DNA of 64,000 nt from Oasisia sp. SBJ-2009 (lineage: Eukaryota; Annelida; Polychaeta; Sabellida; Siboglinidae): the NCBI GenBank assembly GCA_964017155.1, contig OZ024856.1, forward strand, positions 1,117,701 to 1,181,700, in the 5' to 3' direction. A program made the position numbers and the translations under genes. Below, one piece after another: positions 1-64,000 of the stretch. Within the stretch, counting starts at the first letter, position 1. Each line of letters starts with the position of its first letter. The notes below the pieces were generated by a model. It was not told the origin of the DNA. It made no database searches and saw nothing but the letters and a program-made list of their open reading frames with translations.

Positions 1-79
1 GTCGCTGACGACATCGCTGCTGAAGGCAACGTACGGTTCCCCAGCCTCTTCCCCTTCAACATCCTCGTCCTCCTGGGAC
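1..79 (-). CDS. RGS22: RGS22 exon 8 (partial, acidic segment)
   Basis: Acceptor ccctgcccag precedes position 79. Entering in phase 2, the exon reads SQEDEDVEGEEAGEPYVAFS and stays open to the window edge. It is an acidic, probably disordered stretch; human RGS22 has an acidic run at a comparable place. Confidence 0.72.
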
Positions 80-3000
80 CTGGGCAGGGAGATGGGGCAT
101 GTATCATCCTCACATGTACGTAATAGAGGAGTCACATTACATGAAACTATCAATGCATTGCACAGTCAATGATTGTTTTGATAATACACAGTAAAGTAAG
201 TCGATAAATAAGTCACATTGAAACAAATATTCATAAAACATTTTTTTAATTTATTCATTATGTAAGTTCACTGAATTAGTGGCCTAACATCAGTAATTTC
301 AAATCAATAGTAGCAACATCATCCACTATTTCACCATTTTAGGAAACTAGTGTATGGCACAACATATCTATTAATTATATTTTGGGATTGCATTTCATGG
401 GAACTTCCTGTTTGATAATACTAATGCAATAGCTAGGACACTATTGCAATAATATTGTATCCCAATATAGAAAGTATTCAGACCTTTAGTCAATGGGCTA
501 AGGCTCGAAAAAATTCACAAAGTTATGTTTTTTGATATATAAAATATTGGAAGAAAATATTTTTATATGATAGCTTCTGAGCCATCTGATATATTTTGTT
601 TTCTCAACATAAAAACTATTCTAACCTATCAACTGCCTGGAAGTCCATTTACACTGCAACACTTAGCACTGGCTGCTGTGGTGTGTCACCGCAACCACAA
701 CATGCACATGACTGCACATGACTACACATGACTGCACATGACTGCACATGACTGCACATGACCCACTGAAAAGGTATACTGGTAAACTAAGATAAAAAGA
801 GGCAAACGAACGTAGTAAAATTGCAAATTGACTGGGGATGAGATGCATTTACACTGCTATAAAGTTGGCTTATTAATCCATGCACATAACTTTGTTACTA
901 CTGATAAAGCATGTCAGTATAGTTGTGTACCTTAATTATGTTTGCCCAGGTGTTTATGACTATGTTTGAGTTGAACTGCCTTGTGACATACACTGGGGGG
1001 TTTGACGTGACACAGACACACAAAGAACAGAACTGACTTGTGACATACACTGGGGGGTTTGACATGACACAGACACACAAAGAACAGAACGGACTTGTGA
1101 CATACACTGGGGGGTTTGATGTGACACACACACAAAGAACAGAACTGACTTGTGACATACACTGGGGGTTTGACGTGACACACACACAAAGAACAGAACT
1201 GACTTGTGACATACACTGGGGGTTTGACTTGACACAGACACACAAAGAACAGAACTGACTTGTGACATACACTGGGGGGTTTGACTTGACACAGACACAC
1301 AAAGAACAGAACTGACTTGTGACATACACTGGGGGGTTTGACATGACACAGACACACAAAGACCAGAACGGACTTGTGACATACACTGGGGGGTTTGACT
1401 TGACACAGACACAAAGAACAGAACTGACTTGTGACATACACTGGGGGGTTTGACTTGACACAGACACACAAAGAACAGAACTGACTTGTGACATACACTG
1501 GGGGGTTTGACGTGACACAAACACAAAGAACAGTACTGACTTGTGACATACACTGGGGGGTTTACATGACACAGACACACAAACAACAGAACTGACTTGT
1601 GACATACACTGGGGGGTTTGACTTGACACAGACACACAAAGAACAGAACTGACTTGTGACATACACTGGGGGGTTTGACGTGACACAGACACAAAGAACA
1701 GTACTGACTTGTGACATACACTGGGGGGTTTACGTGACACAGACACACAAACAACAGAACTGACTTGTGACATACACTGGGGGGTTTGACTTGACACAGA
1801 CACACAAAGAACAGAACTGACTTGTGACATACACTGGGGGGTTTGACGTGACACAGACACAAAGAACAGTACTGACTTGTGACATACACTGGGGGGTTTG
1901 ACATGACACAGACACACAAAGAACAGAACTGACTTGTGACATACACTGGGGGGTTTGACTTGACCCAGACACACAAAGAACAGAACTGACTTGTGACATA
2001 CACTGGGGGGTTTGACATGACACAGACACACAAAGAACAGTACTGACTTGTGACATACACTGGGGGGTTTACGTGACACAGACACACAAACAACAGAACT
2101 GACTTGTGACATACACTGGGGGGTTTACGTGACACAGACACACAAAGAACAGTACTGACTTGTGACATACACTGGGGGGTTTGACTTGACACAGACACAC
2201 AAACAACAGAACTGACTTGTGACATACACTGGGGGGTTTGACTTGACCCAGACACACAAAGAACAGAACTGACTTGTGACATACACTGGGGGGTTTGACT
2301 TGACCCAGACACACAAAGAACAGAACTGACTTGTTGCTGGCAGAGTCACTGTCCACCTCGGTTGTGTTGTCCCGAAGGTTCAGCTTTGGGGTGGCCTTCC
2401 TCAGCCTCAGTGCTGACCTCTTGTGGTAGCGACCGTGGGAAGTAGACATGTCTGAGACGGAGGCAAGGAGGAAGGTGGTCAGTCTCTAGTCTCAGAGACC
2501 TCAAATGTGTCAGTGATCTACATTTCTACCAGTCATATCTCATACAAACCTGTTGATAAATAGCCATCCACCATTCAGCTGTGAATATTTTTACATATGC
2601 AACTATCACAGAAAACATATGCATCCTTTTTTAATCTCTTCCTTCAAAATTTGTTCAAACATCTGGTACAACTTCAGGAAACCATCTTCTGAATAAGTGG
2701 TATATGTTGACCCAGTATGTAGTGTCAGTATGAGCATTTTACTAAGTAATTTCAGTGCAAAGGGATTATTTCAACGAAGGTTTACTTGGTGTTTACCTGT
2801 TGTTTCCCCTGTCGAGCCTTTGTAGTCCTGTGACGGGTCAAAGCTGACCTCCTCCTTCATCTTGACCGGGATCTTGGACGGTTTACCATCCTGTCTACAC
2901 ATGCAGGTGACATTTAGTTATGGTGGTGTAGATGCCTACACAAACAGGTGACATTTAGTTATGGTGGTGTAGATGCCTGCACATGCCAGTGACATTTAGT

Positions 3001-6000
3001 TATGGTGGTGTAGATGCCTGCACATGCCAGTGACATTTAGTTATGGTGGTGTAGATGCCTGCACATGCCAGTGACATTTAGTTATGGTGGTGTAGATGCC
3101 TGCACATGCCGGTGACATTTAGTTATGGTGGTGTAGATGGCTACACATGCAGGTGACAGTTAGTTATAGTGGTGCAGATGGCTACACATGCAGGTGACAG
3201 TTAGTTATGGTGGTGTAGATGCCTACACATCATGTCTTTCAACAGTTCAGGAGGCACTTTTTGAAAATCAGTGGCATAAGTTCATTGGAGTGTGACATAC
3301 AAAATGGCTACTTTTGACCAGGTATTCGGCAATAAGTTTTGATCTGGAAGGGCTAGATAGCCAAACTTGGTATAAATTCAGCCTGCAGTTGTCATTCATT
3401 CCAGCAATGCCTGATCTATCTATTTTATGCTTCATGTCATTTTGGAATTAGAAATTTAACATGGTCACTCATCCATGACGATCATCGACTGCAGAAATAC
3501 AATCAGCCATAACCTGGGAACTGTGCTCTATATTAATATTAAACTTACAATGCAAATTTTAAACAAAATTCTAGTTTTGATTGGTATCAAATAAATCTGG
3601 GGTTTAGTGACATGGAAGCTCATTTAATAAAAACTATTCATCATTATGTTTAACCCATTAGCACGCAGCCGATTTTAACTTGAAGCCTGTGGCTTCTCAA
3701 ATATTTTACCTAGATGTTTAAAAATATTGCTGGCAACATTTTCTTTGCTCTAGCGCCTTTATTATTCAATTCTCGCAATTGCCTGTTGTATGCATGTTGT
3801 AGATAATAAAACTATCTACACAGTGGTGTCAAAACTGTTGTCATAACTTGAAAATATGTTGACCATTTCTTGCTTGAAACTATGACATTTTGAAACGTTT
3901 GGTAAAATAAATACTTTGTTGTGGTGTAACCTTTTTATGCTTGGATTTCTACTGCTACAAGTTGGGTTTATTTCAAAGAACATTAAATTATCTACACACT
4001 GGTATAAAACTTGTTATAATATATTATACATTTTAGCTGTACACGTGGCTAACTCCAGGAAATTTTTAAATGTCCAAAAACAAAAACTATAGCCGTTAAA
4101 TTTCTAAAACGCGGTAAATACTTTTGAGAACGGATGTGTCCAAAATAGTCACAATTTAATGTTATATGTCTAGATAGGTGTCGCATTTATTACATCTCTT
4201 AATCACTAGATGCAACCACGTAAACTGATTTCAAATGCTGTGATGTATTCGCTGGCCGGCTATGGCCGACCTGAGGAGATTCGGGGTGACTGTCAATGCC
4301 CGACCTGAGTGCTACTCGGTTAATGAATGTATTGCAGAAAACACTGTTACAAGTTACTTTTACTTACTTACTTACTTTTGTTTGTTCTACTGTCATTTAA
4401 TGAAAAGAAAAGACATCACTGAAGATCAGGTCAAACAAGGCTGCCATAGATGATGACAACAGGGAAGAGAAGATGGGGTGTAAGGAAGACGCTACAAACA
4501 GAATCAGGGTGGGAAAATGAACCCTGACACAAACCTGACTTCCTTCTTCTTACCCCTGGGTGGGGTGGCGGGGCGTGCGATGTGTTTGTGGCTAGTCTCA
4601 CTTGTCTCCTTCGAGGGGTCAGTCTTTGTCTTGCTGCTCAGGCTCTGACTTGAGCCTCCTGCGTGAGACAGGGAGCACCAGTGACACGTGCAACAGGTGG
4701 TGTGGCTCTGAACACTTGTAAGTGTGTCACTTCACGTCTACTCCTTCCAAAGCATAGTTCTTCAGTATTGTACATCACACCATGTGACTTATTATTAAGT
4801 AGTTATTTATTTTGATGTTGATGGATTACGTTCTCCATCTCCATCTCCAATTTACCCACCTTTTGTGGATATTTTTTTTCATCTCAATCAACTATATTAC
4901 TGCAGACTGTATATTACATAATTTTGCAGCCATGACTAAAATTACAATATTGTGAAGCAGAACTCTTGAAAATGAAGCCACATTTGGGCGTGTGGTTAAA
5001 AATGGGTAATTACATGTACCCAGACAATATTAATTGTAAGATCTCTTGATTGTCAAACATACTCTATATGAAACATGATACAAAGTATAATGTGTGAGAT
5101 TTTCAATTAAAACATATCAAAGATCGATATTAAATCCTGCAGTGCCCATTAATTATGTTTGCCGTAATATGCAACATGCTCACTATGTCTTAAATCACCT
5201 ATTTAACAACTAGTTAGATAAGGAAGCACGTACCTAGTCCTATCTTGGCCGGAAGGCTAAATGCGCGACTTCCCGGTCGCTGGTACCGATAGAGGGCAGA
5301 TCGGCGGACGTCTCCCCAGGGCAGGTTGAACTCGTCAAAGTCAGCGTCATTGGCGCTGTTGTCCACGGTGTTGCTCAGACTCGAGATGTAGCTCTCCGTC
5401 TGCCGGCTGTACCCCCTCAGCTGCCGACTGCTGCTGCAGCGGGCAGACCCCCTGTCGTCTAGGGGGCGTAGCAGAAGCTTGCACAACTTGAACTCACGGA
5501 ACAGGCGCGTCCTGCAGGGTCAGTGTCCAGTAGTCACAAAGAGCGGCCTTAATAATTATGTTGCCAGAAATTAATTTACTTTGAAGCAAAATTTTTAGAA
5601 ACGTATGTTTCGACCTGTCACCTCCAGGTCTAGGTCACTTACTGGGTCATGGGTTGGTTACCAACAGGTCTAGGTCACTTACTGGGGTCATGGGTTGGTC
5701 ACCTCCAGGTCTAGGTCACTTACTGGGGTCATGGGTTGGTCACCTCCAGGTCTAGGTCACTTACTGGGGTCATGGGTTGGTTACCAACAGGTCTAGGTCA
5801 CTTACTGGGGTCATGGGTTGGTTACCAACAGGTCTAGGTCACTTACTGGGGTCATGGGTTGGTCACCTCCAGGTCTAGGTCACTTACTGGGGTCATGTGT
5901 TGGTCACCTCCAGGTCTAGGTCACTTACTGGGGTCATGGGTTGGTCACCAACAGGTCTAGGTCACTTACTGGGGTCATGGGTTGGTCACCTCCAGGTCTA

Positions 6001-9000
6001 GGTCACTTACTGGGGTCATGGGTTGGTCACCAACAGGTCTAGGTCACTTACTGGGGTCATGGGTTGGTTACCAACAGGTCTAGGTCACTTACTGGGGTCA
6101 TGGGTTGGTTACCAACAGGTCTAGGTCACTTACTGGGGTCATGGGTTGGTCACCTCCAGGTCTAGGTCACTTACTGGGGTCATGGGTTGGTTACCAACAG
6201 GTCTAGGTCACTTACTGGGGTCATAGGTTGGTTACCTCCAGGTCTAGGTCACTTACTGGGGTCATGGGTTGGTCACATCCAGGTCTAGGTCACTTACTGG
6301 GGTCATGGGTTGGTTACCAACAGGTCTAGGTCACTTACTGGGGTCATGGGTTGGCTTAGATTTCGGCAGGATAGTTTGGTTGTAGAGGGCAGGCAGGTGG
6401 CACCCCTGGTGTCTGTTCATGGCAGGACCAGGATAAGATGATGGAACAAAGATAGGAATTCCCCACCAAGAACAGAGTATGATACTCCACACTGACCCAA
6501 AAGAGATCGTCAAGTCTTCAAGTATTTATTGCTAAAAAGTGATATTTCACTATCCTGCATTTGATACCAGAGATCACATCATGGGAGGTGGAAGCAGCAC
6601 TTCAATTTAAAACAAATTCTCTGGTTATCCATCTGAGATGACCAGAAACACAGCCAGATTGTGTGACAGCTGCAACAGGATTGGACATGGGTGGTCTTAG
6701 TCAAGATGGAGTTATTTACTTCCACTCCACTCAGCCAGCACGGTGATCAGAATGTAATTGATATCTATAAAGTGTGTGATATTTCATTATAGCTGTTCAG
6801 AATATTAACTTTACATATACATATACATGTACATTATACATATATACATATAAATTACGCATTTTTGAGATCATCAAATAAGCATCAAAATAACCTCGTC
6901 TTGCATTTACACAAAATCAATAGATACAGTGAAAATACAGTTTAACTGATGGAATATCAATTAGCTGCTGTGCTTTCCAGCCAGGCCAACTGGCATGTAG
7001 TGCATGGCACTGGGCACATGCAATAGTCACTTAGCCATGGTTTAACTAAGCCTCCAGAGATGCAGTCAAACCAGGCTGTCCCGAGTAAACAAGTATTCTT
7101 TCCCAAGCCTTAAAAAGGGGCTCAATCAAATTTACATTTCTTGTGCATAGTGACACTACCCTAAGAAACATCTGGGCAAAATTTGAAAAACAGATCTGGA
7201 ACAGTTTCTGTGATGTGATGTGAGAGGTAACAGTAAGTAAATATTAAATTGTATTGATTTATATAGCACCATATTTATACAGTAATAGTCTATGGTGCTG
7301 CACAATATATGAGTCAATATAAACACTCAACATAATAGTCATATATTGATATCATATAAAATAGTAAAATTAATTAGCTAAATAAATATATAAATACATT
7401 GTTTAATTAATATAAAAAATATTAAATAAATAATAACAATTATATTTGTATTTTTAGTACATACATCCGACATAGAATAAATAGTTATCTAACAATTATA
7501 AAACTAATAAAATGTGTAACCGTAAGTTAGTTGTAGGCTACATCAAAATAGTGAGTCTTTAATTTACTCTTAAAATGCCAACGTCATTGCAGCTGCGCAC
7601 ATCTTTGTGAGGCCATAAGTCCTTTGACCTTTGACCTTTGAACAAAAGGACTAAAAAAGCAAGGTGATGGTTGGCAGCGTCACTGTTGACATCGAGATGA
7701 ATTGCCAGAAACCAGAACAAGTGGATATTTTGTTTAATCACGACTCCACACCCACTACAGATGTATGGATGGGTGTGTGTGTGTGTGTGTGCGTGCGTGC
7801 GCGTGCGCGTGCGCGAGTGTGTGAGTGTGTGAGTGTGTGTGTGTGTGGGTGGGTGTGTGGGTGGGTGGGCGGGTGGGTGGGTGGGTGTGTGGGTGGGTGG
7901 GTGGGTGGGTGGGTGTGTGGGTGGGTGTGTGGGTGGGTGGGTGGGTGGGTGGGCGGGTGGGTGAGTGTATAACTAGGTAATGCTTTGTACTTATTGTACT
8001 TTTATATTTACCTAATCTATTCACAAAGAGTTAACTTACTGTTATGCTCTTATAAATACTAGAATTCATCTTACTTATGTTATTAGCAAAGCAGCCTTGA
8101 TTCTGAGTGTTGATTACAGCTGGTAGTGTTGTCAAATATAAATATTTTCTTCCAAGGTGATATCTGTCAAGATGATCTCTACAACTCAACTGTAGGGGTA
8201 AGCTAACAAATCAATGTTGAGTGATTTTAAAAAGTGTCAGCTATGATAGGAAATCATCCTGAATGGTTATATTTTATTTCTTATTTGTTTTCCTTATTAA
8301 TGAGAAAACCTTCCTTTTGTGAAAAGAACAATTCCCTTTTTATTTCGCCCTAAGAGGAAGCCAACATTTGCTCAACCACTTGTTGAGCTATTGCAATATT
8401 TAATTTAAACCAAAACCCACTAAATCTCTGTGAAACAAGTTTTTAAAATGGTGCAGACATAAGAGTGATTGTTTCCAAAACACGGTGTATCTCCTGAGAG
8501 TGTCAAGCCCTCAGGGCGTGCCCTCAGGGCGTGCACTCAGGGCGTGCCCTCAGGGCATGCCCTCAGGGCGTGCCCTCAGGGCGTGCCCTCAGGGCGTGCA
8601 CTCAGGGCGTGCCCTCAGGGCGTGCCCTCAGGGCGTGCCCTCAGGTCGTGCCCTCAGGGCGTGCACTCAGGGCGTGCACTCAGGGCGTGCCATCAGGGCG
8701 TGCACTCAGGGCGTGCCCTCAGGGCGTGCACTCAGGGCGTGCCCTCAGGGCGTGCCCTCAGGGCGTGCCCTCAGGGCGTGCCCTCAGGGCGTGCACTCAG
8801 GGCGTGCCCTCAGGGCGTGCCCTCAGGGTGTGCCCTCAGGGCGTGCACTCAGGGCGTGCCCTCATGGCGTGCCCTCAGGGTGTGCCCATGTCTCACCCAA
8901 CTTACTTGAGGAAGAATGGGAGGCGCTCCTCCCGTGCCCATTCCAACATGGCTTCCCTCTCCTCATCCGTCGCTCCATAGGGTGGGGTGGAGGGGCAAGA

Positions 9001-12000
9001 CACCTCGCTGCAGGAGAGGGTGTGGTTGATGCCCTCCACCTCCAGGAAGGTGCTGGTGAGACGGTTGTACCACAGGGCCTGGGGGAACACCTGCCGGGGA
9101 CAGACAGAGAGGGCAAAGTTATAACTCAGGGCCTGGGGGAACACCTGCAGGGGACAGAGAGAGAGGGCAAAGTTATAACTCAGGGCCTGGGGGAACACCT
9201 GCAGGGGACAGAGAGAGAGGGCAAAGTTATAACTCAGGGCCTGGGGGAACACCTGCAGGGGACAGACAGAGAGGGCAAAGTTATAACTCAGGGCCTGGGG
9301 GAACACCTGCAGGGGACAGAGAGAGAGGGCAAAGTTATAACTCAGGGCCTGGGGGAACACCTGCAGGGGACAGACAGAGAGGGCAAAGTTATAACTCAGG
9401 GCCTGGGGGAACACCTGCAAGAAACAAACAGATGGGCAAAGTTATAACTTAGCCTCGGTTACCCAGGCTCCGTGAGGTGGCAGCACTTTTATGCCCCTCA
9501 ACTCTGCTTGGGAAATTAATGGGCTGCAGTTGTAACCACCAGGGCCGCCTTACCCCAGATTATGGTAGAGACACTGATTGGTTCTCAGGCCGAATTTGAA
9601 ATAACAAATTAAATAACGATATTGTTTTTATCAGATAATGCTGTATTATAAAAACTATTCAAAATTAAACTTATACTAACACAAAAATAAATAGAAATAC
9701 AAATTTCCAGTTGTTTATAAATAGGAATTATGGCAGGATTTAAACAGTATCTGTGAGGTGGCAGCATTGTTTAGCCCCACACAGATAATATTCAAAAGCT
9801 GGCAAGGTCACCAGACTGTCGTCTCCGTGTAGTTGGCAGAGGGAACCGCAACCAACCGACAGTCTGCCAAGTGAGACTAAGTTACAGCTGACAGTCTGAA
9901 GGAACTCATGCAGGGGAAACATGATACAGGTGGCAAAGTATTAATTATGTCTAAGCATCATTGATCTAACTTGTTATCAGCGTTAATTTGATCACTGACA
10001 TAAGCTCAAGCAAACGGTACTAATGCGTAATTATCAGTAAAAAAAACATTTAGATGTAATAAGCAGAGCCTGGTGATTTTTAAATGTTATTTTCATAAAC
10101 AAATTACATATGTGTTACTGACAGTGTTGTAATTAATTACCATAATTAATGGTCATTCATTACAACTTCATTATTCTAATACCTTAGGTTCTCACACATC
10201 ACTTTTAAACCTGACACCCCTTCATTCCTGTTAGAATCAGACAGTGACTTGTTGTTTTGACATCACCAATCTAAATGACACATGTATCAATATGCAGACA
10301 AACCCAGACTGTCTTCTGTCAACATTTGACAGTTCTGATGCCACGCTGCACAACAATATAATTTCTACTCACTCGACACTACATATGTCCTCACAGAAAT
10401 TCAGACAACCTGCAAAATGCTATATTTATTCGGTACTCTTTGGTCAAGTATTATGGCGGGCGAGCACGTTATTGTGGTCTACATCAAATAGATTGACTGT
10501 AAACATCAAATGTTCATGAAAGTCATAAATCAAGAATGACTGATAACTCAACCGAGGGAAAATTACAGTCTTCATGATAATTATAATATGCATCATCAAA
10601 CATTGCAAGATAAACAGCACCTTTTGTTAGTTAAAACACGTTTATTCAGTAACTTATATCACATAGAACATTAATGCCAGAAACAAACAGCTCTGAACAC
10701 AACAAACAGTATCTAACCGATCTGACAGTAATATACATCTATATAGAATATTGAAGATATCACATTTTTGGCAATTTTTGGCAATGTTGTAAATTTTCCC
10801 ACAAAAATACAAAGATCACATTTTTAAGCAACATTCTACCGGATGTGTAAACTGCTAATCTTCACGAATTTCGGTATAATATAATAGAACAACAGAAATG
10901 AATCAATTGGACTCTGATCCAGGTTTCCATGAAACCCTCTCTTAACCAGCAGACAACAGTTGTAATTGGATTGTTGTGGTTCATTTCAGTGTATACCAAT
11001 TTCTCTAGATTCCTATAGTTAATTAGTTTGTGCAACTGTTTCTTGATGGAATACGACATAAATGAGACAGGTGCTGTGTGAGGCACCAGACACTCACCGG
11101 CAGAGCAAGAAATGCATTGAAATAATCGAGGAAGAGATCATCATAAGTGAGTAGATCCTCCAAGTTGTCTTCGGTGATGTCTACTCCTGCAAGAAACCGA
11201 AAAAGAGGAAATTAAAACATTATAAATTAACAGACCATTTAAATTATCTTCGCTGTTGACCATGCCTGCAACAAACTAACTAATGGATCATCATATATTA
11301 ATACATCCTCTGTTTTATTCTGTGATTTCAACTCCACAAAGAAACAAAGGTACATAATTATAAGTGAACAGTTCTTTAGCTACAAGTTATTTTCTATGAT
11401 GTCAATGGCTGTAAGAAACCAAGGACGAAATCCCTGTAGACCAACAAATGCTACTGGGTATCCTAAACAACTTTTCCTGTAGGAATTCCACGACAAATAT
11501 GTCAAATCAAAACAAACATAGCTTTATGCAGAGACCCGTCCACCCATCATTTGGATGGGTAAAACCTGTTTTGGATGGGTAGAAATATGGGTGAACAGAT
11601 AAAAAAAGTCTTCAAAAACCATAGATATTGTCAATTATGCCATATATGCCTTAGAAATGAGTGTAAATGGTGTTACATGTATGTTTGCAGTAAATTTCAG
11701 GTAAAAAAAGCATTTAAAGTTCATAAACTGGCTTAACAGTTGACATCTATGTGTGCACCATAAAATGTGTGACTGGCAAAATGTCTATCCTGCATAGAGC
11801 CCCGGTAACAAATGTAGCACCATGCCAATACATGTCCATGACAGTCAGTTCACCAGTAGATGGAACATACCAGATCACAAATATGATATTCCCCAGAGCA
11901 CGAAGTGACACTAGCCAGTTCAGGCTCTGTTGGGATGGCCACGTGTATGTACATATAATCACATTTTAGCCTATCTAGAACTGACATAGTGATCGTGACA

Positions 12001-15000
12001 AACATTAAGAATCACTCCTGTTGAAGCTGGGACAACCCTATCTACAAACATGTGCCACATTGGCAATGCACCATATATGTTGAGCCTGAACACACAGTAC
12101 TGGGTACACAGCTGCATGGAAAAGTACAATGCACATTTATGAAATCAGTATTTACTACAGTCTACTAGGAACACCAGCAGATTACACATGTAGACCTGTC
12201 TGAATAATGTACTAGGAACACCAGCAGATTACACATGTAGACCTGTCTGAATAATGTACTGGCAACACCAGCAGATTACACATGTAGACCTGTCTGAATA
12301 ATGTACTAGGAACACCAGCAGATTACACATGTATACCTGTCTGAACAATGTACTAGGAACACCAGCAGATTACACATGTAGACCTGTCTGAATAATGTAC
12401 TAGGAACAACAGCAGATTACACATGTAGACCTGTCTGAATAATGTATAATGTACTAGGAACACCAGCAGATTACACATGTAGACCTGTCTGAACAATGTA
12501 CTAGGAACAACAGCAGATTACACTTGTAGACCTGTCTGAATAATGTACTAGGAACAACAGCAGATTACACACACAAACCTGTCTGAACAATTGCCTAGAG
12601 AAGTATGTTCTAAAATAGTGGAGCCCTGTTTAGACATGAAGGAATGAAAGTGAAAGCTAGTCTGAGTATATGGAAGATGCTTGATGACTGGTGTTGTGTG
12701 GGAATAAAGGGCTGATGTAGAACACCAAAGTACAGTTGAGATCAGAAATTATTTCTGTCATTGCTGGATCTACAAGTTGCAGTTTGCTGACATGACAATC
12801 AACTGTTTGCCTAATGGCCTCTGTTACTTTTAAGCCATATCTACAAAAAGAATACATTACATATCAAATAGCTTTGGACAGAATTCATGCTGTCACACGT
12901 GGGTTTTCGCTTACAGCAGGCAGACAGAGTAGCGCGATGCTTATACAAATTAGACAGTCATTCAGTGGAGCGCATGGTATTGGTGGTATCTGTGTTCATA
13001 TAATGCAAACTTGTCATGTACGCCTGCTCCAGGCAATAACAGTGTTAGCATTCAGCCTCAGGTACAACCAACACCAAGAAATACTTGTCATGTGCAAAGC
13101 CTAACATTTCAAGCCCAACGCCGGTATATACCTCTCAACAGTTGAAACCATCCACCAGGAAGTCAACGTTGTGAGCTCATGTTTACTTTTGTAACCATCC
13201 ACCAGGAAGTCAACGTTGTGAGCTCATGTTTACTTTTGTAACCATCCACCAGGAAGTCAACGTTGTGAGCTCATGTTTACCTTTGTCTCAGACTCTCAGT
13301 GCAATTTTGCAAAACAAAATATTAATGGAAAGGGTCAAAGAGTAAGTCAGTTGTCAGTATTAAATATGAATAAGTTTTATCATGTTCAAGTTCAAAACAT
13401 TCAAGCTCAAAAAATGGCCTGCAACTACGGCTATAACTTATTGAAATTTTATGTTTTTGTTTTTATTTTAAACTGACTTTATTATGTGATATGTAGAAGA
13501 GACAATAGTGATGATTGACTGTTGTCAATGGTGCAGATATTTGATTTCTCTTAATATGTAATAATCGATGTAATAAAGTTGTTGCATTAATAGCAGACTA
13601 GCACCACAACTAAAAATCTTCATTTATAAGCAATATAACCATTTCAAAAATGTCTGCGTGATGATTGGATGACATAATAGGCCATGTAAGTCTCATGTTC
13701 GAAAACGAGGCTGGGGACACTTGGGGGCACCTTCGCCTTTTTTCCCAGAGACAGGATTTGGTTTTGTTTTGGTTGCAATAATCACTGTCCGCAAATTGTG
13801 CTTATGGTTTATTTTTCTAAAGGATAGTTACAAGCAGAAGCATTGAGACACTTCACCGGTAACAATGACGATATAAATCATCATCCTAATTGATTATTAT
13901 GGTGGTTGCCATGGCAACTGCTGCTACATGTTTGACAGTTTAGCAATCTTGATAAATAATTAAGAATGCCATTTTTCTCGCAGTAGGGGAAGTAGGGGCA
14001 TGTCCGCACACTTAAGGTGAAACAAGCTATAGATAGTGCACTCTGTGTGCTAAGAGGGTGATATTTAGTATCGCATATCCCATCAGATATATAAATATTT
14101 GGTCAAATGTAGAGGCATATCTTTGTGTGGACATGCCCCAAAGTACAGGGCATAGCCGCACACTGTGTGCGGTTATGCCCCAGGAATGGCGAAACAACAG
14201 CTGGTCTCACAGAGCTGACCGTTAACTGCACTAATAATATGTATTTGTATGTGTACACTACTGACATGTGCATTACTAAAAAAGAAATACCAGAGAACAC
14301 AAATCAACGGTTTCAAGTTTTCATACATATGTAAAGTTTAGAAAATACAGTGGCGTTGAATGATAGTCAACATTTATTCCTCCTTGAGAGTCAAAGCAGA
14401 CAACAGCATTATTTTGTAACTAGGAAAGTCAAAGTTTGCAAACCATCTTGTCTGAAGCCTTCTAGCTAAAAAGAGCATAGTATCGTAAAGCGCAAAGTCA
14501 AACTAAAAACTCAGTTTGTCGGCTGTGCGAGCATGGCTTTGTATGGAGTGGACTAACGTATACGGACAAAGTTCTATATTATTGATTATACATCATTTGT
14601 CATCTTGATTATTTTAGTCTATGAGCAATGATCATTTAAGCTTTATTTCTTTAATGGACCTAATGATACACAACATGGAAAATGTGACGTCAGCACGATA
14701 TAGCCTATTACACATTGACGAAGCGATGAATGATATAGTTTGATAATATTAAATAATTATATAATAATCATCATATACTCTCTCACATCAAAGTTTTTAT
14801 AATATTTGTGGTAAGCAACTGAAGTATCTAAATATGTATCTAAGTAGACTATATAATATTATAAGCACTGTTGCACGAAATACGTCTGCACAGTGGGTGG
14901 GGCATGACCGCACAGGCCTGTGCGAACATGCCCCAATCATCCAACACGTGAATAATTATGAATTGCGTGAAAATGCTACTTATGAAAGTATCCATTATTT

Positions 15001-16946
15001 CACACATCATAAAACATTATAATGCAAGTTGGAATTATGAAAGTAAATGTATATGCACGTCTCACAGTTAAAGTAATACACATAACATCGTATGAGTAAA
15101 ATTACATCAGTGTTTACGAAAATAAAATTTTATGTCATAACTTTTTACTTATTCACTTCTATCAAAAAGTATATCCAAGTGGTTGATTTGGGGGTTAGAC
15201 GATGCCGCTTAGCATGATTCCACTAACCAGATGTTACGCGATGCACAAATAATAGGGTGTGCGGACATGCCTCAGTGTGCAGATATGCCCCTACTTCCCC
15301 TACAACCCGTTTTGGGGCAAATGTGTGCATTTAAATTAAGATAAGAGAGCTGTAACACGAGATATTTATGACCTGATTTCCTAGTATGATGTAACAGAAA
15401 CCGAGATGATGACAATAGTCCCTAATCCATATTTTAAAAGCCTTTGTCAATCCAGGGGCTTTGCCTTAATGTAATTCTGCCATATAGAATATAGAAGTAC
15501 TAACAACACTTCCCCAATCGTTTAAGTTTATTTTTGTCAGTCGGAAATTACAACTGTCATCTGTCATTAGAATATCATTCTTGTGTATTGTCCCCAATCA
15601 GCGCCAGTCTTGCGGAGTATCACTATGTACGCTGACACACAGTAAACTGATGTTGTTGATAGGATAAGGTAGTTTATAAGAGTGTTGCCAGTGAGTCGGC
15701 TGCACTTCCAAGTACCAAGTACTGGATGGTCAATTTCTGTGTAAAGCACTTGGGAAATGTGGAAACTGTTTCTTTTGTATATGACAAATGTCTTGGGCAA
15801 CTTTAAAGAACTGTTCACCTAAAGTAAGTGGTGAAAGGACGTAATATGAAGGCCTATCTACATGAAACACTACTGTCATGACATTCATAGTTATTAGCAC
15901 CGCCTATATGCATAATTATATGGTATACATATATGCTGAAAATTATCAGAAAATAATACCATTAGATACACCATTAGGTCATATTTGAATGACCTGGTAA
16001 CCGTGGTAATAACATCACATAAATCACTACATATGATATGTACAACATGTACAATGCAGGTATTAAATCGTTAGGCCAAACCTTCTGGATCACTAATCAC
16101 CTCGTAAGCAGGCCTTGTATTAGTAGTCCTACTTACACTAATGAGTGAATGGATAACACCAGTCACTGTCCCAGGCATCACTGAGAAACTGCTGCCAAGG
16201 AAAATCAACTTGGACCAAAGGTCTACAGAGACCACGGCACTACAAACTGTTTATAAACCTTAAAGGATGTTACAATCAAAAGTCATGGTTGATTGATTAG
16301 TTCACAAACTCTCCTTTTATAGCCAATAAATATTGCCTTACATCATGTTGTATGATATGCAGAAAATATCACATGCCATCACACTGGTAATTGAGATTTT
16401 GTAACTTAGCCTAATTCTGATTTATAATATTTCCACCAAAATTACTTTATTTCAAGCATACTGTGCTCCTATGTACACTTCTAGCCTTTGGTGCAAATTA
16501 AACAAATATAGCCTCAAAAGCATTACCGTTGCATACAATAATAGCCTCAGAATTTTACTCAATTTACCCTCAAGATGTAGTGCAAGTTTTATGTTTGCCA
16601 CCAACTACATTAAATCTTTTAATGAACGCATTCGTTCATCCATATTTAGTCTTTGATGTCGTCTTCATCAGTCGGATAATCTTCTTTTTATTAATTACCT
16701 CCATACTGATATTCATTTTAAGAGCTCTATGTACACATACTGGAGGTCGCTATTATACACATAACATTTGTATTGTATTTTTTTAATCAAATTTATAATA
16801 TATTTTAATTTTTTACAACTTATTTAATTAATTTCCTGATATATTTATTCAATTTTTTTTAACTTTACATATATCTTTACGTTGATCACATCATTGCTTT
16901 GATTGTATTATATGTATTGTACTTTTCATATCTTTTAATTGTATTT

Positions 16947-16993
<47 letters not shown>

Positions 16994-17319
16994 ACGACGT
17001 CTTGTTTGAAATAAACTTTATTATAATTTAAGGGTCTTAGAAATGATAAGCAAACATTACTTAACATGACAGGTGATATCGTTTCGTAGCCTGCAATCAA
17101 CTTATATATGTTTCCATAATATATGTAATGTAACTGAGTTGCAATGTTCAAGAATGGAAGCCCTCAAACTGCAGTTTACTTTCTTTGGCGCACTTCGAAG
17201 AAAGTTGCTTCGAAGAGGATGTTTCCCATCGTATAGAAACACTGGCGACATTGAGTTTTGAAGTTTCAAGCTGTGCAAATGATATTTAGTCACCGACCTG
17301 TCGTCAAAACCCTGGACAT
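1..17319 (-). CDS. RGS22: RGS22-like gene, N-terminal 332 codons in eight exons (continues past the left edge)
   Basis: Coding exons, 5' to 3' on the minus strand: 17319-17298, 11186-11098, 9090-8906, 5511-5234, 4658-4535, 2894-2797, 2451-2331 and 79-1 (cut by the window). All junctions have AG/GT sites and compatible phases, and the 996 nt stay open. The N-terminus reads ITEDNLEDLLTYDDLFLDYF then NAFLALP, and later EREAMLEWAREERLPFFLK. From memory, human RGS22 has the same layout near its start (a DD..VDYFNEFLSLP block, then an ERLPAFLE block followed by an EYRLAKL-like helix), and an acidic stretch further on like the one in the last exon here. RGS22 is a large testis-enriched protein reported to bind G-alpha subunits. 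Its RGS domains lie further downstream and would be outside this window. A short first exon followed by a 6.1 kb intron is the least certain part. Confidence 0.8.
80..969 (-). other. RGS22 intron 7, unique part
   Basis: AT-rich intronic sequence with no gene that I can support. It contains a short tgactgcaca-type repeat at about 712-762 and otherwise nothing recognisable. The intron continues into the minisatellite at 970-2335. Confidence 0.7.
712..762 (+). repeat. Short 10-bp tandem repeat
   Basis: Five or six copies of a decamer of the form acatgactgc, in the RGS22 intron. Confidence 0.8.
970..2335 (+). repeat. Minisatellite, about 57-bp unit, about 24 copies, overlapping an RGS22 splice donor
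   Basis: Units of 54 to 57 bp carry cttgtgacatacactgggg, then cacacaaagaacag. Read on the minus strand each unit contains CAAGTCAGT, the same bases as the real donor of exon 7 (AACAA, then GTCAGT, at 2331/2330). All frames on both strands are largely open, which produces long artefactual reading frames of 200 to 450 codons. Confidence 0.95.
2331..2451 (-). CDS. RGS22: RGS22 exon 7
   Basis: Acceptor ccgtctcag, donor AACAA|GTCAGT. Enters in phase 1 and leaves in phase 2. It encodes a basic stretch (HGRYHKRSALRLRKATPKL) and then an acidic TTEVDSDSASN. I recognise no domain. The donor lies in the first unit of the 970-2335 array. Confidence 0.72.
2452..2796 (-). other. RGS22 intron 6
   Basis: A 345-bp intron with standard splice ends. 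I see nothing else in it. Confidence 0.7.
2797..2894 (-). CDS. RGS22: RGS22 exon 6
   Basis: The acceptor is catgtgtag, then ACAGGATGG. The AG four bases downstream would put a stop in frame with exon 5, which decides this choice. It encodes QDGKPSKIPVKMKEEVSFD and then PSQDYKGSTGETT, a lysine-rich linker. The donor is ACAACAG|gtaaac. Confidence 0.72.
2891..3232 (+). repeat. Minisatellite, 41-bp unit, about 8 copies, overlapping an RGS22 splice acceptor
   Basis: Units carry gtgacatttagttatggtgg and then tgtagatgcctacacatgc. On the minus strand each unit repeats the acceptor context of exon 6 (cacctgcatgtgtag), with tgtgcag in several copies. The array starts at the acceptor itself. Confidence 0.93.
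3233..4534 (-). other. RGS22 intron 5, unique part
   Basis: AT-rich intron sequence. I see only a short (TTAC)n run near 4357-4375 and no gene. Confidence 0.65.
4535..4658 (-). CDS. RGS22: RGS22 exon 5
   Basis: Acceptor tctcacgcag, donor GAAGTCAG|gtttgt. It encodes a low-complexity Ser/Lys/Pro linker (GGSSQSLSSKTKTDPSKETS, then RPATPPRGKKKEV). It enters in phase 1 and leaves in phase 2. A gtaaga inside it (after CCCAGGG) could be an alternative donor, but using it would break the frame into exon 6. Confidence 0.7.
4659..5233 (-). other. RGS22 intron 4
   Basis: A 575-bp AT-rich intron; nothing recognised. Confidence 0.7.
5234..5511 (-). CDS. RGS22: RGS22 exon 4
   Basis: Acceptor accctgcag, donor GGACTAG|gtacgt. 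Joined to exon 3 in phase 2 it begins KTRLFREFKLCKLLLRPL. This continues the ERLPFFL block of exon 3, just as the EYRLAKLV helix follows ERLPAFL in human RGS22 as I remember it. The rest (SNTVDNSANDADFDEFNLPW and on to FSLPAKIGL) is unfamiliar. Confidence 0.8.
5613..6352 (+). repeat. Minisatellite, 41-bp unit, about 18 copies
   Basis: Units carry aggtctaggtcacttactgg, then ggtcatgggttggt, followed by either cacctcc or taccaac. The two endings alternate irregularly. The array lies about 100 nt upstream of the exon 4 acceptor. Confidence 0.95.
6353..7764 (+). other. RGS22 intron 3, middle part with dispersed repeats
   Basis: Mostly unique AT-rich sequence. It contains a dispersed repeat (7097-7200) with a relative at 34998-35120, and at 7245-7300 a stretch (tatagcacc ... 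ggtgctgcacaatat) that resembles the end of a non-LTR element. No gene seen. Confidence 0.5.
7097..7200 (+). repeat. Dispersed repeat, copy 1
   Basis: Shares tgtgcatagtgaca, an aaaacagatc/aaaactagatc block and cag(t)gtttctg(t)gat in the same order as 34998-35120. The two copies are clearly diverged. Family unknown. Confidence 0.55.
7765..7968 (+). repeat. (GT)n / (GGGT)n simple-sequence tract
   Basis: GT repeats change into GGGT and GGGTGTGT repeats over 200 bp. The strongly G-rich plus strand could form quadruplexes. Overlapping frames read as Gly/Trp/Val or His/Thr/Pro repeats are not genes. Confidence 0.95.
7969..8502 (+). other. RGS22 intron 3, unique part
   Basis: AT-rich sequence without recognisable features. 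Confidence 0.65.
8503..8890 (+). repeat. Minisatellite, 13-bp unit, about 30 copies
   Basis: Tandem copies of gtgccctcagggc and gtgcactcagggc. The unit is GC-rich and partly self-complementary (gccct..agggc). The array ends 15 nt from the donor of RGS22 exon 3, on the intron side. Open frames across it are artefacts. Confidence 0.95.
8906..9090 (-). CDS. RGS22: RGS22 exon 3
   Basis: Acceptor gtccccggcag, donor TTCCTCAA|gtaagt. It reads VFPQALWYNRLTSTFLEVEG, an insert with CSEVSCPSTPPYGATDEE, then REAMLEWAREERLPFFL. The WAREERLPFFL block corresponds to the IKKERLPAFLE block of human RGS22 as I remember it. The first 18 coding bases are also present in every unit of the adjacent 54-bp array, and the exon is flanked by arrays on both sides. 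Confidence 0.82.
9073..9432 (+). repeat. Minisatellite, 54-bp unit, 6 intronic copies, containing acceptor and exon start, in frame
   Basis: On the minus strand each unit contains gtcccctgcag followed by the exon start GTGTTCCCCCAGGCCCTG. The unit is 54 bp (18 codons) with no stop, in the same frame as exon 3. The copies have ctgcag where the real acceptor has cggcag. Whether any copy is used cannot be told from sequence. Confidence 0.93.
9463..9890 (+). repeat. Dispersed repeat with GTGAGGTGGCAGCA core, two adjacent copies
   Basis: ctccgtgaggtggcagcact at 9469 and tctgtgaggtggcagcattg at 9751, the latter followed by accgacagtctgccaagtga at 9856-9875. The same order of motifs occurs inverted at 45060-45140 (tccgtgaggtggcagcact, then gacagtcggttaagcgagac). 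Probably a decayed transposon end; family unknown. Confidence 0.5.
9891..11097 (-). other. RGS22 intron 2, unique part
   Basis: AT-rich intronic sequence; no gene or repeat recognised. Confidence 0.6.
11098..11186 (-). CDS. RGS22: RGS22 exon 2
   Basis: Acceptor ggtttcttgcag, donor CTGCCG|gtgagt, 89 nt. Joined to exon 1 in phase 1 it reads GVDITEDNLEDLLTYDDLFL and then DYFNAFLALP. This is the best-conserved part of the N-terminus and the main reason for the RGS22 call. Confidence 0.88.
11187..12162 (-). other. RGS22 intron 1, 3' part
   Basis: No supported gene. There is a short direct repeat of ttggatgggta at about 11550-11580. Open frames on both strands at 11747-11969 have no recognisable product. 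Confidence 0.55.
12163..12590 (+). repeat. Minisatellite, 47-bp unit, about 9 copies
   Basis: Units carry tgtactaggaacaccagcag, then attacacatgtagacctgtc and tgaataa. Copies are 85 to 100% alike. It lies inside RGS22 intron 1, away from any exon. Confidence 0.93.
12591..13982 (-). other. RGS22 intron 1, middle part
   Basis: Apart from the three-copy repeat at 13141-13286 I see no element or gene. Confidence 0.55.
13141..13286 (+). repeat. Short tandem array, 47-bp unit, 3 copies
   Basis: Three nearly identical copies of a unit beginning aaccatccaccaggaagtca and ending catgtttacttttgt. Confidence 0.93.
13983..15303. mobile_element. Non-autonomous DNA transposon with terminal inverted repeats, 1.32 kb
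   Basis: The left end GTAGGGGAAGTAGGGGCAT (13983-14001), continuing gtccgcacact, is matched in inverse orientation at 15273-15303 (ending gcccctacttcccctac). About 29 of the first 31 bases pair. The motif ggggcat.tccgcacac and its complement recur inside at 14125-14140, 14148-14182 (a near-perfect inverted repeat), 14896-14936 and 15254-15272. Such internal palindromic sites often bind a transposase. I find no transposase frame and no convincing target-site duplication. Superfamily not assigned. Confidence 0.8.
15304..16439 (-). other. RGS22 intron 1, 5' part
   Basis: AT-rich intronic sequence without recognisable features. Confidence 0.55.
16440..17035 (+). mobile_element. LINE 3' end, 5'-truncated (non-LTR retrotransposon)
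   Basis: A frame ending at 16656 reads SLKSITVAYNNSLRILLNLP, then RCSASFMFATNYIKSFNERI and RSSIFSL. This has the form of the C-terminus of a non-LTR reverse transcriptase (AYNN..RILL.LPR..SAS.MF). It is followed by an AT-rich 3' region with an (AT)n tract at 16950-16990 and a possible polyadenylation signal (gaaataaac) at 17011. Another copy is at 42190-43010. Confidence 0.7.
16950..16991 (+). repeat. (AT)n microsatellite
   Basis: About 20 AT dinucleotides in the tail of the LINE fragment. Confidence 0.97.
17298..17319 (-). CDS. RGS22: RGS22 exon 1, start codon (candidate)
   Basis: ATG at 17319 gives MSRVLTT and then a donor ACAG|gtcggtga in phase 1, exactly the phase exon 2 needs. The joined start, MSRVLTTGVDITEDNLED, has nearly the same length before the conserved DD block as human RGS22 as I recall it. 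The exon is only 22 coding bases, so the call rests on phase and length rather than on similarity. No TATA box is evident upstream. Confidence 0.5.
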
Positions 17320-18112
17320 TTCCCGTCGAGCACGCAGCCAAGTCAGAATGCAAGAAGGTTAGTAAATATCAAATCTTTGGTATCAAAATGATTAAAAATC
17401 TTGTTTCATTAGACACATTGCAGTATATGTCGTTATGACTTATGTACATAATTATATTGTTCATAAACATCAGCCACAGTTAATGTTCTAGACGGTCCCT
17501 GGTAAACACAGCATGGACTGAGGCTGAGCTGGGCACCGGCCAGCCAGGTCTACGTGAGTCAGGCTGTCTGCTGCCGCACTAATGAATGCATTCACTGTGA
17601 CTTTGGTGATTATTATTCATTAGTATTAGTTTTACTTGATCCTACGTTGAACAGTATCACATGCACATGAACAGAGGCATAGGTATTAGGTATGCTAGAG
17701 ATAAGGTAAAACTATGTGACAATAAGGCTAGAACACAGCCAAATAGGATTAAAGCAGGGCCAAGCCGGATCAGAGATCAACTCACATGAACGATAATATA
17801 GGGCCGGCCTAATATATAGCACTCTGACATCACTCGCTAAATCAGTTTTCAAAACTACTGCCTTTCTTAGCTTCCTTTTTTAAACCATTCCTTCAAATTG
17901 TGATCAATATTTATTATTTCAGTCCAACAGTACTGATCAGCTGTGACCACTGACTACAGCATTCACTTCGAATGTGCAATTAATGCTACAAACACATCAA
18001 CTTACATGCTAACTTGTCATTTCTTTCCCCACTATACATATGCCAGAGAATACATTAAAACACATTTTATAATGGCCCCAGACCACCACATTGTACGTCT
18101 GATGCCTCCTCA
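17320..18112. other. Region upstream of RGS22
   Basis: About 0.8 kb between the proposed RGS22 start and the large 17-bp array. It would hold the 5' UTR and promoter of RGS22. No TATA box or clear CpG-rich core is visible. Confidence 0.4.
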
Positions 18113-19760
18113 GCCCACCTACTACCTCACCCGCCCTACTACCTCACCCGCCCTACTACCTCACCTGCCCTCCTGCCTCACTCGCCCTCCTACCTCACCC
18201 GCCCAACTACCTCACCCGCCCTACTACCTCACTCACCCTACTACCTCACCCGCCCTACTACCTCACCCGCCCTCCTACCTCACCCGCCCTACTACCTCAC
18301 CCGCCCTCCTACCTCACCCGCCCTACTACCTCACCCGCCCTACTACCTCACCCACCCTACTACCTCACTCACCCTACTACCTCACCCGCCCAACTACCTC
18401 ACCCGCCCTACTACCTCACTCACCCTACTACCTCACCCGCCCTACTACCTCACCCGCCCTACTACCTCACTCACCCTACTACCTCACCCGCCCAACTACC
18501 TCACCCGCCCTACTACCTCACTCACCCTACTACCTCACTCGCCCTACTACCTCACACACCCTACTACCTCACACACCCTACTACCTCACTCACCCTACTA
18601 CCTCACCCGCCCTACTACCTCACTCACCCTACTACCTCACTCGCCCTACTACCTCACTCACCCTACTACCTCACTCGCCCTACTACCTCACTCACCCTAC
18701 TACCTCACTCGCCCTACTACCTCACTCACCCTACTACCTCACACACCCTACTACCTCACTCACCCTACTACCTCACACACCCTACTACCTCACTCACCCT
18801 ACTACCTCACCCGCCCTACTACCTCACCCGCCCTACTACCTCACCCGCCCAACTACCTCACCCGCCCTACTACCTCACACACCCTACTACCTCACTCACC
18901 CTACTACCTCACACACCCTACTACCTCACTCACCCTACTACCTCACTCACCCTACTACCTCACACACCCTACTACCTCACTCACCCTACTACCTCACTCG
19001 CCCTACTACCTCACCCGCCCTACTACCTCACCCGCCCAACTACCTCACCCGCCCTACTACCTCACACACCCTACTACCTCACTCACCCTACTACCTCACT
19101 CGCCCTACTACCTCACTCACCCTACTACCTCACTCGCCCTCCTACCTCACTCACCCTACTACCTCACTCGCCCTACTACCTCACTCGCCCTACTACCTCA
19201 CTCACCCTACTACCTCACTCACCCTACCTCACTCACCCTACTACCTCACTCACCCTACTACCTCACTCACCCTACTACCTCACTCGCCCTACTACCTCAC
19301 TCACCCTGCTACCTCACTCGCCCTACTACCTCACTCACCTTACTACCTCACTCGCCCTACTACCTCACTCACCCTACTACCTCACTCACCCTGCTACCTC
19401 ACTCACCCTACTACCTCACTCGCTCTACTATCTCACGCACCCTACTACCTCACTCGCCCTACTACCTCACTCGCCCTACTACCTCACTCGCCCTACTACC
19501 TCACTCACCCTACTACCTCACTCGCCCTACTACCTCACTCGCCCTACTACCTCACTCGCCCTACTACCTCACTCGCTCTACTACCTCACTCGCCCTACTA
19601 CCTCACTCGCCCTGCTACCTCACTCACCCTGCTACCTCACTCGCCGAGTCGCCCTACTACCTCACTCGCCCTGCTACCTCACTCGCCCTGCTACCTCACT
19701 CGCCCTACTTAGGCTACTACCTCACTCGCCCTGCTACTTCACTCGCCATACTACCTCATT
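18113..19760 (+). repeat. Minisatellite, 17-bp unit, about 96 copies
   Basis: Tandem copies of ctactacctcactcgcc with variants (ctcacc, cacacc, ccgccc). Because 17 is not a multiple of 3 and no frame has a stop, a 589-codon frame runs through it; this is not a gene. The same 17-mer array occurs at 23776-23902 inside the Gypsy element. Confidence 0.97.
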
Positions 19761-20044
19761 CATCATTTTACCCAGGGGACACTGAAGAGAGAATGAGGGA
19801 TGTTATACATTTTCAGAATGTATGATAATCAGCGAGTATAATGAGTTGTACGATATTACATCGACAACAGCATAGTAATACCTATATTGTTACAGAGTAT
19901 ATAGGGATCTACTGGATCTACTTGCTACATGTTTTACTGTCAAATACCAAGGCGTCACTGCTCGGGGCTACTTGCAAGTATAGCAGTAACGTCACTGCTC
20001 TACAATTAGGGAGATTTGCAAAGCAGGTAAGTAGGAGCATTTAC

Positions 20045-20378
20045 TAAAACAAGTAAGTTCTTATATAGCGCAGTACCCAATCCTCAGGATTGCTCAGAGC
20101 TTTACACTGACTTTACTTCCCTGGCAGACCTGTTCACTCATACACCATGTCAGCTTTTCTGGGAAGCATCCAGCCGTATGCCACAATTAATGCGCGAAGG
20201 CTGTTCGTACACATATCCACCACTGTCTATAGCCAGATACTCATTTATACAGCTGAATGAACTGGAGCAATGTAGAGTGAAAAAACTTGCTGAAGGTTTT
20301 AATACCGCAGCACAGGTTTGGAACCCGGTCCTCTTAGTGGAGAGCTGAAGCTCTACCCCTGAGCCACTGTGCTCTACT
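20045..20378 (-). mobile_element. tRNA-derived SINE, copy 1
   Basis: On the minus strand the head carries a box-A-like TGGCTCAGGGGTAGAGC (20366-20350) and a box-B-like GGGTTCCAAACC (20326-20315) in tRNA spacing, as in RNA polymerase III promoters. The body contains ctacattgctccagttcatt. The tail is gtaaagctctgagcaatcct ... gcgctatataag, similar in form to tails shared by L2/CR1-type LINEs and their SINEs. The second copy at 41765-42075 aligns along its whole length. Confidence 0.85.
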
Positions 20379-21409
20379 CATTCAAGTCATTGTTACTATG
20401 TGTGTTAATTGTTATAATAATAATATAAAAAATTTAGACACTAAAATCTTCAGTTGTGGACATCTCTGGTCAGTATTGTTGACAATAAAATATAGTAGTT
20501 AGTAATTAAATTACTAATTGTTCAGACATATTGTCCACAATTTTAGTATGGTGCACAGCTTATCTAGACCAATCAACTATTATAAAATAGGGGTTTGTGT
20601 TAGTGTCATGGTGTGTATATTGCATAATGATAATGCAGCATGCTACAGGAGCCCAGCCTGCAGGGCAATCAATCAACCAGAGCCTAGGTCTTTAACACCG
20701 TAGGAACCCTGACTATAGCAGACTAGTCTAGTTAAGGCTTAAGCCGGGCGCCACAAACCTGACATGATCCATGTCTACAACTAGGTTGACATGTATGCAC
20801 AACCCACTTTATAAGTTACTGTAAGTGTTGAGTAGGAGGCAGTACACCCACCTTTCATTGTGCTCGTTTTGGTCGAGAGCAGTGCTCAACTGCAATCCTC
20901 GTAGACTTGCTGTGCCGCTGGCGCTCTGTCAAACTAGTTGTATTCCTAGCCGGCCTAGGTTTTAGCTCTAAACCAAGTCCAACTCCAAGTCCGTTTCCAT
21001 GTTCACATGTTTGCTGTGTTTTCATGACACATACGCTTGGCACCACACCGACTGCCGACCGTTGTTTGACGGGTGCAAACGGTGGTTACTTAATCTCAGA
21101 CTTACAGAGCATTGCAACCGGAGCATGTGTACTCACTCACGTTGTTGCTATGTTGCTTTAGCATAGCTGCCCATTTAGCGGTCACCGAACCGCGACGCGG
21201 CCGCACGGTTGCTATCGGCTGATACATCTCCCTCCCTCCGCTGCACGGTTGCTATCGGCTGATACATCTCCCTCCCTCCGCCGCAGAAGCGACGCGGTGA
21301 GTACTGAGTAGCCTCCGTGAGGTGGCACCACGGGAAAAGGAATTCCCAGTGTGTCATAATCAGTCACTGTCACTGACCAGCCGGGAGTTTATAAAATAAA
21401 TAAGCGCAA
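20379..21409. other. Intergenic, between SINE and Gypsy element
   Basis: A direct repeat of cacggttgctatcggctgat ... ctccctccg occurs twice at 21204-21281. A copy of the gtgaggtggca dispersed motif is at 21317. No gene recognised. Confidence 0.5.
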
Positions 21410-21413
21410 TGCC

Positions 21414-21519
21414 CGGGGTTCCGCGCCCATTTACCATCACGACTGACTTGAAAACTGTACGTACAGTGTTAGACTGGCGTGATTGCGACACTACAAATCC
21501 ACATACAACACGGAAGATA
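21414..21519 (-). repeat. Candidate 3' LTR remnant
   Basis: Direct-repeat partner of 26355-26462, about 80% alike by eye. It lies downstream of the integrase region in the element's orientation. Confidence 0.55.
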
Positions 21520-22254
21520 CCAGGTAAGCAAGTCTTCATATAGTAGTCATGGTGTCAAAAGTGGGATCTGTCTACCAGCGTGCTGTAAAGGGCTAATTGA
21601 GTGATGTCGATAGTCACTTGTCACTGGACCCCGTTTCACCCTAATGACTTTGTATACAAGATTTAACATGATTGCCACCTAGCTAGAGAATCAATTCTAG
21701 ATGGCAGGTTGATATAAGGCTTATTGAAAGTCCAACCCATAAATTTAAGCGTATCCCGGCCTTTTGAGCTATATATATGTCGATTTTATTTTTAAACATA
21801 GTAACAGTACTAGCACCTACCCAATCACCTGCTAATCTGTTCCATTCATTTACTGTTTGTTATAGTCAACGACTCGACACAGCCATATGTGCTGCAACGC
21901 TAAATTAAAGGCTGAATCCCAATCTTTATTCTGATTTAATGGTTATTACAAACATTAGATAATGGTGCGCCGTGCATGTCAAACTAAACAGATAAATGCA
22001 TATTCTGTAATATGACTAATATCCCCCCTTTTCATAGCGCATCATAAATTGTAAAAGAAACACTTCACCAGAATTAACTATGACTTATCCAACATAGCGT
22101 ATGTACTACCAACTAGACAATAATAGTATTGCCTGTAAGACGTACACTATGACTGATGATTGTAGCTAGTCTGTTTTCACACACATATATGCAACTACTA
22201 TAACCAACATACATTAGCAAACATTTGCGAGATTTTAGACAAGAATTGAGACGC

Positions 22255-22400
22255 AACGCTATATTTCAAAATATAATAATTAAATGGTCAATCGCAGTCT
22301 ATGATCAACGTTCATAATGTTCGGGCTTTCACGAATGTTCATTGCAAATACAGTAATTAAATAGCAATCACAGTCCACTTTCAATGTTCAAATGTTTGTA
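22255..22400 (+). repeat. Diverged tandem duplication, about 75 bp
   Basis: Two blocks share taattaaat.g.caatc.cagtc ... aatgttc. It lies between the integrase C-terminus and the 3' LTR remnant. Confidence 0.5.
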
Positions 22401-22422
22401 GCGTTCTCGCGTAATGTTTACT

Positions 22423-22878
22423 TCACGTCTCTTGGGACCTCTCATTGTTCGGTGCGTCAGCAGTCTCACACAGTGCTGACAGTCCTGGTTGCACAACGTC
22501 TGGGTTATGCGGCGGTGGTGTATCATGTTGCTTATATTGTTCGTCAGTATGATCGTCACCTGCATCTTCAATCAAAATGAGAGGTGGCGGTTCAGATGAC
22601 TTGCATAGCCACTTTCGGTTGAGACGATACACACGACCACCAGCAGTTGTCACCATGTAGGATCATGGTGATGTGTGCACCGCTGTGACAGTCACCGGTG
22701 TCCACGTCCTTCCAGACTTCATTCTGACTGTGTCACCTCGATCGAGTGTAGACAATTTCTTCGTCCCTCTGTCGAAGTATGCTTTCGCCTTCTCTTGTCT
22801 TTCTCCCAGTCTGACGTATGCGTGTTCTACAACTTTGGGCTTAAGCAACGACTCAGTTGTTTGTAGATTGTCGCGCAA
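22423..22878 (-). pseudogene. Gypsy pol: integrase C-terminal region
   Basis: Minus-strand frames read LGERQEKAKAYFDRGTKKL, then STLDRGDTVRMKSGRTW, typical of the segment after the integrase core that leads into the C-terminal DNA-binding domain. A stop follows TAVHTSP, and the reading continues in the next frame with MVTTAGGRVYRLNRKWL. Confidence 0.75.
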
Positions 22879-22917
22879 TTTCCTGCTCCAGGTGTTCTGG
22901 CGAATATGACATAACCG

Positions 22918-23640
22918 CTACTGATGTGTACCGGTAAGCCAATTCGGCTCGGCTACCTCGTTTGCCTTTCGCATAAGACGCTTGACCGTTCCGATCATCC
23001 GTTCGCTCTGCCCGTAGGACGCTGCGTGTTCCGAATTGGACGTGTTGGTGGCAAAACCATATTCAGCAGCAAACTTTCTCATTTCGCTGCTATCAAAGGG
23101 CATATATTGTCTGCGACCAGAATTTCTGGCAGTCCGTGTCTCGCAAACACTGTCCTGAAAATGACTGATCACCGCACTGGCTGACTTTCCTTGTAAGAGA
23201 CACACCTCCGGATACTTGGAGAAGTAGTCCACTATTAGGAGATACGCACTTCCTCCGTACTCAAAGATATAGACCTGCTCCAAGCTTCTGCCATGGTAGC
23301 AGTGGCACTTCATGTGGAGTTAACGGTTCACGCTCATTCTCCCTCCTGTACTTCACACAGGTCGAGCATTTTGCTATCATCTCGTTGATGTCATTGGAAA
23401 TTGCTGGCCAATACATGACGGACCTCGCTCGGGCACGACATTTCTCCATTCCGAGATGACTTTCATGGATCTTTTGCAGCATTTCACTTCTCATACTGTT
23501 GGGTATGACGACACGTTCACCCGCATACACAACTCCTTGAATAACACGCAGTTCGTCTCTGGTTGACCAGTACTGCCGAATCAGTGGATCACAGTCCCTA
23601 CGATGTAGCGGTCATCCTCCAGCTAAGATGTGGCCTAGCT
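22918..23640 (-). pseudogene. Gypsy pol: integrase zinc-binding and core domains
   Basis: The frame at 23530-23261 contains an HHCC zinc-binding pattern (HESHLG ... CSTC) and MYWPAISNDI. The core continues after a frameshift (YLLIVDYFSKYPEVCLL) and ends with a YGQSERMI block carrying the glutamate. The second aspartate of the DDE triad is not visible: the expected place reads SGRRQYMPF. The core is therefore catalytically broken. Confidence 0.8.
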
Positions 23641-23775
23641 TTGCTATGGTCTTATCTTCCGCAGTAGCGCATTGTACTTTCGCGGGATGGACACTGGTAA
23701 GTTCGTGACCAAGTTATGGATTCTCATGTTTGTCAACTTCGATGTCATCACTTTCATGTTCGCTTTCCACGTACG

Positions 23776-23902
23776 CTCACACACCCTACTACCTCACTCA
23801 CCCTACTACCTCACTCACCCTACTACCTCACTCGCCCTACTACCTCACTCGCCCTACTACCTCACTCGCCATACTACCTCACTCGCCCTACTACCTCACT
23901 CA
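23776..23902 (+). repeat. 17-bp minisatellite inside the Gypsy element, about 7.5 copies
   Basis: Same ctactacctcactcgcc unit as 18113-19760. It interrupts pol between RNase H and the integrase zinc-binding domain, just after a recognisable HIAEL motif. One unit carries the ctcgccatactac variant, which also occurs in the last full unit of the large array at 19742. Confidence 0.95.
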
Positions 23903-23934
23903 GCTCAGCTATGTGCATTGTTGGACCGGGCTGC

Positions 23935-24908
23935 TAGTTCACATAGAGGTTGTACTTCATGAGTCTCAGCAGCATGGCTTGGATCCGCGATGACGCTTTG
24001 TGGATAGATTTCCTAGTGATCATTTCCAACGGCTTGTGGTCGGACCTCCCTTCTACCTCTCGCCCACAGATGTAGTGCTGGAATTTCTCTGCCGCACACA
24101 CTACAGCGATACATTCTTTCTCGACCAGAAACCAGTTAATCTCTGTAGGAGTTAGTGCTTTCGAGTAGTACTTAGGCTACTGGTTGTCCTTCTTGCAGCA
24201 GACAAGCACCTATGCCAGTCTTACAAGCATCACACTGTATTTGGACTTTCATGTTCGGATCGAACAGGCGGAGACCAGGTGTTGTGGAAAGAATCTCCTT
24301 GACTTTGTTGAAAGCGTGTTCATGTTCTATGTTCCACACGAACGGTACGTCTGCTTTCAGTAGGTTTCTCATTGGAGCTGTTACAGTAGACATATCTGGT
24401 ATGTACTGTGACAAGTAGTTCAGCATTCCTATCAGACGCTGAATGTCTTTCTTGCATTCAGGTTCGCGTATTTTGACAATTGCCTCGACTTTTGATGGGC
24501 CTGGTTTCATTCCGTTGGAACCGATTATGTTGCCCATGTAGCTCTCTTCCGATTTCTCGAGCTGCAATTTCGCGATGTTGAACTTCACGTTCTTCTCCTG
24601 GGCTCGCTTGAACAACTTGACGAGTGTGCGGTTGCCTTTCTCTTCGCTGTTGAACGCAATGATTATGTCGTCTGCAATCACGTGCACATCATCAATGTCA
24701 CCAAATGTTTGGTACACTCTCTTCTACAGGACTCCTGACACTGAGCAAATTCCAAAGGGCACTCGCTTGAAGAAATATCTTCCAAACGGTGTGTTAAAGG
24801 TAGTGAGAGAGGCACTCTCTTCAGACCGAGGAATGAGGAATGCATCCTTCAAATCGATCACCGTGAACACCTTGTGTTCAGTTGTCTTAATGATCAGGAA
24901 GCCAGCTC
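23935..24908 (-). pseudogene. Gypsy pol: reverse transcriptase (3' part) and RNase H
   Basis: Read on the minus strand: VFTVIDLKDAF, then LTTFNTPFGRYFFKRVPFG, a stop, VYQTFGDIDDVHVIADDIII (the catalytic YXDD-type motif here is IADD), and later IGMLNYLSQYIPD. The RNase H part (QIQCDACKTGIGACLLQ) runs into a frameshift after GQPVA and continues YSKALTPTEINWFLVEKECI. A second stop lies near LMKYNLYVN. It is clearly a Gypsy RT-RNase H, but broken. Confidence 0.85.
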
Positions 24909-25305
24909 ATTTATTTATTATTAATCATAATTGATGACGTAAGTTTAATTTTAAATTTTTATTATTTATTAGATTTATTTATGTTTTTGGTAATAAAAAA
25001 CAAGGTTTTACAAAGTGTTTCTAATCAGGAGATTATTGCCATACTTTTCTATATTGTAACTATCAATGTCATTTACATATTTTAGTAATTATTTATATCA
25101 CTTTATTTATTATTGTTTGTTTTAGTATGTTATATTTGTCATTTCTGTCAATGTCTGTCATGTGTATGTCTACGACCACAATGGAAATAAGTGCGTGCAC
25201 TTTTTGTGTTATCCGAATATTTAAATGTACCTTGTATTTATATATTATGCATATGTGTACAATGTTTTACATTTTATATTAAATCAATCAATCAATCAAC
25301 AACAA
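24909..25305 (+). mobile_element. Non-LTR retroelement 3' tail inserted in the Gypsy RT
   Basis: About 400 bp of AT-rich sequence splits the RT between EDVI and VFTVIDLKD. It ends ttaaatcaatcaatcaatca, a short tandem tail like those at the 3' end of some LINEs. The segment tacgaccacaatggaaataa is also typical of such tails. No coding part is left. The family is not identified. Confidence 0.6.
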
Positions 25306-25860
25306 CAAATAGACGATAGATTACATCTTCCACGGTAAGTATCAAGAAGTTCTCCCGCTTGATAGCTTTGTTCAACTCTCTAGGGTCGAGACAGAGTCTC
25401 AAGGATCCGTCTTTCTTTTCCACAATCACGAGATTGTGGGTTACGGTTACGGTTAGGGTATGTGGGTTTGTTGATCTTCTGTGTGACCTTCTGTTTTCCA
25501 TCAGATCAAGTTTGAGTTTCAGTCTGTCATGTAGCCCAAATGGAACCCGTCGATATGTTTTTTTTTCAATGGCACTGTGTCTTGTTCGACTACAATGTGG
25601 TATGGTTCTTCGAAACAGCCTAGTCCATTACACACATCTTTGTATGTACTGTTGATACTTTCTGTTGTGACTGCTTCTACGCCTTTCACTCCTCTGGTGA
25701 TCAAATCCAAGGTTTTCACACATTGAGAGGCCTAAGATCGGTGGTGATTCCGAGTTGACTATGTAAATTGCACATTGCTTGCCATTCACTGAACACTCGA
25801 GCTGACACTTCCCGATATGTGTCACCCGTTGACCTCCGTACGCTCTGAGCACAGTGTTTG
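25306..25860 (-). pseudogene. Gypsy pol: protease C-terminal part and RT N-terminal part
   Basis: Contains VEKKDGSLRLCLDPRELNKA (start of the RT domain) and, upstream, CAIYIVNSESPPILGLSMCE from the protease-RT spacer. Frames shift near 25500 and 25720. A ggttacggttacggttaggg tract at 25440 interrupts the RT N-terminus. Confidence 0.78.
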
Positions 25861-25866
25861 ACGGCT

Positions 25867-26277
25867 TTATCTGCGGTCTTGGTGTGATTTTTTTAATGTT
25901 CCAAACGGTATCACATTGGTGGCTGCTCCCGTGTCTAATTTCACCTTCACACGTGTCTCATTGCATCTAATGACAGCATGCCATTTACCAGCTTTCTCAA
26001 TGTTTACAATGAAGAGCATGTCCAGAAAGAATTGATCATCATCTTTCTCTGAATTGGGCCTGCATATTTCTGCAAAATTATTTCGTCCACCGCATTTTAG
26101 GCATCTTTTTCCCCATGCTGGACATCTTTTTGGAAGGTGGTGTCTTCCACATATTCCACACCTCATGCGTTCTGTTTTCTTGTGCTGGTTCATTGCACTG
26201 GCAGGTTTTGGTTTATGCTTGACTCGTGACTTGGAATTATCTTCCCAAATAACTTTGCGCATGCGCAGTAACGTCAA
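25867..26277 (-). pseudogene. Gypsy gag end: zinc knuckles, and protease start
   Basis: Contains a CCHC knuckle (CGICGRHHLPKRC) and a second one in which the histidine is replaced (CLKCGGRNNFAEIC). The aspartic protease active site follows as KLDTGAATNVIPF. The capsid part of gag is not visible between this frame and the LTR remnant, so gag is probably deleted. Confidence 0.8.
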
Positions 26278-26354
26278 TCGGAACGTTTATAACGCCAGCT
26301 ACAAGCGCTACACCGGTACTGAACAGCAGGGGCAGGACTGCGCGTATTTATAGT

Positions 26355-26462
26355 CTCCGGGGTTCCGAGCGCATTTACCATCACGACTGACTGACAGGTC
26401 TGCGTACCGAGTTAGACTGACGATACTGCGACACTACAGATTCACAGACAACACGGAATCGT
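26355..26462 (-). repeat. Candidate 5' LTR remnant
   Basis: Direct-repeat partner of 21414-21519, directly outside the gag-protease fragment. Confidence 0.55.
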
Positions 26463-27125
26463 TTGTTAAATATATCAATACAAATTAAGTGCGGACCTTG
26501 TGTGGTCCATATTGTTCCCGTGTCGCCCTTCCGTCATTGAACATCAATATGCATGTCAGTGTCAATGGATTAGTAATTACAATTTCGCATGCTTAATGTA
26601 CGTACCGTATGATATAATATATCATATAGTCGAGGTCTTAATGCCATTTAGCCTAATAAATAACTTCTCTGTATATCAGCTTAAGTGTCTAACAAGTTGA
26701 CACCCCAATTTCATCTGAAAACGCTCGCCGTAGTATATATATAGCAAGTAAACGGCTACCCTCATTGCAACTGTTGTGTACTCGATGCCTTGTGGCAGTG
26801 GTGTGTATCAGTGGTGCTCACAACCGGTCTGGCGAACTAGGCTTACTTTCTCGTGGCACGTTTGAGTTGAGGGTTGAAAGTCGTGACGCTCCTTGCCAGG
26901 GAACGTTGTAAGGAGCAACCAATGCGATTCTGCGCCCCAATAGTGCATTAGATTGTACTGTAGGTTATATGTACACAGTGTCTCCCACTTCCGGAGTGCC
27001 TATTTTTTTAAATTATGTTACGATCAAACTTTTTCATGACATTTAATGGATGGACTTGTACCACTATTCGAATATTGTGGGCGTTTTTTTTAAACTCGGT
27101 GTCATGATGAGCTTTAATTAATTAG
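26463..27125. other. Intergenic, between Gypsy and fold-back element
   Basis: No gene or repeat recognised. Confidence 0.5.
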
Positions 27126-27244
27126 ATATAGTGAAATCAGAACTATCTGTAAATAGTAAAATACTAAGATATACAATCATAACATTGTCTTTAAACACGA
27201 ATCAGTAAATAAATGCACATAGAATATAATAATAATAGTAATAA

Positions 27245-27320
<76 letters not shown>

Positions 27321-27525
27321 AACATGTATATATATAATTATATATATATATATATATATGTATATATTTATATATATATTATACATATACATGTATATAT
27401 CCTAAACGTAGCTTGTAAATACTATATAAGAAGTCACAATGGAATGGTCAACCTCTGCTGCGTTTACGATATATATATATATATATATATTTACATACAT
27501 ATATATATATATATATATATAATAG

Positions 27526-27581
<56 letters not shown>

Positions 27582-27730
27582 GTATATATATATATATATA
27601 TATACATGCAATTTATTACTACTATTATATATTGTACGTGCATTTATTTACTGATTCATGTTCAAAGACAATGTAATGATTGTATATATGTTAGTATTTT
27701 ACTCTTAATAGATAGTTCTGATTTCATTAT
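27126..27730. mobile_element. Fold-back (long inverted repeat) element
   Basis: An arm at 27126-27250 pairs with 27601-27730: gtgcatttatttactgattc and tagtattttact and agatagttctgatttca on the right have their complements on the left. Identity is about 85 to 90% by eye. The space between holds (TA)n tracts and about 70 bp of unique sequence (aacgtagcttgtaaatact ... tctgctgcgtttacg). This fits a MITE-like or fold-back element, possibly a degraded hairpin. Confidence 0.75.
27248..27605 (+). repeat. (TA)n tracts within the fold-back element
   Basis: Long TA runs at 27248-27318, 27334-27400, 27468-27520 and 27528-27603. Tyr/Ile-repeat frames across them are artefacts. Confidence 0.95.
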
Positions 27731-27870
27731 TAAAAATGTTTGTAATTATAATGCTCACCAGAACGGTTATTTGGATGAACGCTACATAAAAAATATATTA
27801 TTGTTATATATTGAACAAAATACACATAATCGTTAGATATATAAAACAAATGTATTTTTGTGTTTGTGTT

Positions 27871-27884
27871 AATATATATTCTCG

Positions 27885-27936
<52 letters not shown>

Positions 27937-27950
27937 CGAGAATATATATT
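27871..27950. repeat. Perfect 80-nt palindrome with (AT)n centre
   Basis: aatatatattctcgtaat at the left is followed by (AT)n and then attacgagaatatatatt at the right; the whole 80 bp is its own reverse complement. It can form a cruciform. Confidence 0.92.
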
Positions 27951-28857
27951 ATATACTATTTCACAGATTAAATACTGACCATACTTTGTGAATGGACCAA
28001 ACAAATACTAATACAAAACGAATGAAGAGAAAATGTAGGTGGATAGGATTATGTTTAGGATACCTCCAAGCACTATCACCCATCAAACCAACAAAGGAAG
28101 AGACAAAAAAGGCCACCTGTAGAAATACACTGAAAATCTTGAATTAAAGAAAATGGGATAGACCAGGAGAGAGATGGAGACGATGGCCACAAACAAACAA
28201 CAGCGGTGTTTCTTAGTTGATGGCCCATGCTCCCAGTGAACAAACAGTCATAAGTAAGCGAAGTATTCCTCCAACATTTTGTAAACTGATTTGACATAAA
28301 AACATATCGGTAGTCAAAATAATGTTATGTACACATTGTAAATAACACATTATCAAAACACACACACACGCACACATTAAACCAATGAGTATTTACTGAT
28401 ATATACACCCATTCATATTGGAGGTGTCATTAGACATACAGAAGATAACGAACCAGAGAAAATGTTGGACAGTGATATACGGTGCAACATGTTCTGGTGT
28501 AATAAACACCACTAAAACTCATGCTTGTAGGAAAGAGTTGTACTCGTTTTGTAATTTATAATGTTCCAGATGGAAACAATCGTTCAAATAGGGTGTTGGG
28601 GCAGCTGTAGTGTTGAAGGATGTGCTTCCTCAAAAGAAGCTCAAAATCACAGTTAGCAGTCTTATCCAGAAAAGTGAGTTTGTGCATGCTTTTTTCAGAC
28701 CATGTACTAATCATGTATTCCTGTCAGATGATATCAATTCACTCTTTCTAACTGTATAATATACAATTTTGGCTGATTGAATGTAGGTTGCTAAACAAGC
28801 AGGGAATAATATTCAACCCCACAGAGAGAGGTAGGTGGGAGAGACAGACAGACAGAC

Positions 28858-28902
<45 letters not shown>

Positions 28903-29822
28903 GGGAGAAAGGGAGGTTTTGAATGTGGCTGAAGAGAAATATATAATGAACACATCTGAACAAGAAAGAGCTGGAAAACACTACTAAGAATAAAAGATGG
29001 TAAACATGACAGTGATGGAACGTATTATGATTATGGATTCTATTAACCTGGCTTAAACCATCTGCCGACAAAGTTATGAAACAGTGCATATACATGAAAC
29101 TATATGCATCGTTTTGCCAGTGTGTATGTACATTGTTTCGTGTTACTAAGGCTTTATCAAACAGCATGTGTTTAATGATCGTTATACATCTACAAATAAA
29201 TGCTTGCCACTTATGAAATGTTTTGACAATTATTTGTCAGTTAAGTTGAAACTTCCTTCCTAGTGACAGGACATATTTGTGTAATTTCGCACATGAACAT
29301 CCTCACAGCAGAGTTGAGAGAACTGAATAAATATAAAACTACACAGTAATATGTTACGTTTTTTTTTAATGAAATAGTTGTTTTTTATGGTCTCAATGCT
29401 GTACCTTTACACAAAAATACGTACTACTACAGTCATTACTCAACCCCTGGCACATATACATATTTTGCAGAGAGAGGGCAAGAGAATCCCTAATATCATA
29501 TAATCAGCAACAATAGATAAGGAATACAACTTAATTTCACTGCAAGTTAAAATCTAGTAATGACATTAACACAATGTGGATGGGTAGATTAATTTTATTA
29601 TATTTGCATGAAAAAAAAATTTGTTTGTAACACTCCAGCCAATTACTCGGTGTACAGAAGCAATGTGGATTAAACAAGCTTGTCCATGGTCCAAAGTAGC
29701 AGCAGGCAAAACTTTTCTATCGCATTGCCCATTTACACAAAGATCCACCATTTGTAGCACTAACATGTTTTATTGACAAATACAACACTTCGCACAGAGG
29801 CAACTTACTCATAGCAGGCATA
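27951..29822. other. Intergenic, downstream of DNAH14
   Basis: Contains a (GA)n tract at 28858-28901. I find no gene. The Ser/Leu-repeat frame across the GA tract is an artefact. Confidence 0.55.
28858..28901 (+). repeat. (GA)n microsatellite
   Basis: About 20 GA dinucleotides preceded by gacagacagacagacagg. Confidence 0.97.
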
Positions 29823-30595
29823 TAGGACACAGAATGGTGCATATTGGACACAGAATGGTATATATTGGACACAGAATGGTGCATATTGGACACAGAATGG
29901 TATATATTGGACACAGAATGGTGCATATTGGACACAGAATGGTGCATATTGGACACAGAATGGTGCATATTGGACACAGAATGGTGCATATTGGACACAG
30001 AATGGTGCATATTTGACACAGAATGGTACATATTTGACACAGAATGGTACATATTTGACACAGAATGGTGCATATTTGACACAGAATGGTGCATATTTGA
30101 CACAGAATGGTGCATATTTGACACAGAATGGTACATATTTGACACAGAATGGTGCATATTTGACACAGAAAGGTATATATTTGACACAGAATGGTGCATA
30201 TTTGACACAGAATGGTATATATTTGACACAGAATGGTGCATATTTGACACAGAATGGTACATATTTGACACAGAATGGTATATATTTGACACAGAATGGT
30301 ATATATTTGACACAGAATGGTATATATTTGACACAGAATGGTATATATTTGACACAGAATGATACATATTTGACACAGAATGGTTTATATTTGACACAGA
30401 ATGGTATATATTTGACAAACATGTTGTACATATTTGACACAGAATGGTACATATTTGACACAGAATGGTATATATTTGACAACATGTTGTACATATTTGA
30501 CACAGAATGGTACATATTTGACACAGAATGATACATATTTAACACAAAATGTTTACATATTTGACACAAAATGTTTACATATTTGACACAGAATG
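29823..30595 (+). repeat. Minisatellite, 21-bp unit, about 36 copies, two subtypes
   Basis: Unit gtgcatattggacacagaatg in the first nine copies (29823-30010) and gtgcatatttgacacagaat(g) in the rest. The switch is abrupt at 30010. The 21-bp period keeps a 7-residue frame open on both strands, which yields artefactual 170-250 codon frames. Confidence 0.96.
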
Positions 30596-31487
30596 GTACC
30601 TTTCAGCTTTAGCATTATACATTGAATTAAAACACACCAAACTACAATACACCAAATTACAATACACCAACTAAAAGTTGTTAATACACTAATCAACAAG
30701 AATCACATCTCACACTGGGTGTTCCTACTGCATGTGCTATGGTAAGCCAGTTTACAGGATTCTAGGAGCCAAAACCATTTTGTACTAAAGTAAATTTTAA
30801 CAACGAATAATACTTGTCAATTTAAAACATGTTTGTTGAGGGTAGAAAGGTGGAACAAAAAACCTGACCATTCGCGTTTAATAAATAAATAAATAATGTA
30901 CACCCCCACAGTGGGCAACACAAGTATATAAATAAAAATGTGCAAAATAACTCATGTATATTAATATCACAAATACAAAACATGCATAAGTTCAACTCTG
31001 TTGACAAGTAGAGGCCATCCAATATGACTTACAACATGCAAAATCAGTGCCCATAAGTTGTAAAAAATATGTGATAATCTGGTAAATAAAATACGTCAAA
31101 ACGTGATAGATAACCGTGGGTGTAGTTTACAAGCCGTATTACATGTAATTAGATTTTTTACAATTTTGCTTTTTTGCAAGTACATGTTTCTTAATTGTTG
31201 CCATCATTATAAACTAACTGCTTCTGAATAACGGAATATACAGACTTTGGATGGAATAATTTCTGGAAACCCACTGGAGATGAATAAATTATAATAACAC
31301 AGTAACATTTCATTACAACAAGATCAAACAGCAATATATAAAAAGTATTAAAAGAATTAATGGAATGTGGATTATGGTAAATCACAGTGATCTGAATATT
31401 TATTGATGAATACAGAGATGATATGTCACATTTGTTATGTTTAAGACACTCCGATATACATTCTTATTGGCTGTGGATGAAACACAG
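30596..31487. other. Intergenic, downstream of DNAH14
   Basis: AT-rich; short repeats acaccaaactacaat at 30635-30668 and taaataaataaataa at 30880-30896. No gene seen. Confidence 0.55.
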
Positions 31488-31493
31488 TTTATT
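31488..31493 (-). promoter_or_regulatory. Candidate DNAH14 polyadenylation signal
   Basis: AATAAA on the minus strand, 385 nt after the stop codon. A second one lies at 31404-31399. Which is used cannot be told. Confidence 0.3.
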
Positions 31494-31599
31494 GGCCAAA
31501 AATGAAGTCAAGTTGTACTACAGACCAAGTCATTTGTGCCCAGTTGTATCTCTGGGATTGAATGCTTGGAGTGTCTGAACTATATCAAACCTGACCTGT

Positions 31600-31870
31600 C
31601 ATGCTCAACTAATAGGAATGTATATAACACGTGGTGCTCAACTAATAGTAATGTATTAATATTCGTCACTCTTGCCCTGTAAAAATGTACAAAACAATTG
31701 TTCTGCTTAATCAAAGTGAATGTATATTAACATGTTCACCCAATGAGAATGTATTTAACACTTTATGCTCAACCAATACATACTACATAGCACTTGTCTT
31801 ACTCAACGAATATATCTACCACTTGTTGTGTTCAACCAATCAGAATGTGTGTAACACTTGTTGTCCAGTG
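31600..31870 (+). repeat. Degenerate 40-45 bp repeat in the DNAH14 3' UTR
   Basis: Six or so diverged copies of a unit with gtgctcaaccaatcagaatg followed by tattaacacttgt. It begins just after the stop codon of the dynein gene on the other strand. Confidence 0.6.
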
Positions 31871-31877
31871 TTGTCCA

Positions 31878-32123
31878 TTAGATGTCCAGTTGACAAAGCA
31901 GGGCTACACCGCGCATGACCCAGAACTCTGGCACGTGGTCACTGGGCAGACTGACCGTCGTGATGAAGTTGGTGGACATGCCAGTGGACGAGAGAGTACC
32001 TGCCCGACTGGACGTCCGGTAGAGTGGACATTCGTACGTGCGTTTGTCCTCGTTCACGTGTTCCGAGCTCTTGAACATCGCGAGAGGCGACTCAAAGTTG
32101 GTTGATGTAGTCCGACTGAGATT
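31878..32123 (-). CDS. DNAH14: DNAH14 exon 21 in window (last, with stop)
   Basis: Acceptor atttcttccag. Encodes [18 protein letters not shown], then [31 protein letters not shown] and the C-terminus [11 protein letters not shown], a typical dynein heavy-chain ending. Stop TAA at 31880-31878. Confidence 0.93.
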   Translation of the reverse strand, partial: NLSRTTSTNFESPLAMFKSSEHVNEDKRTYECPLYRTSSRAGTLSSTGMSTNFITTVSLPSDHVPEFWVMRGVALLCQLDI

Positions 32124-35100
32124 CTGGAAGAAATATAAGTCAACATTCCTCAAGTTTGACAAAAGTTGACAATTAAATAATCACGTATTTCAACCAATTT
32201 CATCAACTCACTAAGAAATAATTTTTAAATGAAAGTCTGAAGGTTTTGTATATGATATAAAATAGCAGAAGAGCACCAACATAGGCAGGATTTTACAAGT
32301 AGTTTTCAAGCATAATGTATATCTACGAGGTATTCACTATACATTATAATATGCTAGTCTGTTTGTCTATATATTTTTAATTAACAAATTTTAAAATAAG
32401 GAAGTACTTTTGTCAATTATACTAACTTAACTGTTAACATATTACACATGTAGACGTACAAGAACTGGATTTATGATGGGAAAACGAGCTGAGGAAACAA
32501 CTATAATTCGTGGTCAGGAATAAAATTAACTATCAATGTGAGAAGCCAAACATGGAGCCTTGGATACATTTTTTAAATATCAAACCTGACTGCTTCACTT
32601 ACCGCATTAGGGATGAAGTGAACTTGGGGGAGTTGGGAGAATCTATTTCCTGGGAGTGCATCTGACAGTGCCCTGGCATTCACATCCCACCTGGCGCCAT
32701 CTATGTACAGACCAAACACCAACACGCCATTTATAGGCAGTGTCTGGCCCTGCAATTAAAACCACCATAGATTATATAACAGTTGATAAAAACATTACAC
32801 ACCTTACATTGAATGGATGGAAGTTCATGTCAGTTTACAATGTCTGGAACTAAAGTTATGATAGCGGCTCTTAAATGTTATCATAACAAATCATTGAGAT
32901 GTTGTCACCATTGAAACTAGCAAGTTGGTGTCATTCACCGAGTCACGTGTTGTCACGATTGAAACTTGCAAGTTGGTGTCATTCACCGAGTCACGTGTTG
33001 TCACGATTGAAACTTGCAAGTTGGTGTCATTCACCGAGTCACGTGTTGTCACGATTGAAACTTGCAAGTTGGTGTCATTCACCGAGTCACGTGTTGTCAC
33101 GATTGAAACTAGCAAGTTGGTGTCATTCACCGAGTCACGTGTTGTCACGATTGAAACTTGCAAGTTGGTGTCATTCACCGAGTCACGTGTTGTCACGATT
33201 GAAACTTGCAAGTTGGTGTCATTCACCGAGTCACGTGTTGTCACGATTGAAACTTGCAAGTTGGTGTCATTCACCGAGTCACGTGTTGTCACGATTGAAA
33301 CTTGCAAGTTGGTGTCATTCACCGAGTCACGTGTTGTCACGATTGAAACTTGCAAGTTGGTGTCATTCACCGAGTCACGTGTTGTCACGATTGAAACTTG
33401 CAAGTTGGTGTCATTCACCGAGTCACGTGTTGTCACGATTGAAACTTGCAAGTTGGTGTCATTCACCGAGTCACGTGTTGTCACGATTGAAACTTGCAAG
33501 TTGGTGTCATTCACCGAGTCACGTGTTGTCACGATTGAAACTAGCAAGTTGGTGTCATTCACCGAGTCACGTGTTGTCACCATTGAAACTAGCAAGTTGG
33601 TGTCATTCACCGAGTCACATGTTGTCACCATTGAAACCAGCAAGTTGGTGTCATTCACTGAGTCACGTGTTGTCACCATTGAAACCAGCAAGTTGGTGTC
33701 ATTCACTGAGTCACGTGTTGTCACCATTGAAACCAGCAAGTTGGTGTCATTCACCGAGTCACGTGTTGTCACCATTGAAACCAGCAAGTTGGTGTCATTC
33801 ACTGAGTCACGTGTTGTCACCATTGAAACCAGCAAGTTGGTGTCATTCACTGAGTCACGTATTGTCACCATTGAAACCAGCAAGTTGGTGTCATTCACCG
33901 AGTCACGTGTTGTCACCATTGAAACCAGCAAGTTGGTGTCATTCACCGAGTCACGTGTTGTCCCTAAGGTCAATGCCAGTATTGGGACTAGAGTTTGCTG
34001 TCGCCTGTAGCTGCACTTACTCTTTCTAATATGTTTCCTTCTAGTGATAGATCAGTTGAAAATATTGCTAAATTCCACCGTCATTCAAAAACATCCATTT
34101 ACAACCTTGTCTATCCACATAGCTGCCTGGTGTATCAATCAATCTGATGACAACTGAAATAGTTCATCGACTCTGAGGTTGATTAACCCTTTTATATGAC
34201 GTGGCGCAACAAACAAAATCATTTGGTGTCATCATAAATGGTGACAGGCAAAAGCCGTCATTGAAGCACGGAACCGTCACAAATATATGGTGGAAAAGTA
34301 ATTTCAAACAAATAAGTTTTGAGTTTTTTTTTTACAAACGATGTCTTTGCAGTACTGTAGTTTCAGATGGTTTAATTGTAGTAGGAAGTTGACACCAGAT
34401 TGTTGGGGCAGCTACTGAAAAAGCATGTTTGCCAATATTGAGCTACGTCTTAGGAACAATAATTCATGTTACCCTCTACACTGGACATTGATAGTCTTTA
34501 AGAAGTTAAGTGGAAACTGCTAGCATCTTTTCAGTGTAACATGGTTATAATAATAACAATAACAGTAAAACTTCTATAGTGCCTATATCCTTAACAAGTT
34601 CGAGCTCAGAGGCGCAACAAACACAATCATTTGACTACCAGGTAGTCGTAAACCTACACGGGGACAGACAAAGGTTGTCATTGTCATTGAAAAACAGCCA
34701 ACCATTGATGGTGGAAAAGCAATTTCAAACAAATATGTTTTCAGATAATTATAATGAGTTGTTGACATAAGCATGAATACTCAAGCCAAGGCATATACAA
34801 TTTGGCAAATACACACGTGATTCTAAGCAGGACCGAGCAAATGTGAACATTTAACTGTTATGGGAGGCTCAGACGTGCCAATCAAATAAGAATTTCTTGT
34901 GTATTACTATTAACCCGAAGTTATGTCTATGCAATATTAGAGAAAGAGTTACTACAATTTCTCAAAAATTAAATATACAGAAAATGTATACAATTTTTTA
35001 GCCTTTGAAGGCCCCGGGGTATTTTTAGAAAGATCCATAGGTACATTTCATGTGCATAGTGACAATGCCCTATGCCAAATTAGAAAACTAGATCCAGTCC

Positions 35101-36635
35101 AGTGTTTCTGAGATATGGGACCTAAAGCTGAAGGGTGGACACAGTGTGATCCCATAAGTCCGCTGGACCTTTGGACCAAAGTATTAAAAATGATATGTTT
35201 CTGGTCAACATGTCCAGTTAATGGAATAATAAAACTATGACATATGGATATAAGTTGCATCTATACATGTTATATCATAAGTTTGGAATTTTATTTCCAA
35301 TTTTTTCATTAACAAATTGCATGCACCATTTGCGCACAGGAAGGAAGGCTTTGCGGACATGCCATCATCTTGCAGCAGTTCAATCTAAGTTTGTAACCTA
35401 CCGTGAATGCTAGCTGTTGAATGTCAAGTTTTCGTTGAATGTCATTCAGTGAGTCATTGGTGTCTGATGAATTGTTCATGACAGCAAATTCGAAAGTGAG
35501 TGAGTCAACAGAGATGCCCAGTTTGCGGGCGTGGTTCTGCAGCACTGCGGTCAAGAATCCTGCAGCAGATGACAATGTGATTACTATCTGAGTATCAATA
35601 AACAATATATTATGAAACGTAACCTTACATTAGAACATTTATCTGCAATACATATCTCAGCCTTTGCCACCTTTCTCTTTGACTTTGTATTCTTTATAAA
35701 TTCCAACATCAAGTTTCCATAACTTTGAGGATGTAACAAACATCTGAAGGTTTTTTCAAGACCAATGAAGAGAGTATAATATGTTTTGTTGTCAAAACAC
35801 TCATAAGACAGGTAAGATCAAAGCGTTGACTGACCCTGTGGAAAGAAGAATCCCGACAGCCAGAAACTACTGGGCTGTGTGTGCCAGGCCCTGGCTGGAC
35901 TCTCCTGGTCACTGCCGCTGCGAGACATCTGCAGCCGCTGCAGGTATGTCCCGATGAGCTGTGACCTGAGAGCTTTCTCACTGGCCGCTGTCACAAGTCT
36001 GGCCCAGCCCGAGAAGAAGGTCACCCGCTGGATGAGGTCAGCCACCCACTGGGCCAGCGGCTTGCACGACTCGTAAGCAAATTGCTGCAACATATGCCAC
36101 GTACAGTCCATTTAAATATTTACACTTGGATCAACAGTATATACAAGTTAAACTGTTCACAGGAAATACAAATTTGTTTCTCATTAAGGCGTTTAACTTC
36201 CACCTTTTTGGTTATTTGCTACAGTTGCTCTTTACAATGGTCTGAATTCTCCTGGTTTTACCTTCATTTCATTAAAGTGGTCTCACGTCTTCTGCTCTGT
36301 TGTCACTTTCTACTTCCTTACATAAGTTCTAAAGGTACTTTCTTAGTAACTAATAGCACTGTGCTGAAAGTGAGCGTGTCGTTTTTGAATGACTTGCAGA
36401 GTTTCTTGTTGTGTCACATGTTGTCATTTGTCAGCTGTCTCTGTCGTTTCTTTTGTAATTTTTTTTCATAGCTTTTGGAATGTTCCTTTGAATCTTCCCT
36501 GATTACAGTTTCTACCTTCTGCCATAGTTCATTTGATTCTCTGTCTATGACTTAAAGTCTAGTGAAATGTTTATTCTTCTATGTTAAATTAATAATAATG
36601 TTATTAGCAATAAAAAAAAAAAAAAATATACACAC

Positions 36636-36666
<31 letters not shown>

Positions 36667-39600
36667 AATTATACAGTGACGGTGGTTCAATCCCACCTAC
36701 TGCCATTTCGAAACTTAGGCAATTTCGTTCACCCCACATCTGCCTGTGTCTTTCGAAAGAGTCACTAAAAGCCGGTGGTCCCTTCTATCTGATGTCTATG
36801 CCAGGGGAAGTAAAAGATCCCACACAGGGGTTAAATGCATATAACCTGTAGTGGACTCACTAATTCTAGACAAGGACAACTCCTGCGTTAGCCCAAGTTT
36901 GGAGGAGACCACCTGAGACAGTGAATCGTTACAGAGGTGGTCACTAAATAGACGGGACAGACAACAAGGACCCTGGCTCTCACCCGCCAGTGGGCCGGCA
37001 CTTGCTGCTTGAGGATGGCATTGTAGGCCTCGTCCAGCTTCTCCGACATGACCACCTCGCCCTTGATGGCCAGCTGCAGGGACTGGAGGGACTGGTGGAT
37101 GACCAGCAGCAAGTTGTTGAAGCGGTCAGTCTCCTGCCGCAGCACTGTGAACAGGGCTGACCGGTTGATGGCCCGGATCTGGTCAACAGCAGCCTCCAGC
37201 GACTGAGTCGACTCATCACTGGACCCTACAAATCACAGGACATGGGGACAGATCAGTACGAATGAGTTTCAACTTCACAGGACAGATGACATTGGGACAG
37301 ATCAGTATTTATTTTTCCACTTCACAGGCAGGACAGATGACATGGGGACAGATCAGTATTTATTTTTCCACTTCACAGGCAGGACAGATGACATGGGGAC
37401 AGATCAGTATTTATTTTTCCACTTCACAGGCAGGACAGATGACATGGGGACAGATCAGTATTTATTTTCCCACTTCACAGGCAGGACAGATGACATGGGG
37501 ACAGATCAGTATTTATTTTCCCACTTCACAGGCAGGACAGATGACATGGGGACAGATCAGTATTTCTTGTTTCACTTCACAGGCAGGACAGATGACATGG
37601 GGACAGATCAGTATTTATTTTCCCACTTCACAGGCAGGACAGATGACATGGGGACAGATCAGTATTTATTTTTCCGTTTCCCAGAATGCATGAAATGGGA
37701 TTAGATCAATATGTTCTACACTTGATGGTGCACAAAGCGAGGAGCTCAAGGATGCTCCCAGAGAACACAGACTGATGACTGCAAACCTTTCTCCTTCTTG
37801 CTCTGTGTTGGTTCTTTGTACTTTGTCTTGGCGAAGGTCATGTCTGAGCTCATCCCAATCTTGGCCACATCTGCCAGGGACAACGGGTGCAGCGTCTTGA
37901 GAGCGGCACACACTTCCTCGTCATAAATGTCCACCTCCGTTGGTAGAGAGCGACTCATGTCAGCTGCGATCTCCATGGCAATTTGATCACTGCTACGACC
38001 GTCTCTGTAACAGCCAGACACAACACAACACAGTTTAACTCACCGTACACAACTGATATTTTCATCACATGACAAACTCCCTAAAAAGATTCATCAAGCC
38101 ATCAAAACATGGGTGCCATAATGTTGTGTTTTACGGACATTCCAAAGGTTATTTTTCATGACAACTAACAACAACATGCATGGAAATTAATTAAATCTAT
38201 GAAATGTCATGCATAATGTTAATGTTATCATAATAATAAGGTAACTTCTGTTGTTGGAAATCAAGTTCACAGGTGCATTAAGAAAAAACAATTGGTCAGT
38301 ATCGAATATTAATATGAATACATTTATTTAGGGTAAAAAACATATACAGTTGGTATATGCACATAAATAGCCTTTAGAAGGTAAATATGTTAAACAATGA
38401 GTAGATAAACAATAAATAAGGTTATAAGTTAGATAAGTGTAAAAGTGTAGTATAACAGAAAAAATAATGAGCAATATATCTCACTGTATAATAAATATGT
38501 AATTGATACATGTTGAGAAACACAATTTGAAAATAAAAAAGGAATGGATAAAATAAATTAATTGATAAGCTGTATAAACAAAATCAATAACTTAAAATAA
38601 TAATAATAAACATATATCCAAGACATGATATCACTCTTACTGGTTTGCAGTGTACAGTGATTTGGCCCAGCTACTCCAAATTGGGCCATTTACTATACAA
38701 TGCAATTGTACATAACCTAATCAAGTTGTTATTTATGTTAAAAATAAGTTTATGGAGAATAGACATACATTACAAGAGGGAGTGAATGCAGATGCACAGC
38801 AACTGGGAGACACGTTACTTCAGCAGGAGAAACATTCCATTACACAAATATGTGTGTGTATGTATTTTTGTAAGCAACTGACAACAGTTTCTTTTAATTT
38901 ACTGGACTAAATCACAAAAGCCCATTTTGATAGGTCAACAATCATGTAGTCAACACATCTATTACATTATGTTTGAAAAAGTATCATGTAAAAATCTCAC
39001 CATTTCACAACCTTAACAGACAAAAACATATCTGCTATGTTGTCAGTTGTCACAGCAAATGAGACAGTCAGTCATGTGACAGTCAGACATGTGACATACC
39101 CAATGAGACCCTTCATGATGCGTGGCTGCACTCCAAGGATGGTGTCAATGAAGGAGGCAGCCTGCGACACGAGGTAGGCTTTCTCTGCATTCTCATTCAT
39201 CCCAAATACCTCGGGGTCATCCTGGGCCGGCAACGTCTCGATGTACACCTTCGCCTCGGTGAAGCTGAAGCCTTGAGGTAGAGGGTGATACAACTGGGCA
39301 ACAAAAGGAGATAAGGGGTATGATCACATGTCACTTACATGTCTACGTTTAAAGTATACCACAAATCATTAAACAAATAAAGGGCTTGCTCAAAGAAAAC
39401 AGGTGAGGTTAAAAATAAATAATACGGTAACTTCTAAATCAATCATAAATCAAGAAAAGCAAGAAAACGTGGATACCTATTCACAAATCTTGCGAAGAAA
39501 TTCTGAACACGTGGTTATTCTGTGATATCCTAAAGGGCAATATTGAGAGAAAAAGGAATTACATTAATCCAGCCTACTAATAATAATTCTATTTATTATT

Positions 39601-42600
39601 TATAAAGTGCAATATCCAAATATGTTCAAAGTGCAAAATACTAGTAATTACCATAGTTGCAATACTTTTTGCAACAGAAATTTAATAATCAAACTGTAAT
39701 TATTTCTAATTTGTTTAGACTTACCTTGTCTTTGGAGTAGTAGTAGCCATGCTGGAGGATGTTGGGATGGTAGAATTTCTGCAGGAGGCTGTGGAGACAA
39801 CGGCGGTCCATGTCATCTGTCACCCTGCCTCCATATGTCACTTCTCCAGTGAGGTACCACAGCGCCGGCCACGGGATGTCTGTCTGCTCCTCCAGTAGCA
39901 TCTCCAGCTGAAGGACTGACACCTGCAACACACTCTGACACCTACAACACACACTGACACCTGCAACACACTCTGACACATGCAACACACACTGACACGT
40001 GCAACACACTCTGACACGTGCAACACACACTGACACCTGCAACACACACTGACACCTGCAACACACACTGACACCTGCAACACACACTGACACGTGCAAC
40101 ACACACTGACACCTGCAACACACCCTGACACGTGCAACACACACTGACACCTGCAACACACACTGACACCTACAACACTCTCTGACACCTGCAACACACA
40201 CTGACACCTGCAACACACACTGACACCTGCAACACACACTGACACCTGCAACACACACTGACACCTACAACACACTCTGACACCTGCAACACACACTGAC
40301 ACCTGCAACACACACTGACACGTGCAACACACACTGACACCTGCAACACACACTGACACCTGCAACACACACTGACACCTACAACACACTCTGACACCTG
40401 CAACACACACTGACACCTGCAACACACACTGACACCTACAACACACTCTGACACCTGCAACACACACTGACACCTGCAACACACACTGACACGTGCAACA
40501 CACACTGACACGTGCAACACACACTGACACCTGCAACACACACTGACACATGCAACACACACTGACACGTGCAACACACTCTGACACGTGCAACACACAC
40601 TGACACCTGCAACACACACATATGCAGTATATACATCACTAATATCTGTAGCACTACAAGTCACTAATACTGATGTAAACTTTGGGCAATACAACAGCAA
40701 TACAACAGCAATACAACAGCAATACAACAGCAATACCTGTCCAAATGTATAACATTAAAAAATATGAAATGTGCTGCATTAACAAATGCAGCTCATACTT
40801 ATCACTAAAACCTGCATCATAAGTATCAGTGAGCCTCATAGCTAGCTGCCTTAACTAACACAAGAGACACAAGACATCGCATAACATGCATCACACACCA
40901 AGCATACAAGTGCTACAAACGTAACTTACAGCAACAACACAAACAGTAAACACAACTGCTGTCAACATGACAACATGCCACTGCCCACCTCAAGATCAGA
41001 GTCACTGAACTCGTACGGTATGTTCCAGCCGAGTCGCCCGTACTTCTTCCTTTCGTGGATGACCGCGTTGAAGAAACACAGCCCAAAGAGCAATGTGCGC
41101 CATTCTGGGTGGTCCACACACGACTCCTCGTACAACTTCTGGGTGACTGCTCCAGAGCCCCCACCCCCAAAAGACCGGAGCAGGTTTGCCTTGAGACCCT
41201 GGGGTGGCTCCACTGTCATCTGGGACAACACAACAACTGGCTGTAGGAGTGATTGGGTGCAGGTCACAAGGAATAAGCACAACTGTTTGACTGGGCAAAC
41301 TTTCAGGATTGGAAATATGTGATCTTGCTATTATGGTGACTTTGTATGTTTAAGAGATACTCCAATATCATGTACCAGTTTTCATTTATGATCTGATGAC
41401 AAAGCACAGTTTAAATGAGTCAATGTCAAAACCTAAAAACCATGTGACCCTGTAACTTACAACTTGGATGTCTCTATGTAGGCACCATTATGAATCATTT
41501 GATGTCTCTATGTAGGCCCCATTATGAATCATTTGATGTCTCTATGTAGGCACCATTATGAATCATTTGATGTCTCTATGTAGGCACCATTATGAATCAT
41601 TTGATGTCTCTATGTAGGCCCCATTATGAATCATTTGATGTCTCTATGTAGGCACCATTATGAATCATTTGATGTCTCTATGTAGGCACCATTATGAATC
41701 ATTTGATGTATGCAGATGACGTCTGTATTTGTTCACTTAGTGTGTCTGGGTTAATTGAGAAACTAACCGTGGCTCAGTGGTTCTGTGGAAGAGCTTTAGA
41801 CTCTCGAGTAAGAGAAGTCAGGTTTTAATCCTGTGCTACTGTATTAAAATGTGGGCAACTGTTTTCACTCCACATTGCTCCAGTTCACTCACTGCATGAG
41901 TACTTGGCTACAGACAGTAGTGGATATTTGTATGTATGAGCAGTCTTCACACATTAATTGCAGCGTGGCTGGATGCTGTGACACAGAGAAGTTGAAATGG
42001 TGTCTGATTGAATGGGAAGTGAAGCTTTGAGCAGTCCTGAGGACTGGATACTGCATCATATATAAGACATACCTTTTCTAACTGACTGTTGTTCTGATTA
42101 TGGTGAAAGTCTAACATAACATATAATGCCAGCAATTCATAACGTATTGTTAATGACAAAACAGATCAGGACTTGAAAAATATTCATTCTATAATAATTG
42201 TCAGTTATCTCACACTGTTAAATATAAATATCTGGGTCATATTATTAACAATAATACCTTACTGATGATGATGATGACATTGCCAGACAAAAACTCAACA
42301 ATTAAAACTTCTTAATTCTACTTGTACTGTAGCATTATGTACACCTCAAGTCTTTGGAGTACAAATACATATTTTGAGTGGTAATGGTATTATTTATGTT
42401 ACGGTTGTATTAGTTGCATAAAGGAAGAGTTTTAGTTGCATAAAAAACAGTTTTAGAATTTTACACAACTTGCCATCACATTGTAGTGCAAGTTTAATGT
42501 TTGTTATAAACCATGATAAATCTTATAATAAACGAACGCATTCATCCATTTCATAAACACTTTACTGTAGGTTATGCTGTGTCGTCTTCAAAACAACTGA

Positions 42601-45600
42601 TAATCCACTTTTTGTCAGTAAATAATTTTATAACGTACATTTTACAAGTCTGCTGTAGGCCCTATGCATATTGCACTATGCAATTGTATGGTTAAAACAA
42701 ATTTTCACATACATGTGTGTATTATAAATAATTATATATTTTATATGTACATATAATTAACTATCTATTTTTTTTATTAATTTATTAATTATTATTTATT
42801 TATTTAATGTCTGTCTAAAATTAACCTTGTGTTACATTTTATGTTTTATTTATTGCTTATATATTTGTTTTTATGTAACACGTTGTGTTACATTTTATTT
42901 TATATATTTTGTTTATTTCTTATTTGTTTTTATCTATTGACTTTTTTCTAATATATATTTACATGTATGTACATATTATGGTCTGTCTGCATTGAAAAAA
43001 CATTCATACTACACTCAGTCCCTACACAAAGTAAATTACAGTAAATTAATTAAATAACTCAAATGTCAACCTTCTTCTTCTTCTTCTTCTATTGATCAGC
43101 CAACATCAATGTTGTGACGATTATGCTGATTTGTGGAGGTTGCAGTAGACACTTCTGAAATGTAGTGAAAGGGTGTGTGGCATAGTAGAGAGGGGTAGTA
43201 GACATAAGAAACAAAGGGGAAGGGAAGGGGAGGGGGAGGGGGTGGTCTGTCGTGGTTACAAGTGGGCAGCAAGCCTAGACTTGAAACAGTCCAGGGACTT
43301 GGCTGCCACTATTTCCTGGGGCAGGCTGTTCCATTCAGGTATGGTCCGGGGGAAGAATGACATCTGTCTGTACTGTGTCCTGCAGTAGGGGATGTTGTAG
43401 CTGTGTGTGTTGTTCTTTCTGTGGCTCGATCTGTTTTCTGTTGGCTGTGGTAGGTATTCAGAATCAATGGTGACGAGGCGGTGGTGAAATTTGAAAAACA
43501 TTTCAAGTCGAGCTTTTTTACGGCGTTGTTGGAGTGTAGGCCAAGCAAGAGAGTCGATGATGGAGTTGACACATGAGGTCTGGTGGTGTCTATTTGTAAC
43601 CCATCTTGCTGCTCGGCGTTGAACTTTTTCTATCGTTTTTATGTCGTTTGCAGTGTGTGGGTCCCAGACAGTGGCTGAGTACTCCAGGATTGGGTGGACA
43701 AAGGCTTTATATGCTGTTTCTTTGGTTTTCTTGTTTCCGATTTTTAGGTTTCTTCTGAGGAAGCCAAGTGTCTTGTTTGCTTTATTGGTGATGGTGTCTA
43801 TGTGGGGTCCCCAATTCAGGTTGTCCTGTATGTTGATGCCAAGGTATTTTGCTGTGCTGACGTTTTGCAGGTTGTGTCCGTGTAGTTGGTATGACGGTAC
43901 AATTTTCTTTTACTTTCGTGTGGCACTCAACGTGTAGCATTTCTGTGGATGGAAGCTCATGGACCACTGTTTCTCCCATATGGTGAGGGAATCAAGATCT
44001 TTTTGCAGCTTTTTCTGGTCCTCTTTGTGTTTAATGATGTTACTGCACAGGGTGTCATCAGCAAACAGACGGATTTTTGATTCAATTTCTATGGGTAGGT
44101 CATTGATGTACAGAAGGAAGAGACACGGGCCAACGACTGATCCCTGGGGGACTCCTGAGTCCACAGGCATAAAGTTTGATCTCTCTCCCCCAACCACTAC
44201 AGCCTGTTGTCTGTTCTCGAGAAAGCTGTCAATCCATGCATTGAGTCGACCTCCGATTCCATACCGACGTAGCTTGTGAACTAGAAGGGTATGGCTCACT
44301 TTGTCGAATGCTTTTTCAAAGTCAAGGACAATGGTGTCCTCCTGGTTTCCCCTTTCCAGCTCTTCGCTTATTTCATCCACATACCCCAGAAGTTGGGTCT
44401 CACAGGACCGTCCGCAACGGAAGCCATGTTGCTCTGGGCAGAGAATGTTGTTCTTCTCAAGGTGTGACATGATGTTACTGGCGATGATGTGCTCCATCAC
44501 CTTGCAGGCTATGCATGTGAGTGAAATGGGGCGGTAGTTTTCTGCCTTGTATCGTTCTCCCTTCTTGAAGACAGGCATAATATGAGCTAATTTCCAGTCG
44601 TGTGGCAATGTTCCAGTCTGGTAGGAGTTTCAGAAGAGCAAGGTAAGGGCTGGTGTGACTTCTTCTGCAACTATCTTCAGGAGCCTTGGTGTGATCCCAT
44701 CAGGACCACATGCTTTGTTAGGGTCTAAGTTTAGGAGCAGTTTCTTCACTCCTTCTTCAGTAATGTTGATGTTTTTGCAGTCTGTGTACTCAGGAAGATC
44801 TGGTTGGGAGGGGGGCAACATAGTTGAAACTCCTCAGCAGTAACAGTATCTCTGGGACTGAACACAGAACAAAACTGGTTGTTGAGAAGCTGGGCTTGTT
44901 CTTTGGGGTTTGTAATGAGTTTCCCGGTATCTTTGAGTGGAGACACTCCCATCCCAACCTGCTATCTTATGAACCAGTGTAGTTGCTTAGCTAAAACCAC
45001 TGAGCAATTCTTTTTATGAACATGGAAATAGTTAAAAGATAGTCTTTTGAACGTTATCCGTGTGATTAGTCTCGCTTAACCGACTGTCGGCCGGCAGCCG
45101 AGCTACGCCGAGACGTTCTTAAAAGTGCTGCCACCTCACGGAGTATGGGTAATCGACGCTACCTGCTAAAATGCTTTGTAGACAAGTGATGTCATCGACC
45201 TCTGACCTGGTAACGAAACTGGAATCGGTGATTCATTGTGGTTATGCTTAAAGCGCAGGAACTTGGCAGTCTGGACTGCTGTCAGTGAATTATACAACTT
45301 AGGAAGCCGTTCAAAGTACGGGATACTCGACTTCAACGAAACTTCCGACCAAGGCAAGCTGTGTACCGGACCTACACGAAGCCAAACTTGCCCAAACAAA
45401 GCCGAGGCAGGTCATCCTGGACTGGTGTACGCCTTGGTACGTCAGCTTGATACAAAAGGTAAATATGCAACCAATCGCTGTACTCTAAAAGAGTTCCCGA
45501 CATGATTGGTACGGGGATCCAAAAACTGTTATACACGTAATCGGTTAGATCATTAATGGTGTCATTATTCATAATATTAGGATATCAAAATAGCTACAGA

Positions 45601-48600
45601 TAAGCAAGTTCAGGGTTTCGCTGCCGCAATGCATCGTGGGTAATGTCATAGGTCAATCGACATAAACATCTCACACGTGCCTCTTTGAGATATACACAAG
45701 TTTATAGTCTTGTTTCTTGGTTTCCGTAATTATTTCGCGCATATATCGACAACTAAATAAATCATAAATGTTTACGACACTGAAGCAGTGAAGGCTGCAA
45801 CAATTGGGAACAAAGTTGCACATGGTTCCGCTGGCATTCGACGCCTCGTATTTCCGCGTTCCTCCGAAGGCAGCGTGAAATAAGTTGTACAGAAAGCGAG
45901 ACAATATATCGCAGGTTTTTGACGATGTAATGTTTTGCGAATTTCGTTTGCGAAAATCATTCTCTGATCTGGACAGTAACGTTTGTCTTGGTAGCTGACA
46001 ACAGTATCTGTGAAGGGACGACGATATAAACACTGATTGGATGTTGGGCTGGGCCTTGTAGGCAGGCTACACATTTGACATAACTTTTATTTAATTTCCA
46101 ATATACAGTGTATCTATCATAATGCATGATACACTATTTAATATTTGTACAACTTGGTTACATGCTGATTATATATAATATTAGAATAGCTTCATACATA
46201 GCAATAGTAAGCTTAATTTTTCACTGCAGAATTTGAATGGGATACGTCGTAATACAACAGTGTACGTGGTGGTGATACAACATTATGTAATTATGATCAG
46301 TTCTGCTGTACTTCATAGTTGCTTTGTTAATGTAGGAAACAGTATTTAGAGCCAGTGAAAATATAGTTTCTGCCCATCAATATGGTACTGTTTTGACAGA
46401 ACCTGCAATGGCGTACTTTTATAGAGGACTATATTGATCTGTATCAATAAGATATATATCTTATATATATATATATATAATATATATATATAATATATAT
46501 ATACAGCATATTATATGTTAACTGTTGGTGTAATATAATCATCTTGTTTGACAGGAACTGGACCCTGGACCTTACTTCAACAGCTGCTGAAAGATAAGAA
46601 CAAATGACCAACCACACCTGGCCTTGGTCAACCATGTACAGCAACACCAGCGGCCAGAGAAGTTGACCAAGCAACTCCAGTCTGCTATGACCAGTGTCCA
46701 GAATCACAACAGAGACAGTGACTTGACAGTGGTGAGGACACACGTCTAGTGTGTGTCCAGACTCTTGACCATCGCCATAATCAGTGGAGCACAGCCATGA
46801 CGTCCAGAACGACCCAGCTGTCCAGCCAGTTGAAGGAAGAGCTCCTTGTGTGTGGAATCTGCTACAACCACTACACAGTGAGGGTGCGGCTTCCAAAACT
46901 TCTCACTTGTTCACACACATTCTGTGCTCCGTGCATTGAGTCGTGTGCATCTGGTGACTCGGGGACTGTCCCTACATCTTTCACGTGTCCCGTGTGTCGC
47001 CAGGAGACGCCGCTCCACACTGACGGCTCCGCAGGACTGCCCAACAACTTCTCTCTCATCAGTCTCATAGAGATACTGCAGGCACAACGAAGGAACAATG
47101 CACCAGTCTCACCAGGGAGTAAGCCAGTCTCACCAGGGAGTAAGCCAGTCTCTCCAGCGAGTGAACCAGTCTCCCCACAGTGTAGCTCACCCATATGTAA
47201 TGTCGCATCACCAGATGGCAGCAGTGTCGGTGCACCCAGGGTGGTGTTTGCGCTGTTCAGTTCAGAACTGGGGAGCTCCCCAGAGAGCTGCCAGCAGCGG
47301 TCACCCTGTCGGTCACCCAAGGGGCAGTGTGTGCCTGTGTCACCAGTGCCGTGTCAATGTGTGGACCGACCGCCCGCGTTTAACCCTGACTACAGCAGTG
47401 ATGTGTCAGTGGACACCAATCTCCCGCACTCCCCCTCCTGTCCCCACTTTGTGCAACCCACAGAACCAGTCCCTAAACCACATACAAGACATCCTTTGCC
47501 ACCCACACAGCCTGCCCAGCCCACACGACCTGCCAACCCCACAAGACCTGCCGACCCCACACGACCTGCCCGGCCCACAAGACCTGCCCGGCCCATACAG
47601 CCTGCCCGGCATATGGACGGCCAGGCAGCAGTGGTGTCCCCCATACGCAGGAACTTCCTCTCGGCGTCGATGCCGTTCCGCAGAAGGAACCCCACAAAAC
47701 CCACACGGCGGAGTTTCCACCACTCGACCTCTGCATTAGAAGCACTCAAGTGTACACGTAAGATGGGCTGCTACAGCGACACTCCAATGACTGTGAATGC
47801 TTTCAAGAAGCCAACCAAGGTGGCTGTGTCTGAGGACGGAGAGATTGCTGTCCTGGACGGTGTCTACATGACTGTGCAACTGTTCAGTAGCACGGGAGAA
47901 CACATCTGCATGTTCACTGTGCCTGGCGCTTCTTCCATATGTTTCGTTGGCTCGGAGAAGATCGTGGTTGGCACACACCAGGGCATTGAGGTCTACAGCC
48001 ACGACGGCACGCCACAGAACAGCATGCGTCTCGAGTCTGTCGTCACAGTCAGCATGTACAAGTTTGGTTTCATCGTCTGTCAACCGAAACAGTTCACCAT
48101 CTTCCGTGCTTCAATGACCATTTACCGAAAGATCAAACGCCGCCACTACCATAGCATGTTCCGACGGAGCCTCACTTTCAAGAGCCTATGTGACGTCACC
48201 ATGACGACCCAGCGTGACATTGCCGTCCTTGACGGTGGCTCAGGCAAGGTGTACGTGCTGGACCAGGATGGTTACGTGTTACTGTCCTTTAACCCCCGCC
48301 GCGAGACCTGTGGTCCTCTACAGTGTCCACACAGCATTGCTGTGGACAACTGGAACTGCCTCTATATCTCTGACACAGGCTCCAGACGCGTCCTCAAGTT
48401 CTCCCCCCAGGGCATGTTCTCCCGGTGTGTCCTCAGCTTTGGGCTACACACAACTCCCACAGACTTGCAAGCGAGGGGCCTTGCTGCCACTGGCGGCCAC
48501 CTAGTGGTCATTGTGGGTGGCCACCAGTTCGCAGAAGTTCGCATGTATGCAGTGTAATTTCTGCACAATGTTGACACACAAACAGTTTCCTTGTACATCT

Positions 48601-51600
48601 TGTGGTTATACCTGTAGAGTGAGAATATGCTAGCGACAACCTGCACTACAGGCCCTGCACTACAGGCCCTGCACTACAGGCCCTGCACTATTGTTTTTAT
48701 CTCAATGCACTGTGCATGATACATCATACATGTTCTTATTTACGCACCAGGATATCTTTCCAGTATACATATATCTTGCCATGTTACGTTTCAGCATTAT
48801 AGATTATTATTGCATGTATTATTATTATGTATACACATCATCGCAGAAACCTGTATTGTGCTTTTAGAATGTCACAGAGGCAATGTGGTGTATTTATCTA
48901 GTCTTAGATGTTAGATAAAATATGAATTATATTTAATAAACAAGACAATCATTCTAGATTTGGTGCCGGCAAACCATAATGGACATTATTTATTGAGCCT
49001 GCCTACTCAGCTGGACTGAGGCCACAGTGTGACTGCCCCCCGAGGGGTAGTGCTTAATGTTTTAATAGTTAACTATTGTATGCAAGGCTTTGTATCTTTT
49101 GCATGTTACGTTGCTATTTTATTTAATATAAATTTTTAAATAGTTTAAATAAAATATTGGACTATATATTATATTTTAATTACTCTGCACATCATCACAA
49201 GCAGTGAAAGGGTCATTATAAAGCATCACCAGTTCTACTCTAGAAATTCCAAAAAAATAATCCTGTATTTTATTTGTAATGTCCTCAACAAAGAAATAGA
49301 TAATGCTTACAATTACATATAAGCTGTTGGACTTTTTTACTATATAAAAAGCATTGTATTATTATTTGAGCTAAATTCATATTGATTCAAATATGGGAGG
49401 TGCATTTGATAAAAACAGTTCTGTTATAGAGTAATCTGTCTTGCTCGTAAGTCATGATCATAATATATTGTGATGATTTATTTCACTTTTATAATATATT
49501 GACTTGTATAGTGTTACACTAAATGTCATTAAAGTCACAAAGTATTCTCTTCTCGTGTTTACTACTGTGTAGTTGTAACTGAATACAAAACAAATACTAG
49601 GAATCACATGATTAAAATAAAATAAATAGCACAGTTGGGAAACATCATTTGCCTATGAGTCACCAACTGCTCCAATGCAGCACAGAAAACTAGATGGTGT
49701 TGTTACAACATGTATAGTACAACTGTATCCTGAGTTAAAAAACTTCACACCAGCTACCTCTGTATGGAATCTAGGCATGACGTTTGATCATAACTTCAAC
49801 TTTAGACAACATATCTCTGAAACAAGTCATTGCTTTTTCTATCATATTCTATCTATATATATTAAAAAAAACATAGTAACAGTTGAAGAAGGTATATCCC
49901 AATGTTACCTAAAATCACCAAGAATGTAAGGTTCTGAATTATGAATTGCCAAAGTTCCCAACAGATCCTGAAAGACACCAAAGAAATTTGCTTGGTTTAA
50001 AAAATAAACTGCAGAGAAAGAAGAATATGAAATTTCAGCACAGGCAGATTCAAAACTGGAATAATCAGGGTTGGAATGTAATTTACATTACGAGATTAAC
50101 ATACATCTGCCAGATCAACCATTACTATATACTATTCTCACTTTAAAACACTTCACTTTGTTTTTGTCATAAAGGTGGTTTTGGTAGGATGTAATGTTAA
50201 AAGAAATGGTTTTACATTGTCAGCGGCCATTAAAATGGAGATAAAGGGACAATGGAGGACCACATTGGAAACTAATGTGCTATTGTGTGCTTTAATGTGT
50301 TTATCCTCGGTAAATATTATATATATATATATATATACACTTGTATGCTTCTTTTGTTGGTTGCTTATGCATCGAATACATTTTTTTATTTGCATGTATT
50401 ATATTGTTTTACCAAAAAATCACTCACTCACTCACTCATAATGTTAGATGAGATACGGCTGGACACAGGTGCTCCTACCTTGAGTCCCATTTGTAGAATA
50501 GACACGGGGAAGGACGGGTCAGGCTTAGAGCTCAGCCACAGGCGGAACTGAGGGTCCACGTCTGAGTCCGGCTTGTTGAAGCTGAAACAGACATTGACAG
50601 TTTCATAAACACAGTCGTCTAAAACAGAAAAAGATAAGTCTGTTCAATACACCTTACTTCCCAGCAAGCCTGCTCAGTTGGACACCATCTCAGAGAGGTC
50701 AACGTGGAAGGTAGCAGTAATATCTTACAAGATAACCATGTTGAGGTAAATACCACTTTGGATTCACTAGCTGAAAAAGAACGTGTTTAAATCAGTCAAA
50801 AGATAACAATTTGGTAGGTACCGGGCAGTCTAGTTTGTTCTAGTCTTTGGAACATTACATTGATGACTAGAAACAAGGAACAGATACTGTGAATGTGTCA
50901 CCACAAAGATCCCTGCTGACAACAAACAAGGAACAGATACTGTGAATGTGTCACCACAAAGATCCCTGCTGACAACAAACAAGGAACAGATACTCTGAAT
51001 GTGTCACCACAAATATCCCTGCTGACAACAAACAAGGAACATATAATGTGAATGTGTCACCACAAAGATCCCTGCTGACAACAAACAAGGAACAGATACT
51101 ATGAATGTGTCACCACAAAGATCCCTGCTGACAACAAACAAGGAACAGATACTCTGAATGTGTCTCCACAAAGATCCCTGCTGACAACAAACAAGGAACA
51201 GATACTGTGAATGTGTCACCACAAAGATCCCTGCTGACAACAAACAAGGAACAGATACTCTGAATGTGTCACCACAAAGATCCCTGCTGACAACAAACAA
51301 GGAACAGATACTGTGAATGTGTCTCCACAAAGATCCCTGCTGACAACAAACAAGGAACAGATACTGTGAATGTGTCACCACAAAGATCCCTGCTGACAAC
51401 AAACAAGGAACAGATACTGTGAATGTGTCACCACAAAGATCCCTGCTGACAACAAACAAGGAACAGATACTGTGAATGTGTCACCACAAAGATCCCTGCT
51501 GACAACAAACAAGGAACAGATACTGTGAATGTGTCACCACAAAGATCCCTGCTGACAACAAACAAGGAACAGATACTCTGAATGTGTCTCCACAAAGATC

Positions 51601-54600
51601 CCTGCTGACAACAAACAAGGAACAGATACTCTGAATGTGTCACCACAAAGATCCCTGCTGACAACAAACAAGGAACAGATACTCTGAATGTGTCACCACA
51701 AAGATCCCTGCTGACAACAAACAAGGAACAGATACTCTGAATGTGTCACCACAAAGATCCCTGCTGACAACAAACAAGGAACAGATACTCTGAATGTGTC
51801 ACCACAAAGATCCCTGCTGACAACAAACAAGGAACAGATACTCTGAATGTGTCACCACAAAGATCCCTGCTGACAACAAACAAGGAACAGATACTCTGAA
51901 TGTGTCACCACAAAGATCCCTGCTGACAACAAACAAGGAACAGATACTGTGAATGTGTCACCACAAAGATCCCTGCTGACAACAAACAAGGAACAGATAC
52001 TCTGAATGTGTCACCACAAAGATCCCTGCTGACAACAAACAAGGAACAGATACTCTGAATGTGTCACCATAAAGATCCCTGCTGACAACAAACAAGGAAC
52101 AGATACTGTGAATGTGTCACCACAAAGATCCCTGCTGACAACAAACAAGGAACAGATACTGTGAATGTGTCACCACAAAGATCCCTGCTGACAACAAACA
52201 AGGAACAGATACTGTGAATGTGTCACCACAAAGATCCCTGCTGACAACAAACAAGGAACAGATACTCTGAATGTGTCACCACAAAGATCCCTGCTGACAA
52301 CAAACAAGGAACAGATACTCTGAATGTGTCACCACAAAGATCCCTGCTGACAACAAACAAGGAACAGATACTCTGAATGTGTCACCACAAAGATCCCTGC
52401 TGACAACAAACAAGGAACAGATACTGTGAATGTGTCACCACAAAGATCCCTGCTGACAACAAACAAGGAACAGATACTCTGAATGTGTCACCACAAAGAT
52501 CCCTGCTGACAACAAACAAGGAACAGATACTGTGAATGTGTCACCACAAAGATCCCTGCTGACAACAAACAAGGAACAGATACTCTGAATGTGTCACCAC
52601 AAAGATCCCTGCTGACAACAAACAAGGAACAGATACTCTGAATGTGTCACCACAAAGATCCCTGCTGACAACAAACAAGGAACAGATACTCTGAATGTGT
52701 CACCACAAAGATCCCTGCTGACAACAAACAAGGAACAGATACTGTGAATGTGTCACCACAAAGATCCCTGCTGACAACAAACAAGGAACAGATACTCTGA
52801 ATGTGTCACCACAAAGATCCCTGCTGACAACAAACAAGGAACATATACTGTGAATGCGTCACCACAAAGAGCCGTGCTGACAACTAACCTGTCCACTATG
52901 GCCTGGAGTCGAGGCATCCAGGAGGCCGCCAGGTGACAGTTCTGTAGGAAGATCCAGCGACCCTTGAGGATCTGGGCCTTCAGAATGAGTTCCTCCGCCC
53001 GGGGTCCCTGGCCCCGCCCCAGGGAGATGATGTCGAGGTGCAGGGTGCTTCCTCGTAGCTCCTTCGCGAAGCGCAGCAGCTGGGCCGCAGGATCGGAGCC
53101 TGTGGCAAGACGGTGGCACATGAAATAGTAGCAGCAGCAAAAGCTTTGTTTTGCAATAACATTTGCAACTACTTCACCCATAACAACCTTTCTCAGTTGA
53201 CGTCCACATATTAAATGTCTGCCCAGCTCAACAATGGAAAATAAACTTTTGCAAGACATTTCAGATTTGGGGATACACAAATTCTACTGACATACTGCAT
53301 ATCATATCAAACTACACCATGTAAATTAAATACAGTGGAACTTCACTGCTATGGTCACCCTAATACCAAGATTGTCAGTAATAGATTTTCAGTGGTGAGT
53401 GAAATATGTAAAAGCCCACTGGTGCTGACATCCAGTGTTATCACAAACACTGCAAGTTCCACACCACACACTACCAAACTGGTGGTGATTTGGACCAATG
53501 CTAAATTCTATTTTTTTAGTTTGAATTTATGAGCTACATTGACCGGGAGAGAGAACAAAGATGACCAGTCTGAGCAGTCTCTAACCTTCACTGACCAGGA
53601 GAGAGTATAAAGTTGACCAGTCTCTAATCTTCACTGACCAGGAGAGAGTATAAAGTTGACCAGTCTCTAATCTTCTCTGACCAGGTGAGAGCATAAAGAT
53701 GACCAGTCTCTAATTTTTACTGACCAGGAGAGAGTATAAAGATGACCAGTCTCTAATCTTCACTGACCAGGAGAGAGTATATAGTTGACCAGTCTCTAAT
53801 GTTCACTGACCTGGAGAGAGTATAAAGTTGACCAGTCTCTAATGTTCACTGACCAGGAGAGAGTATAAAGTTGACGAGTCTCTAATGTTCACTGACCAGG
53901 AGAGAGTATAAAGTTGACGAGTCTCTAATGTTCACTGACCAGGAGAGAGTATAAAGTTGACCAGTCTCTAATGTTCACTGACCAGGAGAGAGTATAAAGT
54001 TGACCAGTCTCTAATGTTCACTGACCAGGAGAGAGTATAAAGATGAAGGGCGTCTTGGCGGACGACCCCTCGTACATCTCCTGGAGGTCGGCCGTCCCAC
54101 TGGACAGGAAGGTGGCACCCATGTGGTCAAAGACGAAGTGTCTGATGGCAGCGGTCAGTGTCGATGGACACAGGATGTGAACCAGGATGAGTCTCTGGAT
54201 GCTGCTGAGTTGGTGCCACGGGAACACCACCGCATACTGGGAGCCACCTGAGGAAGGAAGGGAAGAGGGCTGAGGGATTATCTCAAAGTTTATTTATAAA
54301 CAAATTCATCAACTCAGAACCTCACTATTTTGACAAATTCAAAACAATTCCCACTTTGTTCATATAAAATGTCTAATTCATATATGTTACAAATTTCTGT
54401 TAATAAAAGAACCATACTTTATTCCCATATTCTGTTAAATATCAGTACTAGCTAATGTCTAACAGACCTGATTTTCCTCTTTTATAATCTACAAAATGTG
54501 TTCCTGGGTAACAAAACAAGACTCTTTTACAAACCAACCAACAATTAGATCAACAGTGTATATACGTAATATATAAGTAATATCTAAATAGAGCCTTTGT

Positions 54601-57600
54601 CTGCTTATATCACCTTAGTCCACACTACCAGGAGGTCCAAGATAGTTTGTATACCTTCTTCCTGAGTTGGGTTGTATGTGGTCACCATCAGGTGGTAGGG
54701 GTCAGGTGCCTGGGCAAGTGTTGTCCACTGGTTTGGACAGTTGACAATGCTCGGACATAGATGATTAAAGCTGTCAAATTTGGCCTCGAGATTCTGACAT
54801 TGACGCCACATTATGTCACTAATCCATGCAGGTCGTGTCGGTGGGGCAATGTCTTTGTCTTGACACTCGATGTGTTGGTCATGTGACAGACCTGAAAACA
54901 GGAACATTACAATGTCAGAGGTATATTACAATGTCACAGGAACATTACAATGTCACAGGTATATTACAATGTCACAGGAACATTACAATGTCACAGGAAC
55001 ATTACAATGTCAGAGGTACATTACAGTGTCACATGTACATTACAATGTCAGAGGTACATTACAATGTCACATGTACATTACAATGTCACAGGAACATTAC
55101 AATGACACATGTACATTACAATGTCACGGGTACATTACAATGTCAGAGAACATTACAATGTCACAGGTACATTACAATGTCACATGTACATTACAATGTC
55201 AGAGGTACATTACAATGTCAGAGGAACATTACAATGTCACAGGTACATTACAATGTCACAGGAACATTACAATGTCACAGGTATATTATAATGTCACAGG
55301 AACACTACAATGTCACAGGTATATTACAATGTCACAGGAACATTACAATGTCACAGGTACATTACAATGTCACAGGAACATTACAATGTCACATATACAT
55401 TACAATGTCACAGGTACATTACAATGTCACAGGTACATTACAATCAAAGTGTAGCACTGATAATTCAGTAGATTTTTTTGAAGGAGTGGCACTTCCACAC
55501 AATCCTTTTCATATTGTCACTTTTCCCAGAATGCTGCATTTCCCTTACCACAATGCCATGTCACACTTCTCATCAAATTATGTCACACTTCCCATCAAAC
55601 CATGTCACACTTCCGAACAAATCATGTCACACTTCCCATCAAATCATGTCACACTTCCCACAATGCCCTGCTATACAGTCCACCATAAGGCAAGCAAGTG
55701 GTCCTCATTTATGGTCTGTTTTGAATGGTACTTAGCAAGACAATATACAACTGGTCCACACCCCATTGTCTATAAACATAATCAAAATTACTGCAATATG
55801 CAAACAATTTATCTACAAAATATTTCCCTCCTTCTAGACGAGTCTTTGTTGGGTGAAACAAACTTACACCAGAGGTTTCTGCTGTGCCAATTACCCATAT
55901 GCGAAATAATACAGAGCTAATTTGATTAGTGGAGGACCGTATCATGAATGAAAATGGCAAAATGACATAAAAATTATATGGGGTCAACTGAGACTTGGGT
56001 GCCCTGTGGCATGCCACCCATCTCCCAATGGCATGATGCCATCCATCCACCAATGGTACGATGCCACCCATCCCCAATGGTACGATGCCAGCCATCCCCT
56101 AACTGCACGATGCCACCCACTCTCCCATCCCCAACGACATGATGCCGGCCATCCCCAACGACATGATGCCGGCCATTCTTTCATGCTGCACCTACCGTCA
56201 TGTTGCTTGCATGTGTCATCGTCGAGCATGCCAGCCATGATGTGACCCTGCAGAAACAAGTGCCACTCGAGCTGCGAGATCGTATCATTACCAGTAGCGC
56301 CATCTACTGGATCCTGTGAGGTGGTGGCGTATGCGTTCGATCGCATGATGCTCGTGCACAGCATGAATGAGAACATGAGCTGATGATGAGCAAACAGAGC
56401 GACTGACGCGATCTTGTAGACGCTCGTTGTCAGTCGACTGATCATCTTGTCGAGTTGAGCCGTGAGGTCATCGCCTTGAGTCGCCTCATTGGCCTTGAGG
56501 CCGCCAGGAGGGCGCAGACTGCTGCTGTGGCTGAAGCTAGAGTGGCGACTCGACACCTTCGAGTGTGGGCTCTGGTTGAGGTCGATGCATGAGCTGAACA
56601 TCTCGTAGAACCAGGTGAGTGAGAACTGGTACATGACCTCCACGGTGGCAAGGTCAGCCAGCACAAAGTACAGCACAGCGCCCCTGGTGGCCACCTGCAC
56701 AATCACATACTTCGCATGAACTTGAGAGCATTTGTTGTACAATAGAAGATACAATGTCACTGACCCTAATTAAAACAAACTACATGGTATTAAACCACAT
56801 TTTATGTTTGGATTTATTTGACAGATGGGAAAGGTTAATAGGGAATGTTCCAAAATAAAATAATTCAAACAATACCATGGACAAAACCTAAACACATAAT
56901 TTTTTGCTTACAAGATAACATTTCTTTATAAACCAACACAAAAGCATTGCTCGAATAACGGAATCACACGAAATTATCGGTTACTTATTTTACAGTGCAA
57001 CCCTGGTTGTTGTGGGGCACAGTTGCCTAAGGTTGTTGTTGGGCACAGTTGCCTAAGGTTGTTGTTGGGCACAGTTGCCTAAGGTTGTTGTGGGGCACAG
57101 TTGCCTAAGGTTGTTGTTGGGCACAGTTGCCTAAGGTTGTTGTTAGGCACAGTTGCCTAAGGTTGTTGTGGGGCACAGTTGCCTAAGGTTGTTGTGGGGC
57201 ACAGTTGCCTAAGGTTGTTGTGGGGCACAGTTGCCTAAGGTTGTTGTGGGGCACAGTTGCCTAAGGTTGTTGTGGGGCACAGTTGCCTAAGGTTGTTGTG
57301 GGGCACAGTTGTCTAAGGTTGTTGTGGGGCACAGTTGCCTAAGGTTGTTGTGGCCAAAGGTTCAACACAGCAGCATAATATTTGACTCCGGATTCATTTG
57401 ATTGACCGCCTGACGGTATAAATGTGTACTTCATTTGTACATAAATAGTCTATGCATTAACTGCAGGTTGGTTGAATGATCATCATTGAAGTCAAGATGG
57501 TGTTTGGTTGTACAGGTCTGTAGAGTTAAATTATCTGAACAATCCTAAGGACTGGATATTGCACTAGTATTTTAAATAATTTATCACCAACTTGGCTCCC

Positions 57601-60600
57601 TTTACAATATATGCATCTGATGTTCTACACAGAATTAATAATAATAATAATAACTTTATTGTCCAGTCATGGAATGGATAAACATCTTGCACTTTGGAGG
57701 ATGCATAAAAATAAAACAATATTTTAATCACATCACATAGTAATGCATGTATCAGGTAAAATCAAGTATATAAACATGTAAACGCTGGTTCAAATACTTG
57801 ATGGAGGATAAGATTATGAGATTATAAGATGAAAATGCAAATGACGCACTACTGAAGGAAACTGACCATTACCTCTCACAACTTACAGGAAGGTATTTCT
57901 TTCTCGCTGCGCTCAGCTTTTGCTCTGTGAGTCGTGAGTTCTGCACCCGCTCGTGCATCTCCTCCGACATGCCCTTGCTCGCCTGCAGGGTCTCCACCAG
58001 GACGTGGTCATCCAAGATGTGACCTGGGACAAACAAGGTCAAGGACGTGGTCATCAAGGATGTGACCTGGGACAAACAAGGTCAAGGACGTGGTCATCAA
58101 GGATGTGACCTGGGACAAACAAGGTCAAGGACGTGGTCATCAAGGATTGTGACCTGGGACAAACAAGGTCAAGGACGTGGTCATCCAGGATGTCACCTGG
58201 GACAAACAAGGTCAAGGACATGGTCATCAAGGATGTGACCTGTGACAGACAAGGTCAAGGACATGTTCATCCAGGATGTCACCTGGGACAAACAAGGTCA
58301 AGGACATGGTCATCAAGGATGTGACCTGGGACAGACAAGGTCAAGGACGTGGTCATCATGGATGTGACCTGGGACAAACAAGGTCAAGGACGTGGTCATC
58401 AAGGATGTGACCTGGGACAAACAAGGTTAAGGACATGGTCATCCAGGATGTGACCTGGGACAAACAAGGTCAAGGACATGGTCATCAAGGATGTGACCTG
58501 GGACAGACAAGGTCAAGGACGTGGTCATCAAAGATGTGACCTGGGACAGACAAGGTCAAGGACGTGGTCATCATGGATGTGACCTGGGACAAACAAGGTC
58601 AAGGACATGGTCATCAAGGATGTGACCTGGGACAGACAAGGTCAAGGACGTGGTCATCATGGATGTGACCTGGGACAAACAAGGTCGAGGGAATTGGTGA
58701 ATACTCAAGGTTGCGATGGTTGGTAATGTGATATGATCACTTGCAACTCTTCTGAATCCACAGCCACCTTTAAAATAAAATCAAGACAGATTTGTTTGAC
58801 ATTGCCTACACTGTCAGTGGTGCTGTGCTACAAGGGCGACTCGAGCCTGTCACCATTTATTCTGTGTTACACAAACTGTGGGCCTGTCCTGTCACAACCC
58901 ATTCACTCTACCTTGAGACTTCTGCAGGAGACTGAGAGACTTGTCCTCCAGGTCTCTCAACACCATCTGGTCATTGGCAATGAGCTGGAGCAGGTGACTC
59001 CGGTCATGCTCCAACTGAGGCTGCTCCTGCAACAGACAACACCTCACTTGACCACTGGACACCACTGGACACATCACTCACCACTGGACACATCACTCAC
59101 CACTGGACACATCACTCACCACTGGACACACCACTCACCACTGGACACATCACTCACCACTGGACACATCACTCACCACTGGACACATCACTCACCACTG
59201 GACACACCACTCACCACTGGACACATCACACACCACTGGACACATCACTCACCACTGGACACATCACTCACCACTGGACACACCACTCACCACTGGACAC
59301 ATCACTCACCACTGGACACACCACTCACCACTGGACACACCACTCACCACTGGACACATCACTCACCACTGGACACATCACTCACCACTGGACACATCAC
59401 TCACCACTGGACACACCACTCACCACTGGACACATCACTCACCACTGGACACACCACTCACCACTGGACACACCACTCACCACTGGACACACCACTCACC
59501 ACTGGACACATCACTCACCACTGGACACATCACTCACCACTGGACACATCACTCACCACTGGACACATCACTCACCACTGGACACATCACACACCACTGG
59601 ACACATCACTCACCACTGGACACATCACTCACCACTGGACACATCACACACCACTGGACACATCACTCACCACTGGACACATCACTCACCACTGGACACA
59701 CCACTCACCACTAGACACATCACTCACCACTGGACACATCACATACCACTGGACACATCACTCACCACTGGACACATCACTCACCACTGGACACATCACT
59801 CACCACTGCTAGCTGTTAGTGTAGATAAACTAATCATCGAGCAATAAAAGTTATCATGGGAGACCGTCCCTTCTGCAAAGTAAAACCAGTCTCTCTAGAC
59901 AGGTGGTCTCTCTAGACAGGTGGTCTCTCTAGACATGTGGTCTCTCTACACAGGTAGTCTTTCTTAATAGGTTGTAGCGAAAACCATGTATGTGTAATTA
60001 TGAATATGTACATACTTTACTAACCACAAAATTACTAACACAACAGATAACATATCAACAAATATAAAAATATGGAATGTAGTGTGCATGCTGCACACAC
60101 CATGCAGCAGTAGCCCACCTGTTTGACAACACTGGAGAGCAGCTGTTCCTGCAGGGCACTGAATGTGACAGTGAAGTTGATGAGTGTCACCTGGATACAG
60201 ATGGCGGGCAGGTAGTGTGGGTTGCTCAGGGACGTCGCCAGGTACAGTCTGGGGGAAGGAACACAACTGTCACAAGAACCCATGACATTCTCTCACACAT
60301 GTCTGCAAAATATTCAGCCACACAGCAACTATAATAAAAAAATTGTTATCTAACTGACCTAATCACTGACATTGGCGAAATATGCTCTCACATGATGGCA
60401 TCCAGGAAGTATTTGCTAACGACACAGCGATTTTCAGGTGGAGAGAAATTCATTACATCGTGAAATGTATAACTGTGGATTCGTTATATCTGTGTTGTAA
60501 TATACGTGAATACTTATAACGGAAGAGACAGACTGCATCGGCAGCTTCTCCGGCCCTGCTCCAGCCCTGCTCTAGCCCTGCTCCAGCCCTGCTCCAGCCC

Positions 60601-63173
60601 TGCTCCAGCCCTGCTCCAGCCCTGCTCCAGCCCTGCTCCAGCCCTACTCCAGCCCTGCTCCAGTCCTGCTCCAGCCCTGCTCCAGCCCTGCTCCAGCCCT
60701 GCTCCAGCCCTGCTCCACTCACATCAATGTAGAATTTGCCATCATGTGCATAAAGCTGACATTGTAGCTGATGCTTTCTGAAGACAGCGTATAAATGACG
60801 AACTGGGTTGGGTCCAACCCAGACCTTTGTGGATGCCTGATTCAATCAGCGTCTGCATGAGGCCATCATGAGGCCGTCAGTTGTCACTGCATGAGGCCGT
60901 CATTTGTCACTGCATGAGGCCGTCAGTTGTCACTGCAGTAATCACAGTATTTGAACTTATTGAATAGTTGAATTTAACAAACCTGAAGTTGCTGTTGTAC
61001 TCAATCTCTGTGTCACCAATCTTAATGAGGGTATGGCCTCCTTTCACAAATGTGTTTTGTAGAAGAATTGGTTTGAGGGATGGATCCAAATCCTCCGTCA
61101 CTTCCTGTAAACATTCAGGGTAGGGAAGACAGTAGGACACAAACTAAGGTATAGCTTTATTTAATACTTTGAAATCAAGCTTTATTCTTGCTAGCCCATT
61201 GTAAATTTGTCAGGCTCATCAAGTTATTTTTCATCACAAATTATTTGTAACAGTTACCGTGGTCCCACTGATTAACTTTGCTCAATGACAGCTGTCCTTT
61301 GTACAAAATCACATTCTTGACTTCTGGGCGCTCATGAAAATGACACATCGTGTAAAGAGGACAAACTGGTACGGTGGCGCTACCTGCAGGAGAACAGCTT
61401 CCCCAATGCGGATGGCCCGCTCGATGCTGTGCAGGTAATTTGAGTCGGATGCATTGACACATTTCAACTGTTGACCTTCCATCTGTTGTATCCATCTGTC
61501 AAGGTCAAGGTCATTTAATTATTATTTATTTAATTATATATTATATAATAATTTATAATTATTGCCAGGCAATTCACATCAGGCAACCATCATTGTGTAT
61601 ATATAATATATTATATATAATATATATTATATATATATATATATACTATTTATAGAATGTATATACAATGTACACGATATAATTTATTGTATTGATCTAC
61701 ATGTACGACTGCAACTAAATGCTGTTATTGGCCATATTTCTAAATATGTTCACATTGCATCATTGTGTCATACAATTACAATTAAAACATAGTAACATAC
61801 AGGAACCACATTTCTATGAGCAAATTATATTCATTATAAATGTGAGTTACAAGTTACAATAAAATTAATAAAACACACAAACAAGGATTATCGTGTTTCG
61901 ATAATGTAAATGGCAGGCATTCTCTCATCTTGGTCATTATAAACATACTTCTGAATATCTGCAGTCAACTACAAAACTACTGCATTGTGTATTTGACTTT
62001 TACAAACATTTCAGATTCTGGTTAAGTTTCTTGATGCCAGGCAGAGGGTGATATAACACGTTTTATGTATACCAAGTTGAAAGTACTGCAGATTATAACT
62101 AGTTAGAAGTTGCCCCCACATACTGCGATGCCTGGCACTGAGGATCAATTAAGAGGGGCCACTTCCGCGCCTTCTTCATAACGATTGCATTCTGAGTAGA
62201 GTTGGAGTCGTTGGGGAGACCCTCATTGTTCCATCGCAGTATCTACCAACAGTTGTCATAGCAACATGACATTGTAACAATAGTGTAACTATGAATGGTA
62301 CAAAATCAAACATGACTTAATCATTTGTTTCCAATAATGTTACTATGATGTTGTTTGTACACTGTATAGTTGAAATATTTTGTTTATGATTAATTAAAAC
62401 TACCAAGAGAGGTTTACCATACGAAATCATCTGTTATTAGCGACTATACAAATGATGAATTAAACAAATACGATAAAGGAGTAAGGTTACTAACAGCAAG
62501 ATATACTATCTTGGCCAATTCACATGCACACGCGTGCGCACACGCACACGCACATGCACACGCACATGCACACACACACACACGCACAAATGTCCATGAT
62601 CCACTGCACTCATACATGCATTATTGCATGCATCGGTGCATGCCTGCATACACACACACACACACACTCACGCACACACACACATGCGCACACACGCACG
62701 CACATACACACACACACATACACAGGCACGCACACACGCACGCATGCACTCACGCACACACACACGCATGCACTCACATACGCACACACACACACACGCA
62801 CGCACACACACACACTCACACACGCACGCATACACATGCACGCACGCACGCACGCATGCACTCACACACTCACGCACACACGCACACACACACATACACG
62901 CACTCACACACACACACACACACACACACTCACGCACACACACACACACACACATACCTGATTAGCATCCACAAGGTTCCGCACAAACTCGTAGTCATCC
63001 GATATGGGAATGGCTTTTTCGTGACAGCGAGCGAGCCAATCAGCAGCCAGTTCCTGGCGGTAGCCTGACGTGAATGGCCCCACATAGGCGACCATGCCAG
63101 CAGACACGAGGGTATTTCCCACAAGGCCTTTCAACTTGAAATCGAGCAGACGAACAGACTCTTCCCACCTCCC
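31878..63173 (-). CDS. DNAH14: Axonemal dynein heavy chain, C-terminal 1368 residues in 21 exons (5' part lies beyond the right edge)
   Basis: Dynein heavy chains are the ATP-driven motors of cilia and flagella. The 21 exons listed below join in one open frame of 4107 nt to the stop at 31878. Order of parts: end of the stalk and start of AAA5 (exons 1-5), helical region and AAA6 (exons 6-11), lid and C-terminal domain (exons 12-21). Conserved blocks seen include [73 protein letters not shown] and [18 protein letters not shown]. The DNAH14 assignment is from memory of the human protein: SCKPL..WV.DLIQR..FF..WA followed by an insert before the WL.(G/A)FF block, ATRGA(V/L)LYF, and GWNI.Y.F..SDL. 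DNAH6 is the next candidate. Human DNAH14 is about 4500 residues, so roughly two thirds of the protein lies outside. AAA1-AAA4 cannot be judged here. Confidence 0.9.
32124..32602 (-). other. DNAH14 intron
   Basis: 479 bp, AT-rich; nothing recognised. Confidence 0.75.
32603..32749 (-). CDS. DNAH14: DNAH14 exon 20
   Basis: Acceptor tttaattgcag, donor AATGCG|gtaagt, 49 codons. [15 protein letters not shown] is the conserved GLFLDGARWD block of the dynein C-terminal domain. Confidence 0.95.
32890..33962 (+). repeat. Minisatellite, 48-bp unit, about 22 copies, two subtypes
   Basis: Unit cacgattgaaacttgcaagt ... ggtgtcattcaccgagtcac. Copies up to about 33540 have acgattgaaacttgc; from about 33580 on they have accattgaaaccagc. 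The period is 16 codons and three frames are open, giving 360-codon artefacts on both strands. It lies about 140 nt upstream of the exon 20 acceptor. Confidence 0.97.
34195..34330 (+). repeat. Dispersed repeat, first of two nearby copies
   Basis: ggcgcaacaaacaaaatcat ... gacaggcaaaagccgtcatt ... tggtggaaaagtaatttcaa matches 34610-34745 in the same orientation. Confidence 0.7.
34610..34745 (+). repeat. Dispersed repeat, second copy
   Basis: ggcgcaacaaacacaatcat ... gacagacaaaggttgtcatt ... tggtggaaaagcaatttcaa. It is preceded by aacttctatagtgcctatat, possibly the end of a SINE. Confidence 0.7.
34998..35120 (+). repeat. Dispersed repeat, copy 2 (see 7097-7200)
   Basis: Shares tgtgcatagtgaca, aaaactagatc and agtgtttctgagat in order with 7097-7200. 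In both places a cataagtcc..t.gacctttg motif follows further on (35154; 7613). Confidence 0.55.
35402..35559 (-). CDS. DNAH14: DNAH14 exon 19
   Basis: Acceptor tctgctgcag, donor TTCACG|gtaggt. Reads [20 protein letters not shown], then [10 protein letters not shown]; a dynein C-terminal-domain block. Confidence 0.95.
35835..36084 (-). CDS. DNAH14: DNAH14 exon 18, with a lineage-specific insert
   Basis: Acceptor atatgttgcag, donor CCACAGG|gtcagt. Reads [40 protein letters not shown], then [20 protein letters not shown], and [10 protein letters not shown]. In most dyneins the W of the first part is followed almost directly by the [11 protein letters not shown] block; here about 40 residues lie between. 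I recall a similar insert in vertebrate DNAH14, which supports the assignment. Confidence 0.92.
36085..36983 (-). other. DNAH14 intron
   Basis: About 0.9 kb with a poly(A)/(TA)n tract at 36607-36670. No gene recognised. Confidence 0.65.
36984..37225 (-). CDS. DNAH14: DNAH14 exon 17
   Basis: Acceptor gatttgtag, donor CACTGGCGG|gtgaga. Contains [20 protein letters not shown] and [20 protein letters not shown], matching the conserved QE..RFN.L...I..SL..L..AIKG.V.MS.ELE helix pair of the dynein C-terminal domain. Confidence 0.95.
37236..37690 (+). repeat. Minisatellite, 51-bp unit, about 9 copies
   Basis: Units carry acatggggacagatcagtat, then ttatttttccacttcacagg and caggacagatg. The first partial unit begins about 10 nt from the exon 17 acceptor. 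The 17-codon period keeps frames open. Confidence 0.96.
37787..38004 (-). CDS. DNAH14: DNAH14 exon 16
   Basis: Acceptor ggctgttacag, donor GAGAAAG|gtttgc. [20 protein letters not shown] opens the C-terminal-domain segment; the 3' part is a Lys-rich loop. Confidence 0.9.
38005..39099 (-). other. DNAH14 intron
   Basis: 1.1 kb, very AT-rich; nothing recognised. Confidence 0.65.
39100..39293 (-). CDS. DNAH14: DNAH14 exon 15
   Basis: Acceptor gttgcccag, donor CTCATTGG|gtatgt. [20 protein letters not shown] is the P..F..G(L/M).NA block that follows the AAA6 lid. Confidence 0.95.
39294..39724 (-). other. DNAH14 intron
   Basis: 431 bp; nothing recognised. Confidence 0.7.
39725..39922 (-). CDS. DNAH14: DNAH14 exon 14
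   Basis: Acceptor tgtgttgcag, then GTGTCAGTCC; donor AAAGACAAG|gtaagt, 66 codons. [20 protein letters not shown] then DMDRRCL is the strongly conserved dynein [16 protein letters not shown] block (M in place of the usual W). The first seven coding bases also belong to the neighbouring 19-bp array. An alternative acceptor at the next AG (gtgtcag) would shift the frame. Confidence 0.94.
39916..40618 (+). repeat. Minisatellite, 19-bp unit, about 37 copies, overlapping a DNAH14 splice acceptor
   Basis: On the minus strand the unit is GTGTCAGTGTGTGTTGCAG, i.e. the acceptor tgttgcag plus the first seven bases of exon 14. Variants have cctac, cgtgc or catgc in place of cctgc. Cys/Val-rich frames are artefacts. 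Confidence 0.97.
40619..40988 (-). other. DNAH14 intron, unique part
   Basis: About 370 bp with five copies of acagcaatac at 40687-40735; nothing else recognised. Confidence 0.7.
40989..41219 (-). CDS. DNAH14: DNAH14 exon 13
   Basis: Acceptor tgttgtcccag, donor GATCTTGAG|gtgggc, 77 codons. Reads [20 protein letters not shown], then [20 protein letters not shown] and [18 protein letters not shown]; the most conserved part of the AAA6 lid region. Confidence 0.97.
41220..41467 (-). other. DNAH14 large intron, 3' end
   Basis: Start of the 9.3 kb intron 41220-50478, which hosts SINE and LINE copies and the RING-NHL gene. This part is unremarkable. Confidence 0.6.
41468..41708 (+). repeat. Minisatellite, 34-bp unit, 7 copies
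   Basis: Units carry atgtctctatgtaggcacca and ttatgaatcatttg; a/c differences distinguish the copies. Confidence 0.95.
41765..42075 (+). mobile_element. tRNA-derived SINE, copy 2
   Basis: Box-A-like tggctcagtgg at 41770-41780 and box-B-like ggttttaatcc at 41821-41831. The body shares cactccacattgctccagtt and the tail ctgaggactggatactgc with copy 1 (20045-20378, inverted). It is directly followed by LINE 3' sequence. Confidence 0.85.
42180..43015 (+). mobile_element. LINE 3' end, old copy
   Basis: Diverged copy of the element at 16440-17035. Shared stretches include gtacacctcaagtctttgga, ttgtagtgcaagtttaatgt and gaacgcattcatccat. Upstream, frames retain [12 protein letters not shown], a block found near the end of non-LTR reverse transcriptases. 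Many stops and shifts. The 3' part is very AT-rich. Confidence 0.65.
43070..44960 (-). mobile_element. 5'-truncated LINE with nearly intact reverse transcriptase
   Basis: Minus-strand order: linker (44952-44746), RT (44821-43910) and C-terminal region ending at 43256 ([20 protein letters not shown]). RT motifs: [54 protein letters not shown] and the catalytic FADDT. I see one frameshift near 44820, one in-frame TGA near 44625 and one TAA near 43912. The 3' end is a short (GAA)n tail at 43073-43090. No endonuclease domain, so it is truncated at the 5' end. CR1/Jockey-like by motif style; family not fixed. Confidence 0.85.
43910..44821 (-). pseudogene. LINE reverse transcriptase domain
   Basis: Starts within [20 protein letters not shown], the usual region before the RT fingers, and passes through an in-frame TGA to [18 protein letters not shown] and the palm with FADDT. 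It ends at a TAA after LSATRK, beyond which the frame continues with [13 protein letters not shown]. It copies element RNA into DNA at the target site when intact; here it is interrupted. Confidence 0.85.
45060..45140 (-). repeat. Dispersed repeat with GTGAGGTGGCAGCA core, inverted copy
   Basis: Reverse complement of the motif order seen at 9463-9890. Confidence 0.5.
46451..46502 (+). repeat. (TA)n microsatellite
   Basis: TA repeats with a few interruptions, 300 bp upstream of the RING-NHL start codon. Confidence 0.95.
46797..48557 (+). CDS. RING finger plus NHL-type propeller protein, intronless, 586 residues
   Basis: A likely E3 ubiquitin ligase. The N-terminal RING has Cys19, Cys22, Cys38, His40, Cys43, Cys46, Cys64 and Cys67 in C3HC4 spacing. 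No B-box or coiled coil follows. Residues about 100-320 are Pro/Ser-rich and contain SPGSKPV repeats and a PTRPA-type repeat (47510-47610). From about 322 to the end lies a beta-propeller with NHL-like blades: [37 protein letters not shown] and [16 protein letters not shown] are the clearest. RING plus NHL without a B-box resembles malin (NHLRC1), which is also intronless; TRIM2/3/32/71-like proteins have more parts. I chose the ATG at 46797 because the in-frame GTG at 46749 is not a normal eukaryotic start. It lies on the opposite strand within a 9.3 kb intron of DNAH14. Substrate unknown. Confidence 0.88.
   Translation: MTSRTTQLSSQLKEELLVCGICYNHYTVRVRLPKLLTCSHTFCAPCIESCASGDSGTVPTSFTCPVCRQETPLHTDGSAGLPNNFSLISLIEILQAQRRNNAPVSPGSKPVSPGSKPVSPASEPVSPQCSSPICNVASPDGSSVGAPRVVFALFSSELGSSPESCQQRSPCRSPKGQCVPVSPVPCQCVDRPPAFNPDYSSDVSVDTNLPHSPSCPHFVQPTEPVPKPHTRHPLPPTQPAQPTRPANPTRPADPTRPARPTRPARPIQPARHMDGQAAVVSPIRRNFLSASMPFRRRNPTKPTRRSFHHSTSALEALKCTRKMGCYSDTPMTVNAFKKPTKVAVSEDGEIAVLDGVYMTVQLFSSTGEHICMFTVPGASSICFVGSEKIVVGTHQGIEVYSHDGTPQNSMRLESVVTVSMYKFGFIVCQPKQFTIFRASMTIYRKIKRRHYHSMFRRSLTFKSLCDVTMTTQRDIAVLDGGSGKVYVLDQDGYVLLSFNPRRETCGPLQCPHSIAVDNWNCLYISDTGSRRVLKFSPQGMFSRCVLSFGLHTTPTDLQARGLAATGGHLVVIVGGHQFAEVRMYAV
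47510..47612 (+). repeat. Coding repeat (PTRPA/PARPT), 15-bp unit
   Basis: About seven copies of a 15-bp unit cccacacgacctgcc within the RING-NHL gene, each giving five residues. A second coding repeat (ccagtctcaccagggagtaa) lies at 47100-47155. Confidence 0.85.
48640..48690 (+). repeat. 14-bp tandem repeat in the RING-NHL 3' UTR
   Basis: Three full copies plus part of a unit ctgcactacaggcc. Confidence 0.9.
48935..48940 (+). promoter_or_regulatory. Candidate polyadenylation signal of the RING-NHL gene
   Basis: AATAAA 378 nt after the stop codon. Confidence 0.4.
49660..50140 (+). mobile_element. Decayed LINE fragment (reverse transcriptase C-terminal part)
   Basis: The frame at 49675-49929 reads [20 protein letters not shown], then [20 protein letters not shown], which has the pattern V.NLGV.FD..L.F..HI common after the thumb of LINE reverse transcriptases. 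No other conserved motif survives. Confidence 0.6.
50479..50581 (-). CDS. DNAH14: DNAH14 exon 12
   Basis: Acceptor ctgtttcag, donor ACTCAAG|gtagga. Reads [20 protein letters not shown], then [14 protein letters not shown], the FRLWLSS..(S/P)..FP..(V/I)LQ.G block after AAA6. Confidence 0.96.
50868..52880 (+). repeat. Minisatellite, 53-bp unit, about 38 copies
   Basis: Units carry gacaacaaacaaggaacaga, then tactctgaatgtgtcaccac and aaagatccctgct. Nearly all differences are ctc/gtg at one place, so the copies are very alike. It runs up to within about 10 nt of the exon 11 donor. Long frames are artefacts. Confidence 0.97.
52889..53099 (-). CDS. DNAH14: DNAH14 exon 11
   Basis: Acceptor cttgccacag, donor GTGGACAG|gttagt. 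Contains [20 protein letters not shown] and [20 protein letters not shown]; these are the LGQGQ and LQNCHLA..W blocks of AAA6, with R in place of the first Q. Confidence 0.96.
53530..54046 (+). repeat. Minisatellite, 43-bp unit, about 11 copies, overlapping a DNAH14 splice donor
   Basis: Units carry ctgaccaggagagagtataa, then agttgaccagtctctaatgt and tca. On the minus strand each unit includes CTTTATACTCTCTCCTG followed by gtcagtgaac: 17 to 20 exonic bases and the donor of exon 10. Confidence 0.96.
54026..54247 (-). CDS. DNAH14: DNAH14 exon 10
   Basis: Acceptor tccttcctcag, donor CTCTCCTG|gtcagt. Reads [20 protein letters not shown], then [20 protein letters not shown]; the start of AAA6 with the TP.IF.LSPG motif split by the intron. 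Confidence 0.95.
54248..54654 (-). other. DNAH14 intron
   Basis: 407 bp, AT-rich; nothing recognised. Confidence 0.7.
54655..54891 (-). CDS. DNAH14: DNAH14 exon 9
   Basis: Acceptor cctgttttcag, donor GGAAGAAG|gtatac. [20 protein letters not shown] is the PW..D..W..(C/I)..L helix that precedes AAA6; the rest is variable. Confidence 0.9.
54896..55444 (+). repeat. Minisatellite, 19-bp unit, about 28 copies
   Basis: Unit acattacaatgtcacaggt with ggaac, ggtac, atgta and gaggt variants. It begins about 5 nt from the exon 9 acceptor. Confidence 0.96.
55557..55665 (+). repeat. Short tandem repeat, 20-22 bp unit
   Basis: About five copies of a unit of the form catgtcacacttcccatcaa. Confidence 0.8.
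56015..56172 (+). repeat. Diverged 20-30 bp tandem repeat
   Basis: Copies of atgatgccatccatcccca type in the intron, ending about 25 nt from the exon 8 donor. Confidence 0.75.
56196..56694 (-). CDS. DNAH14: DNAH14 exon 8 (longest, 499 nt)
   Basis: Acceptor caggtggccacc preceded by gtgcag, donor CATGACG|gtaggt. Reads [40 protein letters not shown], a Ser/His-rich low-complexity loop ([20 protein letters not shown]), then [15 protein letters not shown]. The first and last blocks are the conserved A.RG..LYFV..DL...MYQFSL and H.L.FS..LC stretches between AAA5 and AAA6. Confidence 0.96.
56695..57000 (-). other. DNAH14 intron, unique part
   Basis: About 300 bp; nothing recognised. Confidence 0.7.
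57001..57352 (+). repeat. Minisatellite, 26-bp unit, about 13 copies
   Basis: Units carry ggttgttgtggggcacagtt and gcctaa. Confidence 0.96.
57420..57590 (+). mobile_element. tRNA-derived SINE, 3' fragment (copy 3)
   Basis: Tail tgaacaatcctaaggactgg ... atattgcactagt aligns with copies 1 and 2. Upstream, aaatagtctatgcattaact is a weaker match. The tRNA-like head is missing. Confidence 0.6.
57640..57700 (+). repeat. (AAT)n and adjoining element tail
   Basis: ataataataataataacttt followed by attgtccagtcatggaatgg; looks like the tail of another retroelement in the same intron. Confidence 0.5.
57887..58023 (-). CDS. DNAH14: DNAH14 exon 7
   Basis: Acceptor ttgtttgtcccag, donor TACCTTCCT|gtaagt. 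Reads [20 protein letters not shown], then [17 protein letters not shown], the conserved (L/I)LDD..L..TL..SK block of the AAA5 to AAA6 helix. The first 24 coding bases recur in the 43-bp array. Confidence 0.96.
58000..58688 (+). repeat. Minisatellite, 43-bp unit, about 15 copies, overlapping a DNAH14 splice acceptor
   Basis: Units carry ggtcatcaaggatgtgacct, then gggacaaacaaggtcaagga and cgt. On the minus strand each unit contains ttgtttgtcccag followed by GTCACATCCTTGATGACCAC, the acceptor and about 24 bases of exon 7 with one or two changes. Confidence 0.96.
58689..58911 (-). other. DNAH14 intron, unique part
   Basis: About 220 bp between the 43-bp array and exon 6; nothing recognised. Confidence 0.7.
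58912..59026 (-). CDS. DNAH14: DNAH14 exon 6
   Basis: Acceptor tctgttgcag, donor GTCTCAAG|gtagag. [20 protein letters not shown] then [16 protein letters not shown] is the helical segment after AAA5 with the L..LE..(I/S)L..L..S pattern. Confidence 0.95.
59047..59808 (+). repeat. Minisatellite, 19-bp unit, about 40 copies
   Basis: Unit cactggacacatcactcac with accac and acaca variants. It starts about 20 nt from the exon 6 acceptor. His/Thr-rich frames are artefacts. Confidence 0.97.
59809..60118 (-). other. DNAH14 intron, unique part
   Basis: Contains four copies of ctctctagacaggtggt at 59890-59950; nothing else recognised. Confidence 0.7.
59890..59950 (+). repeat. 17-bp tandem repeat, about 4 copies
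   Basis: Unit ctctctagacaggtggt. Confidence 0.9.
60119..60248 (-). CDS. DNAH14: DNAH14 exon 5
   Basis: Acceptor ttcccccag, donor GTCAAACAG|gtgggc. Reads [20 protein letters not shown], then [18 protein letters not shown], the FR.Y..T...NPHY.P.......L.NF..T...L..QLL block of AAA5. Confidence 0.97.
60548..60718 (+). repeat. Minisatellite, 11-bp unit, about 15 copies
   Basis: Tandem gctccagccct with a few t/a changes. Ala/Leu/Pro frames are artefacts. Confidence 0.96.
60855..60935 (+). repeat. Tandem repeat, 28-bp unit, 3 copies
   Basis: Three copies of catgaggccgtcagttgtca with ctg. Confidence 0.9.
60983..61104 (-). CDS. DNAH14: DNAH14 exon 4
   Basis: Acceptor tgtttacag, donor AACTTCAG|gtttgt. 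Reads [20 protein letters not shown], then [20 protein letters not shown]; the AAA5 E.LDP.L.P.L......GG....GD..I.Y...F block. Confidence 0.97.
61384..61495 (-). CDS. DNAH14: DNAH14 exon 3
   Basis: Acceptor accttgacag, donor CTCCTGCAG|gtagcg. Reads [20 protein letters not shown], then [17 protein letters not shown], the W....E....L......D..(Y/F)...LE.AI..G..VL(L/I) block of AAA5. Confidence 0.97.
61496..62123 (-). other. DNAH14 intron
   Basis: 628 bp, AT-rich, with a (TA)n-rich stretch at 61598-61650. No gene seen. Confidence 0.7.
62124..62242 (-). CDS. DNAH14: DNAH14 exon 2
   Basis: Acceptor ctgttggtag, donor GCATCGCA|gtatgt. Reads [20 protein letters not shown], then [19 protein letters not shown]; the W...GLP.D..S..N..I.....RWPL.IDPQ.QA block at the start of AAA5. 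C replaces the usual G in PQGQA. Confidence 0.97.
62243..62519 (-). other. DNAH14 intron, unique part
   Basis: About 280 bp; nothing recognised. Confidence 0.7.
62520..62957 (+). repeat. (CA)n-rich tract with CGCA and TGCA variants
   Basis: About 440 bp of CA repeats broken by cg and tg, with a small unique island at 62590-62650. On the minus strand the TG run starts inside the donor of exon 1 (CAG|gtatgtgtgtg). His/Thr or Cys/Val frames are artefacts. Confidence 0.96.
62958..63173 (-). CDS. DNAH14: DNAH14 exon 1 in window (most 5')
   Basis: Acceptor cctacttcag, donor GCTAATCAG|gtatgt, 72 codons. Reads [20 protein letters not shown], then [20 protein letters not shown]; the RW...(V/I)..L......(L/V)GD.L...(A/G)...Y.G.F...YR block at the end of the stalk and start of AAA5, with N in place of the usual D of VGD. 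Further 5' exons lie beyond the right edge. Confidence 0.97.
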
Positions 63174-63525
63174 CTGAAGTAGGAAGTTGCAGTGTTTAGA
63201 TGACAGCGTCTGCATATTTGAACTAGAAATATTCGTACATATGTTCTAAGGGAACACAAAAATATTTTTTTCTAAATAAATAACTTTAAGTTGAAGCAAA
63301 ATATCCTATATATGAAGCAATATGTGTAACTATTTTGTATACAAGCATGACTTCAGGTATATCAATAACAAACATTTTGAACTAGTCAGGACTTTAGAAC
63401 CAAATCATGATGGTCATTGTATGCGTTTGGCAAAACATACTTTACAGCCTTGAGTCTGATCAATTGGTGTGTGGCATAAACATGAAACAGTATCACTGTA
63501 GTCTGCCTATTGCCACAAGGAGCTG
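63174..63525 (-). other. DNAH14 intron, unique part
   Basis: About 350 bp; nothing recognised. Confidence 0.7.
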
Positions 63526-64000
63526 GCAGAGGAGCACAAATAACAGAGGAGCACAAATAACAGGGAGCACAAACAACAGGGAGCACAAATAACAGAGGAG
63601 CACAAATAACAGAGGAGCACAAATAACAGGGAGCACAAATAACAGAGGAGCACAAACAACAGAGGAGCACAAATAACAGAGGAGCACAAATTACAGGGAG
63701 CACAAATAACAGAGGAGCACAAGCAACAGAGGAGCACAAATAACAGAGGAGCACAAATAACAGAGGAGCACAAACAACAGAGGAGCACAAATAACAGAGG
63801 AGCACAAATAACAGAGGAGCACAAATTACAGGGAGCACAAATAACAGAGGAGCACAAACAACAGAGGAGCACAAATAACAGAGAAGCACAAATAAAAGGG
63901 AGCACAAATAACAGAGGAGCACAAATAACAGAGGAGCACAAATAACAGAGGAGCACAAATAACAGAGGAGCACAAATAACAGAGGAGCACAAGTAACAGG
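63526..64000 (+). repeat. Minisatellite, 17-bp unit with shorter variants, running to the window edge
   Basis: Tandem aggagcacaaataacag with acaac and attac variants and a shorter unit agggagcacaaat. About 28 copies. The array continues past the window. Confidence 0.96.

What the first reader, a model, noticed from the sequence alone, without database searches (positions are those of the whole stretch)
970..62957. Minisatellites are seeded on exon-intron junctions in both large genes
Of the junctions read in RGS22 and DNAH14, six lie inside a tandem array whose unit contains the splice site itself (2331 donor, 2894 acceptor, 9090 acceptor, 39922 acceptor, 54026 donor, 58023 acceptor). Six more have an array starting within about 25 nt (8906, 37225, 52889, 54891, 59026, 62958). 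Random placement in introns of this size would rarely give this. Both donors and acceptors are affected. I recall boundary-spanning intronic minisatellites ('mirages') described in amphioxus; the density here and the presence at both intron ends go beyond what I remember. Possible causes: replication slippage or break repair at the junction, or R-loops at splice sites.
Basis: partly seen in the sequence, partly recalled or inferred. Interest (0 to 1): 0.88.

Follow-up and report, generated by a model that had tools for sequence, protein, structure and literature searches.

The report
Splice-junction minisatellites in a tubeworm genome
In what is likely a deep-sea tubeworm, short DNA stretches straddling predicted exon-intron borders are repeated in tandem, up to about 90 times, inside the neighbouring intron, a pattern previously reported in amphioxus; it probably arises because such copies can multiply there without harming the gene.

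Summary
The window is likely a vestimentiferan tubeworm, not amphioxus. Homology-based models confirm RGS22, a DNAH14-like dynein and all twelve named junctions, ten also by an automatic caller. Seven window arrays touch or enter an exon, four with 8-25 nt of coding sequence. Array-covered exon residues are 65% identical to annelid and mollusc relatives, so the border is older than the array. In 94 introns (48 of these genes, 46 of eight other dynein loci) a first array edge is met 5.85 times more often at -31..+10 nt from a junction than 51-500 nt inside (29 vs 36, p 7e-11); three disjoint subsets each exceed 4. Array density rises steeply with GC and exon borders are GC-rich; stratifying cuts the excess to 2.1 (1.16-3.45). 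Duplications under 2.5 copies are not enriched at junctions (2 of 46), arrays of 20 or more copies are (12 of 24). Junctions thus seem to favour growth or survival, not seeding. Such 'mirages', at both intron ends, are known from amphioxus; the phylum and the density are new.

The parts
973..2334 (-). 57-bp minisatellite, 24 copies, running from the RGS22 donor at 2331 into the intron; about 4 nt of exon; 23 of 23 matched copies keep the GT
   Evidence: TRF; gap -4; copies
2895..3230 (-). 41-bp minisatellite, 8 copies, ending exactly at the AG of the RGS22 acceptor at 2894; 7 of 7 matched copies keep AG
8507..8887 (-). 13-bp array, 29 copies, starting 18 nt inside the intron from the RGS22 donor at 8906
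9073..9449 (-). 54-bp mirage, 7 copies, over the RGS22 acceptor at 9090; 18 nt of exon (VFPQAL) in the unit; 6 of 6 matched copies keep AG
37278..37675 (-). 51-bp array, 7.8 copies, 52 nt from the dynein acceptor at 37225
39059..39096 (-).
39915..40619 (-). 19-bp mirage, 37 copies, over the dynein acceptor at 39922; 8 nt of exon; 25 of 36 matched copies keep AG
50864..52888 (-). 53-bp array, 38 copies, starting exactly at the GT of the dynein donor at 52889; 38 of 38 matched copies keep GT
53571..54046 (-). 43-bp mirage, 11 copies, over the dynein donor at 54026; 21 nt of exon (FIFILSP) in the unit; 10 of 10 matched copies keep GT; a whole-assembly DNA search returned only this array
54898..55444 (-). 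19-bp array, 29 copies, 6 nt from the dynein acceptor at 54891 (border from the manual model)
56011..56176 (-). 24/25-bp array about 19 nt inside the dynein donor at 56196; the Ridgeia protein model reads past the same donor into similar repeats
57999..58690 (-). 43-bp mirage, 16 copies, over the dynein acceptor at 58023; 25 nt of exon (HILDDHVL) in the unit; 15 of 15 matched copies keep AG
59060..59808 (-). 19-bp array, 39 copies, 33 nt from the dynein acceptor at 59026
62650..62954 (-). GT-rich microsatellite 3 nt from the dynein donor at 62958 (the donor reads GTATGTGTGTG)
35402..63173 (-). DNAH14-like dynein heavy chain, 19 modelled exons (63173-62958 ... 35559-35402), open frame of 1238 codons; gene continues in both directions
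1..11187 (-). RGS22: an exon from about 11187 to 11098, then 9090-8906, 5511-5234, 4658-4535, 2894-2797, 2451-2331, 79-1 and on below the window

Best explanation
Thirteen of the 63 intronic tandem arrays in these two genes repeat 8-31 nt of a predicted exon edge together with its splice site, likely because chance tandem duplications that straddle a border persist and grow there while selection holds the outermost copy. Step by step: (1) shown: the units contain exon edge plus adjacent intron, and most of the covered residues are conserved in distant relatives, from which it follows that the border is older than the array; (2) supported by one genome-wide search and by a comparison of 69 units: arrays are mostly locus-specific, hence likely born in place; (3) shown: arrays are far denser in GC-rich intron sequence, and exon edges are the GC-rich end of the intron; (4) shown: enrichment at junctions is absent among duplications under 2.5 copies and strongest among high-copy arrays; (5) inferred: slippage or unequal exchange amplifies the copies into the intron, where growth is nearly neutral, while growth into the exon is removed by selection; (6) inferred: the exon-side copy cannot be lost without harming the protein, so these arrays outlive interior ones; (7) predicted, untested: the spliceosome keeps using the exon-proximal site (exon definition) in spite of the decoys.
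For: Exon residues inside 12 arrays with non-siboglinid references are 118/181 (65%) identical to Capitella, Mytilus, Elysia and Owenia. Rate of meeting a first array edge at -31..+10 nt vs 51-500 nt: 29/7341 vs 36/53342, ratio 5.85, p 7e-11; disjoint subsets 4.55 (window), 4.98 (same genes outside it), 7.43 (eight other dynein loci), each p at most 0.0013; interior rate flat out to 2 kb. Zone fraction by copy number 2/46, 6/40, 5/14, 6/16, 12/24; trend p 1.2e-6, or 0.0029 without the lowest class; copy effect kept with GC and period in the model, p 0.001. GC dependence inside introns from 0.13/kb below 35% GC to 4.3/kb above 58%. One unit was found only in its own array; the strongest matches among 69 units are within single introns. 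458 of 493 matched copies in the 20 touching arrays keep AG or GT (summed; over all 29 arrays of that of 575).
Against: No gradient of identity from the exon side to the far end (0.932 vs 0.919, p 0.72, 22 arrays), so re-copying from a pinned exon copy is not seen. The GC-stratified excess is only 2.08 (1.16-3.45), and unit GC and window GC are not the same measure. In the eight other loci alone the growth-aware null is not rejected: 8 vs 4.6 within 10 nt (p 0.058), 4 vs 3.4 touching (p 0.44), 8 vs 6.4 within 25 nt (p 0.28). Low-copy rows are mostly AT-rich (mean GC 0.29) and partly chance, so they are an imperfect stand-in for young seeds; among arrays of 40-56% GC the zone counts are 0/10, 5/14, 4/10, 5/11, 9/14. 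Conservation is poor for the array-covered residues at -8094 and partial at 90764 and 90597. Exon borders rest on homology, not RNA, and all loci but one are dyneins.
Confidence: 0.5

Rival explanations
1. GC content alone: arrays form and grow wherever intron DNA is GC-rich, and exon borders are merely the GC-rich edge; the splice site itself plays no part.
For: GC alone predicts a ratio of 3.48 (2.40-4.67) against 5.85 observed; zone and interior units have the same mean GC, 0.464 and 0.466.
Against: GC-stratified ratio stays above 1 (2.08, 1.16-3.45; 0.5% of bootstraps at or below 1); the peak is narrow, -31..+10, falling to 1.0-1.9/kb at 11-50 nt; in a joint model copy number matters (p 0.001) and GC does not (p 0.28).
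Confidence: 0.27
2. Mutational hotspot: something about splice sites (R-loops, nucleosome edges, breaks, a slippery polypyrimidine tract) makes tandem duplications start there.
For: Sharp peak at the junction and at both intron ends: arrays within 10 nt at 11 donors and 18 acceptors of 94 introns.
Against: Duplications under 2.5 copies show no junction excess, 2 of 46 (0 of 18 with units of 15 nt or more), against 28 of 78 expanded arrays in the same call, Fisher p 3e-5. The last 30 nt of introns with mirage acceptors have much the same composition as others.
Confidence: 0.14
3. The arrays are kept because many splice-site copies serve splicing (recursive or dual-specific sites, or alternative exon ends).
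For: 458 of 493 matched copies in touching arrays keep AG or GT; dual-specific sites in tandem repeats are known from human UBC (PMC10809524, abstract and passages).
Against: AG|GT acceptors are not enriched, 5/13 vs 21/81, p 0.34, nor AG|GT donors, 3/7 vs 57/87, p 0.25; only 4 of 20 periods are multiples of three; intact copies are also what recent copying at high identity gives; 47 of 94 introns have no minisatellite.
Confidence: 0.05
4. Chance: introns are so full of arrays that some must sit at junctions.
For: Arrays cover 47% of intron bases here and 27% in the eight other loci; allowing for array growth the excess within 10 nt falls from 29 vs 4.1 to 29 vs 12.0, and in the eight other loci alone it is not significant.
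Against: Growth-aware p 9.7e-8 over all 77 arrays; the edge-rate test, which growth does not affect, p 7e-11 overall and 1.7e-4 in the eight other loci.
Confidence: 0.03
5. The splice sites were recruited from older arrays (array first, border second).
For: Units carry functional-looking sites.
Against: Array-covered exon residues are 65% identical to distant relatives, so most of these coding borders are older than the arrays.
Confidence: 0.01

Closest known systems
Amphioxus 'mirages' (Adh3, globin, TnC, PGBD5 genes; PMC3087553, PMC3902484)
   Different: Likely a siboglinid annelid, not a cephalochordate; 20 touching arrays in 94 introns against examples in single genes; up to 91 copies; density, GC and copy-number dependence measured. 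Splicing was checked by RT-PCR there, not here.
Dual-specific AGGT splice sites in tandem repeats (human UBC; PMC10809524)
   Same: Splice sites inside tandem units in a gene.
   Different: There intron length is a multiple of the unit and AGGT serves both ends (passages); here only 3 of 94 introns have arrays within 10 nt of both ends and AG|GT is not enriched.
Intron gain by tandem duplication of proto-splice sites (Rogers model as cited in PMC3087553)
   Same: Tandem duplication of sequence holding splice signals.
   Different: Here the array lengthens an existing intron beside a conserved exon border; no new intron was looked for or seen.

Membership tests
Amphioxus-type mirage | Tandem repeat whose unit spans an exon-intron boundary | tested here: met
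   17 of 188 junctions have an array entering the exon by 5 nt or more: 12 acceptors, 5 donors; 4 in the window by 8-25 nt.
Amphioxus-type mirage | Exonic part of the unit is a copy of the authentic exon | tested here: met
   Conserved coding residues, 118/181 identical to non-siboglinid references over 12 arrays; weak at -8094.
Amphioxus-type mirage | Many repeats keep AG/GT splice signals | tested here: met
   458 of 493 matched copies in 20 touching arrays (summed).
Amphioxus-type mirage | Both 5' and 3' boundaries affected | tested here: met
   11 donors and 18 acceptors of 94 introns with an array within 10 nt.
Amphioxus-type mirage | Regular mRNA splicing is not disturbed | not testable with these tools
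   No RNA data held.
Amphioxus-type mirage | Length instability between haplotypes | tested here: inconclusive
   Only one assembly; the Ridgeia protein model suggests more copies of one orthologous array.
Introns built on dual-specific AGGT tandem repeats | AGGT sites at acceptor and donor inside one array | tested here: not met
   AG|GT acceptors 5/13 vs 21/81, p 0.34; 3 of 94 introns with arrays within 10 nt of both ends.
Dispersed repeat or transposon-borne satellite inserting at junctions | Same unit at many loci | tested here: not met
   One unit returned only its own array from the assembly (a second query did not complete). Among 69 local units 13 of 2346 pairs score above 0.6 against 4 in a shuffled control; the strongest are within one intron, five involve short units in different introns and score 0.67-0.81 (control top 0.71).

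The most novel reading that the evidence does not exclude
In siboglinid worms exon-intron borders act as growth points of introns: arrays whose unit carries a splice site amplify or survive better than any other array, so that about a quarter of intron length in these two genes (19.2 of 79.7 kb, 16 touching arrays summed) is multiplied border sequence, and the spliceosome routinely ignores up to about 90 intact decoy sites in one intron.
Probability: 0.35. Interest if true: 0.75.

Novelty: new member of a known kind. Interest (0 to 1): 0.6.

Why it matters
A curiosity of a few amphioxus genes turns up at high density in a distant phylum, with numbers that begin to separate where such arrays start from where they grow. 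It links intron length evolution to exon borders, and it offers natural introns with dozens of intact decoy splice sites in which exon definition can be tested directly.

Tried and rejected
Rejected or not supported: amphioxus origin; dispersed satellite; dual-specific or frame-preserving arrays; array-first origin; an exon-to-far-end identity gradient; plain uniform placement as a sufficient null, replaced by growth-aware and edge-rate tests. A shared motif was looked for: GTGACA, ACTCAC and others are over-represented in units against single-copy intron, but units are also richer in GC, and no further use was made of it. G-quadruplexes as a cause: of PMC9065059 only the abstract and section list were seen; one heading says that the enrichment at splice sites does not extend beyond vertebrates; not tested here.

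Rows dropped before counting: introns of the two genes with uncertain borders or withheld bases (79044/72478, 32603/32048, -20053/-21108, -27772/-33738 in window-relative coordinates); for the eight loci, junction candidates under score 60 and all but the best-voted of overlapping candidates (46 introns kept); arrays of fewer than 2.5 copies from the main tests, and of period under 7 except where stated. The copy-number classes use a lower TRF threshold (34) than the main tests (50). Depending on how overlapping TRF rows are merged, searches count 28 zone arrays and searches count 29. If the acceptor at 54891 were really at 54852, one zone event would move to the shoulder.

Literature searches. 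'Vestimentiferan' with 'minisatellite' gave no paper; the mirage papers found were the two amphioxus ones. Of the Ridgeia genome paper (PMC9921365) 12 of 17 passages on tandem repeats, introns and genome size were seen; none of them speaks of arrays at splice junctions.

Full report
What the window is. The window is C3:1117701-1181700 of a 764-Mb, 33-contig assembly. Its dynein best matches a Ridgeia piscesae protein (93% identity over 41% of the query); its RGS22 best matches Lamellibrachia satsuma (84%) and then Ridgeia (90% over a shorter stretch). Ridgeia is a siboglinid annelid. So the source is most likely a vestimentiferan tubeworm; no call names the species. Both genes lie on the minus strand. 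The dynein is called DNAH14-like because 'dynein heavy chain 14' records are among its vertebrate matches; in the PDB, DNAH6 scores best.

Exon borders. Aligning open frames to solved dyneins and choosing GT-AG sites that keep phase gave 19 dynein exons with 1238 codons and no stop. Six RGS22 exons were built likewise. The Ridgeia protein, a separate gene prediction, shows the same join at 10 of the 11 dynein borders it covers, the exception being after the donor at 56196, where it reads on into the intron.

The arrays. Tandem Repeats Finder puts arrays into the exon at 58023 (25 nt), 54026 (21), 9090 (18), 39922 (8) and 2331 (4), and exactly up to the border at 2894 and 52889. Outside the window, in the same genes, arrays enter the exon by 31 nt (90597), 28 (70461, 91 copies), 27 (82890, 39 copies), 16 (-8094), 15 (-15712, 91 copies), 13 (95541), 12 (90764), 10 (-27574) and 8 (91547) in window-relative coordinates. 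For 12 of the 13 arrays that cover 8 nt or more a reference outside the siboglinids was available: covered residues are 118/181 identical to Capitella, Mytilus, Elysia and Owenia proteins, poorly at -8094. So most of these coding borders are older than the arrays. Matched copies keep the splice dinucleotide in 458 of 493 cases in the 20 touching arrays (summed; 459 of 575 over all 29 arrays within 10 nt).

Is it more than chance? In 48 introns of the two genes (79.7 kb), 63 arrays of 2.5 or more copies cover 47% of the bases. Under uniform placement in each intron, 16 of 54 minisatellites touch or enter an exon against 1.5 expected. Because arrays grow, that null flatters the effect: with pre-growth introns and seeds allowed up to 31 nt into the exon it is 16 against 5.9, p 9.6e-6. 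Eight further dynein loci, 10 kb each, gave 46 introns and 23 minisatellites, 8 within 10 nt of a junction: 1.15 expected simply (p 4.6e-6), 4.6 expected growth-aware (p 0.058; touching 4 vs 3.4, p 0.44; within 25 nt 8 vs 6.4, p 0.28). The cleanest test counts how often the first array edge is met per base of flank, which growth does not change: -31..+10 nt 29/7341, 51-500 nt 36/53342, ratio 5.85, p 7e-11. Subsets give 4.55 (p 0.0013, window), 4.98 (p 1.1e-4, same genes outside) and 7.43 (p 1.7e-4, other loci), and the interior rate is flat out to 2 kb. The shoulder at 11-50 nt is 2.2-fold, p 0.04. These loci are dyneins plus one other gene, not a random gene sample.

What drives it? First, GC. 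Array density inside introns rises from 0.13/kb below 35% GC to 4.3/kb above 58%. Junction windows are 51% GC, single-copy intron 35%. GC alone predicts a ratio of 3.5 (2.4-4.7); stratified by GC the excess is 2.08 (1.16-3.45) against 5.24 crude. In the two highest GC strata the junction rate is below the interior rate (1.57 vs 2.55 and 0.63 vs 4.30 per kb). Second, copy number. The share of arrays within 10 nt of a junction is 2 of 46 below 2.5 copies, then 6/40, 5/14, 6/16 and 12/24 at 20 or more; trend p 1.2e-6, or 0.0029 without the lowest class. Copy number stays significant with GC and period in one model (p 0.001; GC p 0.28). Junction arrays are longer (median 579 vs 109 nt) with longer units (41 vs 21) and similar internal identity (93 vs 90.5%, p 0.24). 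So the junction seems to matter after duplication, in growth or survival.

What was looked for and not found. No identity gradient away from the exon. No excess of AG|GT acceptors and no preference for periods divisible by three. Units are mostly not shared between introns: of 2346 pairs, 13 score above 0.6 against 4 in a shuffled control, the strongest within one intron, five between short units of different introns. One unit returned only its own array from the assembly.

Mechanism. I favour: tandem duplications arise in place; GC-rich sequence lets them grow; at an exon border growth can only spread into the intron, and the exon-side copy is held by selection on splice site and codons, so the array is hard to lose. 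The last two steps are inferred. How the spliceosome ignores the decoys is untested; choice of the exon-proximal site by exon definition is the obvious proposal.

Sister species. The Ridgeia protein model runs past the donor at 56196 into repeats like those of the array at 56011-56176, apparently with more copies. This points to an orthologous array with changed length, seen only through a protein.

Known kind. Ebner and colleagues (PMC3087553, passages) describe minisatellite-like duplications of intron-exon boundaries in amphioxus globins, state that both boundaries can be affected, and cite Adh3; PMC3902484 (one passage) adds PGBD5 and TnC. By the features tested these arrays are mirages. 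Undisturbed splicing could not be tested and length instability was inconclusive. New here are the likely phylum, the density and the dependence on GC and copy number. My searches found no report in vestimentiferans, but most subscription papers are not in the library.

Noticed in passing
46722-48554 (+): A 611-residue open frame with RING finger and NHL-repeat matches (TRIM-like) lies antisense inside the 9.3-kb dynein intron between 50479 and 41219.
   Followed up: no
43259-44961 (-) and about 22600-26300 (-): Open frames that look like fragments of retroelement polymerase genes, judged by eye from translations; the first lies in the same dynein intron. The name is recalled; no family search was made.
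   Followed up: no
18118-19758 and 23776-23902: Two arrays outside the modelled exons share a 17-bp unit type, by eye, unlike most intron arrays.
   Followed up: no
array units of the 94 introns: GTGACA, ACTCAC and related words are over-represented in unit consensus against single-copy intron (GTGACA 15 of 2787 vs 47 of 67700 words).
   Followed up: partly
L025, introns 1438-4887 and 6867-8249 (minus-strand coordinates of the locus): One intron holds two separated blocks of the same 34-bp unit, one of them at the donor; the other has two unrelated 30-bp arrays, one at each end.
   Followed up: partly
about 44-96 kb below window start (L018-L023): Short arrays of one 24/25-bp unit family recur many times in the flanking region.
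   Followed up: no
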